Shown one piece after another: positions 1 to 64,000 of a DNA stretch of 64,000 nt. A program made the translations under genes and the position numbers. Origin of the DNA: Geosiphon pyriformis (Eukaryota > Glomeromycota > Glomeromycetes > Archaeosporales > Geosiphonaceae); the NCBI GenBank assembly GCA_016748015.1, contig JAAOMT010000128.1:2193426-2257425 (forward strand). The letters are read 5' to 3'. Every line of letters begins with the position of its first letter. The first letter of the stretch is position 1. The notes beneath the pieces were generated by a model, which saw only the letters and a list, made by a program, of their open reading frames with translations, ran no database searches and was not told where the DNA came from.

Positions 1-22
1 ATGGAAAAAGCTGTGTACGCTT

Positions 23-490
23 TTATCTAAGAAAAAAGGGTTTAAAATTAAAAATCCAGTTTTTAAAAATTTTTTCAACTAAAATCTTTAGCCTGTGTCC
101 ATGTACATAGACATGCACTGACGAAGTGTGCAGATGCGAGACATAAAACAAATTTGAGAATGTCGAAATGCGAATTGTAATTGTCTGAGGCAATAATTTA
201 CGCAACTGGATAGAAAGATGTATGCTGACACATGTTGTTGCTGTGTATAATTTCTCTCGTGATGTCAGAACGTGATCAAAATTTTTATCAGTTATATTGG
301 TAGGAGCCGAACTTAAGCAACCCCATACTAGAATGCCGAGACGGACGACGCCTTTACAAAACTGTCGCTCGCCACATATAGCTAGAACATCATCAAAAAG
401 TAGACGCTTCTGTTGAAACTTCATACGCTTCAGCCATTTATTTTCCATGATAAATTTTTGCTTCAACACACCACAACACCTTTGTTCCAT
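23..490 (-). other. Unrecognised ORF fragment next to Fanzor relic
   Basis: An open frame of 155 codons on the minus strand. It carries a basic, Lys/Arg-rich N-terminal part (around KRMKFQQKR) followed by a stretch reading L-A-I-C-G-E-R-Q-F. It lies directly downstream, on the same strand, of a Fanzor N-terminal relic (500-865). The middle loosely resembles the region before the zinc ribbon in TnpB-like proteins, but I could not confirm any catalytic motif. It may be part of a decayed mobile element that continues beyond the window edge, or a chance frame. No function is assigned. Confidence 0.25.
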
Positions 491-499
491 CTCACCACA

Positions 500-865
500 A
501 TAATCAAACCCATCCCTTAAGGGCTAAGAAAGCATACTCATCGGATGTTTAATCGTTGAAGAGAACCACGAGTTTTGCAGAATGTATCGAAGAAGGTCGA
601 AGGTAAGCGGCACAGACGACCAAGGTAACCACAACTTTTGAGACCACTCTGCGACTTGCTCTTTCCAATAGGGCCTTAAGTCCGAGTCGTTTGAAGTGAC
701 GCCTGAGTCAATATCGAGAAGTTCATAGGTTGAAAATCGTGAAAGGAGGAGCTCTTTTTGCTTGGAAACCGTTCTTGGGAGCGAAGGTGTGGCGACGGTG
801 CCAATGGCTACATTCTGGGGAGTTAGTTCGTGGAAAAAAGGAGGTGATAAAAAAATTCTCTGAAA
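500..865 (-). pseudogene. Fanzor (TnpB-like) N-terminal relic, minus strand
   Basis: The reverse complement matches the N-terminal coding stretch of the better preserved copy at 870-2810 and of the minus-strand copy at 52470-53690. Shared landmarks are an L-R-P-x-W-x-E block (near 650-690) and the following N-A-T/K-H-rich block. Frames are broken and no RuvC or zinc-ribbon part is present here. It stands head-to-head with the 870-2810 copy, whose 5' end starts where this one stops, so one copy probably landed in or beside the other. Confidence 0.55.
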
Positions 866-869
866 TAAT

Positions 870-2810
870 GATTATCAATAAAAATACTAATCGGTAACTT
901 AATGCTTATCAGGTTCAGAATCGCTAAAATAAATACCTACTTCCCACTTTCTTGAGCTAGCTTCTCAAAATGTTAATATCACTACCGCCACTCTGTTACC
1001 AACACAGATTACTTCTACGCCCATGTCTCTGGTGCAAAGCAAAAAGAGGATTTCGAGCGGCAAAAGCAACTCCTCGATTTTCAACCTACTCCAGCGATGT
1101 CGGGCAGGTATCAATTACAAACGATCAGGGCTTAAGACTCTATTGGAATGAACCCACCGTGATAGACTTTTTCCATTTGCCTTCGACTTCTTCAATATAT
1201 CTTTTTCGTTTATTCCGTACAACTCGTGATTCTTTTCGACAATGCGACCTCCGATAAGCATAAACTCTTACAAGACATCTCGCCATTAACACAGTCTTTA
1301 TCTGCCGCGTACAGGGAATGAGAGCTTCTTGTAATCTAAGAGAGTGTCAGAACAGGCGAAAAGCGCAAAGAAAAAACGACAGTAGCTCATCGCAAACGTC
1401 AGAAGATGGAAGATACTCTCAATCGTACACTATTAATCAATGTGTATTTGAACCATCCTCAAGCAGCTCTTGAAGCAGTGGATGGGCTTGACAAGATTTG
1501 CCTACAATATTGTTGTCTAATGGAGTCGATATCGCCGCTTTTATACAAAAATTCTCATTTGGGTAATTAGGCTTGGGTAAAGCCTCAATCCATCAAAGAT
1601 AAACTTAAGCTTTATACAAATATTTGGGGAGGAAAAGACGCTAATGAACACGAAGACAAGAAACTCCAAAAAGCTGCAATATGGGGCGAGCGCAAGTTCA
1701 TGCGAACTGCTGTATGTTTCGTAATATTGCTTCAGGATATGCGAGCAAAGCGCCTGCGAATATAATTGATGAAGCATTGGTTGCTACGGAAGAAGTAGTT
1801 AAGGTAATGTTAATTGGCAAAGTCTATCAGCACACTCTATTTCGATCTCGAAAAGATCTGCGGCAAACAACCACAATTCGTGAACAGAATTTTTCGGACC
1901 ACATAGAATCGTTTCTATGTCACTTTCCGTTGATGCTTAATACACATCTTTATAAACCTACCACCATTCTGGATAATGATAAGCGTGTTTTGTGGCCTCC
2001 TCATTTCGAAAAAAAGAGGCCTAATAATAGGTGGCCCGTTTTTACAAGATAATGCCGGATGCCAGGCTTACATCCTATCCCAAAACTAACGAGTGGAAGA
2101 TTGCCTGGGTATACGAGACTCTGCGAAACCAAAGCAGATGGCTCTGTTCATGCAGTCTCCATTGATCCTGGCATCCGTACACCCTTTGCATGGTACTCTC
2201 CCATAAAAAGTGTAGGTAAGATTAACATTCTATTGGACGTATAGTCCGTATTTGCAAGTACTTGGATGATCTCATCTGCAAAAAGGATAAGTTCGTAGCA
2301 TCCTCCTCAAAACATAAAAATAAAATGGCCTAACGACTCGATAAGGCGATTTTTTGGATGTGGCAAAAAGACTTACATCGGCAAAGTGAAATTTACTGGA
2401 AATCAGTTAGATTCTTTATCGCAAATTCGATGCTATTGTTATTCCTCCTTTTGAAGTGTCGGACATAGTGAATCGCAAATCGAGAAAGATTATAAGAAAA
2501 ACTGTCCTGAAATGCTTTGTTGGGGATATTATCGCTTTCGACAATGCCTGATCACCAAGGCCGAATATTTGAGGGTTCATATTATTATCCACAACGGGGC
2601 TTAGACATCCAAGACTTGTAGTAAATGTGGTACATCCAAAGAATCGGAGGGTCCGAAATGTACAATTGCCGGAATTGTGGGATTGTGACAGATGGAGATG
2701 AAAATGGTGCTCGAGGATCTTCCTCTGGGCATTGCTTGATGAAGCCTTGATTCTACAGTGACCATGGAAATAATAGGCTTTACATAGCAATGCTTAGTAT
2801 TGCTTATTAT
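870..2810 (+). pseudogene. Fanzor/TnpB-like RNA-guided nuclease pseudogene, near full length
   Basis: A broken gene for a eukaryotic TnpB relative (Fanzor), the class of transposon-borne RNA-guided nucleases. Signs of the family, in order: an L-R-L-Y-W-N-E block (about 1130-1155); an F-R-S-R-K-D block in the open frame 1681-2052; the RuvC-I motif S-I-D-P-G-I-R-T (about 2155-2185); RuvC-II I-V-I-P-P-F-E (about 2436-2456); the W-G-Y-Y-R-F-R-Q helix (about 2520-2545); a zinc-ribbon half T-C-S-K-C-G (about 2610-2627); and RuvC-III D-E-N-G-A-R-G (about 2695-2720). These blocks sit in different frames separated by several stops, so it is inactive. The ends are judged from sequence shared with the other copies: the 5' end near 870 and a 3' end with TTAGTATTGC near 2794-2803. 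No guide RNA was identified. Confidence 0.8.
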
Positions 2811-3439
2811 TGATGTGTTACAATCCCATCCTTTATCAAGGTGAATCTCCTAAAGAGTGAATAATAACGTGAATTGATTTATAAAATATTTTATCATTTG
2901 AAACTGTTGTCTTTGTTAGTTCCCATATTGCAATGGTGTTATTGTTCTATTATCATTTTTGCCATTATTAAATTTCTGTGAGACTGGTTTCAAGAAATTT
3001 TGAAGTTTATTGTCACATTATTATTGTTACATAGGACTACACTATCGAAAGGTTACTTTTGTCAATCAAATATCAAATATTTGGGGAATGTTTTTACTAT
3101 TAATTCTTTTGCAATTTCCGCATTTAGCAATTATGAAAAATGGTTGGCCATCATTTCCATATATTTTATCACCTAAAATTAAAAACCTGATGAAAACGAT
3201 AATATATAGATTAACAAATGATTAACCACAATAGTCAAGCTTTTTAAAAGCTAACCTTTTTGAAAGCTCGGGCCGACCTTAACAGCGAACTTGAAACGTC
3301 CTTCCCGTATCAGGGAAGTGAGCATTGATAAAAATAGTATGACTCCTATCAATAGCTAAAATGGTAACTATCATTTCAGGTGGAGTTTACCGTTCACACC
3401 TTTGATTAAAAATTTTCAAATTTCCGTCTTATATTCACG
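2811..3439. other. Intergenic, upstream of membrane-protein gene
   Basis: AT-rich spacer between the Fanzor relic and the gene starting at 3440. I see no coding signal. The open frame at 3010-3225 has no recognisable features and looks like chance. The promoter of the next gene should lie here, but no clear TATA box could be assigned. Confidence 0.5.
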
Positions 3440-5553
3440 ATGAACCAAGAAAATATCGATTCGAATTTTACTTTGGAAAATGCTAATTCAAAATTTGAGA
3501 AATTTCAACTTCCTGTGTCTCCTTCACGTACACCCTTGCCACCTTCCCCAACAAACGATTATAGGCGTGATTATTTCGCTCTGGATCACGACTATGATAA
3601 AGATCAGCATCTTGAAGAAAAACTGGAAATTGCTCAGTTGCATATGATTGAGAATGAAACTATTCCCCACAAAGAAGTTGAGGTTAGCCATACTCCCAGA
3701 AGAAAATTAAGCAAAAGCGTTTCATTTCAAGATATCAATGAAATGACGTCATTTCTTAATGATGATATTGATTATGGAAATGAGAATACAATCAAGTCTG
3801 CGTTGAGTGAGACTTTTTACCACAATTATATTCCAAATGGACCGATTATTCCCATCTTGAAACAAAATATCTCATCACCTAGACCCGAGGGAAACAGACC
3901 ACTCATTTTGGATACGAAATTTTCGCTAATTCAATCCCAAAATTTTAATTCTCCTAATCAGAATCCAAACGTCAACGCTCCAATTTCACAAGAACCACTT
4001 TCTATCGCTAATGTTAACAAACTGCATGAAAATAATTACTTTGTTGAATCTCCAACTTCATTATCTTCTAAAGTGCGCCGGTCATCATTGAATAATAATA
4101 TCTCAGATTTAAATTCCACAGAAGATAACACCAGCGTGTTTTTGAGATTTAGTCAGACACCAGTGGCAAAACCTATCAACTTCTACCCAATAAATGGTAA
4201 TTATTCTGACAAGTCTAAAACCTTGATTGGTTCAACGATGCCACCGACAAATATCACTAAACGTCGTAATCAACGGGATCACGGTGAATCGTCATTTCTC
4301 AATCCGCAATTTAAGCTCAACACAAGTAAAAGAAAGAACAAAGATTTTTTTGAGGTACCCCGAAATGGGTTTCCTACCTCGCTTGGAATTATAGCGGTCG
4401 TTTTAATTTTGGCTATTGGTAGTACACTTTATTTATCGTCATTTCATAGGCCGGTAAGAATCTTTTTTGTACTTTTCCAATGATACATTGCTTTGCATTT
4501 TTTTAATGATGTTTTATGTTCACAGGAATTACCGTCTGAAGTAAGTATTTTTTGGGCAGTTTTTTTTTAAAGGTGAAGCTTAATAAAAATTTTTTTTTGT
4601 TCACTTGTAGCAAGCTCGGATTCGGCCAATCTTCAAAGAAATTGCCAACGATACAATCAATCTCGCAGTTAAATTGGCAGAGGCCGATATTCCAGGTTAA
4701 CTTTCGAAATCTCTGTGTATTTGCCATATTTTGAATGGTTTACATGATTAAAATTGCTTTAACCATAGCCTCCGCCCAGATTTTTGATCTTCGTTCTTCT
4801 TGTCATATCCTTCGGGATACCATTAAAACGCATAAAGCTCTCTTGCACCAAGCGTCGCTCACATCTTACCTTGACTCATTAGGAGAGCTCACCTCGGTTG
4901 CTGGAGATAAACTCGCCGCGTTTCAAGTGAAAGGGAATGCCTTCTTCACTTATCTTTCTGATAACCTCACCAATCTCAAAAGTTTTGTACCTCTCGGAGA
5001 GACCTTGAAATGTGGTGTTAATACGGTGACATTAGAAGCTCAATTAAGAAATTTTATCAAAGAACTTGATATTTTGGAGCAAGCTCTTAAGGAAACCTTG
5101 AAAACAATTGATTCAGCCTTATTAAAATATGGGGAAGTTGTTGTGGAAATCAAGCCTCACGATCTTACAAGCCAACAGAATCTGCACCCAATCGAGATGG
5201 TTAAAATTTATATCAACCAACTCTATACCATGACGAAAAATATGAATTTTGCCACTCGGATGAATTATATTGATGAAATTAAAGGTCGAATCGAAAAGTT
5301 GGAAAATTCCAGGATTGATTTGAATGAGGTGGCACAAGAAGTCGAGAAAGTCCTAAGAGATTCCCATGCGCGTCAGGATGGTTTAAAGCACATGTGTAGC
5401 CATTTCATTGGGAGCCCTGAAGATATCAAGGTGTTATATAAGGCAAAAGAAGTGGTCGACACACAAAGTTTAAGTTTTGGAGAAAAGCAAACAAAAAAGC
5501 AAGGGGAGTTAAAGAAAATTAGGAATGGTAGATGGTGGGAAAGTTGGTGGTAA
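3440..5553 (+). CDS. Single-pass membrane protein with coiled-coil C-terminus, unknown function
   Basis: Four exons: 3440-4453, 4526-4540, 4611-4695 and 4769-5553, all with GT-AG borders and compatible phases, giving about 632 residues. Residues 1-310 are polar, Ser/Asn/Pro-rich and probably disordered, with Ser-Pro/Thr-Pro sites at about 27-37 that could be phosphorylated. Residues about 312-333 form one clear transmembrane helix. The C-terminal 290 residues are charged and largely helical, with heptad-like stretches (about 440-580). There is no signal peptide, so the helix is probably an internal anchor in an ER-derived or nuclear membrane (inference). The second exon is only 15 nt and encodes E-L-P-S-E. 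I do not recognise the family and found no catalytic motif. Confidence 0.8.
4526..4540 (+). other. 15-nt microexon
   Basis: Exon 2 of the 3440-5553 gene. It is flanked by ...TTCACAG and GTAAGTATTT, and by introns of 72 and 70 nt. It adds exactly five codons in phase 0 just after the transmembrane segment, so skipping it would keep the frame. Confidence 0.65.
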
Positions 5554-5916
5554 AATTAAGAACTTTATTTATTGCCCTTTATAAATTTCGCCGAACTTTA
5601 TTTTAAATATTAGTTTTAATGAGAATTTCCTAATTTGGTTAAGGCCATTTTTTTGTCAGATTAAAATTTGTTATTTTGTTTGAAGTGCCGCGGACGAGAA
5701 AATTTAAAATTATTTTTGCAGAAGACCAAGATTAGCCAAATTATTGACATTTTTATCAATGACCAAACACTGTATTTTTTGCTTCAATAAAATGATCGTT
5801 AACCTAAAAATCAATAAAAGGTATAATCATAGGGGTTTAAAAGTCAGTAAGTTACGGTATTTAGGCAATCTAAAAATCTCACATGATTTGTTAAGTAGCG
5901 TAAATTGCCCACCGAT
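5554..5916. other. Intergenic, no features seen
   Basis: AT-rich 3' flank of the membrane-protein gene up to the short Fanzor derivative. No coding or structural signal was seen. Confidence 0.5.
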
Positions 5917-6255
5917 GTTAATCAGCCGCTTATTAGGTTCAGAATCGCGAAGATAAACACCCCACTTTTCTCTTCCTATCTCCCTTTAGCTTCTCTACAC
6001 CCGTGTATCTATTGTAAAACAAAAAGAAGCTCTCGAGCGACAAAATTAACTCCTCCTCTCTCGATTTTCGACCTACGAACTGCAGCTATATCGGGTCAGG
6101 TAGTCAATGTGGCAATATCCAAAGAATCGAAGGGTTCGAAATGTACAACTCCGAAATTGTGTTTTGTGATAGAGATGAAAATGGCGCTTGATGGATCTTC
6201 CTCTGGGTGTTACATAATGGAAATCAGCAGTTTCGACTTTATTGGAATATTTTAA
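5917..6255 (+). mobile_element. Short internally deleted Fanzor derivative
   Basis: About 340 bp. The first 190 bp match the 5' terminus and N-terminal coding start of the Fanzor copies (GCTTATTAGGTTCAGAATCGC and following). It then jumps, around TCGGGTCAGGTAGTCAAT, straight to the zinc-ribbon and RuvC-III end, where D-R-D-E-N-G-A can be read near 6168-6188. All of RuvC-I and RuvC-II is missing. The copy at 41538-41875 carries the same junction, which suggests a non-autonomous, MITE-like form rather than two separate decays. Confidence 0.65.
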
Positions 6256-6865
6256 TACCTGATATCCAGATATTTCATTTTCGTGTAAAAGGCTGATATT
6301 TTACATCGATCATGGTCTTGTTTAAAAGGGAATTTATGTTAACTTGCAAACCAATATAATGGAGATTTTTTTACCAATTAGAAATAGTAGCTTGGAATAA
6401 TTATTTTCGGAATAATCTTTTGTACGACACAATAGCGATTTTAATTGAAAAACTGAAAATTTATATTGTTGATAAAATAATAATCTTCATAACTTGTTTC
6501 AAGTACTCTTTTAATTTTGACTGTCACTTTTCTCTAAACTCTTTGAATCTTTTTATACAAAAAAAAAAGATTTATTTTTACTTGCCACTTTACTTTTTCA
6601 CTGGGGATATCTTAACTTTAGAAATTGGAAAAAATTCTCTTTTATTGCATTTGATACACCGGTTAAACCATTCCAGCTTCACAAAGGCTACAAAGGGCAA
6701 GATGAACATGAATCAATATTGCTCAATAGATCTTTAAATTGGAGGTTGCGTTTTTTAAGAGACGAGAACTTTTTTTCCCAACCAATTAATATCTCATCAA
6801 AAACCGTCGTCGTATCATCAGAACGTCAAACCAACCATCATGTCAAAAAGTCAGATTTTTCTGAG
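6256..6865. other. Intergenic, no features seen
   Basis: AT-rich spacer before lipase-like pseudogene L1. The 105-codon open frame at 6420-6737 is low-complexity and unlike any neighbour. The missing 5' part of L1 may lie here but cannot be recognised. Confidence 0.45.
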
Positions 6866-7906
6866 ACAGCTCGGAAAAAGAAAATTGACTGAACTAAGAA
6901 TGTTAGCCGAAATGGCATCATTTGCACAACGCGCAGCGTGTTTGAATTTGAAAAACTGATTGAATAGTGATATTTATGGTGGATATTTTGCAACTCAAAA
7001 ATTTGTCATAATGCAAATAGAATTTTGGGCAAACTTCAACTTAAATTATGCTCATTTTAGCTCGAGTCTCTAAAGTATCAGGGATTACTGAAAAAATTAT
7101 AATATCTTTCAAAAGCCTTGATATTCAAAAAAAAAAGCTGGGAAACGCGGAAAAATATGCTTGTACCAATTAAGCTGGATAATTCCTCAATCCGAAATAA
7201 GCTGTTGGATCAAATTTTCTATTTTAAATGGAAAAGAGAGGGGGCAGCTCTGCTCAAGCAACTACAGAAATATCTAACTGATTATGATAATTTATCTCGT
7301 ACATCAGATGACAAAGTTATCTTTTCATTTACTGGCTTTGCCGTTAGCGGTAAATGTTCCTTCATATCAGGCACATGAATTTGCCGAGATATTTTTGCAG
7401 CATATAAGTTTCTTAATAAGCTAATTTAAAATTTCAATTCTATAGTTTACGCAATTTCGCAGCATTGGAGCATGCAATCAGAACTAACACTGTAACTATT
7501 GTGATTACATTTGGCCAACCGCGGTTTGGGAATACTGCACTGGCCGAATTCATACCTCAGGTTTAATGGATACATAAATGTTGAGACAGAATATTAGATA
7601 CCTGAGCAGCACCAATGTAATTGTACCCAACCTGTGAATTCAGAATCTTCCAAAGTACCGTACCCTGAGGTTTATATATGCCCACAAATTGGAATTTGGG
7701 AAAATATGGTACGTTTTATAAAATTTCAGTTCAATAATCAGTGCTATGATGAATTCGAACAGAAATATAATTTTTTCTGTTCAAATCTGAAATCCAGCTT
7801 TGCAATGCTCAATATCATGTCACCAACAGTGGCGTCGTGCAATCGAAAAAATTTAGAGAAAAGGTCGATAATTATAACGGTCCATATTTTGGGTTGGTTT
7901 TTTGCG
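6866..7906 (+). pseudogene. L1: lipase-like pseudogene (class 3 family)
   Basis: A decayed member of the tandem lipase-like family, still showing the four-exon order. Exon 1 remnant: M-A-S-F-A-Q-R-A-A-C-L (about 6910-6945), then a stop. Exon 2: near 7060-7349, with a frameshift at the A-run about 7121-7135. Its elbow reads G-F-A-V-S, one codon short and lacking the usual His and second Gly. Exon 3: about 7446-7709, with a one-base deletion just after the acceptor, V-I-T-F-G-Q-P-R intact, the Asp region replaced by stops, and E-Y-stop-I-P. Exon 4: near 7838-7906, retaining N-G-P-Y-F-G in a shifted frame, with Tyr where the catalytic His should be. Several independent breaks make it non-functional. 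Confidence 0.8.
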
Positions 7907-8205
7907 TATCTTAATCTAAGCTCAACTACTTGTTCTTTTGAATGCTATTATCTTATAATTTTTTTAAATTAATTAGGACCTGAGGCAATTTTTTGTTTCT
8001 AAAGAAAACAAAAATTTCTTTTTTAAGTATTGTGCAATAGAGATATCTATGTAATCCCCCTCTGGTTTTTTTTAATGAAGCATGTTTTGAGATCGTTTGA
8101 ACTATTGAAAGCTGCTCAAAAAAGTAAATGGTCGACAGGTTCACATGAACAGAAATAACCCTTGGAACTACTAAGATTTTGGACTGTTTAAATGTCCAAT
8201 TTTAC

Positions 8206-9586
8206 TCAATATTTCGATGCAGATTCTTTTGGACATTGCCCTAGCAAAAACCCAAAATATGGACCCATATGATTTTCCTTAATATAGATTATACTATTAT
8301 GAATAAATTTCCGATATTTTGCATTACATTCCTATCGAAATAAAAATATCATAAAAGAGGAATTCCAAAATTAAGGTAATAAAAATCAAAGAAAAATTCT
8401 AAAGAACTTACTGGATTTTCGGCAAAATTTTCTTTGCTGGGACAAATGTATATTTCTGGAAAATTTCCTGTGATCTCTGGGGGACTGATATCGTCCATAG
8501 AATTTACAAAACATTCACAATTTTCTTGTTTTGGAATCCAAAATTCAGTTCCCACATGACTATATAGATTTGACTTTGGGAACGCTGGAATAATGTCATC
8601 AAAATGGGTTACTCGATAAACTTCTAATTTAATATTAACTAATGAAGCAAAAATTTGATTTCCTATTTTTGGTTGACCGAATGTGACTACTATTGGTTTT
8701 TCTGCAGACATAGAGGTAAGGGCGAGGGCTGCAAATATTGCAAGAGCTGTAACCATGCTAATGTGTCAATACTTAAAGTGAAAAAATTTGTAAATTCAAA
8801 GGAGCCACCTGAATGTAAAATTAAACATTAATTACCACTACTACCCCCAAACCCAGTAAACGTTAGTTTGGGTTTTCCGTCGGGAAATGGGCTTCCAATA
8901 TAAAATGGTAAAAGATTTCTCAATACTTTTCCTTTAACTTTAATCCAGTTCAGGTAATAAATTTCGTCAACTTGAGCACCTAGAAGCGATTTTTCATAAG
9001 GGACTAGGATTGCTTTTCTCAAAGCCCAAGCTTTGTAATGAATTTCGAGTGTTTTAAACGCAATCGTGATTTCTAATTGAGAATTTGGAGTATTTGGTGG
9101 TGGTGTTTGTTTTTGAAAAGTCCATGCTTTTGCTGTTAATATGAGGATAATTTTTTTTTTAAATTTTTATCAAGTTATTCAAAATTTATGTATATAGTTT
9201 AGAAATTTAATAGATTGATGCCAACCCCAGACATATTTTTCCAAGTGATAGACTCTCTCTTTGAGGCAGGCTGCTTCCCTTGCAAAAAATGCTGCCGAAG
9301 CCATTATGTCTAAACGTACTGGATCGGTAAACTTTATTTTTGTGAATTGTGAAACATGTTTCTCATCAAGTTGGCTCATATCAATATGTCTTGGGCTCAA
9401 ATTCGATAATCCGTTTGAGTTAAGTACCAATTTATTAAGCATGGGAGTGTATTTTATGACGCTCAACTGAATCACTTCATAAAAGATAAGACTCAGAACG
9501 CAAAGCTTTCCCATATCTCTGGAGATTTTTTTGAAATAACAGGTAGTTGGCAACAGAAAAAATTCTTTTAAAAATTTTAAAATCAT
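8206..9586 (-). CDS. L2: lipase-like protein, elbow G-F-G-G-S-S (no nucleophile)
   Basis: Exons 9586-9226, 9132-8836, 8746-8412 and 8331-8206; 372 residues. It starts at ATG 9586 and has a hydrophobic segment at about residues 29-46, so it is probably secreted or membrane-anchored. Family marks: A-A-C-L at the end of the N-terminal helix, V-V-T-F-G-Q-P-K, T-H-F-D-D-I-I-P (catalytic Asp kept), H-V-G-T-E-F-W-I, and a final exon with H-M-G-P-Y-F-G (catalytic His kept) and a terminal Cys. The nucleophile elbow (residues 214-219) is G-F-G-G-S-S instead of G-H-S-x-G-G: the Ser is Gly, the elbow His is Phe, and the two Gly are Ser. Hydrolysis is therefore unlikely. It is convergent with pseudogene L1 and lies downstream of L3 on the same strand. 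Confidence 0.87.
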
Positions 9587-10097
9587 TTTGCATCCAAGTA
9601 ATTTTCAAATTTGTTTTAACAAGAATTAAGTAGCTTTTTTTTAAGATTTTTCATATTTATTTATTTTTGTGGTTGGAAAGAATTTCCTATCTGATAGAAA
9701 TTCAGATATGCATTATGAGATTATACACTAAGGCCGTGATAGATAATGCAAACAACAAAATAGCGACTTTAAAACCTGATTAGAAATTAGCTCGTAAAAC
9801 TAATCTTTTCAGATGAAAATGATTTATTTTCTTAGCCTCGAAGAGGTATAAATTGTTCTCGGTTTGAATTATTTAATTGAGAAGTTTTTATATAAAAAAA
9901 CTGTCAAATCTGTACACATATATTTTGGTTTTTTTTTAAAAAAGTTAAAAACTTAAATAATAATGGTTAAAAATAATATTTAACAACGAATAAAAGTTCT
10001 CGCTAAGGTTTTGAAAAAAACGTCAAGCTAGAATTATTTTGTAAAATTAAAAATTGGGATGTTAAATTAACATTATTGAGCCATCAAGAAAGACTTC
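9587..10097. other. Intergenic between L3 and L2
   Basis: AT-rich, with no coding signal. It holds the 3' flank of L3 and the promoter region of L2. No clear TATA box could be assigned. Confidence 0.5.
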
Positions 10098-11492
10098 TTA
10101 TTGCATGAAGATGTTGTTCAAATTTTCCAAATAGATTTGATCATTCTCAAATTGAAGAAAAGGACAAACTCCCATATAATGGCCGAAATATGGACCATTG
10201 TGTGCATGTCCCCCCATAGTTTTACTACCTTTATTACATTGCTAGAAGATGATAATACAAGTTCAGCCTTTAGGAAATCACGTAGAAAAAAGGTTTATCA
10301 AGATTTCAAACTTACATCACTTTCTGTGTAAAATCCATTTTCAATTGGTCCATGACAAACGTACACTTGCTCATTTTGATAGCAGTCACAATTTGCATCA
10401 ATCCAAACTTCGACTGCGTGATGAAATAATGGAACTTTGGGCTTATCTATCGGTAACCGTGGAATAATATCATCTGAGTGAGTGACACGAAAGGCTATTA
10501 GGTTTTTCTTACTTAAACTGTTAAACCATTTGGCGAACTCATAATTTCCAATGGGAGGTTGTCCAAATGTAAAAACTTCTACTCTATCGTTGCCTTGTGT
10601 GTTGTGTAAAGTTGCAGCTGCAAACATTGCATAAACTAAAAAGTAAAAATATCAAATTTCTCAGTGAATGTTCAAAATGACTCAGATTTTACAAATTTCT
10701 TACCACCACCCAGGCTATGACCAATAAATCTGACGGTATCTATTTGTTTATTTGATGTCCCCTGTAGAGTTTTTACAATTTTCTCCTTCAAAATTGTCAT
10801 ATTAGAAAAAGAATTCCAGAAATTTCGATCCACTTTGATGATTGAAGAGAAGGGTTCGTAATTTCCAAGTGTAAAAATTTTATCTAACCATTCTTCACGT
10901 GTTGGATTAATTCCACTGAAATAAATGACCAAATCATTTCCATTTTGTTCATTTCTGGCGATAATCGATTTGGCTTTGATTTATGTTACACAAAAATCAC
11001 GAGAAGTTAAGGATAAAGTTATTCCAAAAATTTAAAAATTAAAATCACAAACAACGACAAATTTTTACCAAATACTCCTGGAGCCACTTCATCGCCATCT
11101 TTATTCTTCAAGCAATATGCCAAACTAGCATATGCAGCAGAATTATCAAGTCTTTCTTTGAAAAGTCTCTCATTACCACCGATAGCAAATTTTCTGCCTT
11201 TTTCGGAAGGTAAAGCACTAATTAATTTTGAGTCAAAATTTTTGAAAATATTTCTTTTCGTCTTGTTGGTGAACTTTAAAATTTTGAGAAAATCATGTGA
11301 AATATCAGATTTGTATGAGTTTAAAAGGAATTTATTTTTTTGGAGGGTGGAATGATTTATATTTAATGAAAAATAAAGGAAGTGTAAAAAGAATGAAAGA
11401 ACCGTAGAGAACGCTATAAAGATAAAAATTTTTTGGTTCCTATGCAAACTCTTAATACTCCCATTACAACAAGAATTTGTGAACTTGTGCAT
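10098..11492 (-). CDS. L3: class 3 lipase-like protein with intact Ser-Asp-His
   Basis: Exons 11492-11069, 10973-10704, 10635-10316 and 10241-10098; 385 residues. A short basic N-terminus is followed by a hydrophobic segment (about 22-45), so it is probably a secreted or type II membrane protein. It is the only member with all three catalytic residues of the Rhizomucor miehei-type lipases: Ser228 in G-H-S-L-G-G, Asp in T-H-S-D-D-I-I-P, and His in A-H-N-G-P-Y-F-G in the last exon. N-terminal A-Y-C-L and C-terminal M-G-V-C match the disulfide partners of that family. The position equivalent to the oxyanion-hole Ser after F-x-G is Ile (F-S-G-I), so activity or substrate may be unusual. Its closest relatives here are L13-L16. 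Confidence 0.92.
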
Positions 11493-13030
11493 TGCTAACA
11501 GGAAACCAAATTTCGAATTACTTGATTTTTCATGACCTGTCCTTCTTTTTCATTTAGTAGAAATTAAGAGCGTGAAGAGATGCAGATGCTTTTCTATAGA
11601 TCTAACTGTTTTCGAAACATGACCGGGAAAAACTTTTTGATAAATTGAAGAACTTTATACAGATTGATGTTTACGGGGAATTGGGTGTTTTTAAGATAAT
11701 CAATTTCAATTAGTTCAAGAAGTAAACAATTAATGAGGTATTTTAATATTTAATTTCATAGATGTAAAGAATAATCGATATAAAAAATTATTTTAGACCA
11801 TTAATTCACAGACTTTTAATCAATGTTCAACTCGAGAAAAATTTTTGAGAAGCAAAAGTAAGTAGAAGCATTATGAAATTAAAAAACTTTGAGTAGTTTT
11901 TAACTTGAAAAGGTAATAAATTTCCATCTTAAATTCTAAATGATGGCGAAGGTTCATCTCGCCTGCTAATTAACTGACATTAATTAATTTTTTTTATCTG
12001 GATCAATTAGTCGATGATCAAGAAACTTTTTTCTGGACACATTGAGTAATTATTAAAAAAAAAAAAGGTTTTAATTTGTTTTTGTGTGCAAGATGACCCA
12101 ACAATTTGGCTGATCATCAGGATTTTTGAATGAATTCTAAAACAAATTTTCATTTATCCGTTACAAATAATTAACTACTTTCTATTTAAAGGAAATTTCA
12201 ACAAAATTTACTTTCTTCTTGATAGAAAAAGACTCAAAAATACTTTAATACGCCAATACCAGAGTAAGGATCTGCTTAAAATTAATATGTGTACCATTGA
12301 TATTTGGGAACTTTTTCGGAGAAATTAAAAGTTATCGATTTCTTTGGGGCATTAAAAACAATTATCGAGATAGATCTTGTATTATTTTGGAAATGGAGGC
12401 AAGTAATAATCCAAATAAGTGATCCAAAAAAATGATTATAATTTTTTCCCATAAGTGAAAATCGAGCCATTCAAAATGTATAAACTTTGAGGATGGACTT
12501 TTCGCAAATAAATTGTGACTACTTACATGATAATCAAATTTACGATAATTTGAATGCTACTAGTAGATAAAGTTATGATCCTTCTCTCAAATTGTTCGTC
12601 AGAATTTAAGCCTTGAAAGAAAATGACACTTAACAAAGCTTCTTTACCACATCAATGTGAAATTTGATAGTATGCTGGATCAAATATAAAAAGGAGTATT
12701 CAATTTGGGGATATACTGTAGGCACCCTCTAGTCTAAAGAATAATCTCAAATGATACATAAAACTGGTACAATTTGCTACAAAAAAATAATTTTGAATAA
12801 AAAAAATCCTTGTTTCGTATTTTTTAATGGAAATTTGACATAAAATTTCTTACAAAAGTTTTTATCTAATACAATAGATGTTTTTTTTTTTTTTAAATTT
12901 GAGGCAAAGCAAAGAATAAACTTGACTACTATTGTGTAGTTCGATTTTCAATTTTTATCTTGATAATACAAAAATAGGTTTATTAAAATATCCAAAAACT
13001 CCCAAAAAAATGGAAACATAAATCACAAAA
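11493..13030. other. Intergenic upstream of L3
   Basis: A 1.5-kb AT-rich spacer with homopolymer runs and no supported gene. The open frame at 12282-12470 shows no motif. It should contain the L3 promoter. Confidence 0.5.
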
Positions 13031-13034
13031 AGGG

Positions 13035-13720
13035 GAAATGGCAGGCGTAAGAAACTAATAGCTAACAATTCTCGTACCATTGATCAGAATATCAGACGAG
13101 ATCTTTCAATTTTTTCAGCAAGATCAATCGATAGTAAATTAGGGGAAATGGGAATAAAAGTTTCTCGCCCAACAGCTTCAAGGCATCTGACAGCACATCA
13201 CGAGTATAAAAACAGCTTCCTTAGTACCACTCATGCCTAACTCAATTAAAAAAAATCGAGTTGCTTGGGCTAATTCTCATCCAAAACACAATTGGAAACG
13301 AACCATTTTTACAATTTAAACTACCTTTCAACTGTTTTAAACACACAATCAAACATTTACATAAAGACGAAAGATCAATTCGTCCAATGCTGAAGGATAG
13401 ACATAGAATTTTTGCATAGGCGGATTTTCTGCAAAAAAGACCAGTTTATTTTGATTTGAAAAAATAATGGATGGTAAATTTTATGTTTGAATAATAGAAA
13501 AGCACATGTCGGAAATTAGAAGAATATCAAGATTTCACCGAAACACACCAGTCGCATGGGGTAAGAATTTTCTTGAGAATAATATTCCTGGAGTTAATGG
13601 ATCAGCCCTCTAACAGTCCTGACTTTAATTCTATTAAAAAATCTTGTCAAAAATTAAATTATTTTAAGGAATTGGGACGATTTATGATGAAAAAATATAA
13701 TGATATTCTAAAGAAATGAT
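13035..13720 (+). pseudogene. Tc1/mariner-like transposase relic
   Basis: Decayed transposase read across frames. Landmarks in order are a helix-turn-helix-like stretch with S-R-P-T-A-S-R-H-L (about 13170-13196), N-R-V-A-W-A-N-S-H-P-K-H-N-W-K-R (about 13255-13305, matching the R-x-x-W-A-x-x-H-x-x-W block before the second catalytic Asp), and P-S-N-S-P-D-F-N-S-I (about 13605-13636, matching the W-P-x-x-S-P-D-L-N-P-I-E block at the third acidic residue). Many stops and frameshifts are present. Terminal inverted repeats were not identified. Confidence 0.65.
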
Positions 13721-15155
13721 GTAATGATAAATTTTATTGGCGTTCGACTCATAAATAATTGTCATAGATTTCAACAAGTACTTCAGTCCAAGATATTAAT
13801 TTTTTTAATTATTGAACATAAGGAAATCAAGAGACCTAAATTTTTTAGATTTTTAAGACGTGTAAAATTTTTGAACTTATATACATGTGGTAGTGTAAAA
13901 AAATACCTTTCCTACTTTTCCTATAATAAGTTTGTATCATTGCTTCTTTGATTTGGCTAGATTAATTAGAACAGAATTTACTGAAATATAATTTTCTTTA
14001 GATGCCTATTTTTACGGTGAAACGACCATGTTTAAAGTGACCTAACAATTTTATTACATTAACTAATAATTTCTGTTCTTATGAGATAATCAACTCATTT
14101 GATTTTAAAATAAATAAATAAATAAATTTAAAGCATGGAATAAGTTCAAAAATTATGATATTTTTTATCTTTCAAACTTCTCTTACATATTTTAAATTTT
14201 TTTTTTTTTGACAGAATTCTCTTTGATGAAAAAAAGTGAAAAAACTTGAAATAATTGTCTTGGACTTAATTTCAAAAGATTCTTGAATGAATTTAGGTTT
14301 TTTATTATCCAGTTCCTTCTTTTAAAAGAGCAAAAATTCTTAAATTTAATGTCAATAAGATTGAAAAATTTTTTTCCTTGATATATTTTTCATTTTCACA
14401 GCAATTTTATCGATCCAATTTTTTTCAATTTGCATTTGAACATCAAACTATAGAAAATATTACATAAGAATCAATTAACTTCTTTATTTTATTCATCATC
14501 AAAAATATTAAGACTCATTTTCCTCCGCGAACTGAGATATTAATTGATAATGTAGGCCTAATATTCAAAGAAATTTAATATTTATTATCTCGGATTTAGA
14601 AATTTTTTTTATTAATATATAATTAAGGCGCAGACTAAATTGTAAAGACTTTTCAGAAATTGATTTATATTTAAACAATAAACTGGAAAATCTTGTTTTA
14701 ATGTCAAATTTTACAATTTATCTAGTGTTTAACAATGAGTACACGGAATATTTTGTACCTTTCTATAAATTTTAAGAGAGGCAGATACATAATAAATTAA
14801 AACTATTACATTATTAAAAATTTTTGACCTACAAGCTAGTAATCAATCGTTTTTGATTATTATAAAAAAGGAATCAAGTGGAACCCTATCTTCATTGTGC
14901 ATGATATTAGTGGGATAAAGAATTGTCATATAAAATCCAAAAAATGAAAATGATTAATTTATTAGGTTTTCATCTGAGTCAATGTAATTTATGCACTCTA
15001 AATATCCGCTATACTTATTATAAAAAATTAACGAATATGAAATTCAGGATACGATAAATATAAATATAATTCCTAAAGTTTATTCGGGATATTGAAAACT
15101 CACCTCCCGTTGCCTCATGTAGACGAATTGAAAAGATTAATCCGTGATTCTGGAC
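13721..15155. other. Intergenic, AT-rich
   Basis: AT-rich spacer between the Tc1-like relic and L4, with no supported gene. The frame at 13724-13951 is featureless. Confidence 0.5.
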
Positions 15156-15163
15156 TATAAATA
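15156..15163 (+). promoter_or_regulatory. TATA box of L4
   Basis: TATAAATA, 73 nt upstream of the L4 ATG at 15229. The same octamer lies 71 nt upstream of the L5 ATG, which supports both boxes and both start codons. Confidence 0.5.
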
Positions 15164-15228
15164 ATTATATGCATGTAATCTTTGCATAAATAAACTTTTT
15201 ATCCCGAATTTTGACTTTTTGCAATATC

Positions 15229-16635
15229 ATGAGTGAACTATTCAAAACACAAAATTTTTTCAAGATTTTAACTCATTTGAGTTTATACATTTACTCACTA
15301 GCAAAATCAAAGCCTATAAGAATAAAATATATTTTTCTTTTCGCTTTATTTTTGCGAAAAAACCAATCAAAAGCTTGGAATAATGAAGGCTTTTTTCAGA
15401 ACACAACCCTAAAAAATGTGATAGTTTCCAAAGCCTTTTATCAAAGTTACACTAATAATAATAATAATAATAATCTGGGTTTTGATGCTCCTGAAATATT
15501 GGCTCAAAGGTCCTTAATCATAAATAATGAGGTTGACCCTTATAAAATCAAGGTCACGTCTATGGAAACTTTGCGTTTTTTGAGAGAAATGGCCATTTAT
15601 GCCCGTGAAGCATATTGTAAAGGAAGTGATGACGAGGACCGTTATTTCGAACCAATTGGTGATCAAATAATGACAAACTAATTTTAAATTTCTCAAATAT
15701 TTTCAATCTTTTAATCAAGCTATTTCAATTTTTTCTATCACTCCCTCAGTAGGAGCAAATAGAAAAGGAATTATCCAAGGGGTTTACCAAATTACGGTTT
15801 TTATAATTTCGGAAACACTTTGGGCTAATGATATTTGGTCACATAAGGAAGCTCTGATACAATATGGCTCAGAACCAGGTTGGGGTAGGGTTGATGCAAA
15901 GTGGTTTAAAGAGTTTTTGGATCATGAAAAGAAGTTATTGGATGCAGCAGATCATTTAATTACAGATCCTACTGCAATTTACCAAGTAGTTTTTACAGGC
16001 CATAGTTCAGGGGGTGGTAGGTTTTCCAAATATTTTGCTGAAGCTTTTAAATGCAAAATTGATTATATCTTACCAAATATTTGTTATTGAAATTTTAAAT
16101 TAGTTCTGGCATTATATGCGGCTTTAGCTTTCAAAAGAAAGCATCCCTCAAGACCAGTAAATGTCGTTACTTTCGGATCTCCAAGACCTGGTGATCAAGA
16201 TTTTATTAACCATGTGACGAGCATTTTTCCACAATTATATCGAGTAACGAACTTTAAAGACTTTTTACCGCATATTGGAAACAAATATGAGGGATACAGA
16301 CACCCGCACACTGAATATTGGATATCAAATGAAGAAGATTGTAATTGCCCAGAAGATTTTGGTCCAATTCTTTATAAATGTCTTCCAAAAGTACTTACAT
16401 TGAATGGAAAATTTATAGATGAGAATCCGGTAAGCTTTCTTGTAGCTTTATTATCAATGTTCCCATAACTTTGAGTAAGTAATTTAAGTTACTTTAAAAT
16501 TGATGTTTTTAGTATTGCCATGGAGGAACTATACCTGACAAAGGAGCTGACAACATAAGATCAAATAAGAACCCATATTTTGGTATCCTGTTATCTTGTT
16601 CTGGAATTCAAGATTCCATGTTAGGAGATATCTAA
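15229..16635 (+). CDS. L4: lipase-like protein, Ser kept, catalytic His replaced by Asn
   Basis: Exons 15229-15658, 15750-16016, 16104-16429 and 16513-16635; 381 residues. ATG 15229 is the first ATG in frame and sits 73 nt after a TATA box. A hydrophobic segment at about residues 30-43 is followed by a run of seven Asn encoded by an AAT repeat. Family marks: R-E-A-Y-C, G-H-S-S-G-G (Ser229 kept), V-T-F-G-S-P-R-P-G, N-F-K-D-F-L-P (Asp kept), R-H-P-H-T-E-Y-W-I-S. In the last exon the H-x-G-P-Y-F-G motif reads N-K-N-P-Y-F-G, so the catalytic His is Asn. It is closest to L5, L6 and L9. Without its general base it would be at best very slow as a lipase (inference). Confidence 0.9.
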
Positions 16636-19514
16636 GGCAGGTTGATAAAAACGACTTTATTGCGAGATCTCGTCGTTAAAATTTAAATTTCTTCAAAAAT
16701 TTACATAGAATGCCGTATGTTAAAGGCTAATTTTAAATCAAGAATACATTATATGAAAGAAACAGATACCGCAAAAAAAAATGATGTTTGCCTATCATTT
16801 AACCATTCTCTTAAAAGATTACACTGTGATATGATTGGCCAATTGTTAATTTTTGTTCAATCATTATAAATTTACCCTGTATTGACCCTGAATTTAAAAT
16901 TTCAAGCTTAAACCCAATTGAAGGCTTGCAAACCTTTTTTTGAAAGCAGTTGATTTACTTATTATTAAAATTTTAATTTGTTAGAAATTCTATTAACGTA
17001 TGAATGTTTTTATATTGTAGTCTTATGATTTTTCCTAATAATCTTCGCAGCTGTTGGGAATATAAAACCCCTTACTGACCTACCACGTTGAATGTGAATT
17101 TCTTTTTTTTATTTAGGTCCATGATAGATATTAAATCAAAGAAAAAAAAATGTGTACAAAAATATCTAAATTTAAATGACAAAAGACCCCTTCAATATTG
17201 TTAAATAACATATGCTCTCTAATATTCAATCACATTAAATTTAATGTTTTGCCAGGATCTCACGGAGGACGATGTATCGTTTGAAAATCATCATTTCTTT
17301 CACAACATAAATCAAATGGCTACTTTTCGTAAAGATTCACAAATTTTCAAACAAAATGTTATTTTTTCTGAAAAACTCGAGTTCTCAAATAGGCTACTAT
17401 TTAGACCGATATTCCCCAATACGTACGATTTTCCAAAATTCAAATAAAAGCATGTTTCATAAATTTAAATTTGAGGCATCTCGGCTTCTTCTTTGCTGCT
17501 TATTTTTACATTCGAGCTTGGGGATTCAAATAATTTACAACAAATATTTCAAAGTCAAAAAACAAAAGTTTCTTTTATTCCCCAATATCTTATCTTGATT
17601 AAAATATCGGTGATACTTAACTTTATTTTTTTATTGATCTGTTGGGTTTTCAAAAAAATCATGATGATATAAAATTTATTGCTCGTGAACCAAGATATAA
17701 GAAACCAAATATCCAAATTTATTTTATATTCAATTTTAACAATTAAATTCTTCCAAAAACTTTTTACACATTTATTCTGATATATTTCAAATTTATGAAT
17801 CATTTTCGGCCACATTTTAAAAATATCAAAATTCTAAAAGTAACTTTACTTTATTTTAAAAATTTTTCAAAAGATAAAACTGATTCAGTTTATTTAGATT
17901 ATCATGTATTTTCCCGATATGATTGAATTTTATTTAGTTCAACATGGTCAGTGCGCGCTTTATAAGACAATTGGGATTAGATATTTAAATTGGAACTATT
18001 TACTTGTGAACCTTTGGATCTGCTATCTTACAGAGATTTGCAATGTGTTGAGGTAAATGTAGCTATCAAAACACCCGTGAGAGACAATAATCAAAACGCA
18101 GGGTTCTTACTTTCAACATGTCTTGAGTTTCATTTATCAAACTTTGCAGATTGTCGTGGAAAATTTATTCACCCATTTTCTTGTATTATCGTTACCTTTT
18201 GATTGATCATACCATTAGAAGTTATTATTCTGAAAGCAAAACATTTCTTTGTGAATTTGCTCAGTAAAAAGTACTTTGGATGAAACAACTTCATTTTGAA
18301 ATGTAGAGACATTGAATATTAGCCCTTGTTTTAGAGTCTATTCCTTTTAATAATTTTAGCTTAATTATAGAATTAAATTAATTTTTTATTAGATAATAAT
18401 TAAAATTTTATGCTTTAATTTCTAATTGGAAGAAAATAACCTATCAAAGTTTCAGTGAGCTCATAAAAATATCCGTGAAAAACTGGATTCTTTGGCTTCA
18501 AATCTAAAATATTACTCCCCAAGGTAAATATGACTTAAATGGAAAAAAAGTAGGATAATCATGTAAAAACAAACCAACAAAAAGGCAATTTCAATTTCAT
18601 GTGTGATACATATTTTGCTCAAAATTAAAATATTTTGATTGCCCCTCGTAATACCCCAGAACTTTATGCATCGTACATTCCTCAATTCCCGGAAACCTCG
18701 AAAAAACATTGTAGTGTAACCGAAGACCAACTTTGATAAGTTTTTGAGACCCAAAAACAATTCAACCAGATTTATTTTTCAAAATATAAAAAATATTATA
18801 AAATGATAATTAAATAAGGAAATAATTTCTCAAATAAAATAAAGATAAAAATTATAACAAATTAGGATGAAATTTTTAACGATTAAATTCCCTCGAGTTA
18901 AAAAAAAAAAAAAATTTCAGGATACAATGAGTACCAAAGGTTTTTTCTAACCTGTTTTCATTCAATTTCACACTGACTCAGCTTATTTTAACCAGAATAT
19001 TCCAGATCTCACGATCATTGTTCCTAAAATATTAGAGGACAAGAGCAGGAAAGTCTCCTTTTCTGGTATGATACATTTGTTTCGAGGACAAATAAGAATA
19101 AAATGATCTTTGTATTTTGCTGTTGTTAACACGGGGAATTTACTCACCATAAGTCAAATATTTGATAAGATAGCAGAAATAGAAATCATTTAATGGGCAT
19201 TTCTTATATCCAACCCTGAAAGGCAAATATTTTCACAAACAACAGAAATTATATCGTCGAATGAGTTTTCATCGATCTGCATTGGATTTTCATACAATTG
19301 ATCTGGCTTCTCTTGATAAAAAGGAAATATTCTGAGAATATTGTGTCCCGAATTCGATCTCGATCCACACCCAAATTTTAATTGTTTACAATTTCAAGAA
19401 ACATCACTGCTTATCCAAAAGGATTTTCATCATTATGAATACAATAGCTAAAGAGGTTTTATTTCTGATCGAGCTAGTTATAAAGCTAAATTTTTTTTAT
19501 GCCAAAGATCTGAA
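16636..19514. other. Intergenic, 2.9 kb, no supported gene
   Basis: AT-rich. The open frames at 17244-17447, 17356-17598, 17990-18202 (+) and 18512-18760 (-) have no family motif, no splice partners I could see and no similarity to neighbours. A minus-strand stretch around 19210-19440 can be read with few stops and contains W-I-S and E-N-P, but it lacks all other lipase landmarks (see rejected items). Confidence 0.5.
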
Positions 19515-19522
19515 TATAAATA
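19515..19522 (+). promoter_or_regulatory. TATA box of L5
   Basis: TATAAATA, 71 nt upstream of ATG 19586, matching the sequence and spacing seen at L4. Confidence 0.5.
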
Positions 19523-19585
19523 CATGTAAATAGCCAGATATTTCATCACTGAAAAAAAATAAAATTTCAGTTTTCTTTTTTAGAG

Positions 19586-21119
19586 ATGTTTCCAGTACAA
19601 GAATTAAATATTTCTTACCTTTTAAAGATGTTATGTATCATCATTCGAAAGAAGACCAAAAGTCACTTTACAATTTTATTACTTTCAATAGCATGTGTAA
19701 TTACAATCACATTTACATTCAAAATCATCGCTGAGAAACAAACTCACATCAAAGAATCTTTATCAATACATGATAAGATAGAAAGAACAATAAATCAAAC
19801 AGAAATAGGAAAATATATCAATAATTTGACAGCTCATGTAGATAATCTTAATTTCAATCTTTCAAACATCCCGATATCTCAAAACAAAACCGCTCTTACA
19901 CCGATCATTGCTCCAAGAGTCCCTGCAAATTCGAATAAATCAATAAGCCTAAAGAACCTTCAAAAAAGAATAAACCTTCAGACATCTCCAAAAGTAACTG
20001 GTGAGGATCCATACAAAGTACGAGTAAAAAATCAAACCACTATAAATTTTTTAAGAGATATGGCTCTATTATCAAGCAAAGCATATTGTTTGGCGGCTGA
20101 CAACTATTTTCACCACCAATTTCTTACAGGTTCGTTTTTTATCTGTTAATTACTTATTTGTTCCTGAATACTAAACATGATCGACTGATTTTTAAATATA
20201 TTTTTTGGATGGATCTTTGACAGCCGGTGTAGATGAACAGGTCATACCAGAAAAGCCAAATGTTCATCAAGTGGTGGTATATATTAATGCAAAACTAGGA
20301 AATCAAGCTCGAACTAGGCAACGACTAAACAGATTGAAGCAATACCCGGATTCAAATGCTGATGCTAGAGCTCAAGTTGATTCAGATTGGTACACACTAT
20401 TCAAATATGAGGAGTATGGATTAATATCCATGGCAGAAAAGAAAATGGTAAAACATAACATTATATATGAGGTCATATATACAGGTCATGCTCTTGGTGG
20501 GGGTAAGTCTTCTTTCACTTATTTAGTGCCATTCCATTCATTTTAATATTTAAATATTGCAGCAAAAGATTGACAATAACAGTTCCACTCATTCTTTCTT
20601 GAACAGTTATGGCAATTTTCGCGGCATTGGCATTTCACTCAAAGTTTCCAAACGTTATGACAAATGTAGTCACATTTGGTTCTCTTCGGCCCGGTAATCA
20701 AATATTTGCTGATCACGTATCAACAACCTTTCCTAAGCTTTATCGTGTTGTGAATTTTAATGATTGGTCACCACATATGCCACCTGTGGATGAATCTTTT
20801 CGACATCCAAGTACAGAATATTGGATTTCAAGAATAGGTGATTGTAATTGTACAGATGAATTGGATATACCACTTTACAAATGCTTCCCAAAGAAATGGC
20901 AGATGCATGGAAAATATATCAATGAGAATCCGGTAAATATCTTCCCATATTAAAAATATTAAATGCGTTTCAACTGACCAAAAATCTAACAATCACTCTT
21001 AAACGGTTCTTTAGGATTGTCATTTCAGCACGATACCAGAGAATAGCAATTTTTCGATAGACTCACATCAGGCGCCATATTTCGGGGTCCATATGGGGTG
21101 TAAAGAAATGATGATATGA
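19586..21119 (+). CDS. L5: lipase-like protein, nucleophile Ser replaced by Ala
   Basis: Exons 19586-20129, 20224-20502, 20607-20932 and 21015-21119; 417 residues. The N-terminus has a basic cluster then a strong hydrophobic helix (about 28-48), typical of a signal anchor. A long polar linker (to about 160) leads into the lipase-like domain: M-A-L-L-S-S-K-A-Y-C-L, V-V-T-F-G-S-L-R-P-G, N-F-N-D-W-S-P (Asp kept), R-H-P-S-T-E-Y-W-I-S, and S-H-Q-A-P-Y-F-G in the last exon (His kept). The elbow is G-H-A-L-G-G: Ala271 stands exactly where the nucleophile should be, as in a laboratory-style active-site knock-out. It is tandem with L4 and L6 and of the same subgroup. Confidence 0.9.
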
Positions 21120-22281
21120 CAAAAATGTTTTATTGAAGAATTTTTATAGATTTAGCTACTATGTAGCCCCCAAAAAGTATTTATTTATAAGAACAAACTA
21201 TTGCTTAGTTCTAATCCAGAGAGCTTTAAAAATCATAATAATAAAAGCTTTAATGTCTATCGTTACTGCCGCTGCGCCAGCTAGATATATCCTAGTATGA
21301 TGGATCCTGTTTAAGATTTCACGTGCAAAAGAATGTTTCTGATATTGCGAGATGTATTAAAATCACACGATTTGAGTGTTAAACAGCCCCAGAATTGTCA
21401 CAACGCTTTGCTTACTTATCTAGGACCACGTGATGATGACCATTACCACATGCAACCACCATACGAAAATCACTATCTGCACAGGAAAATCAAAGATATT
21501 TTCCTTTTTAATAGGATAAAAGATGTTCAAGTGATATGATTCTTATCCTTGCAAAACATGTTAAGCTTCATATAATATAACTCACCTCGCAGTATTGCCT
21601 GAATATAAGGATTACCCTTCTGCAAAAGCAACTGATACTGGAGGATTAAAATTTTATGCGCTTTTGGTTTTGGTTAGTGATTTGATGATAGCTGAAATAT
21701 GGGGGATAGGTAGCCACAACTTGTCCACTTCAATTGGGTCCTAGGTTCCGCAATCATTAACACAACGAGGCCTGTTAATCATTTAACCACACACAAACTG
21801 TCCCTTGGTATAATTACTCTCAAATTATTAAGTGAAAACAGAGTACTCACATTGAATCAAATCTCACGGGTATCAAGTAGAAAAGTTTTTTTCTTTGATT
21901 AATAATGGCAGTTGATAATCATCGATTTGCCCTATCACCTATCTAGTTTTTGACTACAGTTTATTCGTTTTTTCCGAATGTATTTACAGTTTTCCATAAA
22001 AATTAAATCAATTTATTCATAAGACCTAATTAAGGCAAGAATTAAAAGTCATATATTCTTTTTAAAACTTCCCAATAAAGAACATTAAAACAAGATTTCA
22101 TTCGGTCTCTGAGAAATTTTCATGAACCCTTTACTTTTAACAAAGCTGTAATAGCAAACGATTGGATTGTTATTTTTCACAAAATGATTTAAAGGTTTAG
22201 AGAGTTTTTACAAAAAAAAATATTATATCTTTACCCGAGTTTTATTTCTAAAAGCAGTGTTGTAAACATATCAAATCCTGG
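21120..22281. other. Intergenic between L5 and L6
   Basis: A spacer of about 1.2 kb, less AT-rich than most around 21200-21800. The open frame at 21333-21539 has no recognisable motif. This higher-GC patch could be a decayed repeat, but nothing could be identified. Confidence 0.4.
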
Positions 22282-22288
22282 TATAATC
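22282..22288 (+). promoter_or_regulatory. TATA-like box of L6
   Basis: TATAATC, 65 and 71 nt upstream of the in-frame ATGs at 22347 and 22353. It lies only 23 nt from the upstream ATG at 22305, which would then precede the expected transcription start. By analogy with L4 and L5 this favours ATG 22347 or 22353. Confidence 0.35.
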
Positions 22289-22346
22289 ATTGCCAAAATT
22301 AAAAATGCATATCTTGCAACAAAAACTAGAGATACGCTGGGATATC

Positions 22347-23594
22347 ATGAAAATGTTAAAATCGTTTCAAATATTTATAATAAATTCTTTACTAGGGATT
22401 TTCCTAATTAAAACATACTCGAAATTAAAATCTCAGAATGGGTTTGAAATCTCTTTCCAGAGGGCTTTCCTAAAATTCAACACTTTTGAATTTCTTCATA
22501 AACGATCTTCAAGACATGAAAGTTCAACGGTATTCGAAGTTCATGATATAGAAACATTAAATTTTCTAAAAAAAATGGCTATCTATGCCAGAGAGGCTTA
22601 TTGTATTCCACCCAAAGGCCCTTTTACATTCATTCCTATTCGAGGTAAATACGAAACCTTGAAAAATATATAACGTTTTCAGTATTTTGAATGAGATCTA
22701 TGACCAGTTAATACTTTTGTTTTTATACATGTATAATGGAAGCTGACTCCAAAGTAACGATAATCCTTCCTGGTGTTCATCAAATCGTTGTCTATATATT
22801 GGGCGATGAAGAAAAATCCAAGAGTTATTCATGGCCTTTAAAAAGTTCCCTTACTCCATACCCTAATATCAACGTTGGAATGGTTGATTCGATTTGGCTG
22901 AATTTCTATCTTCAGTATGAAAAATTTTTAATTGAGTTGGCAGAGAACAAAATGAAAAATCTTGAGGGTGTTTTCCAAATTATTTATACTGGACATGATC
23001 TTGGTGGTGGTGAGTTTTCATTCTGTATTTTGGAGCAATTTTAAAAACAGATTCTAATTTTTCATTCAGTATATGCGATGTATGCTGCTTTGGCATTTAA
23101 AAGAAAACATCCACTGATATTCACAAATGTCGTAACTTTTGGATCACCGCGTCCTGGGGATGAAGTTTTCGCTAAACATGTAAATACTATATTTCCAAAC
23201 CTTTATCGTGTGACAAATATGGGAGACTGGGCACCCCAAACCCCGAATATCAAATACAAATATCGACACCCACACACAGAGTATTGGATATCTTCTCAAA
23301 AAAATGATTGTGATTGTCCAAATACTTTCGGTTCTGTAGTTTATAAATGTCTCCCTACTTTACACTACATCAACCGATTGGAAACTACAGATGAAAATAT
23401 GGTATTTAACAAAGTTTAAATCTTTGATTTGATTATTTTCAATTTGATAATACTTTTTCTATGAACAGTACTGCCTTACAAAAACTGAATTCAGTGACGA
23501 ATTAGAAAATAGGCGTCATCATATCGGTCCTTATTTTGGTTTGAAAATGTTTTGTACAGGAAGTAGTGACTCAATGCTTCAATCGCTGTCATAA
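22347..23594 (+). CDS. L6: lipase-like protein, nucleophile Ser replaced by Asp
   Basis: Exons 22347-22644, 22743-23009, 23070-23401 and 23469-23594; 340 residues. ATG 22347 was chosen because of its distance to a TATA-like box and because it puts the hydrophobic segment (about 8-20) right at the N-terminus; ATG 22305 would add 14 residues. Marks: M-A-I-Y-A-R-E-A-Y-C-I, V-V-T-F-G-S-P-R-P-G, N-M-G-D-W-A-P (Asp kept), R-H-P-H-T-E-Y-W-I-S, R-H-H-I-G-P-Y-F-G (His kept). The elbow is G-H-D-L-G-G with Asp185 in place of Ser. The intron-1 acceptor is the weak GGAAG. It belongs with L4, L5 and L9. Confidence 0.88.
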
Positions 23595-25203
23595 AAACAA
23601 AAAATTAAAAAAAAATACTTTTTGTCCACCTAGATTTTCCTTTTCCAGTTCCTCTTTATCATGCAATCCATATTAAATAAATTTTATTTTTAAAGACAAT
23701 CTAATTAATTTTGCATACAAAAAAATCTCAAATTTAAATATTAACATCGTAGATGAAAACGTACCATCAAAATACATCTTATGTAATTCTTTTAGCTACA
23801 CATACTTTTTTCTTGTGGTTTTGGCTTGCCGGCTTATTCATATATGAATTATTTATTTGATATCTCATTATTTGATTGTAATTATAAGATATGCTAACAC
23901 AATAAATATATTATTTACTTGCCTCCACGTTTTCTTGAAGGCATGAAATATTTACATGATTTAAAAGGTCATGTCCAATTATTTATCTTTACAGACTTGG
24001 TAAATTTTCTCTTCCATTGTAGAGTCAAGACTCAATTACGAGGGTTTCTCAAAGACGTATGTGTTAATGTTATCCATTATCACGCTTCAAAGTAAAAAAA
24101 AACCCCAACCATCTCCTTCAATCTTTTTTACTTTATTTTACAAGATTCTTTGTTTTCATCAAAAAATGAAAAATTTTGTAAACCAAGATTTTTTTGATTT
24201 TAACATTGATTTGATTTGGCAAAATCCAATAATGACAAGTTAGCTAAATAAATAAGAAAATATCAAAATTAAGATATTTAGTTGGATGTTGTTAGTAAAA
24301 TTATATTTTAATAACTTGCTTAAGAAAATAAATAGACTTTGTAAAATTTGTTTATAATAACAGAGTAAAGTAAAATAAAATAAAATAAAAGATATTATTG
24401 TATTTAGAATATAATTATGAAAAAATATTTAAAATTTCAACAAAAATATATATTTTTTCATAAATTTATTTAGGTTTTTATAATTAATCGTATTACAAAT
24501 CAACAAATAAATAAATAATTTTGTTATGTTACTTTAAAATATTAATATATATAAAAATTATAGAAAAAATTATAAAAATTTTGTTTTTAAACTCATTATC
24601 ATTTTTTTCAAAAAATCTCAAAGTTTAACTTATTATAAAAATCATGTAAAAAATAATAATAATTTTATTATCTTATTTAATTTTTTTTAATATTACTTAT
24701 TATTAATAAATTATAATTATTTAATTGGCAAAATAACAATGATATACGCAATAATTGTTACTTTTAGTTTATCTATTCATAATATAGCTTAAGAGAATGC
24801 AAAAAGAATTCATAATTACATGATTTCTTGGTAGCGATGAATCGCTTTTTGAAGAATATCAAAAAACTAAGTCTTTTTAGATTAAAAAAGTTTTAACATC
24901 TGATAGAAATATTCTAAAACGAAAAGAAATCATTTTCTTAATATTAAATTAACCACTCATTATATTTAACATATAATCAGATGCATGAAAAAAATTTCTC
25001 GACTAGAATTTTCATTCTTGAAATATTTTTATTTGGGTCAAATCCTACATTAGTGCCTAGTCATTTAAGAGATTAGAAATTGTTCTAACTTAAAAAAAGA
25101 TTATGCGGGTGGCATTATATAAATTTTTGCATGAATTTTTGTGAATGAGTCTGGAAAAAATTTATTTACTCAAAATATTATTGATTTTCTCGGAATTTAT
25201 TCA
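23595..25203. other. Intergenic, very AT-rich
   Basis: Between the convergent L6 and L7. It contains a (TAAAA)n run near 24366-24390 and long A/T tracts at 24400-24760. No gene is supported. Confidence 0.5.
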
Positions 25204-26300
25204 CTATCCCATAATATAACCAAAATAAGGCCCGACATGTGCCTGAGTTTCGCGATTTGGAAGTTGTAGTCGATATCTTTTATTGCAACCCTATTTATTA
25301 AATTTAAGCCCCAAATTGAACTTGGCAACTTATAATTTTAGCAAAATATCCAATCATTTGCAGTGATGGATGGAAAAAACTTAGCCGGATGCTCCTTGCG
25401 AAAAGAATAACATCGATATATCAAAAGACTATCTAAATCTGAAGATTTGACTCATTTTTCTTCAAGTGAACAGTCACAATTCACTGGTGATATCCAATAT
25501 TCCGTTGAATGGTGAAGAAACCGACCATTATCAAAAAATAAAGTTACTTAATCATCAGAATGGGTTATACGATTTACAACCAATACGCTATCTAAATAGG
25601 ATGAAAATTCCTGGTATCCAATACGAGGTTCACCAAATGTAGTAACTTCTATGTACATTTTTGAATTGGTGATTTCCCGAAATCGAAGAGCTGCTAATAG
25701 AGCGAAGACTGAAAATTTTCAAGAAAAAATTGCATTTTATATTTTTAAATTTACAATTAAATAACCAAAAATTCGTACCAGGGCTTTCTCCATGTCCTAT
25801 AAACAGATAAACAAAATATCGAAAGGGTGGTTCACGCAAAAATCCTCCTAGGATGTTGATGACCCTTTTTTTCAGCTTTTGCTCATCGATCGTTGTAATA
25901 TGCTGCCAAGATTCTGATATTTGCAATTTTCTGTAGGATGCAAAAAAACGGTTTTATTCTTGGAGTTGGTATAAGAAATTATAGTCTAACTTTCTATCTC
26001 CACGAAATCTGGCCACAATAGCACGTTTTTTGATATCATTCAAAATTACAGAATATTGGTTTGGCAAGATCCATCCTTCAAGAATTTATACATGAATCAT
26101 AAAAAATTAGTATACAAAATGCAAAAAAATTATCCCTTTTTATTATTTTAATTGAAGATTATTTACCAAAAATTTCTTCTGTAAGTTGGCCACTCAATGG
26201 ATTTAAGCAATGCGTTAAGGCAGCGGAATTTGGAATCGTTGCAAAGTATCTTTTTCCTTCAAAAGGCACTTCCTTCATGAATAGTTCTTTTTTTAAAATT
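25204..26300 (-). pseudogene. L7: lipase-like pseudogene
   Basis: The four-exon order is still visible: exon 1 remnant with T-H-C-L-N-P (about 26275-26168), exon 2 (about 26090-25779) with I-V-A-R-F-R-G and elbow G-H-G-E-S-P, exon 3 (25708-about 25375) with V-T-T-F-G-E-P-R and H-H-S-T-E-Y-W-I-S, and exon 4 (25290-25204) with C-N-K-R-Y and A-H-V-G-P-Y-F-G. Breaks: a stop and frameshift in exon 2, a TAA after T-H-S-D-D and a TGA in exon 3, a GC instead of GT at the intron-3 donor, and a stop directly after I-M-G that removes the terminal Cys. The N-terminal hydrophobic segment is not recognisable. A Tigger-like transposon sits about 200 bp upstream. It resembles L8, L11 and L12. Confidence 0.82.
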
Positions 26301-26515
26301 TCTGGTTCGTTTTAGATGACTTGAAAGCTTATCTACTATTGCTGTCCTAGGAATTTTTTTCTAATTAACTTCTATCAAGAAGTTTGTTTCATATTTTTTA
26401 ATGTCATTATCTGTTCGTTGGATTGGCTCCAGCAAATATTAATATTTTTTCAAGACCAATTTAATCAAAAATGAACTCTCAAAGTTAAAATCATCATAGA
26501 TAAGGATTATTGATA

Positions 26516-26540
26516 GTCAGACCTCCATAAAAGAACCCTC
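26516..26540 (+). repeat. Left terminal inverted repeat
   Basis: Pairs with 28727-28753. The core is CAGACCTCCATAAAAGAAC on the left against the reverse complement CAGGCCTCTATAAAAGAAC on the right, with two mismatches. Confidence 0.8.
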
Positions 26541-26767
26541 GATAAAAGAACAACCTCTTACAAAGAACATTTTTTTATAGTACCAATTGATTAATTAACA
26601 ATTTTCCCTTTATATAGGAACAAAAACATAATTTTATCAAACGTTTATTCGAAATTTACCTTCATATAAGAACAAATATCACATGCTAGATGTTAATTGG
26701 TAATTGGAAAAAGAGTTAGAATGTATTGAATTGATTTCATCCTAACTTTATTTTAAATCGATTTACA

Positions 26768-28592
26768 TTGGACTTACTCTTTTTGATCTTGTCTGTTTTC
26801 ACGTACAGCCACTTAGTCCCTATTGTATTCCAATTCAGGCTTGCTAAAACCAAATCTAATATTATCATTATAGGCACATTTTCTAACAGACTTGCTAAAT
26901 TATCACCTTTATTCAAAAAACAAAAACGAGCAGCAGTTAATGATGCTCTTTGTAAAGAAATTTGTCAATATTTCAAAAATTACTATGGCACGAAACATGA
27001 TGATATTATAGCTTACTTCAATCATAAATATCCAGAACTTCATATTTCTCGTCCAACTGTCTCCAAGATAATCAAAGAGCATGCAAAGTGGTTGAATATT
27101 GAAATTGATGAAATCTCCGAAAGATCTATTTGACACAAAAGCATTAAATTTCCATTATTAGACCAAGCTTTAAGTTATTGGGTAGAACAAGTAACTGCAG
27201 CCACTATCGAATTCAATGATCAACTAATTAAAGAGAAAGGAAAAGAATTTGCCAAACTTCTTGGTATGCACGAAAATGAAATGCAATTCTCAAATAGATG
27301 GATTCAAAAATTCAAAAAACGAAACCAGTTACATATTTACCGATTTCATGGTGAAGCAGGAAGTGTATCAACTGAAAGTTTACCAGAAGAATGAAGAAAA
27401 TTAAAAACCATTATATCCGAATTTGATCCTGCTGACATATATAATGCTGATGAAACAGGATTATTTTTTCGTATGGAACCAAATCAAACACTTGCAAAAT
27501 GTTGAAATGCAGGAAAAAAATTGGTATATTATATTTACCAATTGTTATCGTTATATATTATTATTATATTAAATTAATTGGGTTTTTATAGGATAAATCT
27601 TGGATTACAATTCTTCTTGCTACAAATTCAACTGGATCTCACAAATTGCAACCTTTAGTAATTGCACGTGCAAAAAATCCAAGATGCTTTAAAGGAATTA
27701 ATACTTCCAACCTACCTGTGATTTACAAATTCAATTCCAAAGCATGGCTCAAATATATAAATGAAGGCTATCGAATTCAAAATTAGCATATATTACTTTT
27801 GGTTGATACTGTAACTTCTCATACTTAAATCGGGGAAGATTCATTCCAATTGACCAATATTACTTTGCACTATTTTCCTCCAAATACTACATCACATCTT
27901 CAACCAATGGATGCTGGCATTATCAAATCTTTCAAAGGCAAATATAAGCACTTATATTGTCAACAGATTTTACATCAATTTGAACAAAAAATTAATATTG
28001 AACAGTTAAGTAATATAATATATACATTATTATTATCATTATATATTATATGATTTTATCTAATATTAATTTATTTTTTAGAAATAAATTAAACATAAAA
28101 CAAGCAATTGATTATGTTGTTCAATTATGGTTTCAAGTAACACCTGCTACAATTCAAAACTGTTGGCAAAAAACGGATATTCTTTTCTATAATCAAGAAT
28201 TAGAAATTCAAGAATCCGAAACATTAATTGCTATGGATATATTCAACAATTTACCATCAAATGCACAACAATTGGTCAAAAATCTCGAAGATTATACTGT
28301 AGCAGTTGATGAATTATTGGCAACTGAAAATATACTTGATGATAATGAAATTGTAGATATGGTTTTAGCCGATGCTCAAATTGAAACCAATACAAATAAT
28401 GACTCGGAAGAAGAATTAGAAAAATCTCCACCTGCTATAATTACAATTACAGAAGCATATGAAGCATTAAAAAAGGTAATTAGATTTGAAGAGCAATTAG
28501 CAGAAGAAAATTTTAGTATAGAAAACCAAAATTTACTTAGAAAAAAATTATATGAATACGAAAAAATGAGGAAAATTCTAAAAAACAGGTAA
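26768..28592 (+). pseudogene. Tigger/CENP-B-like transposase, broken by stops
   Basis: Domains in order: N-terminal helix-turn-helix (C-K-E-I-C-Q-Y-F ... I-S-R-P-T-V-S-K-I-I-K, about 26937-27085), a second Tc5/CENP-B type DNA-binding helix set (L-D-Q-A-L-S-Y-W ... W-I-Q-K-F-K-K, about 27155-27320), and a DDE core with Y-N-A-D-E-T-G-L-F-F (about 27440-27470), L-L-L-V-D (about 27795) and H-L-Q-P-M-D-A-G (about 27895-27920). A likely intron follows K-K-L at about 27525-27591. In-frame stops occur at 27131, 27392, 27503, 27784 and 27826, and no in-frame ATG precedes the first helix. The C-terminal part (28080-28592) is open. It is inactive, but decay is limited to point changes. Confidence 0.82.
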
Positions 28593-28726
28593 CAATTTAT
28601 CAATATTTTAATAATAATAATAATAATAATAGATTGATTTAATAAATAAATATAGTTTATTTGATAATAATTATAAAACTCTATAATCGAACACCTCTAA
28701 AATGGAACATAATTTGCATGTCCTAA

Positions 28727-28753
28727 CTGTGTTCTTTTATAGAGGCCTGACTG
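28727..28753 (-). repeat. Right terminal inverted repeat
   Basis: Ends the Tigger-like element with GTTCTTTTATAGAGGCCTGA, complementary to the left repeat at 26516-26540. Confidence 0.8.
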
Positions 28754-28755
28754 TA

Positions 28756-29142
28756 CATGATTTTTGAATATTTGATCAGCTGATTGGGTTAATTCCATTC
28801 TTTCTTGAACCTAATACATGTACATTTAAAAAGTTTTTTTTTGGAAAATTGAGGATTATTAAATTCAATTCTCTGGTCATAATAATTGACTCATAAGTTT
28901 GGGGTAATTTTAAAAATACCCTACTATTTCTATGGAACGATCAATTTAGACGGAAAAATGATGATTTAAGATTTGGATGAAAGTTATAACGATAGGGATA
29001 TTCAACATACTGTTTTAATCTAGTTACTTCCGTATTAAAAATAAAACCTGCTATGCAGGATAATACATCTTTCAATTCCATTCACAACATTTTTCATCAA
29101 CACTTTGAAAACAAAATATTTATAATCAATTGAAGAGCCATT
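28756..29142. other. Intergenic upstream of L8
   Basis: AT-rich spacer between the transposon and L8. An A/T-rich TATTAAAAATAAAA tract lies about 105 nt before the L8 ATG and could serve as its core promoter, but the support is weak. Confidence 0.4.
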
Positions 29143-30605
29143 ATGAAACCAAGCAGTATTTTCATGCTTGGTTTTTTAATGAGCTCATATCTTTTGGTCA
29201 CACTATTTTTAAATTTAAGAATTAGCTTTAAACATTTGATATTAGTAGGAAAATTTTTTTTGACTCAAAATAAAATTCATATTAACTTAGAGAAAGACAA
29301 TTTAACGGATATAAAAGATTTACAAAATTTGGGAATTTTTCACGATCAAAGTGAAATATTGTATAAATACAATTATACGAGTTTGGTTACAAATGGTGAA
29401 ATTGTAAATAAGGGCCAAAATATTGAAAGAAAATTATTCACCAGAGCCACAAGTATTTATTATAAAAAGGAAGTTCCTGCAAGGAAACTTTTATTATTTT
29501 CTCAAGCTGCTAGATTTGCTCATGAGACGTACTGTTTCGACCCATTAAAGGCAAAAGTAGCAACAGCTATATTTTCAGGTAGGTCTTTAACAACTTGGTA
29601 CTTTTCAAGATTTAAAAGATTTTCAAAATTGGAAAGACTAAAATGTTCCATCATTTTAAACCAAAAGCTTGGATTTCAACAAGTTTGGAACCCTTAGCAG
29701 TAGAATCTGGTCCGAGAGAAGCAATCGTAGTAAGTTTTAGAGGAAAAGAGCTTATATACGATGAAATGGGTCGAATATATGTATCTAGTTATCAGCGCTT
29801 ATATGACCCTAAGAAAGTGAAAGGAAAGGCTTGGGTGTTAAAAGAATTTTACAATGATCGATTTTTGAAGGCTAAAGATGAAGTTATACGAAATCTCCAA
29901 AATTATTTGAAGTATCGAACTTTTAAAAAAAAAATTTTTTTGTTTACCGGTCATGGTGAGGGTGGAGGTTTGTTTTCTTCAATTGGAAATTTCTCTTAAA
30001 AATAATTTTTGGAAAGAAATTTATTATTTAAAATTTTTTTTAATCAAGTTATTTTTATTAGTATTTGCAGCTCTTGTTGCTTTGGAATTTGAAGAAATTA
30101 TTCCCCAAGATCAAATATATGTCATCACATTTGGACAACCACGAATTGGAGACAAAAAATTCACACAATACGTAGAATCTAGGCTATCCAATATTTATCG
30201 TATCACACATGCCGATGATTATGTTCCCTTGTTTTTCGGCGAAATTGCTGTACATTTAAATACAGAATACTGGATACCGAAGGAGGAGGAATGTGATTGT
30301 ATTGAAATGGATTTAACAATTTTTCCAAGATTTATTTATGAATGTGGTGCACCTGTTGGAAAGGAAAATCCGGTTAGTAAAAAGATATTGGGAGATAAGC
30401 AATAAAGAAAAGAATTCAAGTTTTGACTTTATTATATTTTATATTTGCTTTTTCCATAATTTTTCTGGTTTAGGACTGTAACAATCAATTTCTCGAGAAA
30501 AATCGAAAGACTTGGAAGTTCACTACAGCTCACAATGGTCCTTATTTCAACTACAAAATGGGAGAATGTGATGATGATCTAAAAGAATTTTTAAATTCTA
30601 CATAA
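29143..30605 (+). CDS. L8: lipase-like protein, elbow G-H-G-E-G-G
   Basis: Exons 29143-29578, 29668-29967, 30062-30372 and 30474-30605; 392 residues. A hydrophobic N-terminus (about 7-24) begins almost at Met1. Marks: A-H-E-T-Y-C-F, V-V-S-F-R-G-K-E-L (oxyanion-hole region, Lys where Rhizomucor lipase has Ser), V-I-T-F-G-Q-P-R-I-G, T-H-A-D-D-Y-V-P-L-F-F (Asp kept), H-L-N-T-E-Y-W-I-P, A-H-N-G-P-Y-F-N (His kept) and M-G-E-C. Gly242 replaces the nucleophile Ser. The intron-1 acceptor is AAAAG. It groups with L7, L10, L11 and L12, which share D-D-Y-V-P-L-F-F or close variants. It converges with L9. Confidence 0.9.
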
Positions 30606-32062
30606 AACAGAAAGCGAAGGGGTTGAACAATAGAAGAATTTTAAATTTGTTTTTGCACTCATGCAAATTATGAAGGTTAAAGTTTCCAATTAAAGTTTCA
30701 AGTTGTTTGCGCTGAATCAAATTAAATTCGAGAATATAACGGATTATTTATTGAGATAAGATATTACTTGAGCTTTTTTTGTCTTAAAGTTAAAATGAAA
30801 AATTATCCAAGAGATTAAAATATAGAACGAAAGAATTTTATCAATGATTTCAGAGTTTTCTATTTCAATTATAATGCCATACAATATATTTAAATTTAGA
30901 TTTAGCATGATGACACCTTCCAACTTTTTTATTTTTATCTTCTAATATTAAACTCTATTTTTGACTAAACCACCGCCGCAAATGTCGGTTAGAGAACTAT
31001 AAGATTCAATTATGAAAATTGCTGCTATCAATAAACCTTTTCATAAAACTTTTTTTTTGATTTATAAAGATTTAATTTTTCGTTATTTTACAATAAAATT
31101 CAAACTTTTGATCTAAATTTTAAATTTCTTTATTTATTAACTTGCAAATTTTTCTTCATGTATTATGATATATTAAGATTGAAATAATTTTATCATCTAA
31201 TTTTTACTTTACAAAAAAAATATTTAGTCACAGAGTAAATTTTTTTATTTTAAGAAATTCATTTAATTAAAAATTTATTTCTTAATTAAGAAACATGGCT
31301 TTTTCCATTTTTCCAATTTTTTTTTGGATAATAACTAGACATTTACATTAAATATTATATAAATAAATTTTAATAATAGTTGACATATTTTATTCATTTC
31401 TAATTGCAAAAAATTCAACTAATAAAAATATCATTTAAGAACAATTAATTTGTACAATAAAAGAAATTTAAAAATTCTTCTTGATTTTTATAATAAATAT
31501 TGGTTTTTTTTGACGTTTTCTTATTTTTTTTTAGTATTTTTGTTTACAATTTTTAATAATTATTAAACTTTTTTCATTTTTATGTACTTTCATATTTATT
31601 CAAAAATAATATTTTCGTTAATATAAATCTTTAATTAAGTTGACAAAACTTGCTACTCATGCTATCTGGTTTTAACTCTCTAAACTATTTCATGAACTTT
31701 TCCTTTTTAACTGATGTCTAAAACATGTGCAATAGCATTAATTATTAGTGAAGCTTTTTGTGAAAAAATTAACAAGCTATTTCCTTTCTATATAAAGTAT
31801 CTACTCCATTCTTTTAATAACAAATGCTTTTTTGATAATTTTATTGCAAATAAATGCTATAATGTTTCATTGCTTAATGTGTCCATCATTTATTTTAGGT
31901 TAATGAATCCAATTTAAAAATTGAAGTCCAAAAATGAATTAAAAGACATAAAAGGATTTATGATGAACATCTCTTTTTAACAAGAAAGTTACTTGATTAG
32001 AAAATAGATTTATATGAAAATTTTTCAAACCAGAGAAATTCCAAAAAGTGTAACACATAATG
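30606..32062. other. Intergenic between convergent L8 and L9
   Basis: AT-rich 3' flanks of both genes. The frame at 31714-31917 has no motif. Nothing else was seen. Confidence 0.5.
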
Positions 32063-33512
32063 TTAATTTCTTGGAAATAGAAGAGACTTGGATACATCAT
32101 TACATTTCATTTCTATACCGAAATATGGACCTTGATGAACACGTGGATTCCCATTACTTGAGACTTTAACGTAAGATTTTCTCGTGCTTCCATGACAATT
32201 CTAGCCGAAATAAGAAAGGTTATATTTTACGAGGAATAATTATTATCCATCTTTTATTATTGTTCAATTAATTGAAATGCTACAATAACTTGTAAAACTT
32301 ACCGGGTTTTCTTCGAGATAACCATTGAGGATATTTATACGCGGGTATGGGAGACATTTATAAACTATTGGTCGATCTTCAGGACAATCATTACATTCCT
32401 CTTGTCTGGAAATCCAATATTCGGTATGTGGATGCCTATAGTTCTCGTCTAGAAAACCAACATGAGGTATTGGATCATTCCAATTGGTAATTCTGTATAA
32501 ATCTGGAATATTTTTGGCGACATAGCTTGCAAATTTCTGATCTCCGAATCGTGGTGCCCCAAAAGTTATAACCTTAATTGGAATAACTGGATTTTTTCGA
32601 TGAAAGCTTAATGCTGCAAATATAGCATATACTGAAAGAAAGATTTAAAATTAGATTGTTAATTATCCATTTAATATTTTACCACCAAGATTTTTAATGA
32701 AAGATGAAGAAGTCTTACCACCACCAGCTCCATGTCCAGTAAAATGAACCGTATATTTTCCAGTATATTCGGCAATTTGATCCGTAATCAATTTGATTAA
32801 ATAATCTTCTTTTTGGCGGTAAGTTGTAAAGAAGGTTTGCTCGACTAATCCAGCATCACGTTCTCCATAAAGCGAAAAATTCTTAAAATTAGGGATCGTC
32901 ATGAACCTTTCGCACCACACTGGTTTATAACCATGATGAATAAAAATTACTATTTCTCTCAAAAGTGACGAAGAGCTTTTCAAATGAGCCGAGGCTTGTT
33001 CAGAAAATTAATAAACAATTAGTCTCCTGTTAGAAAATTGAAAGAAGTTCAAGTAATATATAAACAAAAAAAAATTGTCTAATGTTACCTACTAATCCAG
33101 AGTCCCATTCCTCTTGTTTATAAGGAATGCAATAAGCTTCCTTTGCGTATTCCGCCATTTTCTTGAAATAATTTAATAATTTATGATCTTTAACAGGGCT
33201 CATTTTACGTCTATTTGATATAAATTCATTAATTTCCTTTTGAAATGGGAAGTCACGTTTCAAATATTTCCCTTTTCTTTCATCCAAGGAAACATCTAGG
33301 TTTAAAAGATTTTGCCCTAAGGGAAATGAGACGATTGGCTTTTCAGATTTTATAATCCTTTGTGTCTCGTATATTATTTTACTCAATTTTTCAACTTCGT
33401 TTTGCCAGCGATTATAAATATTAAAAGGAAAGAAAATCTTGAAAAAAGCTATTGCTAGTAAAGAGATGAAAATAAATTTCGAAAAAAAGAATATCGAAAT
33501 ATTAGATTGCAT
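32063..33512 (-). CDS. L9: lipase-like protein, elbow G-H-G-A-G-G
   Basis: Exons 33512-33089, 32994-32719, 32631-32303 and 32200-32063; 388 residues. The hydrophobic segment is at about residues 5-29. Marks: M-A-E-Y-A-K-E-A-Y-C-I, V-I-T-F-G-A-P-R-F-G, N-W-N-D-P-I-P (Asp kept), R-H-P-H-T-E-Y-W-I-S, V-H-Q-G-P-Y-F-G (His kept) and E-M-K-C. Gly230 replaces the nucleophile. By its H-P-H-T-E-Y-W-I-S block it belongs with L4-L6, although it lies among the L8/L10-L12 subgroup and on the opposite strand, so copies have moved or inverted within the array. Confidence 0.9.
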
Positions 33513-34535
33513 TTTGATATCAATTTAAATTTTTAACAGGCCTCACAACTCAAGGCAAAAGGCGAATTTTCTTACGATAAATTTTATGATTAGCTTCTTG
33601 AAATACCTAAAGAAGAAATATTTGTTTAGATGAAAATTTTATTTGGACGCTACAATGATGTGTTTTGTGCCGATCAAATTAATTATCTCATAAAAAAACG
33701 GGATTTTTTCATCCTCACCGATTGGCAAAGCTAAAAAAGACAAAATTGACAGACTCAAAAAAAATTCCCAGGCTTAATTGTCGGGAAAAAGCTCGCGATA
33801 GAAATATCGAGAAGATTTTCCAGAATTTTTGCCCTGATTCGTCAAATGCCAATTCAACAAATAATTATTTTTTTCCGATGATGGAAATTAATACTATTTT
33901 TCATTTTTAAATAAAACAACATTTATTGTCATTTTATTTTCAATTCTAACACATATTTTATTTTGTCATTTGTTATTTTCGTTTTGCAATAAAAATTAAA
34001 TACCAATGGGTAATTTTTTGAATCAGAAAATTTTTAAAAAAAAGCTTTCATGACATGTCTTGAACCTAATTTTTAATCATGTTTTTTACATCTCTTATCT
34101 TAAAAAAGTATAAACTTTTAATATTTCTTATCCAATCTTATATGATAAAAATATTGATCATCAGTATTTTATTTTAATGATTTTTTTAATATAATTTAAA
34201 CATTAATATTTTTTGAAGCTCTATCGTGTTTAATGATAACTAATCACCACCATGTTTTCTGTTTACTACCCAGTTGTTATTGATTCTGAAAAAAAAAAGA
34301 TTATTATTCAAAAGATAATTTATATACGATTTCTTTGGGCATGGCAACTTAGCTGAGATATCAAACGTAAATTTTGATTATTTAATGTTTGTAAAAAATA
34401 AAATTATGTAATAAATTATTGCATTTCAAAGCAATTTCAATATCTTATATGAATAAACTGAAAAGAAAATCTTTCCTGATATTTTTTTATTATATATTGT
34501 GAAAAAAAAACATTTGGGCTTGTTCATTTTTCTAT
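33513..34535. other. Divergent promoter region L9/L10
   Basis: About 1 kb between two divergent genes, so both promoters should be here. A CATAAAAT stretch lies about 75 nt upstream of the L9 ATG, which resembles the L4/L5 TATA spacing. The frame at 33722-33910 looks like chance. Confidence 0.4.
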
Positions 34536-35826
34536 ATGATGTTATTCTTCTCGGTTGCGACCATCACAATCCTTTTCATTTGGATATACTTTTACTTTAC
34601 GATTAGACTTGATTCTCATAGCGTAATTCATTTTGAACAAACATTGAAAGGAAATAGTGCTTTTTTTGTTAATACTAAAACTGCTTCGGAGAAGAATAAG
34701 TTCCCTCAAAACACTGAGTTTTTTTTGACAAAATATCTCCATCTGCCCAAACGCTCTGTATATGAAAATGAGTCTCCATTAAAAGAAATTGATGATATAG
34801 AATATCAATACCTGACGTTAATGGCCAAGTATGCACAAGAGGCTTACTGCTTTGACAGTAGTAAATTGATAGCACCAAAAATATATGGTAAATATTAATT
34901 GTTTCTTAACTTGTCAAAAATTAAGAAGTTAAAAAGTGAATATTTTCTTTCGGAAAGGATCAATTTTTGCAACAAATCAATCTTTAACTGGTCTAGTAAG
35001 AAACGGTCCTGGAGTAATACCTATCATAGCAACATTTTCCACTCCAGAATTAACCTATGATGAATTGGCAAAAATGGAACAGAAGAAACTTTTAGTTGAT
35101 TCCCCAATTTCTACCCGAGGATATATTCTGGCTGACTTCTATGAAAGATACTGGAATATCGCAAATAATGTGGTAACAGAGATGGTACAGCCTTTCTTAG
35201 AAGATAGAAAATATGCAAAACATACATTTTGCTTTGTAGGTCATGGTGGTGGTGCTAGTATGTAATAACTGTTTCAAAAAGTTATACTCCAAAGGAATTA
35301 GAAATAATCAAATTTAATACTTTTGCCAAACCAGTAATAGCAACGTTTGCCGCGGTAATATTGAAGCACTCTAGAGCGGAGAAATGGGTTCGATTAACGA
35401 CATTTGGTCAACCACGAATTGGAGATTTTGCTTTTGCAAAATTAATCGAAAGAACCCTTGTTAGACGAGTAACTAATGCTGATGATTATGTGCCCTTGTT
35501 TTTCGATTATATTTTGGTACATTACAAAGGGGAGAGATTTATTTCACCTAGGAGTATTTGCGAATGTGATGGACAAGCCCAAGTAAATTCACCCAAAATC
35601 TTTGCCTGTATAACATCTCGTCTTCAAGAACATCCGGTTTGCTCGATTAATTTTGCTTTGTAATTTCAAATCAATAAGATCAAATTTAAATTCTAATTTT
35701 TGTTTACAGGAATGCAATAAAAGATACCAGCAACCAAAATCTAAGCTGCCATCAAGAGATACAAATTCTCACATTGGACCATATCTTGGGTATTTGATGG
35801 ACAGAAACTTTTGCCATTTTCCATAA
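34536..35826 (+). CDS. L10: lipase-like protein, elbow G-H-G-G-G-A
   Basis: Exons 34536-34887, 34958-35257, 35335-35636 and 35710-35826; 356 residues. The hydrophobic segment starts at residue 2 (to about 22). Marks: M-A-K-Y-A-Q-E-A-Y-C-F, T-T-F-G-Q-P-R-I-G, N-A-D-D-Y-V-P-L-F-F (Asp kept), V-H-Y-K-G-E-R-F-I, S-H-I-G-P-Y-L-G (His kept). The elbow is G-H-G-G-G-A with Gly214 at the nucleophile position. The second elbow Gly is Ala, so the donor codon of intron 2 differs (A|GT instead of G|GT), but the frame is kept. The usual M-G-x-C end reads M-D-R-N-F-C. It converges with L11. Confidence 0.88.
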
Positions 35827-36363
35827 ATCTCAAAAAAAAAAAATTCTTTGAGGAGTTTTGCATTATAAAGTGATTTTCCCCGAGTAAAAAATAATTTTGC
35901 CGATCAATTTATTTTTCATGTATCTTTATATAAAAACCATTTTTTTGTTACAAAATAAAATATTTTACCCAACAAGATTTTTAATACTACTTATTTTTCA
36001 CCAAAATAAACATTTACTTTGAAATCGGCTTTTTTGCAAACTACAACTTCATTAAAATATATAGTTTTAAGATTTATTTAAAAATATTTTCCTAATAATA
36101 GTTAAAATTTCTCAAATTAGGATGGAGATTTCGCTTGCTTTCATGAAACTCCCTCTAATTTTCCAAAATGCACTGCGAAATAATTTTAAGGTTTCATCAG
36201 TTGAATTCATCTAATAAGATAAGAATTTTGTATTTTCATGACAAAGTACTATGATACTTTCAAAAATTTTGGATAAAAATGCACAAAAATGAAGGTTTGA
36301 TATTGAATATCACAAATAATTCATTTTTAGAAATACATTCCATAAACACCAAACCAATTAAAA
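35827..36363. other. Intergenic between convergent L10 and L11
   Basis: Short AT-rich 3' flanks. No feature was seen. Confidence 0.5.
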
Positions 36364-37768
36364 TCACCCAGTAGTAAAATTACAATCTCCCATTTTAAGC
36401 CCAAAATAAGGTCCCCAATGCGAATTTGTCTTTCTTAATGATTCGCTCTGTAAATGTTTTCTAAATCTTTGATTGCAAAACTGTTTAAAGACATAAAGAA
36501 TTATGTATTATTATTCAAAAAAAAATTTATCCAAAATATTGAATATTTTAGACATACCAAAGGTTCTTTTCTGTAAGATGATGTGCATTTATACACTTCG
36601 ATATTCGACAGGTTATCCGAGTACGAACATTGACATTCATTCCATCCAGGTATCCAGTATTCAGTGTTGTGATGGCTATATAAGTCACCAAAGAATAATG
36701 GAATTGGATCATCGGCATGCGTAACACGGTCGATATTAAATCCAAGTCGCTTGTCGATATATTCTGCCAAATTGACATTTCCAAAACGGGGTTCTCCAAA
36801 AGTCGTCACATGAATTTGCCGGTCAGGGGTAAGTCTGCGCAATTCCAGGGCTGAGAAAAGGGCAAAAACTTCTCTCATCATAAAAGTCAGATTGAGAAAA
36901 TATTATTAAATATCAAAAAACAATTTTTTAATTTGATAGCCGGCCCAGAAATACTTACCACCACCTTCTCCATGGCCAGTGAAAAAATAGACAAAATCAT
37001 CATAGTACGGATTATTCAAATATACTGAGAGCATCTTCAAAATTTTTTCTTTAGCAAAAAATTGAAATCTCGAAAATAATTCCTGGGAAACTTTTGTCTC
37101 CATCCTCGCTCGATAAAAAATGTATTGTTCTTCTTGTTCAAGGATGGACATTTTTTCATAATTCAAAGGAAGCCCTTTAAATCTAGCTATTATCGCAGGA
37201 ACTGGTCGATCAGCGTATATTATTGGCTTGGAGCTAGGAAGTATCCAGGCTTAAGAATTGGGATTTATCATACTTTATAATTCAAAATCAAGATAAGGCC
37301 TTTTTGAAATCCAAATTTTTTTTTACCATAAACACCTTCGGCAATAAAGCCACTATAAGGGTTTAAGCAGAACGTTTGATGGGTGTACCACGACATTGCT
37401 TGGAGAAAATTTAATTTATTCTGATCCTTTACTCGTTCTACCATAAACTCGAGAGATGGAGTTGTCCTGACATAATCCAAAGATTTTTTGTGGAGGTTCA
37501 CTGAACTTCCATTTCTTGAAGCATATGAATATTGCAAGTGAACTTTATTTGGAGCTCTCAAAGCGGAAAAATTAGATTTTTCCCTTAGACAAAGATTATT
37601 ATTTTTTAAAGAATTGCATGTTGTGTGAAATAAGGAGTTTTTGAAATTAGTATTCTCGTGAAAATCACAGTGGCCATTGAATGTAGCGGTGAAAAAATAG
37701 TAAAATAACAAAAGACAGATTTGAACAAGAAAGAGAAAAGAGAAAGCGATTGCTGAATGTTGATTCAT
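36364..37768 (-). CDS. L11: lipase-like protein, elbow G-H-G-E-G-G
   Basis: Exons 37768-37327, 37249-36959, 36868-36558 and 36480-36364; 386 residues. ATG 37768 is the first in-frame ATG. A strong hydrophobic segment (about 7-27) follows. Marks: Y-T-H-Q-T-F-C-L, A-R-F-K-G-L-P-L, V-T-T-F-G-E-P-R-F-G, T-H-A-D-D-P-I-P-L-F-F (Asp kept), H-H-N-T-E-Y-W-I-P, S-H-W-G-P-Y-F-G (His kept) and M-G-D-C. Gly241 replaces the nucleophile. Its exon-1 linker carries extra Cys residues (around 35-63) not seen in other members. It groups with L7, L8 and L12. Confidence 0.9.
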
Positions 37769-38781
37769 TAGGATTTGCTTCAAGCCTAATTTTTATTGTT
37801 TAATGTGTTATCATATTTGAGGCATGTTACAATAAATATTCAGTCATGTGTGTTCCATGTAAAATGTCAAATATGACTAATTCTAGAAGCGTGTTTACTA
37901 CAAATGTGGTAATATTCCAAGATATGATAATCTTTATATTTCATAAAATCTGAAACCCATGTACCATGACTCCTACCGCCTTCTCCATTATCTCTCAAAA
38001 AGTCTGAAATTTCGTATTTTCTACTTAATTCCAAGTATAAGATAAAAAAAATTCTGGCATAATCAATGGACTGTGCCCTGTGTTACAGTAAATGAAAAGA
38101 AGAATGTACAGCAAATTTGTTATAAAGAGCAGATTTTTTTTAAAGGGAATAGATTTCATTAAAAAAAGAATCAGGTAATTTGTTTTTTTTTTTAACTATT
38201 TTATTTATCAAATTATTAAAAAACTTCAAAAATTTACAACAAAAAATTAGGTAATTAAGCATGTTTTTATTATTTATATTAAAGAGAAAAATTAAAATAA
38301 TGTTATTTTTAACAATTTTTGACTTTTGAAATCTGTTTATGATATTTTTTTAATTTTGTTGTAACATTTATTATGTATGAAATCTTTTTGATTTTGAGAT
38401 TATAAACTTTTTTTTTTTTTTTTTTTGAAACAACAAAAGTTTAAATAAATTTTTTAAGATTTAATTATTAAATTAAATAATAATTAAAGATTTAAAATTT
38501 TAAATTACCTAATAACTTTTATTATTCAATTTACAATATTATTATTAATATTTTAAAAAAACAATAAATTTTATAAAATTTTTCAAAAATTATTTCAAAT
38601 TAAAAATTTTAAGTTTATGTAATAAAAAAATTGTATTTTACAAATAACCAAAAAAATTAAATTAGAAGCAATTCTTGATTTTAGCTAATTGTACAAATGA
38701 TTTTAATATCAAAAAATTTCAAATGAATATTTCAAACAAATAAAATGTATATGAAACAATTTCAAAAAATTTTGATTTTTA

Positions 38782-38822
<41 letters not shown>

Positions 38823-39564
38823 GACCAAAGGGTTTTGGAAACAATTTTTTTTATAAAAATAATTAAAAAATCTTTTCATAAAATCATCTTAAAATTAAAA
38901 ATAATTTATTTTTGAGGATCAGTGATTTACTCATTCAAATCACAAGGGATAATTTAAATGACTCAAATAAACGGGGTCTTTTGACATCACAAATTATGCG
39001 TAATGTCGATCTCAAGAAACTAAATAAAAATCCTTTGGCCAAAAAAGATCTTTTAAATATTTAATTTTTACCCTTAATTTGATATCCTTTGAAAAATTAG
39101 TTTAGTATTTATTGTTTAAAAAAAAAATATTTGAAAAACTTTTAGCAGCCAACTCATATGATCGATCGATATTTACAGCGTAGCTAGCACAATAGGAGTT
39201 GGAAAGCATAGAACTTTCAAATATTTACCAAATTAGGGATACTTAATTAAATTGATTGATTGGATTACTTTTACAAACATCTCAAAATTGAAAGATTTTC
39301 TCTGTTTAAGTAAATTTAATCAAGGAAAAAAAAATCTTTAAGCAAAAGGAAAAATGCATGATATTTTTTTCAAGGATCAGTCATTATTGAAAATAAATAT
39401 TTTATGGTAACGAATTTTTGTTCTATATATTAATTATAATAGCCCGTTTCTTGATGTGCAAATTAAAAAAAATATTGTTAATTTTTTACAAAAGAAAATT
39501 AATCATTAATTTAATTTGAAACAAGGGCTCATGAAATCAATTCCTTAAGAAAATAAAACTCCCG

Positions 39565-39608
<44 letters not shown>

Positions 39609-39707
39609 TTCAAGTTTCCAAAAAATCTGTTGCTTGAACAATTTAATTTTATCAAGTTTTTTGATTTAAATTCTTTTAAATTTATTACATACATTAAAAT
39701 AATTCAA
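37769..39707. other. Divergent intergenic region L11/L12 with microsatellites
   Basis: A 1.9-kb, very AT-rich region. It contains a poly-T run at about 38408-38426, an (ATT)n array at about 38788-38822 and a (TAA)n array at about 39568-39607, about 100 nt before the L12 ATG. No gene is supported. Confidence 0.55.
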
Positions 39708-40984
39708 ATGAAAAATAAAGACTCATTGATTCCGAATTTTTTTCGATGGATTTCCGTCCTATGTATACTTATCATATTTAATGAAATTATAAAAATCAAT
39801 TACACTTTTCATGCATTACAAATCAAAAATTCTCAAAATCTCTCAAATTTAAGCAGCAAAGAACATGATTCTTTGTTTATTTCTTTAAGTGAAAACGAAA
39901 AATCATTAACTCTCCGACAGCAAATAGATCAACCATTGAAGAAAAAATGGAGAGTTAAGGACTCAAATACGTTTTCAGTTTTGAGGGATATGGCAAAATT
40001 TTCAGGACAATTATACTGTCTGAATAAATATAGTGGCTATTTGTCAAATGGAGTCACTGGTAATTTTTTTTAATTCTCGAAAAAAATTAGAAAAAAACTA
40101 ATTTAAATTCTTAATTTAAGCTTTATTCCTTTTAAGAGGAAAAACCTACTCAATTTCGTTTAATCAACCAAGGAAAGCAATTATATCCAGCTTCAAGGGT
40201 CAAAATTTGACTTATGATAAAATGGTAGATTTACATCAAAACGATGAACTTGTAAACTATAATAATGATAAAGTATACAAAGTCTCTAAAAATTTTTATA
40301 ATCGATGGCTTTCATGTGAGGCAGAAGCATTGAGAATTTTACGTCCATACGTTTACGTTCGAGATTACCAAGACTTTGGTTTTATATTTACAGGTCATGG
40401 AGAAGGAGGAGGTAAATTTTTTTATTTTCTATTATTTAGAAGTTTATAATCTCATGTAATAGTTTAACCTTGTGGCAGTTAACTCATTTATGTTTCACTT
40501 TTTTCAAAAGTCTTTGCCTTATTCGCTGCTTTGGCTTTTGCCAGGCTTTATAGAAGAAGAATACTTGCGGTAACTTTTGGGATGCCTAGAATAGGAAATT
40601 ATGCATTTTCGAGACTTGTAGAGATAGAAATTTACCACTGGAGAGTGACCCATAGCGATGATTATGTGCCTTTATTTTTTGGAGAAAAGTTTTGGCATCA
40701 AAGAGTTGAGTATTGGATCCCAGGTGACCGCGATTGTAACTGTGACTCAGAGAATGACATTCCTTTATATAGGTGTGAGAATCTGTGGCTTGTTTTCGAA
40801 AATCCGGTAGGAAATTAATTTGATGTTTGAGTTTTTCCAATATTCCTGTTCTAATTTCTAAAGGTTATTTTAGCATTGTAATCAACTTTATATGCCACCA
40901 AAACCCCTGCTTCCATTCCCACATACTACTGCACATGACGGGCCTTATTTTGGTCAATTAATGGGCGAATGTAATGGCCCATAA
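39708..40984 (+). CDS. L12: lipase-like protein, elbow G-H-G-E-G-G
   Basis: Exons 39708-40059, 40139-40411, 40511-40806 and 40874-40984; 343 residues. ATG 39708 is the only in-frame ATG before the hydrophobic segment (about 15-30). Marks: M-A-K-F-S-G-Q-L-Y-C-L, S-S-F-K-G-Q-N-L, V-T-F-G-M-P-R-I-G, T-H-S-D-D-Y-V-P-L-F-F (Asp kept), H-Q-R-V-E-Y-W-I-P, A-H-D-G-P-Y-F-G (His kept) and M-G-E-C. Gly205 replaces the nucleophile. The frame requires the intron-1 acceptor AAGAG at 40134-40138. It groups with L8 and L11. Confidence 0.9.
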
Positions 40985-41537
40985 TATGAATGAAAGTTCA
41001 GATAATGGTGCAGTTAAAAATTGAATTAAGGAATTAAGTGAGAATTTCCCTTTTTGTTGCTTCATACAAAAAAATTTTCCATTTCTCCTCTTTACATTGA
41101 TTTAGTATTGGACATTTTCAAAAACCAATTTCAAAATTTATAAAAAATATCCATTCCAGTGTTTTAAAACAGCTCTTCATTTTAATATATAGAGTTAATC
41201 TCATGAATACCCCCAAAAATGCTGTGCAAAGTTTTGAAATCGAACATACAAAAGAACTTATCACAAATATTTTGAAGAGGAGGCAATCTCGTTCAAGAAT
41301 TTTAAAGTTTATTAAATTATTATTATGAGGATTAGAATTCATTCCAACCAAATTTGTGGAACTTTTTATGTACAGATATTTTTTCACACCAAAGATCTAA
41401 TGGCGTTTTTAACGCTTAATATAAAAATTATTTCTTATAAAATTTTGTTATTGATTGCCAAATTAGTTTTCTAAAAATTAGTTTTGGTTATAATACTGGC
41501 TAATTGCATTCACTTGATCATATAATTTGGTCAAGAT
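40985..41537. other. Intergenic, no features seen
   Basis: 3' flank of L12. The minus-strand frame at 41118-41387 carries no recognisable motif. Confidence 0.45.
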
Positions 41538-41875
41538 ATAATAGGCAATACTAAAAATCGCTGTGTAACGCCTACTATTTCCCGCATGGGTTACCCTCCA
41601 ATTCTTTTAATATTGCCATATTGACTAGCTGACCCGATATCGCTGAGGTGTTTGTAAGTTGAAAATCGAGAGAGCAGGAACTAATTTTGTCGCTCGAGAT
41701 CCTCTTTTTACTTTGCAGGAGAGACACGGGTTTAGAAGGAACCTTTCTTGATAGCGAAAAATTTACCTCACGAAAGAGTGAGGTGAGAAGAGAAAAGTGG
41801 GGTGTTTATCTTTGGGATTTTGAACCTAATAAGCGTTACTAAACTGCTGATTAATGTTTTTATTAATAATAGTCA
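41538..41875 (-). mobile_element. Second short deleted Fanzor derivative
   Basis: Read on the minus strand it starts with the 5' terminus shared by the Fanzor copies (ATTAATAAAAACATTAATC, then GCTTATTAGG) and continues through the N-terminal coding start. At ATATCGGGTCAGCTAGTCAA it jumps to a degraded zinc-ribbon start (ATGGCAATATTAAAAGAATT). It ends with TTAGTATTGCCTATTAT, matching the 3' end of the near-full copy at 870-2810. Its length is about 340 bp. The junction is the same as in the copy at 5917-6255. Confidence 0.6.
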
Positions 41876-42240
41876 TTATTAGGTAAATCTTTTCATCCGG
41901 GAACAAAGTATTAGAGTTTTTATGAAACACCGAAAGGCAAATAGATGCTAGAAAAGAGAAACTTAAAATAAATAGTATTTTAAAAGATTCTGTGATTTTC
42001 ATTTTCTTGATGATTGGGTGGAAATTCTACTCTTTTTTTGTAAATTTAAGCTAGTCTATTTATATTTTTAAAAAAAAATGCGTCCTATACCCAATATTTA
42101 AAAACTTAATTTTTCACAAAAATTAATGTCTCTTAATTTGCTGAAAACCATTTCTCAAACGAGAGTGTTTAGATTTGAAATTTTCATTCTTTATTACCAC
42201 CCATTTTTAAAAATATTAAATGAGCATTTAATTCACTAAA
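41876..42240. other. Intergenic upstream of L13
   Basis: AT-rich. The L13 promoter is expected here but no clear core element was found. Confidence 0.4.
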
Positions 42241-43782
42241 ATGAGAAAATCTCAAATTCTTGAAACGCAAGATAGGAACAAATTCTCGTCAATTATTTTC
42301 TTTGTCTTTTCCTGTCTATTGATAAATGGAGTGATTCTTTATAATTTTAAGGATACAAATATTTTATCAAAAAATTTTGAAAAAGATGAATCTTTGATTT
42401 CAAAAAATCTTACAAAATATTTTTTAAGATCCAAAGATTATATAGATGGTAAAAATTTTATTAAAAAAAGATCAAGATTTGGGAGTGGAAACCAAATGAT
42501 AAGATTTTATGAAGATGATGGTAATCCATTAATTAAAATTCTAAAAAATGCAGCAAAATATGCTAATTTAGCTGACTGTTTAAAAGACGAAGTTGATATG
42601 GTGGGACCTGGAGTATTCGGTAATTTCTTTTTATTAAAAAATGAACATTATATATATATATATATTTTAAGCCTTGATTAAATAATTTAATATATTATTT
42701 TAATTTAATATATTCTTTTAAACTTTATATTTTTTCTTCAGCTAAATTTACGATTAATACTATAAACGAGAAGGTCGAGGTTAATTTTTACTTCAAAGGC
42801 GAACACTTGACTCGTGAACAATGGTTGAATCGAAAATTTAATATGAGGGATCATCCTCGTTACAATTTGGTAAAAGTAGATGAACAATTTTGGAGTCAAT
42901 GGGAGTCATCTGCCGATAAAATTCGAGAAAAATTGAATCAGGTGACGAAAGAATTGGAAAAAGAATCGATTAATGACTATGTCCTCAACTTAATTGGGCA
43001 TGGTATTGGGGGTGGTGAGTTGAGATTATATATATTACACCCTGAATACATTTAACATAATAATAAGACTATCAATAATAATAATTCTTTCTTTTCTTTT
43101 CTTTTCTTTTCTTTTCTTTTCTTTTCTTTTCTTTTCTTTTTCTTTCTTTTTCTTTCTTTTTCTTTCTTTTCTTTCTTTCTCTCTTTTCTTTCTTTCTCTC
43201 TTTTCTTTCTTTCTCTCTTTTCTTTCTTTCTTTTCTTTCTACTTTCTGCTTTGGTTCAATAGTTCATGCGATCTTAACGGCAGCGGCATTATGTGAGGCA
43301 CAAGATAGTGATATAATCAATGTTTTCACATTTGGGCAGCCACGAATTGGAGACCAAGTATTCGCGTACTACATGAACATGTTACAAATAGATGAGGATT
43401 TAGACTTGAGAATTTTTCGTATCACAAATTCTGATGACTACGTTCCTCGTTTGCCATTTTATCCATCTATTCGTGCTGTTCATCATGCTTTGGAAATTTG
43501 GATTCCCCCTGATATTCCATCTGAATGTGAATGTCCGGAAGGTAAAATATTTTATGTTTGCATCGGGCCAATTGAAAATGAAAATGAAGGAATCATGGAG
43601 GAAAGCCGGGTAAGACTTTGAAAAAAGAATATTTAAAAATTCAAAAAATGTTCTTCAAAATAATTTTGTTTTTCAACTCTACATTTTAGCAATGTAACAA
43701 TAAATATGAACAAACCCAATTGGGTACCGATTCGACACATTTTGGACCTTATTTTGGATATTTCATGGGAGGGTCATGTTAA
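42241..43782 (+). CDS. L13: lipase-like protein, elbow G-H-G-I-G-G
   Basis: Exons 42241-42619, 42742-43014, 43263-43609 and 43690-43782; 363 residues. The hydrophobic segment is at about residues 17-34. Marks: Y-A-N-L-A-D-C-L, G-P-G-V-F-G at the end of exon 1, Y-F-K-G-E-H-L, V-F-T-F-G-Q-P-R-I-G, T-N-S-D-D-Y-V-P-R-L-P (Asp kept), H-H-A-L-E-I-W-I-P, T-H-F-G-P-Y-F-G (His kept) and a terminal Cys. Gly214 replaces the nucleophile. Intron 2 (248 nt) is the longest in the family because of a pyrimidine repeat. It belongs with L3 and L14-L16. Confidence 0.9.
43085..43240 (+). repeat. (CTTTT)n/(CTTT)n pyrimidine tract in intron 2 of L13
   Basis: About 155 nt made only of C and T on the coding strand, first CTTTT units and then mixed CTTT/CTCTTTT units. 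It ends about 20 nt before the acceptor at 43262. It forms a giant polypyrimidine tract for that 3' splice site and could adopt triplex (H-DNA) structure. Confidence 0.95.
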
Positions 43783-44184
43783 ATTCATAGTTTCACTACC
43801 TCTTTGCTTTGAGGTTCATAAAACGCATAGTTTATTTAAAAATTTTATTTTTTAAAAAAGTTAGATTTATCCATTTGTTGAAATTAAATTTACTCATCAA
43901 AATAATGCATTTCTTGAAACGTTAAAACTTCAACATATAAATAATGGTGAACTGACCTTTTTTTCATAAAATTGAATTGAATTGAAATTCCTAATCTTTT
44001 CAAGTTTCTCCCGTGCAAGAGTAACATGAATTAATTAATTTGATACTACTCATTACAGAACTAAGGGGAAAAGTTATTATAATTATATGAAAAGTATAAA
44101 AAAATTCCCATTTATTTTAGGCTCGTTCTTAGTGTCTTTTATTTCAAAGTACTTTGGTAATTAAAATTCAAATTTCTCGAATAT
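43783..44184. other. Intergenic between convergent L13 and L14
   Basis: 3' flanks only. No feature was seen. Confidence 0.5.
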
Positions 44185-45612
44185 TTATTGAGTATCACTC
44201 TGGTCTAAGGGACATCTTCCCATAAGGTGTCCAAAGTAAGGCCCCCTATTCGCTTTTTTGCTTATAGATTTACTGCCTTTATTACAATCCTGTATTTTAT
44301 TGAAGAGCATTAAATTTACAAATCTTATTTAAAAAGCATAGAAAATTATTGTCACTTACTGGATGTTCAGTTATGAAACCATCAACGATAGGCCCTGAAC
44401 AAACAAAGACATCTTGGGAACCTGGACATGAACAGTCCTCAGTGATCCAAATTTCGTAGGCATGGTGAAACAACATCGGTTCTCTCGTAGACATGGGTAA
44501 TTTAGGAACATAATCATTTGAATAAGTGACTCGGTATGCTTCTACCTTATATTTTCTAAGATCATTCACCAATTTCGCAAAATTTTTGGCACCAACTGGT
44601 GGTTGACCAAATGTCACAATTTCAACGGGATAAGGACCAAAACTCGCATGAAAAGTTATCCCCGATAGTAAAGCGTAAACTGAGCATCGGAATATAATTA
44701 TATCGGTAATTTGAACAAATTTGAGATCAGAGTTTATCAAGAAATTACAAAGAACCTTACCACCTCCCATTCCATGTCCAATGTATCGAATCTTTCTAAC
44801 TTCTTTTTTTAAAGCTAGCTGTTCCAAAATTATCTCTTGTATTCTTTGAGAAGCTAATTGAAAAGCTTTGTAAAAATTCTTATCCACATTTACCACCTTT
44901 TCCAAAATTTTGCGTCCTTCTAGTTCAAAATTTCTTGATGTCCATTGATCAAATATTTTTGGGCTTCCCTCTTTAGTAAATGTTGGCCAGCTTGCTGCTG
45001 ATGGTAATCCTTTAAAATATACCACTAAATCTTGTTCTCGTTTAGATTTCCCAGTTACTACTACCTTGACTGAATATAAAAATTTTAAAATCTTCATGTA
45101 ATCAATTCAGTAAAACTTTTCAACTTAGTTCATAATATATATGTACCAAATACTCCTTGGATTATTTCATCACCATTTTTAGTTTTTAGGCAATAGCCTA
45201 AACTTGCCCATTTAGCTGAATCTGACAACATTTCCAATAAAACGTAATTTTTCACCTCAAGTTTTTTTTTTATGGCATCATAATTTGAATAACCAGAACT
45301 TATTGTAAAAGGAGAGTTTGATCTTGGAACTATTGATCGTGAACTGTGGTTAGCAAATTCTCTTTCCTGTGAATCAATTCCAAGATTGATAAAAGTTCTA
45401 AAGGATTTATCTTTATGAAAAAAGATTTTAGAACTTTTCGAAAAAAACTTTTGGATAGAAAAAAAGAGGACTAAGAACATTATAATGACGAATGAAATTC
45501 TTTTTTCATGTTTAAAAAAGTATCTTTGGAATGTCATTTCAAAAAAAAAAAAAAATCTGTCAAATTTCTTGTAATGAGGAATTGTGTGAACTTTGGAATT
45601 TCCACCCGTCAT
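44185..45612 (-). CDS. L14: lipase-like protein, Ser replaced by Gly and His by Asn
   Basis: Exons 45612-45147, 45069-44761, 44679-44360 and 44289-44185; 399 residues from ATG 45612. The in-frame ATG 45537 would remove 25 residues and leave the hydrophobic segment (F-V-I-I-M-F-L-V-L-F-F) nearer the N-terminus, so either start is possible. Marks: A-S-L-G-Y-C-L, Y-F-K-G-L-P, V-T-F-G-Q-P-P-V-G, Y-S-N-D-Y-V-P-K-L-P (Asp kept), F-H-H-A-Y-E-I-W-I, M-G-R-C. Gly255 replaces the nucleophile in G-H-G-M-G-G. The last-exon motif reads N-R-G-P-Y-F-G, so the catalytic His is Asn as well. Only Asp of the triad is left. Confidence 0.88.
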
Positions 45613-46897
45613 TTAAACTTTGATAAATCTCCGATATAATAAAATTTTAAGGAAATTAATAAGACATTGTTTTTATCAATCAATGAAAAAACTTTTACTT
45701 TAAAGGATCCAAACAAATAAAATCGAGATTTTCAAGTTTCAACTCCTTAATATTTTGAACGATGTGTAAATTAAAAAAATCGTCAAATTTTTAACGGAAA
45801 AGATGTTTATTAATCTTTTCTTCTAATTAGTTTAGCCGCAATTGAAAATAAAATATTATTATCATCGCTACTGAAGTTTAAGAGCTGATGAATCTTTACT
45901 TGATGAGAATATTAAAAAACAAAAATTATATATATATACATAATATGAACACTAAAAATCGGAGAACTTTCTAGTCATCAAACAAATGGTCAATAGCTAG
46001 AAGTTTTGATAATAATGAGAAATAAATAAACCTTGAAAAATATTAAATTTATCATGAAGCTCATGGGTTCAGGATGAAATATATTTAAAAATAAAATTAC
46101 TCCATCAATTAAGGCATTAAATTGTTGAACTGATAAAAAAGGGAAAATTATTGATTTGGGATGTATAAAAGTGATCTCGTTTTGCCTCTTTATATATCAT
46201 TAATGGCTTTTTTTAGGATATCCACCAACATATTTTATAGGCATTTCATTATAATTATCATCGCAAAAACCTTTTCCTTGATTTTATCTCAACCATCATC
46301 AAAAACTAAAAAGTATAGATTTTTCCTAAATTCAATTCATAATCAAAAAACCAATTTGATAAAATAATATTTTATAATTTAAAATTAAAATTTTTCATAA
46401 AGAAAATCTTGGAAACTAGATTAGTTTAACTGAAAAAAAAAAAGTTTTTAGGCAGAGATTTTTATTTTGAGATAAATAATATAGTTTATGATACATTTCA
46501 TTAATTTTTTTGTTTAATTTAATAAAAGTATTTATTGAATTAAAAACTATTTGAAATTTCTATCTATTGGCTAAATGAGTTTTGCTTGAAAACCTTATTT
46601 TTTACTAAAATTCTTCAGATTAATCAAAAGTTCTTATTTTTTAAAACACAATGTAAAAGAAATTATTATTGACAAAAAATGTATGTTGAAACTAAAATCT
46701 AAGAAATGATTTATGAATCAAACTTTTTGTGTAAAAGTTCATAGTAAGTTTGACTTTTCAACAGTTTTCGAATTGGAAATTATTTAAATTTGATTTTTTA
46801 CAAAGATTATAAGTTGCTTCCTTGTTTATTCATGTTTAAAGAATGTAAAAAGTTACTTCAAGATCATTTCTCAAATTCTTTGTCAAACTTTTCTGCA
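45613..46897. other. Intergenic between L15 and L14
   Basis: A 1.3-kb AT-rich spacer. The frame at 46161-46367 is featureless. It holds the L14 promoter and the L15 3' flank. Confidence 0.5.
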
Positions 46898-48225
46898 TCA
46901 TGATCCCTCGCTTGGATGTGGACACTCTCCCATCTTATGTCCAAAATATGGCCCAAAATTTGAATATTCTCCATCAGTTGTCGATGCATAATTACATTCC
47001 TGTAACCAAGAATATTTTCATAATTTAGATACCATCCGGTTAATCATTTCGAATAAACATTTTGAATATTGCTCACCATGCTTTCCGTTGAAAAGTAATT
47101 TATCAGTCGCCCTTCACAAAGATAAACTGTATAATTGTTACCATTACATTCACAACTAGTATCTATCCAGATTTCGTGAGGATTATGAACTAAACCAGTA
47201 TTTAAAATTTTATGTAATCGCGGTACATAATCATCTGAATGGGTTATACGCCATGTTTCAATTTTTTTTTTTGCATTCAAACCACTGACGAATCTTGCAA
47301 ATTCTTGATTTCCTATTGCTGGTTGTCCATACGTGAATATTTCGACTTTGTAGTAATGGGAATTCAATCGAAAAAATATTCCATATAATAAGGCAAAAAC
47401 TAGTTGAAATAAATTGTCAATAAAATAGATTTTAAAGGGAATACAATGAGTTTGGGCTTAAAAATATTTTTAAGATTAGGTGAAAAAAATCTTACCACCA
47501 CCTATACCATGACCTGTGAATGTTATAGTTTTAATATATTGATAGAATCTGGGTGAATTCAATAATCCCCTCATCATATTTTCCAAAAGAATAAATGCTG
47601 ACATAAAAACCGAATAAAATTCTTCAACGATCAGGACGCCCGTTAGGGTGGAAAAAGGTATCAGATGGTAAATTTGTTTATACCATTGATCACGTGTGGG
47701 TACTTTTTTATTGCTAGATACTGACGACGAGTTAAAAATGGAACTTGTGCCTAGAAAATATACAACCAAGTCTTTTCGGAAAAGACCTTTATCGATTATT
47801 TCAGCTTTGGCTATTAGCGAAAAGTTATTATAGAAATTTAAGGAAAATTATATTATTTGATATTCCTTTGACAAAAAATAAAAAATTTTGATAAAAAGCT
47901 TTCAAAATACCGAAAAACCCAGGAGTTATTTGGTTTCTAAAGTCTAGGCAGTATCCTAAACTAGAATATGAGGCAAACTGTTCAAATTTCTCCATCAAAA
48001 CTTTATCAAGGGGACCAAATGCCACTTTTTGACCTCTGAAAAAAAAATCATCCCATGGATTTATTGAAAATTCTGAAGCCTGATAATCCCTTCCAGACAG
48101 AATATTTATATGAGATGAATAGTTCCTTTTAAATTCTATTGAATTCGAGAAGGCAAAGTGTTCATTCCACACTTTATCGATTTTTTTTGTAAAGCTCCAA
48201 TAATTTTTCATAAATATCAAATATA

Positions 48226-48256
<31 letters not shown>

Positions 48257-48289
48257 AATTTTTATTATAAAACATGAAAGCTCCTTCAT
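46898..48289 (-). CDS. L15: lipase-like protein, Ser replaced by Gly and His by Asn; repeat-encoded membrane segment
   Basis: Exons 48289-47911, 47810-47496, 47399-47077 and 46999-46898; 372 residues. The N-terminal membrane segment (about 7-26) is nearly all Ile, written by an ATA-codon microsatellite. Marks: Y-S-S-L-G-Y-C-L, Y-F-L-G-T-S, F-T-Y-G-Q-P-A-I-G, T-H-S-D-D-Y-V-P-R-L (Asp kept), H-N-P-H-E-I-W-I, M-G-E-C. The elbow is G-H-G-I-G-G (Gly228 for Ser). The final exon reads S-N-F-G-P-Y-F-G, with Asn at the catalytic His. A TATAAAG box lies about 49 nt upstream of the ATG. It is tandem with L14 and L16 and of the same subgroup. Confidence 0.9.
48228..48257 (-). repeat. ATA/ATT microsatellite coding for poly-Ile in L15
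   Basis: About ten trinucleotide units inside exon 1 of L15, read as ATA codons. They form the core of the predicted membrane segment. Confidence 0.9.
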
Positions 48290-50010
48290 CGCAGTAACAG
48301 AGATATCAAAAAAATTTTTTGGATGTGTAGCTTTATATCAAAAACTTTAGATATGTTTGTTTGATTTATTGATTGTTTTGACAATTTGATGCATGATCAT
48401 GATTGGAAATCATAAATCTTGAAAATAAAAAAATTTTCTTTTTTTGACAATATGCAATTAAAAAAAAAACCATTCCATAAGACTAAAGCAAAATATTCTT
48501 GACAAGAAAAAAAAAATTCTTATGAAAATGAGTTTTATTAAAAAGGTTCATTTAATTTTGAATCTATTGATGAATAGAGTAAAAGAATTTCAAAAGATTT
48601 TTCCTTAGCAAAAGAAACTTAAAAAAAAACATAAAGTATTTTTTCATTAGATTTAATGAAAACTTTTACTAAATATTTTCGTAAATCTTTTTCTATTTCA
48701 AAAAAAATTTTAAATGACGGAATTAATTTCTGAAATTGGCCGATAAATTTCGGCTTCCTTAATTTTTGAACTAAAAAACAATCAAATATTTTTTTAAACA
48801 CATTTATGAAGAGTTTTTTCGGATAATTAAATAGGAAAAATTTGGTCTAAAATGATCCAAAGATTTTTAAAATTACAAGATTTCAAAGGAAATGAAACCC
48901 AAACAAAGATATAATATTAATAATTGATGCAAGTGTTCAATTATTGTTGATATCTATGATTAATATATGCCAAATTTGTCAAAATCAAAGAGTAGACCCC
49001 CTACGATCGAATGAAAAAAAAAAAAAGGATTGAGAAGGCATCAACGATACCAATTAAACTTTTCGGAGTTTTTTATCCTGCTAAATTTTTTTTCGCTAGG
49101 AATCAAAGATTTCAAATAATCTCTTCAGAAGTTATAAACAAATCTTATATCTTATTTGCTTACCAATATTAATATTAAAGCATATTATTTGAGATCGAAT
49201 ATATTTAGTTTCGAGAATCTTTTTTTTTTTTTCTTTATTTTTATTTTTATTTTTTTTTGAACGAATGCAGAATTCTAAAGAAGGTTCAAAAATATGTGCG
49301 TTCGCCCTCTTCCGAGGTTTCTTTATTGCGATGCTAAAAATAAATCGATATCCTATCAATTAAATTTTTGATAATAATTTTTTTTCAATCATTTAACATA
49401 AATAAACTCTCTCAAGTTCTTTCACAGATGGATAATCAGAATTAAATATGAATTACGAGTCGATCTATTGAACTTGTGATTTGTTGACTAGCATTTACGA
49501 ATTTTTCATTTTAAGCTGGTACTGTTTAGCCATTCAACTGACATAAATATTTTTTTGATTCATGAAAGCATTTATTTATTTTTGTTATATTCGTGTTTCA
49601 AATAGTATTACACAAAAATTTTTGATCATCTTTATACTTGGGCCTATTCGATCCATCATCCAATTCGATCAAAGTTTATCAGTTTCCAAAAACTATTATG
49701 AGAAAATATTCTTAGTTCAATACCTGTTGACAGTAGAATTAAATTATCATTAGATCAATTATAAAGTCTTTTAAATTTTTATCTTTCTTCGTTTTGAACC
49801 AATATATATTTTGAAAAATGCCATCGTGTTTATTGGTTTTGCTTAAATACGTTCAGAATTTACGATCCTAAAAATACTGTTCTTTATCTTTTGAATTTCA
49901 GATTATATTTTTAAAATCTAATGATTGAATTTTATATGAATAGTGCGCTTAAAAATTTAAAATATGCACTTTGAAAAAATATTTACATACCCATCAAAAC
50001 TCTTGAGCTC
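48290..50010. other. Intergenic between L16 and L15
   Basis: A 1.7-kb AT-rich spacer with several homopolymer runs. The frames at 48619-48801, 49132-49359 (-) and 49562-49753 (+) are low-complexity and unsupported. Confidence 0.5.
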
Positions 50011-51440
50011 TTAATAGAAAGGTCTATTTATTTTAGTTGGAGGGCAAGTTCCCATTATATGTCCAAAATAAGGGCCAAAGTGCACCTCGTCCCCCATTGA
50101 AGTTTGCCCTTTGTTACAATCCTGCCCATTAAAAAGCTTTATTAATTTTGGTTACTCTTAACATATGAGCTTCATATAGCTCTGAAAAATTATTGATCCA
50201 AACAAACTTTTTATATATATAACAAACAAAAAATCTTAAATACCGGATGTTCAGTTTTAAATCCATCCAAAATATCTCCCCTACACAAATATGCTATATC
50301 AGGCTGTTCACTACACACACAATCAGCATCGATCCAAATTTCATATGCATGATGAAATAATGGTATTCCTGGCGGTTTTAACAAGGGCAATCGTGGAACA
50401 AAATCATTCCCATTGGTAACTCTATACGCTGTAATGTTTCTTTCAGTGGAATAGTTGACAAACTTTGCAAAACTCAAATCACCGATTGGTGGTTGACCAA
50501 ATGTAAAAATTTCGAAAGGAATATACCCTTGAAAGTATGTTCGTAATGATAAGCCTGCGAACATTGCCCACACTTTGTATGTAAAGATAGTAAATTAATA
50601 CAAACTAAAAATTTTATTCTTGAATAGATTTCAATTATGTCAAAGCTACACTTGGAAAAACTTACCACCACCCATTCCATGACCTATAAACTTAATGCTA
50701 TTAATAGCATTAACATTTGCATGTTCCAACAGGTAGACTATGTTTTCCAAGACTTTTGCGGTCCCATCAGCACTCTTGAATTCATTAAATAAGTAACGAT
50801 CAACTTGTGATCCCATTTCAAAGATTTTAGGAAATTTTCCTAATGTAAACATTCGTTGCATCCATTGTTCACGATCAAGTGTCTTCCCCTTGAAATAGAC
50901 AAAAATGTCATTGCCGCCGATTTCATCTGGAACAATGATTGCTTTAACTAAAAGACAAATTAAGTTATTGAAATATGAGCTTTATTTTTTGTGAAATTTA
51001 ATTACTCGCTTACAATGAATTTCTGAGGCGATTTCACCACGATCTTTTGAACCCAAACAATAAGCTAAACTTGCATAATACGCTGAAATAGTGATTCTCT
51101 CCAGATATTCCAAGTTAGTCCCATTAATTGGAAGTTTAAATGCTTTTTCGGTATCCAATTCAAAACTTCTGTCATTTAAAATTTTGGGCTGTTTAATTGG
51201 TTTTGATGAGAATGTTTTATGAATTTTAGATTCATAATATTTTTCAAAAGAATCTTTTTTCAAAAAATTCAAAGAATGCTCTTTTAAAGTGGGACTTTTG
51301 ATGGTCTGAAAATTTTTGAACAGTGTTAAGAATACAAATATTGTTATTATTATTATTATTATTATTATTGGTATTATAACTATGTTTTTGAAAAGAACAA
51401 AAACTTTTGTTGGAAGAATATAAAAGTTTTTTTTTTCCAT
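50011..51440 (-). CDS. L16: lipase-like protein, elbow G-H-G-M-G-G
   Basis: Exons 51440-51014, 50947-50666, 50572-50244 and 50121-50011; 382 residues. The membrane segment (about 14-42) contains a run of Ile from an ATA microsatellite, as in L15. Marks: A-S-L-A-Y-C-L, V-Y-F-K-G-K-T-L, F-T-F-G-Q-P-P-I-G, T-N-G-N-D-F-V-P-R-L-P (Asp kept), F-H-H-A-Y-E-I-W-I, V-H-F-G-P-Y-F-G (His kept) and M-G-T-C. Gly233 replaces the nucleophile. Exon 1 ends on T, not G, before intron 1, so the usual Gly codon there becomes Phe. A TATATAG stretch lies about 55 nt upstream of the ATG. Confidence 0.9.
51342..51370 (-). repeat. ATA/ATT microsatellite coding for poly-Ile in L16
   Basis: Trinucleotide repeat in exon 1 of L16, read as ATA codons inside the membrane segment. 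Confidence 0.9.
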
Positions 51441-51943
51441 TACTTTCGTCTTTTTGATGGAAAAAAGGTGATAATAGATATTTTGATCTATATACCCTGA
51501 TCTTGAATGTAATAACTTATTTAATACTTTTACTCATCGCCGAGAAAGGCAACCAAGTTTGTTTGTTTCAAAGCAAAGAGAATTCGCATGTTAAGAAGGC
51601 AGCTTAATTCGGTTTGTAAATATTTTATAAAAAAATTTATCAAAATTAAAGCACTCGATAAAAGACAATACAGTTGCGGATTCGCCAGATCTCGTGATAT
51701 CCGGACTAAACCGGTATGATATTTTGAAAATCAGTCCAGCGATATTTATTCTTTTGAACCATTCAAAAAACACTTTTAAAGGTACAATATCTTTATAGTA
51801 AAAGACAATCTGTTGGAAATTCAAACTGCTAATAGCTGTTCACTTTTTTCTATGATTATATTTATAATTTACTAATAATATATATATACAACTTTGTTTA
51901 GCTGAAAATCTGTTGAAAACTTTTGGCAAATTTTTTTTTCCAA

Positions 51944-51983
<40 letters not shown>

Positions 51984-52469
51984 AATAATGAAATAAAACC
52001 CCAAAATAATAATTAATTTAAAAAAAAATTATTAAATTACATTCAAGTTCAACATAATAAAAAATGTTAGTCAAAAACAAATTTTAACAAAACTATTTAA
52101 TAGAATTAAACCATTAAATAAAACCAAAAAGTATTTATAAATTATTTGTAATAATATTAATAAAGAATGATCTCATTATATACTGGGTAATAAATAACTA
52201 TTGTAAAAATATAATTTATAATTTATTATACCAAATTAAAATATGATAGCAGCCTTGGTTCGATTAAAGGACTTTATTGTAAAACTACAGTATATTATAT
52301 CAATTATTTGATTAAAATAGTAAAAAATTTAATGTAATCAGATTAAATAGGAACTTAACATTATAATAGTAAAAATGACTTTTGTTACTTTAATATTTTA
52401 ATTAGCTTGAAAATTTACTTTATTTTCAGTATTTCTATTTTTTCAGTTTTAGACCTAGCATTGTAAATA
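51441..52469. other. Intergenic, AT-rich with (ATT)n
   Basis: Upstream region of L16. It contains an (ATT)n array at about 51948-51981. The minus-strand frame at 51591-51824 has no motif. Nothing else was seen. Confidence 0.5.
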
Positions 52470-53690
52470 GGCATTGCTATGTGTCTCTATTATTTGCGGG
52501 TAAAAAATCTAGTGAATTTTACTTTGCAAATGTATATAACTTTTTGCCAATTGCAAACTATACATCCAATAGAATGTCCACTAATCTTATCTACATCTTT
52601 TGTGGGAGAGTACTATATAAAAGGTGTACAGGGGTCAGGATAAATAGACTGCATGAACAGAGCCTTCTACTTGGATTTTCTGGAGCTGCTTTGCCTCTCG
52701 TATACTTAGGCAAACTTCCACTTACTAGTTTTGCAATAGTGAGCTTGTCGTCCAAAATTAGCATGTGAGTAACGGGCTACCTATTATTGACTTTTTTTAA
52801 AAATGAAGTGGCCATGAAGCACTTGTATCATTATTAAAAGTGGTGTGCATGAACCCCATTTCAGAGTCTCTTGTTTTAATGGCGTCTTTTGCTGCCTGAA
52901 CATTTTTGAACCAATATGGTATAAAAGTGGCAATGTCGACTCCAGTAGACAACAGTATTATAAGCAAATCTCGTCAAGCCCAACCGCTGCTTCCAGAGCT
53001 GCTTTTGAAGATGATTGGATACACCTTTGATTGATAGTATACAGTTGAGAATATCTTTGACGTTTGCTATGAACTGCTGTAGCTTTTCTCTTGGAGGCTT
53101 TTGCCTGTTTTGACACTCTCATTGATTGCAGGCAGCTCTCCTTCCCTGCATGCAGTAGGGAAAGAGTGTATTTATAGTAAGAATGTCTTTTAGAAGTTCA
53201 TGCTTGTCGGAGGTTGCATTGTTGAAAAAAACCAAGAGTTTTGCAGAATGAGAAAAAAGATAATTACAAGAAGTTAAAGGCAAATCGGCAAAGCATATTA
53301 TGGTGAGTAACCAAAATTTACAAGACCATTCCACGGCTTGCTCATTCCAATGGGGTCTTAAGTCTCAATCTTTTGAAATTGAAATCTGACCTGATATCGC
53401 TGAAGAGTTTCTTTGATTAAAAATTGAGAAAGAAGGAGTTGCTTTTGTCGCTCGAGATTCCCTTTTCGCTTTCCATCAGAAATACTGGTGCGGAGGTGGT
53501 GGCGGTAGTAATGGTATCAGCATTTTGAGAATTTAGCTCAGGAAAGAGAAAGGTAGTAAGAGAAAAAGGGGGGTATTTATTTTCGCGATTTTGATCATGA
53601 TAAGCATTACTAAACAACTGATTGGTATTATTATTAATAGGCACTATTAACCAAACCTTTTCATTTTTAGAATTTGGTCCCAAAAACTCA
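52470..53690 (-). pseudogene. Fanzor relic lacking its 3' third
   Basis: On the minus strand this copy starts with the shared 5' terminus near 53640 and continues through the N-terminal block with L-R-P-H-W-N-E (about 53345-53365) and the open frame 53334-53119. It reaches the RuvC-I neighbourhood, where V-E-G-S-V-H-A-V can be read at about 52640-52670, but a small deletion destroys the D-P-G core. The match continues to the N-I-L-L-D-V block near 52560 and then fades, so RuvC-II, the zinc ribbon and RuvC-III are missing. Stops and frameshifts are frequent. Confidence 0.65.
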
Positions 53691-54177
53691 ATTTATAAAG
53701 ATATTAATAGATGAAAAAGAAACTGAAAAATTTATAATTATTTCAATAGTCTATCATGCAAAAAAGCGATAATTCTAATTTGATTTTCAGCGATATCACA
53801 GTCTTGAATTTTTGATATTTGATACGTTGAAGTTACTCATTTCATAGAGGTTATATTCAAAGAGTTAAGTTCTTATCCTTTCTAAAAACTCAAAATTGAA
53901 TAAATAAAAAAACTTAAATTTATTAATAAATAAAACTTTTTGATACAAAAACTTGAGTTTGTAAACCAATTCCAAAATATTTCAATTTAAATCTTTACTC
54001 TTTTTCGATATTTTCAATACCGGAAACGGTATCAAGTTTTGTAATATATGAACACGAATTTTTTCGCATCCATTTAATCCTTCATTTTAAATATCGCCTC
54101 GTTTTGGGAAAAGTATAATAAACCAAACAACAATACACATGTTTTCTGTTAAACTGTAATTTATATATACTAAAATA
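53691..54177. other. Intergenic downstream of L17
   Basis: 3' flank of L17. AT-rich, with no feature seen. Confidence 0.5.
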
Positions 54178-55716
54178 TTACATATCATGTTCATCTCCCA
54201 TAAAATACCCAAAATAAGGACCATTATGCGATGATATTCCATTAATCCTAACAGGATTCTGAGCTCCAGCATTGCAATTCTGTATTTTAAAAGAAATTCA
54301 GAAATGATGAGTTATGAAAGAAATTTGGTTAGAAATCAATTTTAAATTTGAAATAAATAAATAAATAAATAAAAAAGTTTACAGTGTGTTCGGTAAAATA
54401 AAATGTCTCAGGTTTAATTCCGGGAACCATTTCTCCCAAACATTGATATGTTTTGAAAGATGTTCCACAATCACATTTTTCAGATGATATCCAATACTCG
54501 GGATTTGAATGCCAATATCCATCTAAAATATTTGTTTTGGGAGGTAATTGTGGAACATAATCGTCGGTATGTGTGATTCGGTAGATGTAGACGCTATTTT
54601 GAAGGTGTCGTATAAAATTTGCATTTCCTATCCGTGGTTGTCCAAAGGTAAAAATATCGATATGTAATTCAGGGTGTTTTCTTTGAATTTTTAGTCCTGC
54701 AAAAATTGCAAAAACTAGAAGCCAAATTAAAAATTTAGGACGTTATTATTTTCGATTGATACGAAAGGGGAACCCGAATTTACCTCCTCCAATGTCATGG
54801 CCTGTGAGACAGAGACGATAGTGAGGTTTCAAATTTAATAACCTTTGGATATCGTCAATTAAATTTTTTCGATCTAATTCAAACATTTCGTAAAATTCTT
54901 TATCAACAAGCCCTCCGGGAACATAAAGGTAATCTATGAGTGAATTTACACGTTCACTGAAATCTAGCTCATCCATTATTTTGCGTTTAGCCCGTATAGA
55001 AACTATCACTTCACCATTTTTTTTATCGGTAAAAATATCGGCTTTCAATCCAAAAATTTTTAAGTGAGTGAGCTAGAAGAAAAAGTATTCAGACAGAGCA
55101 TAATAAACTCCCCTCAAATTTCTTTACCTTTTAAATTAGCTCCATTTGAATAAAACCCATGAGGAGTTTTGGATGAATATATATCGTGTGCGAAACCGGC
55201 GAATCTACGGAATTGTTCTAGAAGGTCTTGATTATTAATAACATCCTTATAAAAATTTACATGATTCCTTTTACTTTTTAAAGTTCTTTTTTGCGTCACT
55301 TGTGAATCAAACATTGATTCTCTTTTATCAGCATCATCCCAAGTTTTAAATTTTTTTTGAAAAACATGAGTTAGGTCGGTGGCTTGATCCTGATTTAAAT
55401 TGTTCATAATTTTTCTTCTTGAAAAGGGTAATTTCAATTTTGATCGGTTGTCAATTTGATTTGAGAACATTCTTGATTTGTTAATATCCTTGGTGACATG
55501 ATCATTTTTTCTAACTTGATCTATTCGAAATCTTTCAAGTTTAATCTCAAAAGTCCCTTTTAGATAAAGTCCCAATAGAATTGCTAACGTGAATGGCAGG
55601 ATGTAAAAAATTTTTGGAAAGTGATTATTTCTTTTCAAATTTCCGAAATTGGCCCTGAATGCAAAGTTTATTTTAGAGTAAGGTTGTTCTGTTGAAACGA
55701 AAGGTTTGTATAGCAT
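54178..55716 (-). CDS. L17: divergent lipase-like protein, Ser replaced by Asp, disulfide pair lost
   Basis: Exons 55716-55128, 55041-54784, 54714-54383 and 54279-54178; 426 residues, the longest member. A hydrophobic segment (about 36-54) follows a 35-residue basic N-terminus, and a polar linker of about 110 residues comes next. Marks: F-A-G-F-A-H-D-I-Y-S-S (Ser where all others have Cys), F-T-F-G-Q-P-R-I-G, T-H-T-D-D-Y-V-P-Q-L-P (Asp kept), H-S-N-P-E-Y-W-I-S, S-H-N-G-P-Y-F-G (His kept). The protein ends M-G-D-E-H-D-M without the terminal Cys. The elbow is G-H-D-I-G-G, with Asp279 at the nucleophile. Intron 3 uses H-T|GT instead of N-P|GT. It sits at the right end of the array. Confidence 0.88.
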
Positions 55717-57540
55717 CGTAACAATTGTTTGAGAAATTAATGATTAGTCCATTTCTCACCTTTATTAATGTAACCTGAAAAAAATCCTCATTGAATGCTT
55801 ACTCCATCTGAGAAAATTTAATCAACTTTGTCCGACTTCAAAATAGAGGAATTTTGGAAATCAGAGTTGTCAGATGTTCTTTGAAAAAACAATAAACAAA
55901 TGAATAATTTAAAATTTTCCAAATAGTATCATTAATTTGAATATAAGAAAAGCAAAATATTTACGGAACATTAGACAAAATATTTTTCTTTCAGAATATT
56001 AAAATATTTACAATTTCCGATAAACATATATTTCACCTTACCTGGCTCGTCGTTAGCAATTAAAATATATATTCATATGAAAATGGTTTTTCCGAAAATA
56101 TCTCATGACAAAATTGGGGTCATAGTTCATTAAATTTTTTTTAAATCCACAAATAGATACCAACTTCTCAATTTTTCCCAAAGAATAGGGGCTTGATAAT
56201 TTTATAGAATTAAAGTGGTCAAAATATTTATTACAGGTCATGGATTAAAAAATATTAATGACATGTTTAATTGATTCCTGATTACCCAACTGTGCAAATT
56301 GAAAGATGGCTAACAAAAATCCCATAATTAGCAATTTTTATATCTAGGATGAGATCATTTTAATTTGTATGTTGTAATAACTTTGGGTCACTAAATTATC
56401 TATTGATATCAGCAAAACTCAGAAAATCATGTCGATTATCTCTTTTTCTCGTGATTTAAAGATATGATTTTTTTTAGTCAATTTAAAAAAATATTGAAAA
56501 ATGTACTTACCATCTCAATTTATATAGATTATCGATATTTTCAAATTTTGAATACCACGGTTTGTTTTTTTTTTTGTTTGTTTTTTCTTGATAATATTTT
56601 CCCAACTAATAATATAACTTGAATGCGCTTTATGAAATTTTTTTAAAGTTTTAAATTTTTTAACTTTTTGAAAATTTAATTCAATTTTAAAAAAAAAAGT
56701 TACAAAGCGTAAATAAATATTTTTCAAAACATTAAATATTATTTCTTAAATTATTTTAAAATTGAAAAATTTTAACTGTTGCCATATTGTTTTGCATCAT
56801 TTTTTTAATACTTTATACAATAATTAAGCGTTCAAAAGCTTACAATTTAGTGGAGAATTTAAAGCAATTTTACAAGTCTTTAATCTTGATTTATTAATTT
56901 ATATAAAATTAAAAATAATCCCTAAAAGAGAAATCCACAACGTTACTCCTGTAATCTTTCGAAAGAATCAGGACATCTTATTTCATGTGAAAATTTCTCA
57001 TACAGAATTATAATAACTATTGTTTTACATTTCATTTATAATCAAATTTCAAATTTTGTGTTGTTTATCAACCAATTTATTTGTTTCTTTTGTTAATTAT
57101 TAAAAATTTTCATAAACATAATGTAAATCTGGCACGACCTTTTTATGACCATGAATTGCTATTCAAGATAGAATTTTCAACTATTCCTTAAATCACAAAT
57201 CATACTAATCCGCAAAATCAAACATTAATATAGGGTTATCAATTTTTTATCTTCCAATACATAATGTTTTGTTGTCTATGTATGTGGCTAAATAGGTTAA
57301 AGACGGTGGAGAATTTTGGTAAATACATTTTGCCCAAGTCCATTTCTCTAAAACCAAAAGCCGAAAATTGGGAGTGCAGCAAAATTTAGCCTAAGCTGTT
57401 GAAAAAAAAGGTTTGGAATATTCTCAAAACAATTAAATCTTTTATGCATCAGGATTTCAAAAAAATAAAATAATTCTACAAGATTCCTTCGAAAGCATAC
57501 AATTTTGATAAACCATCCAAAAGAATCAAAAAATTCTTGG
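55717..57540. other. Intergenic between L17 and F-box gene
   Basis: A 1.8-kb AT-rich spacer and the right edge of the lipase-like array. The minus-strand frames at 56053-56241, 56515-56727 and 57348-57557 are featureless. Confidence 0.5.
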
Positions 57541-58576
57541 TCAAAAAAGGAATCCAAAGGAACTCAAAGATGAGCTTAAATTTTTCGCTTTTTCACAATA
57601 GTCTTCATGTTCGAGCTCAATCTTTCTTCGTAAACTGATCCAAGAAAGATCGGTGAATTCTTCGATAGAAGTTGATTTCAGAGGGTTGAGATAAGAAGGG
57701 CAATGATGCCAAATAACATCAGCGCTCCACTTTGGAGAACCGTTAGGTTTAGTCTCCATAAGCATATTACTCAGATTAATCGAGATTCTGGCCCGACGCT
57801 CTAGTCCTCTTTGGGCGATTAAATTTGTTTCTGCAATTTTCTTCTTTCGTAAATAAGCCTCACGATCGTGACCATCTTTAATTCTTTGGAAAGCCTTCAG
57901 ACGTTGTTGTTCAATCCAACTTTCTTTTTCCTCCGAACTGCATTTAAGATTCCGATATTCCAAATGAAGTAATATAGCATGAGGATACCAATAAGCATTT
58001 TTCAGATATCCAGCTTTTGGAAGACATTTGATTAAGAAGACAGGTATTCCGAAACGTTCTTTCAATTGGTCTTGGCTAAATTTCCGTTCGAGTAAAAAGG
58101 TTTAAATGAAACATAGAAACATAAACTTAGATTAAGTAGAATAAATTTTTTCAAAAAAACCTTGCCGAGAATTCCTGGAAACATTTATCACAAACTCGGA
58201 TCATGAATACAAAATAATATTTTGCTCTTTCATCATTCGGTTGACCTTTTCTACAAATTTGGCACCCTTTTTCAATCATGAATCTTGTATAGACACGTTC
58301 ACTCATTCCCTCAGGTGCTGCAAGTTCGATCCATGGGAGGAATAACTCTCTTGCCTGACGCCAGATCAAATCTGTTGATGATGATGGTTCCGTTGTGATA
58401 TATCGATTAAACTTTTTACAGACTTGGGCAAGCCGAGATAGACCGCAGGGTGATAAGTATTTGAGAATACTGATAAATATTTCTGGTGCCATATCTTGCA
58501 AAGAATTTGGTGGCGTCACTGATGTGGAAGATTTCTCGTTATTTGCAAGTTTAATTTCTTCATTTTTTGAGGCCAT
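57541..58576 (-). CDS. F-box protein with Cys4 knuckle
   Basis: Two exons, 58576-58161 and 58075-57541, with an 85-nt GT-AG intron splitting a codon in phase 2; 316 residues. Residues about 23-62 form an F-box (P-N-S-L-Q-D-M-A-P-E-I-F-I-S-I-L-K-Y-L, then L-S-R-L-A-Q-V-C-K-K-F-N), which would bind Skp1 in an SCF ubiquitin ligase. A C-Q-I-C ... C-D-K-C pattern at about 109-136 could bind zinc. The remainder is helical and charged, with a basic L-R-K-K-K patch, and carries no leucine-rich, WD or kelch repeats, so the substrate is unknown. It is not related to the lipase-like genes and marks the return to unique sequence. Confidence 0.85.
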
Positions 58577-59744
58577 ATTTCCAAAAGTAATTTGCTATTG
58601 TTTGATTAAGCGTAAGGATAAAGTGGGATTGTGAAAAAATATATTTCCCCAACATCTAATTTTTAGAGAAAAAGTATAGTAATGTTTTGATTCTCATGAA
58701 AAGTGGAGTATACTTGCCTGGAAAAAGATAGATTGAAAAGTTATGAGGTTTTTTAAGCTGAAAATTTTGGGCACAAACAATCAAGACCGAGACTTTATTA
58801 TGGGATTCGTTTCAGCATGCTGTGGAACTGCCGCCGCTCACTTTGCATTTATAGGGAATCAGTGACGTTAATTTCTGTGATAACAAAAATGATAATGGGT
58901 AGCACTATGAGATTAGTGAACTTTGAAGCTCAGACAACTTGAAAGAGTAAGTAAAACTTAAATCGATAACAGACTTGATGATGATCCTTTGGAATTTGCA
59001 ACGCTGCTCTTTAAAGCACATCGAGAGGCCAAAACTTAAATGCCATTCTGACTTTTGAAATTATTCACAATTAAAGAATGACGTTAAAGATGGGAGGTAC
59101 AAAGTATGAAAAAAAGGGGTTTTTTTAAAAAAATTCACGAGAACAGAATTGCAAGTTTAGGAAATAATATTAAGTCATAGTGTTAATTGTTCTATTTTCT
59201 AATTAGGATCAGAAAGTATTAGAACGGACAATATTCATTATGATGCCAAAAAATAGGTGATTGGTTAAAAGGTCCCTACATTACAATCATAAAAATGAAA
59301 TTTTTGTGTTCAAAGTCCTAAAAAAACCATATGACTTATCTGATTCGCAGTTATTACAAAATGTTCTAGAAGGGAAATGGCTTTTCAATTCAATGATTAT
59401 TTCGATTCATCCGATACTCCAAAATAACGGTTTCTTTGGGATGGCATTGTTGGATCGATAAATATCGTATTTTTAATTTATGATTATCCGAATGTGAATA
59501 GCTCAAATTATCTGTTTGGGTGTTACCTCAATATATATATAATGCGGCAAATATTGCGTATACTTGATGTGGGAATTATCACCTTCCCAAATTTTATATC
59601 TAAAATTTTTGTTAAAATCTTTTTTAGATCTATAATGCAAGTGGCTGCAAACTTTTTGTTAAAAAAATATGGAAGACCATTGTGTGTTCAAAATACAATC
59701 ATTGATTAAAAGATATTAACTCAAAATGTGTAAATATGCATGTC
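58577..59744. other. Intergenic upstream of F-box gene
   Basis: It contains the F-box promoter region. A slightly GC-richer patch lies at 58780-59090, with no identifiable content. The short plus-strand frames at 59261-59461 and 59494-59709 have no recognisable domain and are probably chance. Confidence 0.45.
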
Positions 59745-60012
59745 TAATGAGTTTATTTTTATTGTTATTTACCTCCAACTGGCCATTGTTAAATTATGAC
59801 ATCAATCTTGGCTGTGAAGTTTGCCATGGCTTCCTGTACTTGAACTCTAATAATCGTGATTAATACGAAATGTTTCAAAGAGAGAGGTAATGGTCTCGTA
59901 GAATTGGGATGCTTGAGTTTGCAGCCTGTGAAGCGATGCTATGATTTGAAGTCATAACGGTTCAAACCTCCGATTAATGTGTCCGTGCGCTCAGCTGGGC
60001 CAATCCTTGCGT
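59745..60012 (-). mobile_element. Candidate tRNA-derived SINE
   Basis: On the minus strand the right end carries an A-box-like TGGCCCAGCTGAGCG (about 60002-59988) and a B-box-like GGTTTGAACC (about 59968-59959), about 34 nt apart as in a polymerase III tRNA promoter. No full cloverleaf could be folded. About 200 nt of non-tRNA sequence follow, ending in an A-rich tail containing AATAACAATAAAAATAAAC (about 59769-59751). This is the layout of a SINE. It is a single copy in this window, so its repetitive nature is inferred. Confidence 0.45.
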
Positions 60013-60019
60013 TGCCTGG

Positions 60020-63000
60020 GATAAATTTAACTGTTTAAATTCCTACATTTATATTATTATTAAATCTCATTGTTTTTAAACCAATATAAATTTTTGATGT
60101 ATTCACAATTGAACTTATACTGGTTTAAAAATATATATTAATCAAGCTATAGTTTAAATTTTACAGTAATTTAAAAAGATTTCTATTAATAAAAAGTTGA
60201 TTCATAAATATTATCAATTTTAGGTATATTTTAAATTTGTAACACAATTAAAAAATGTGTTTAACCATTTAAAAAATTATAAATAAATTTATATATATAT
60301 ATATATATATTATTCTTTTTAATTTTTTTATAATATTTATTGACAAAAGTTTTTTTAAAAAGTAGTTGTAAATATTATATTGTAAATTATAAATATATTT
60401 ATTTATTTTATTTGATTGCTTTTATAAAGTGTAATTCTATTATTTTTTACATATATAAAACTATGTAATTTTTCAAATAAGTATAGTTCATGTTATTTTA
60501 GTATATAAACAGCCAATTAAATCTAAGTTAATAAATTAATAAAGATCTTTTAAACCAAATATACCAAGTGTTTTTACTCTACTAAAGTAGTTTGCAAACA
60601 AACTTTCATTTTAAACAATTGTATAAATTTATATTTCTATTATATTCTTATAGAATTTTATTTTATCGTTCTGCAAACTAAACATGTAATACAATTTTTT
60701 ATAGCTAATTAAAACCATAAAAATATGCAAAGATTGCAAAAGTCTTAAACTAAAATAAGCTTTTAAACAAACTAATAACCAAATCAGAATACATCTCATT
60801 TAATTCTTCAAAAATATAAATCAAACATGCATATTTATACCAAAATTCACTTTAACAATAATAATAAAAACAATTCAATTTACAAAAATTCAATTTAGAC
60901 TTATATATATTATTAATAAAACCAATAAGTATAATAATACTATACAACTTTAAAGAGACAACAATTTTAACATAGAAAACTAAACTAGTAAATTGGCTTA
61001 TAAAAAATTTAAATAAATTGAAAAATTTTTTGAAAAATTAGCAAAAGCATTTTATAATTAAAAACCAAATAATTTAAACTTTAATACTTATAATAACATT
61101 AATATTCAAGAGTTTTTCATCAAATACAACTTTTTTACAAAATATCTTTTTTAATAATTGTTTTATTAAAAATGTTTTTGAACTTAAAGATTACAATAAT
61201 AAAATATTAGTAACAATAAATATTAAAACTTCAAAAAGTAAAACAAGTTTGATTATTAACTTAAAAAACTAATTTACTGATTTTAAAGACTATATAACTA
61301 GAAAAAAAATTAATTAACTTGGTTTTAAATATATTATAAAAACAATTATTTTTTTTGTAATTAACAAAAAAAAAGATTTTAATACTATTTTTTATTATTA
61401 AAACTAATTAACAGATAAAAAAATTGAATAATACAATAACATATTATTAAAACTAATTAACAGATAAAAAAAATTGAATAACACAATAACATATTATTAT
61501 AAATCAGTAAATTTCAGTTCAATACCAAAAATTTACTAAAATTATTATTTATTATAAAATAATAATTAATTATAAAAATATTAAACTATTTTAATATTTT
61601 AAATATAAAAAAACCAACTTAAATTTATTTTCAGTTTTTTAAAAAAATTAGCATTAGTTATAAATTAACTTTTTTGGTTTATTTTTTGGTTTATTTCTTT
61701 GTTTATATTTAATTTTTAATAATTTTTTGTTAATTTGCTAAATTATAACAATTTAATTTACTTTTTTAATCATTTATTATGTTTTAAAAACAATTAATTT
61801 TACTTAAATAATTAACAAAAAAACATTTAACTAAAAAAAATATTTTTACAACTATAATATACTTAAGTTATTTTATCTTAGATTATTTCCAAACCAAAAA
61901 TTAGTTATTCAAAAAGTTTAATAGTAATTGTTTTAAGTTTTAAAGTTGTATTAATTAAATTTAACTTATTTTTATTATTATTTAAATAATATTAGACATA
62001 TTAAAATGTTATTTATAAAAATAACTTTTATTTAATTTCTATTAATATATTTAGCTATTGAGATAATTTAATACAAATTAATATAAATTACTATAAACTT
62101 TTTACAAAAGCAGAAAAATTTTATTAACAAAGTAATAATTTTTGTTTATATTATAGAAAACTTAATTATATTGTTTATTAATGCTTTGTAAAAACAATCA
62201 GATTTAAATCTTATAAGTTTTATTTTAGTCTTAAGTTATTAATTTAGTATTAAGTTTTCAGTTCTATTAAGAATTTTTGTTTATTATTTAATTTTGTTCT
62301 TAATTTTAATTATATTATCAAAATTTAAATTACTAAATTTAATTTTAATATAGTTATAAAAATATTTATTAATTTAAACACTATTTTTTGTTTTATTAAT
62401 TAAAATTTTGTAGTTTAATATAATATTTTGCTTATTAAAAAACAGTATTTTATATTATTAAAAGTTATTAATAAATAATATATTGTTTTAAGAAATATTA
62501 ATTAAGAAACTTAATAATAAATTTTTGTTATTAATAAATATCAAAAAAAATTTCAATGTTATTAAAAGCATATATTATTTATTATACTTAAATTATTTTG
62601 GCTGTAACTATATAATCTATTAGGTTTTTATCAACTAATTATTGTGAATATACTAATGTATTTAATTAAAAATAAGCTAGATTATTGTCAAAATATTGCT
62701 TATATAATTATTTTATTAATTTATAATTTTTCAAAATCAAAATTCAAAGCTCTTTACAAATATTTGAAAAAATATTTATTTATTATTTTAAGTTTTTATT
62801 AGATGTTTTAAAACTTTTTATTAAAAGAATATAACTTTTTTAAGTTCTGTATTAATTATCAAAATTATAATTAAATATTAATATTCATTATTAGTTCTAT
62901 TTTAAATTTATTATATTAGTTTTATTATGTATACTTATTAAATTAATTTTTAAAATGCTTATAATTTGGTAAAAATAGGTGAAAAAAATGAATAAAAAAT

Positions 63001-64000
63001 AGTTTTTTAAATGTATTATAATTTTTTTAAATATTTAATTATATCAATTAGATTAACAAATAGCTTTGCCATTTTTTAGTATTTAATAAACAATGTTTTT
63101 AAAGATTACTTACATTGATTTGTTATTTTTTATTTTTTTTATTTTAAAAATCAAAAAAAAGCATAAAACCATGTATATTTGGTTTTAAAATAATTTTAAT
63201 AATATAAACTGTATGATAAGCTTAAAATATATGAATTTAATTAGTACTTAGTTGAGCTTTCTAAATATATTATCTTTTCTAAAAACGTTTTAATAAATTT
63301 TAAAATGATTCAAATAATTTAAATTGGAAAATATTCTGCTTTGTAAAATATTCAAAAATTTATTAAAATTCCAAAGACTCAAAAAGAATTAACTTTTAAG
63401 CTTAAAAATAATATTAACAAATGTATTAAAAAACATTTAAACTTAGAATAAATAATAAAATTTAATTTTTAAGATGTAATATTAAAACAATTCAACTTTG
63501 TAACAAGTTAAATTATAAAAAATTTAGCCTTTTTTAAATAATTTATAAAATTAATTTGATAACTTATAAGTTGAAACTGCCGATATACTTTAAAATTTAT
63601 AATGTTTTTTCATATTTTTTTTATTAAATTTAACTTTATTTTACTAAATAAAAAAACTATCTTTATTTATTCAACTCAAAAATAATATTGAATTTGAAAT
63701 TAATAAAATTTTAGATTTAAAAAAGTTGAAAATATCTAGTTTCTTAGAAAAATACTCTACTTTAGAAGCTATTTAAAAACTAGTAAAAAATATAATAAAT
63801 ATTTATTGATTGGTTTAAGTATTCTATGTTTAATATTCAAATAAAGTTACTTTTTTGGAAAGATGTTGCTAAAAAAAGAAAAATATTACAAAAAAATAGT
63901 TGATTATAAAAATTTTAAATTATTTTAGAATTTTTCGAATTAGCTTATTAATTTGGTTAGTAATTAATCTAAAATTTCCTGAATAAGAAAAAGAAACCAA
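60020..64000. other. Extremely AT-rich block without genes
   Basis: Almost only A and T, with few C or G, no open frame of note on either strand, no transposon ends and no microsatellite dominance apart from an (AT)n run near 60290-60310. It begins abruptly just after the SINE candidate. It may be ancient transposon DNA eroded by cytosine loss, or centromere-like or spacer heterochromatin. Confidence 0.6.
61393..61490 (+). repeat. 49-bp direct tandem duplication
   Basis: Two adjacent copies of a unit starting TATTATTAAAACTAATTAAC, at 61393 and 61442. They differ by one extra A and one T/C change. It is a recent local duplication within the AT-rich block. Confidence 0.85.

Follow-up and report, generated by a model that had tools for sequence, protein, structure and literature searches.

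The alpha/beta-hydrolase fold serves roles that dispense with the serine hydrolase reaction, or do not depend on it, in insect yolk proteins and neuroligins, which are Ser-less, and in the lipase-like immune proteins EDS1/PAD4; all belong to other families and kingdoms and have few members. Lipase expansions in host-dependent fungi, by comparison, are usually taken from the Pfam label to be digestive or lipid-scavenging enzymes. The 348 Lipase_3 genes of Entomophthora muscae are interpreted, in the available part of the account, as enzymes for host tissue (PMC11105155). In the expanded beetle hydrolase family GH28, inactive members accumulate and, in the portion of the report available, are described as functionally important (PMC6549527). 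In the fungus-like genome examined here only about one lipase elbow in ten carries the serine, and several hundred lipase-shaped genes, most without Ser but with the rest of the active site, suggest that the fold now serves some other purpose.

Lipase_3 genes in the window

The window, meaning the whole stretch of 64,000 nucleotides that was analysed, contains two relics and 15 Lipase_3 genes whose four-exon models are intact. The models, predicted from the DNA, have three intron positions common to all 15 and extend from 8206 (end of L2 exon 4) to 55716 (start of L17), exactly the span given by an earlier reading of this DNA made from the sequence alone. When four of the 15 window proteins were scanned, the Lipase_3 profile scores were above the cut-off of 22 bits (L3, 84.7; L8, 65.5; L10, 60.9; L16, 59.5 bits), and the only match to another profile was to DUF676 in L3, below threshold. 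Relic L1 (about 6885..7896, plus strand) consists of pieces of exons 1-4, with the reading frame broken and exon 3 cut short, recognized from family HMM pieces in different frames and their translation, the exon-4 piece being weak (E 0.22). Relic L7 (about 25207..26224, minus strand; elbow GHGES) has stops inside its exon-2 and exon-3 frames and matches the HMM in exon 3 (E 6e-14), exon 4 (E 6e-11) and, weakly, exon 1 (E 0.95).

The nucleophile Ser of the GxSxG elbow is missing from 13 of the 15 genes, the position being occupied by Gly in ten, Asp in two, Ala in one and Ser in two. The Ser genes are L3 (GHSLGG; 10098..11492, minus strand; exons 11492-11069, 10973-10704, 10635-10316, 10241-10098) and L4 (GHSSGG; 15229..16635, plus strand; exons 15229-15658, 15750-16016, 16104-16429, 16513-16635). 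Ala is found in L5 (GHALGG; 19586..21119, plus strand; exons 19586-20129, 20224-20502, 20607-20932, 21015-21119), and Asp in L6 (GHDLGG; 22305..23594, plus strand; exons 22305-22644, 22743-23009, 23070-23401, 23469-23594) and L17 (GHDIGG; 54178..55716, minus strand; exons 55716-55128, 55041-54784, 54714-54383, 54279-54178). Gly elbows on the plus strand are those of L8 (GHGEGG; 29143..30605; exons 29143-29578, 29668-29967, 30062-30372, 30474-30605), L10 (GHGGGA; 34536..35826; exons 34536-34887, 34958-35257, 35335-35636, 35710-35826), L12 (GHGEGG; 39708..40984; exons 39708-40059, 40121-40411, 40511-40806, 40874-40984) and L13 (GHGIGG; 42241..43782; exons 42241-42619, 42742-43014, 43263-43609, 43690-43782). 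The minus strand carries L2 (GFGGSS, with Gly at the nucleophile position; 8206..9586; exons 9586-9226, 9132-8836, 8746-8412, 8331-8206), L9 (GHGAGG; 32063..33512; exons 33512-33089, 32994-32719, 32631-32303, 32200-32063), L11 (GHGEGG; 36364..37768; exons 37768-37327, 37249-36959, 36868-36558, 36480-36364), L14 (GHGMGG; 44185..45612; exons 45612-45147, 45069-44761, 44679-44360, 44289-44185), L15 (GHGIGG; 46898..48289; exons 48289-47911, 47810-47496, 47399-47077, 46999-46898) and L16 (GHGMGG; 50011..51440; exons 51440-51014, 50947-50666, 50572-50244, 50121-50011). Intron 2 of L13 is swollen by a CT-rich microsatellite.

The triad Asp is present in all 15 genes, as the sequence-only reading had claimed, and to this we add the His of the exon 4 motif HxGPYFG, which is present in 12 and replaced by Asn in L4, L14 and L15. 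As the conserved His of exon 4, shared with six canonical paralogues, it is presumably the catalytic His. The elbow residues reported earlier for L2-L6 and L8-L17 all reappeared in the spliced models (that of L10 in full as GHGGGA), and GHSxGG is indeed limited to L3 and L4. The triad of L4 is nevertheless incomplete; L3 alone has the full Ser, Asp and His.

Elbow residues genome-wide

A pattern of GHxxGG followed by a GT splice donor gave 435 matches in the genome versus 28 for the reversed control, so that about 28 of the 435 may be chance; the pattern misses elbows like those of L2 and L10 (two of 15 in the window). With this excess and the same three intron positions in 15 models, we conclude that the window family is not a product of chance. 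The elbow residue was Gly in 307 of the matches, Ser in 44 and another residue in 84, a Gly to Ser ratio of about seven to one. The absence of serine from most members, first proposed for the window, therefore extends well beyond what had been claimed.

Ser loci were over-sampled for gene models (41 of the 44 Ser matches lie inside fetched loci or the window), and a subset drawn blind to the elbow residue was analysed separately. The loci L002 and L006, fetched although they lack the pattern, were left out of the modelling, and the tree, of 93 members with 51 Gly rows, leaves out L011 (bad exon 4) and the duplicates L037 and L058. The modelled frames of exons 2-4 are open at 42 of 46 Gly loci, compared with 31 of 40 Ser loci. 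Among the first 100 elbows listed, Gly was encoded by GGT (33), GGA (29), GGC (9) and GGG (4), and Asn, Thr, Ile, Cys and Arg, each one step from an AGY serine, totalled five. Gly at the elbow is thus maintained as Gly, with synonymous codon turnover. A misread codon or another genetic code is thought an unlikely source of this Gly because the glycines next to it in the elbow are written with the same codons.

Conservation and selection in Ser-less members

Among the 51 Gly rows aligned for the tree, Asp is kept in all, as one of 12 invariant columns (a count that includes the Gly by which the rows were selected), and His in 48 of 51, ranking 22 of 220 columns against a median column of 30%. 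Retention of both is about equal in Ser rows; His was lost in three of 52 Gly members (L14, L15, L027) and four of 33 Ser members. In a tally by elbow residue that excluded L011 for its bad exon 4, all six members with Ala, Asp or Cys keep Asp and His, and none of the four with Phe, Tyr, Arg or Ile keeps both. The Asp-His pair kept in the Gly class changes the question of mechanism. At the oxyanion-hole position after [FY]-x-G, where the six canonical paralogues have Thr, Pro occurs in 17 of 41 aligned Gly rows, with 15 of the 17 in a single clade, and in three of 28 aligned Ser rows, the position being otherwise variable. A Pro there would be expected to compromise a canonical oxyanion hole and might also weaken ester binding in the members that bear it.

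A hydrophobic N-terminal segment, as judged by a Kyte-Doolittle window only, was found in 35 of 40 Gly, 23 of 27 Ser and 10 of 11 other models, in agreement with the earlier view that signal anchors are kept. Together with conserved Cys columns in the family alignment, these anchors suggest a surface or lumenal domain. From such sequence features we infer anchoring, an extracellular location and the loss of serine hydrolysis in Ser-less members.

We computed dN/dS (omega) for pairs of at least 45% identity, with pairs of at least 50% listed singly. The median omega over 59 Gly-Gly pairs, which are not independent, was 0.54. The ten older pairs listed (dS 0.8-1.24), all of which involve L009 or L012 and so are not independent, gave 0.32-0.44, and no upper bootstrap bound exceeded 0.63. 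In the 15 young duplicate pairs listed (dS <0.25), omega was 0.43-1.15 and the interval included 1 in 14, which is compatible with weak constraint. The sequence-only reading had held that Ser-less genes are not simply dying and had looked for values well below 1. The open frames and the older pairs bear out the first point, but the expected values hold only for the older pairs, most young ones being near 1.

Probable interchange of Ser and Gly

On the tree, canonical lipases of the same genome lie at the base, and the elbow nucleophile is usually Gly in the main expanded branch. Ser and Gly members are interleaved and a loss-only model was rejected; therefore, serine has probably been gained back as well, or else spread through gene conversion. 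Repeated loss, which had been proposed from the variety of replacements, holds insofar as several arose independently, but loss is not the whole history. Ser/Gly sisters include L070/L029 (support 100/99) and L071/L098 (97/79), and L034/L074 is another natural pair. L070 and L071 encode their serines with TCN codons, which lie two changes away from Gly codons and can be reached by way of Ala (GCN), and a GCN elbow is present in the same clade as L070. Pro fills the oxyanion position in L070, L071 and L040, a probable mark of Gly-clade ancestry that may keep these Ser members inactive. The tandem pair L082/L083 shows patchy identity (exon 2, 89%; introns 2-3 and exon 3, 99-100%; upstream, 95%; downstream, 88%). 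L3 falls in a well supported clade (100/98) with L14, L15 and L16.

Possible functions of the family

The reading that we favour, tentatively and at a little short of an even chance, is that these are mostly silent, ligand-binding lipase-fold proteins of a birth-and-death family in which the Asp-His pocket still matters. The window has its share of this family of several hundred class-3 lipase-fold proteins, which are predicted to be secreted or anchored in the membrane and which have common ancestry with the canonical fungal lipases of the same genome. Gly members would form no acyl-enzyme through the usual serine, and most retain the Asp-His pair, the elbow glycines, the conserved cysteines and the C-terminal HxGPYFG strand. 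Most members, alongside the Ser-bearing minority of about one in ten, would then bind ester or acyl ligands as silent proteins on the cell surface or inside the secretory lumen, and Asp-His would form part of the ligand site. Asp and His could alternatively be retained for folding rather than ligand binding.

The interleaving of Ser and Gly, and the TCN serines with Gly sisters, could reflect a reversible switch on the scale of the genome, in a family of about 400 proteins, in which the elbow flipped repeatedly between Gly and Ser, a Gly-state function (ligand sensing or dyad-only general-base chemistry) held Asp and His in place, and Ser paralogues were re-derived from pseudoenzymes; we consider this rather unlikely. 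The same interleaving, the patchy identity of L082/L083, the two relics and the young pairs near 1 would also fit relaxed birth and death, in which duplication outpaces loss, most copies do little, the serine is dispensable, and mutation and gene conversion shuffle Ser and Gly. Gly would prevail there since it relieves the strained backbone of the elbow. This account is somewhat improbable, however, given that Asp and His are among the most conserved columns in Gly members, that the listed older pairs are constrained, that frames are mostly open and that Gly is kept despite synonymous turnover.

Retention of Asp-His in the Gly class, and its breakage where the replacement is bulky, would also be expected if Gly members were enzymes that use the dyad as a general base, with no acyl-enzyme, for addition, elimination or direct water attack. 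The available text of one report describes a gain of aldolase activity by Candida antarctica lipase B on the Ser105Ala change, and a mechanism that uses its Asp-His dyad is proposed for lipase aldol reactions (PMC8910291). That precedent is engineered and comes from another lipase family, though, and with Pro at the oxyanion position in so many Gly rows we regard such enzymes as unlikely. Ser-less members might rather complex with and modulate Ser members such as L3, a putative role in keeping with the side-by-side arrangement of Ser and Ser-less genes in the window, with the clade that L3 shares, and with beetle GH28 pseudoenzymes that, in the part of the report available, matter to active paralogues (PMC6549527). 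Some seven Gly elbows per Ser elbow are many for such partners, and we think this distinctly unlikely. Ordinary lipases with a relocated nucleophile would likewise retain Asp and His, but among columns whose conservation reached 60% in Gly rows and stayed below 45% in Ser rows there was no Ser, Thr or Cys column; we rejected this explanation as highly improbable.

The host is probably, though not with certainty, an arbuscular mycorrhizal fungus. Should it be a mycorrhizal fungus auxotrophic for fatty acids, its main 'lipase' expansion would be mostly non-lipases. Through the retained Asp-His pair and the natural sister pairs of Ser and Gly members (L034/L074, L029/L070), the loss, retention and regain of catalytic residues can be tested directly.

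Comparison with known systems

The window family belongs by sequence to the fungal class-3 lipases (Pfam Lipase_3, PF01764), with which it shares the elbow, Asp, His and the H...ExW motif, and the paralogue L007 is a clear canonical member, matching PDB lipase chain 6a0w at 4e-44. The PDB chains matched are presumably the Rhizopus, Rhizomucor and Thermomyces lipases. The window family differs from these in mostly lacking Ser, in one extra residue between His and YFG, in an N-terminal hydrophobic anchor with a long linker, and in its several hundred copies. The best PDB sequence match of L3 is feruloyl esterase A (E 1.9e-13), which we take to be that of Aspergillus; the two align across the elbow, Asp and the C-terminal YFG. 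Feruloyl esterase A is an active Ser enzyme and is not known to have an anchor.

Entomophthoralean fungi also have expanded Lipase_3 families, but the available part of the account of them mentions no lost serines (PMC11105155). Beetle GH28 differs in being a glycoside hydrolase family for plant cell wall digestion, as described in the accessible portion of that report (PMC6549527). An entomophthoralean host, a candidate on account of those expansions, is disfavoured, since a Trypsin profile search of this genome gave no matches, the same search being positive in 11 of 14 control genomes. Sel1 gave many matches, and a primer pattern for SSU rRNA gave none; a FAS_meander search gave none here and none in the control genomes, and so is no sign of absence. 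We found no description of a Ser-less Lipase_3 expansion in the literature searched, a body that left out most subscription papers and bioRxiv preprints. We know of no Ser/Gly interchange in insect yolk proteins, neuroligins or EDS1/PAD4, which the window family would resemble in reusing a lipase-type fold.

Gene structures and loss of the catalytic serine

The window, on contig C370 of an assembly of 406 contigs and 124.7 Mb, is eukaryotic DNA with short spliceosomal introns. In our hand-built models, all 15 lipase genes (L2–L6 and L8–L17) have open frames and four exons apiece, with three intron positions in common and GT..AG introns of 60–248 nt. Exon 1 encodes an N-terminal hydrophobic segment and the beginning of the lipase domain, and exon 2 terminates directly after the nucleophile elbow GHxxGG. 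The TFGxPRxG and catalytic-Asp motifs lie in exon 3, and xCN...HxGPYFG..MGxC is encoded by exon 4. Two relics adjoin intact genes: L1 (6885–7896, + strand), with frame breaks and a shortened exon 3, and L7 (25207–26224, − strand), which is interrupted by in-frame stops and whose elbow reads GHGES. A long CTTTT/CTTTC tract (43060–43260), open in several frames, expands L13 intron 2 to 248 nt, and poly-isoleucine runs form the signal-anchor segments at the L15 and L16 N-termini. Between L6 and L8 (26735–28592, + strand) lie the open frames of a DDE transposase, which we take to be CENP-B/Tigger-like; outside the cluster, a gene in two pieces (57541–58594, − strand) is presumably F-box-like. The lipase cluster has a GC content of ∼20–35%, and 60001–64000 is strongly AT-rich (13–15% GC, compared with 20–40% in the rest of the window).

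The nucleophile position holds Ser in L3 and L4, Ala in L5, Asp in L6 and L17, and Gly in the remaining ten window genes, so the sequence-only reading was right that the Ser elbow occurs only in L3 and L4 and that the Asp (of RxTxxxDxxP) is retained, in 15 of 15. A conserved His of exon 4, present in 12 of the 15 (Asn in L4, L14 and L15), is identified as the putative catalytic His because it is also found in canonical paralogues elsewhere in the genome (L004, L005, L007, L008, L039 and L067). L007 matched PDB lipase chain 6a0w (E 4e-44) through the C-terminal YFG. The His-to-YFG spacing is one residue longer in this family than in known enzymes. Because the L4 His is replaced by Asn, L3 alone in the window combines all three residues, Ser, Asp and His.

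Genome-wide, the pattern GGNCAYNNNNNNGGNGGNNGT (GHxxGG plus a phase-1 donor), which skips two of the 15 window genes (L2 and L10), gave 435 matches, compared with 28 for the reversed pattern. Ser was encoded by AGY in 38 matches (control 1) and by TCN in 6 (control 1), Gly was found in 307 (control 11), and 84 had neither. The first 100 matches listed translated to G 75, S 10, A 5, R 2, F 2, Y 2 and one each of D, I, C and N. A Pfam Lipase_3 search, in which 150 of 748 candidates were scored, found at least 163 matches, and members tested by Pfam score were Lipase_3. Thus, the claim that most of the family lacks the catalytic serine extends from the window (13 of 15 genes) to the genome (44 Ser in 435 matches), and, judged by that defining residue, the majority of the family does not qualify as active class-3 lipases.

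Retention of the Asp-His dyad and constraint

We modelled 97 of 99 fetched loci. The protein alignment comprised the 15 window members and 81 from elsewhere in the genome, 96 in all. Asp and His were present in 52/52 and 49/52 Gly rows, 33/33 and 29/33 Ser rows, and 9/11 and 7/11 rows with other residues. After removal of three rows (L011, L037 and L058), Asp was invariant across the 51 Gly rows and His was 94% conserved, ranking 22 of 220 columns (median column 30%); the difference between Gly (48/51) and Ser (28/32) rows in keeping both residues was not significant (p 0.42). Both were also present in 6 of 6 members with elbow Ala, Asp or Cys. In contrast to Gly members (p 0.0001), all four with elbow Phe, Tyr, Arg or Ile (L018, L019, L021 and L092) had lost Asp or His; L018 and L019 are sisters, so these represent about three events.

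Exons 2–4 were open in 42/46 Gly, 31/40 Ser and 8/11 other loci, and the full model in 30/46, 25/40 and 8/11; loci that were not open may reflect faulty modelling. Pairwise dN/dS over exons 2–4, for pairs that are not independent, was 0.32–1.15 (median 0.54) in 59 Gly-Gly pairs. The ten listed with dS 0.8–1.24, all including L009 or L012, gave 0.32–0.44 (upper bounds ≤0.63), whereas the 15 listed with dS <0.25 gave 0.43–1.15, with 14 of 15 intervals including 1. Of the 14 Ser-Ser pairs, just three had not reached saturation (0.28–0.42), and the comparison with these few pairs therefore indicates that constraint on Gly members is present but weaker or slower to show. The view that these are not simply dying genes is supported by the mostly open frames and the older Gly pairs; the proposed check of dN/dS well below 1 holds for those older pairs but not for the young ones. 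The elbow Gly is maintained as Gly via synonymous change: its codons in the first 100 elbows listed were GGT 33, GGA 29, GGC 9 and GGG 4, and other residues one step from AGY serine were rare in that set.

Interchange of Ser and Gly

When 93 members were placed on a tree with feruloyl esterase A as the outgroup, 15 of the Ser members diverged close to the root; the remaining 17 fell in a crown group (support 85, quick tree) together with 51 Gly members and 10 carrying other residues. At least 15 changes between Ser and non-Ser are required, nine of them forced by starred branches; were Ser never to return, 28 losses would be required. A two-state model rejected a loss-only history, conditional on one tree, for the full set (2ΔlnL 20.5) and for a subset of 58 members plus the outgroup, 59 tips in all, chosen regardless of residue (2ΔlnL 26.0, with rates poorly determined). 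Supported mixed clades joined L034 (Ser) with L074, L036 and L075 (Gly; support 99/98), L029 (Gly) with L070 (Ser, TCA; 100/99), L071 (Ser, TCT) with L098 (Gly; 97/79) and, in the window, L3 (Ser) with L14, L15 and L16 (Gly; 100/98).

Of 41 aligned Gly rows, 17 have Pro at the oxyanion position in exon 2, and a single clade accounts for 15 of them. Among the 28 aligned Ser rows this Pro occurs in three (L040, L070 and L071), all of them Ser members inside Gly-rich clades where it is common. Its presence in these Ser members fits descent from Gly ancestors and speaks against regained hydrolysis. In the tandem Gly pair L082/L083 (contig C100), exon 2 is 89% identical, introns 2–3 and exon 3 are 99–100% identical, and the flanks differ by 5% upstream and 12% downstream, a patchwork that may be a sign of conversion or of exon-limited change; gene conversion could transfer elbows between neighbours. 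From the rejected loss-only history, the mixed clades, the Pro residues and possible conversion, we therefore claim that the elbow residue interchanges between Ser and Gly. The repeated loss first proposed stands in that several replacements arose independently, but a history of loss alone does not, and Ser was likely regained in some members.

Possible roles and comparison with other systems

With Gly at the nucleophile position, ester hydrolysis via the serine route is most likely absent. We favour the reading that the Asp-His pair would persist in Gly proteins as part of a retained ligand pocket. Gly fits the strained elbow backbone, which would account for this residue without any new function. 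A bolder alternative is that Gly proteins are general-base catalysts through Asp-His alone, for which the CALB Ser105Ala aldolase described in PMC8910291 is an engineered precedent. The proteins would lie at the cell surface or be secreted, as suggested by a 17-residue hydrophobic segment near the N-terminus in 35/40 Gly, 23/27 Ser and 10/11 other full models, and the conserved cysteines of the family alignment are compatible with an oxidising compartment.

The host genome likely belongs to Glomeromycotina. Sel1 had 1991 first-look candidates, and all 150 scored were matches (at least 150 in the genome); trypsin had no matches in a genome search whose controls worked, and FAS_meander had none in a search without any working control. 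Sel1 expansion and FAS-I loss are described for arbuscular mycorrhizal fungi in the portions available of PMC6123716, PMC8647823 and PMC10629195, and those portions do not mention a Lipase_3 expansion. Pseudoenzyme expansion is already known as a phenomenon; what sets this case apart is its scale, the kept Asp-His dyad and the interchange of Ser and Gly.
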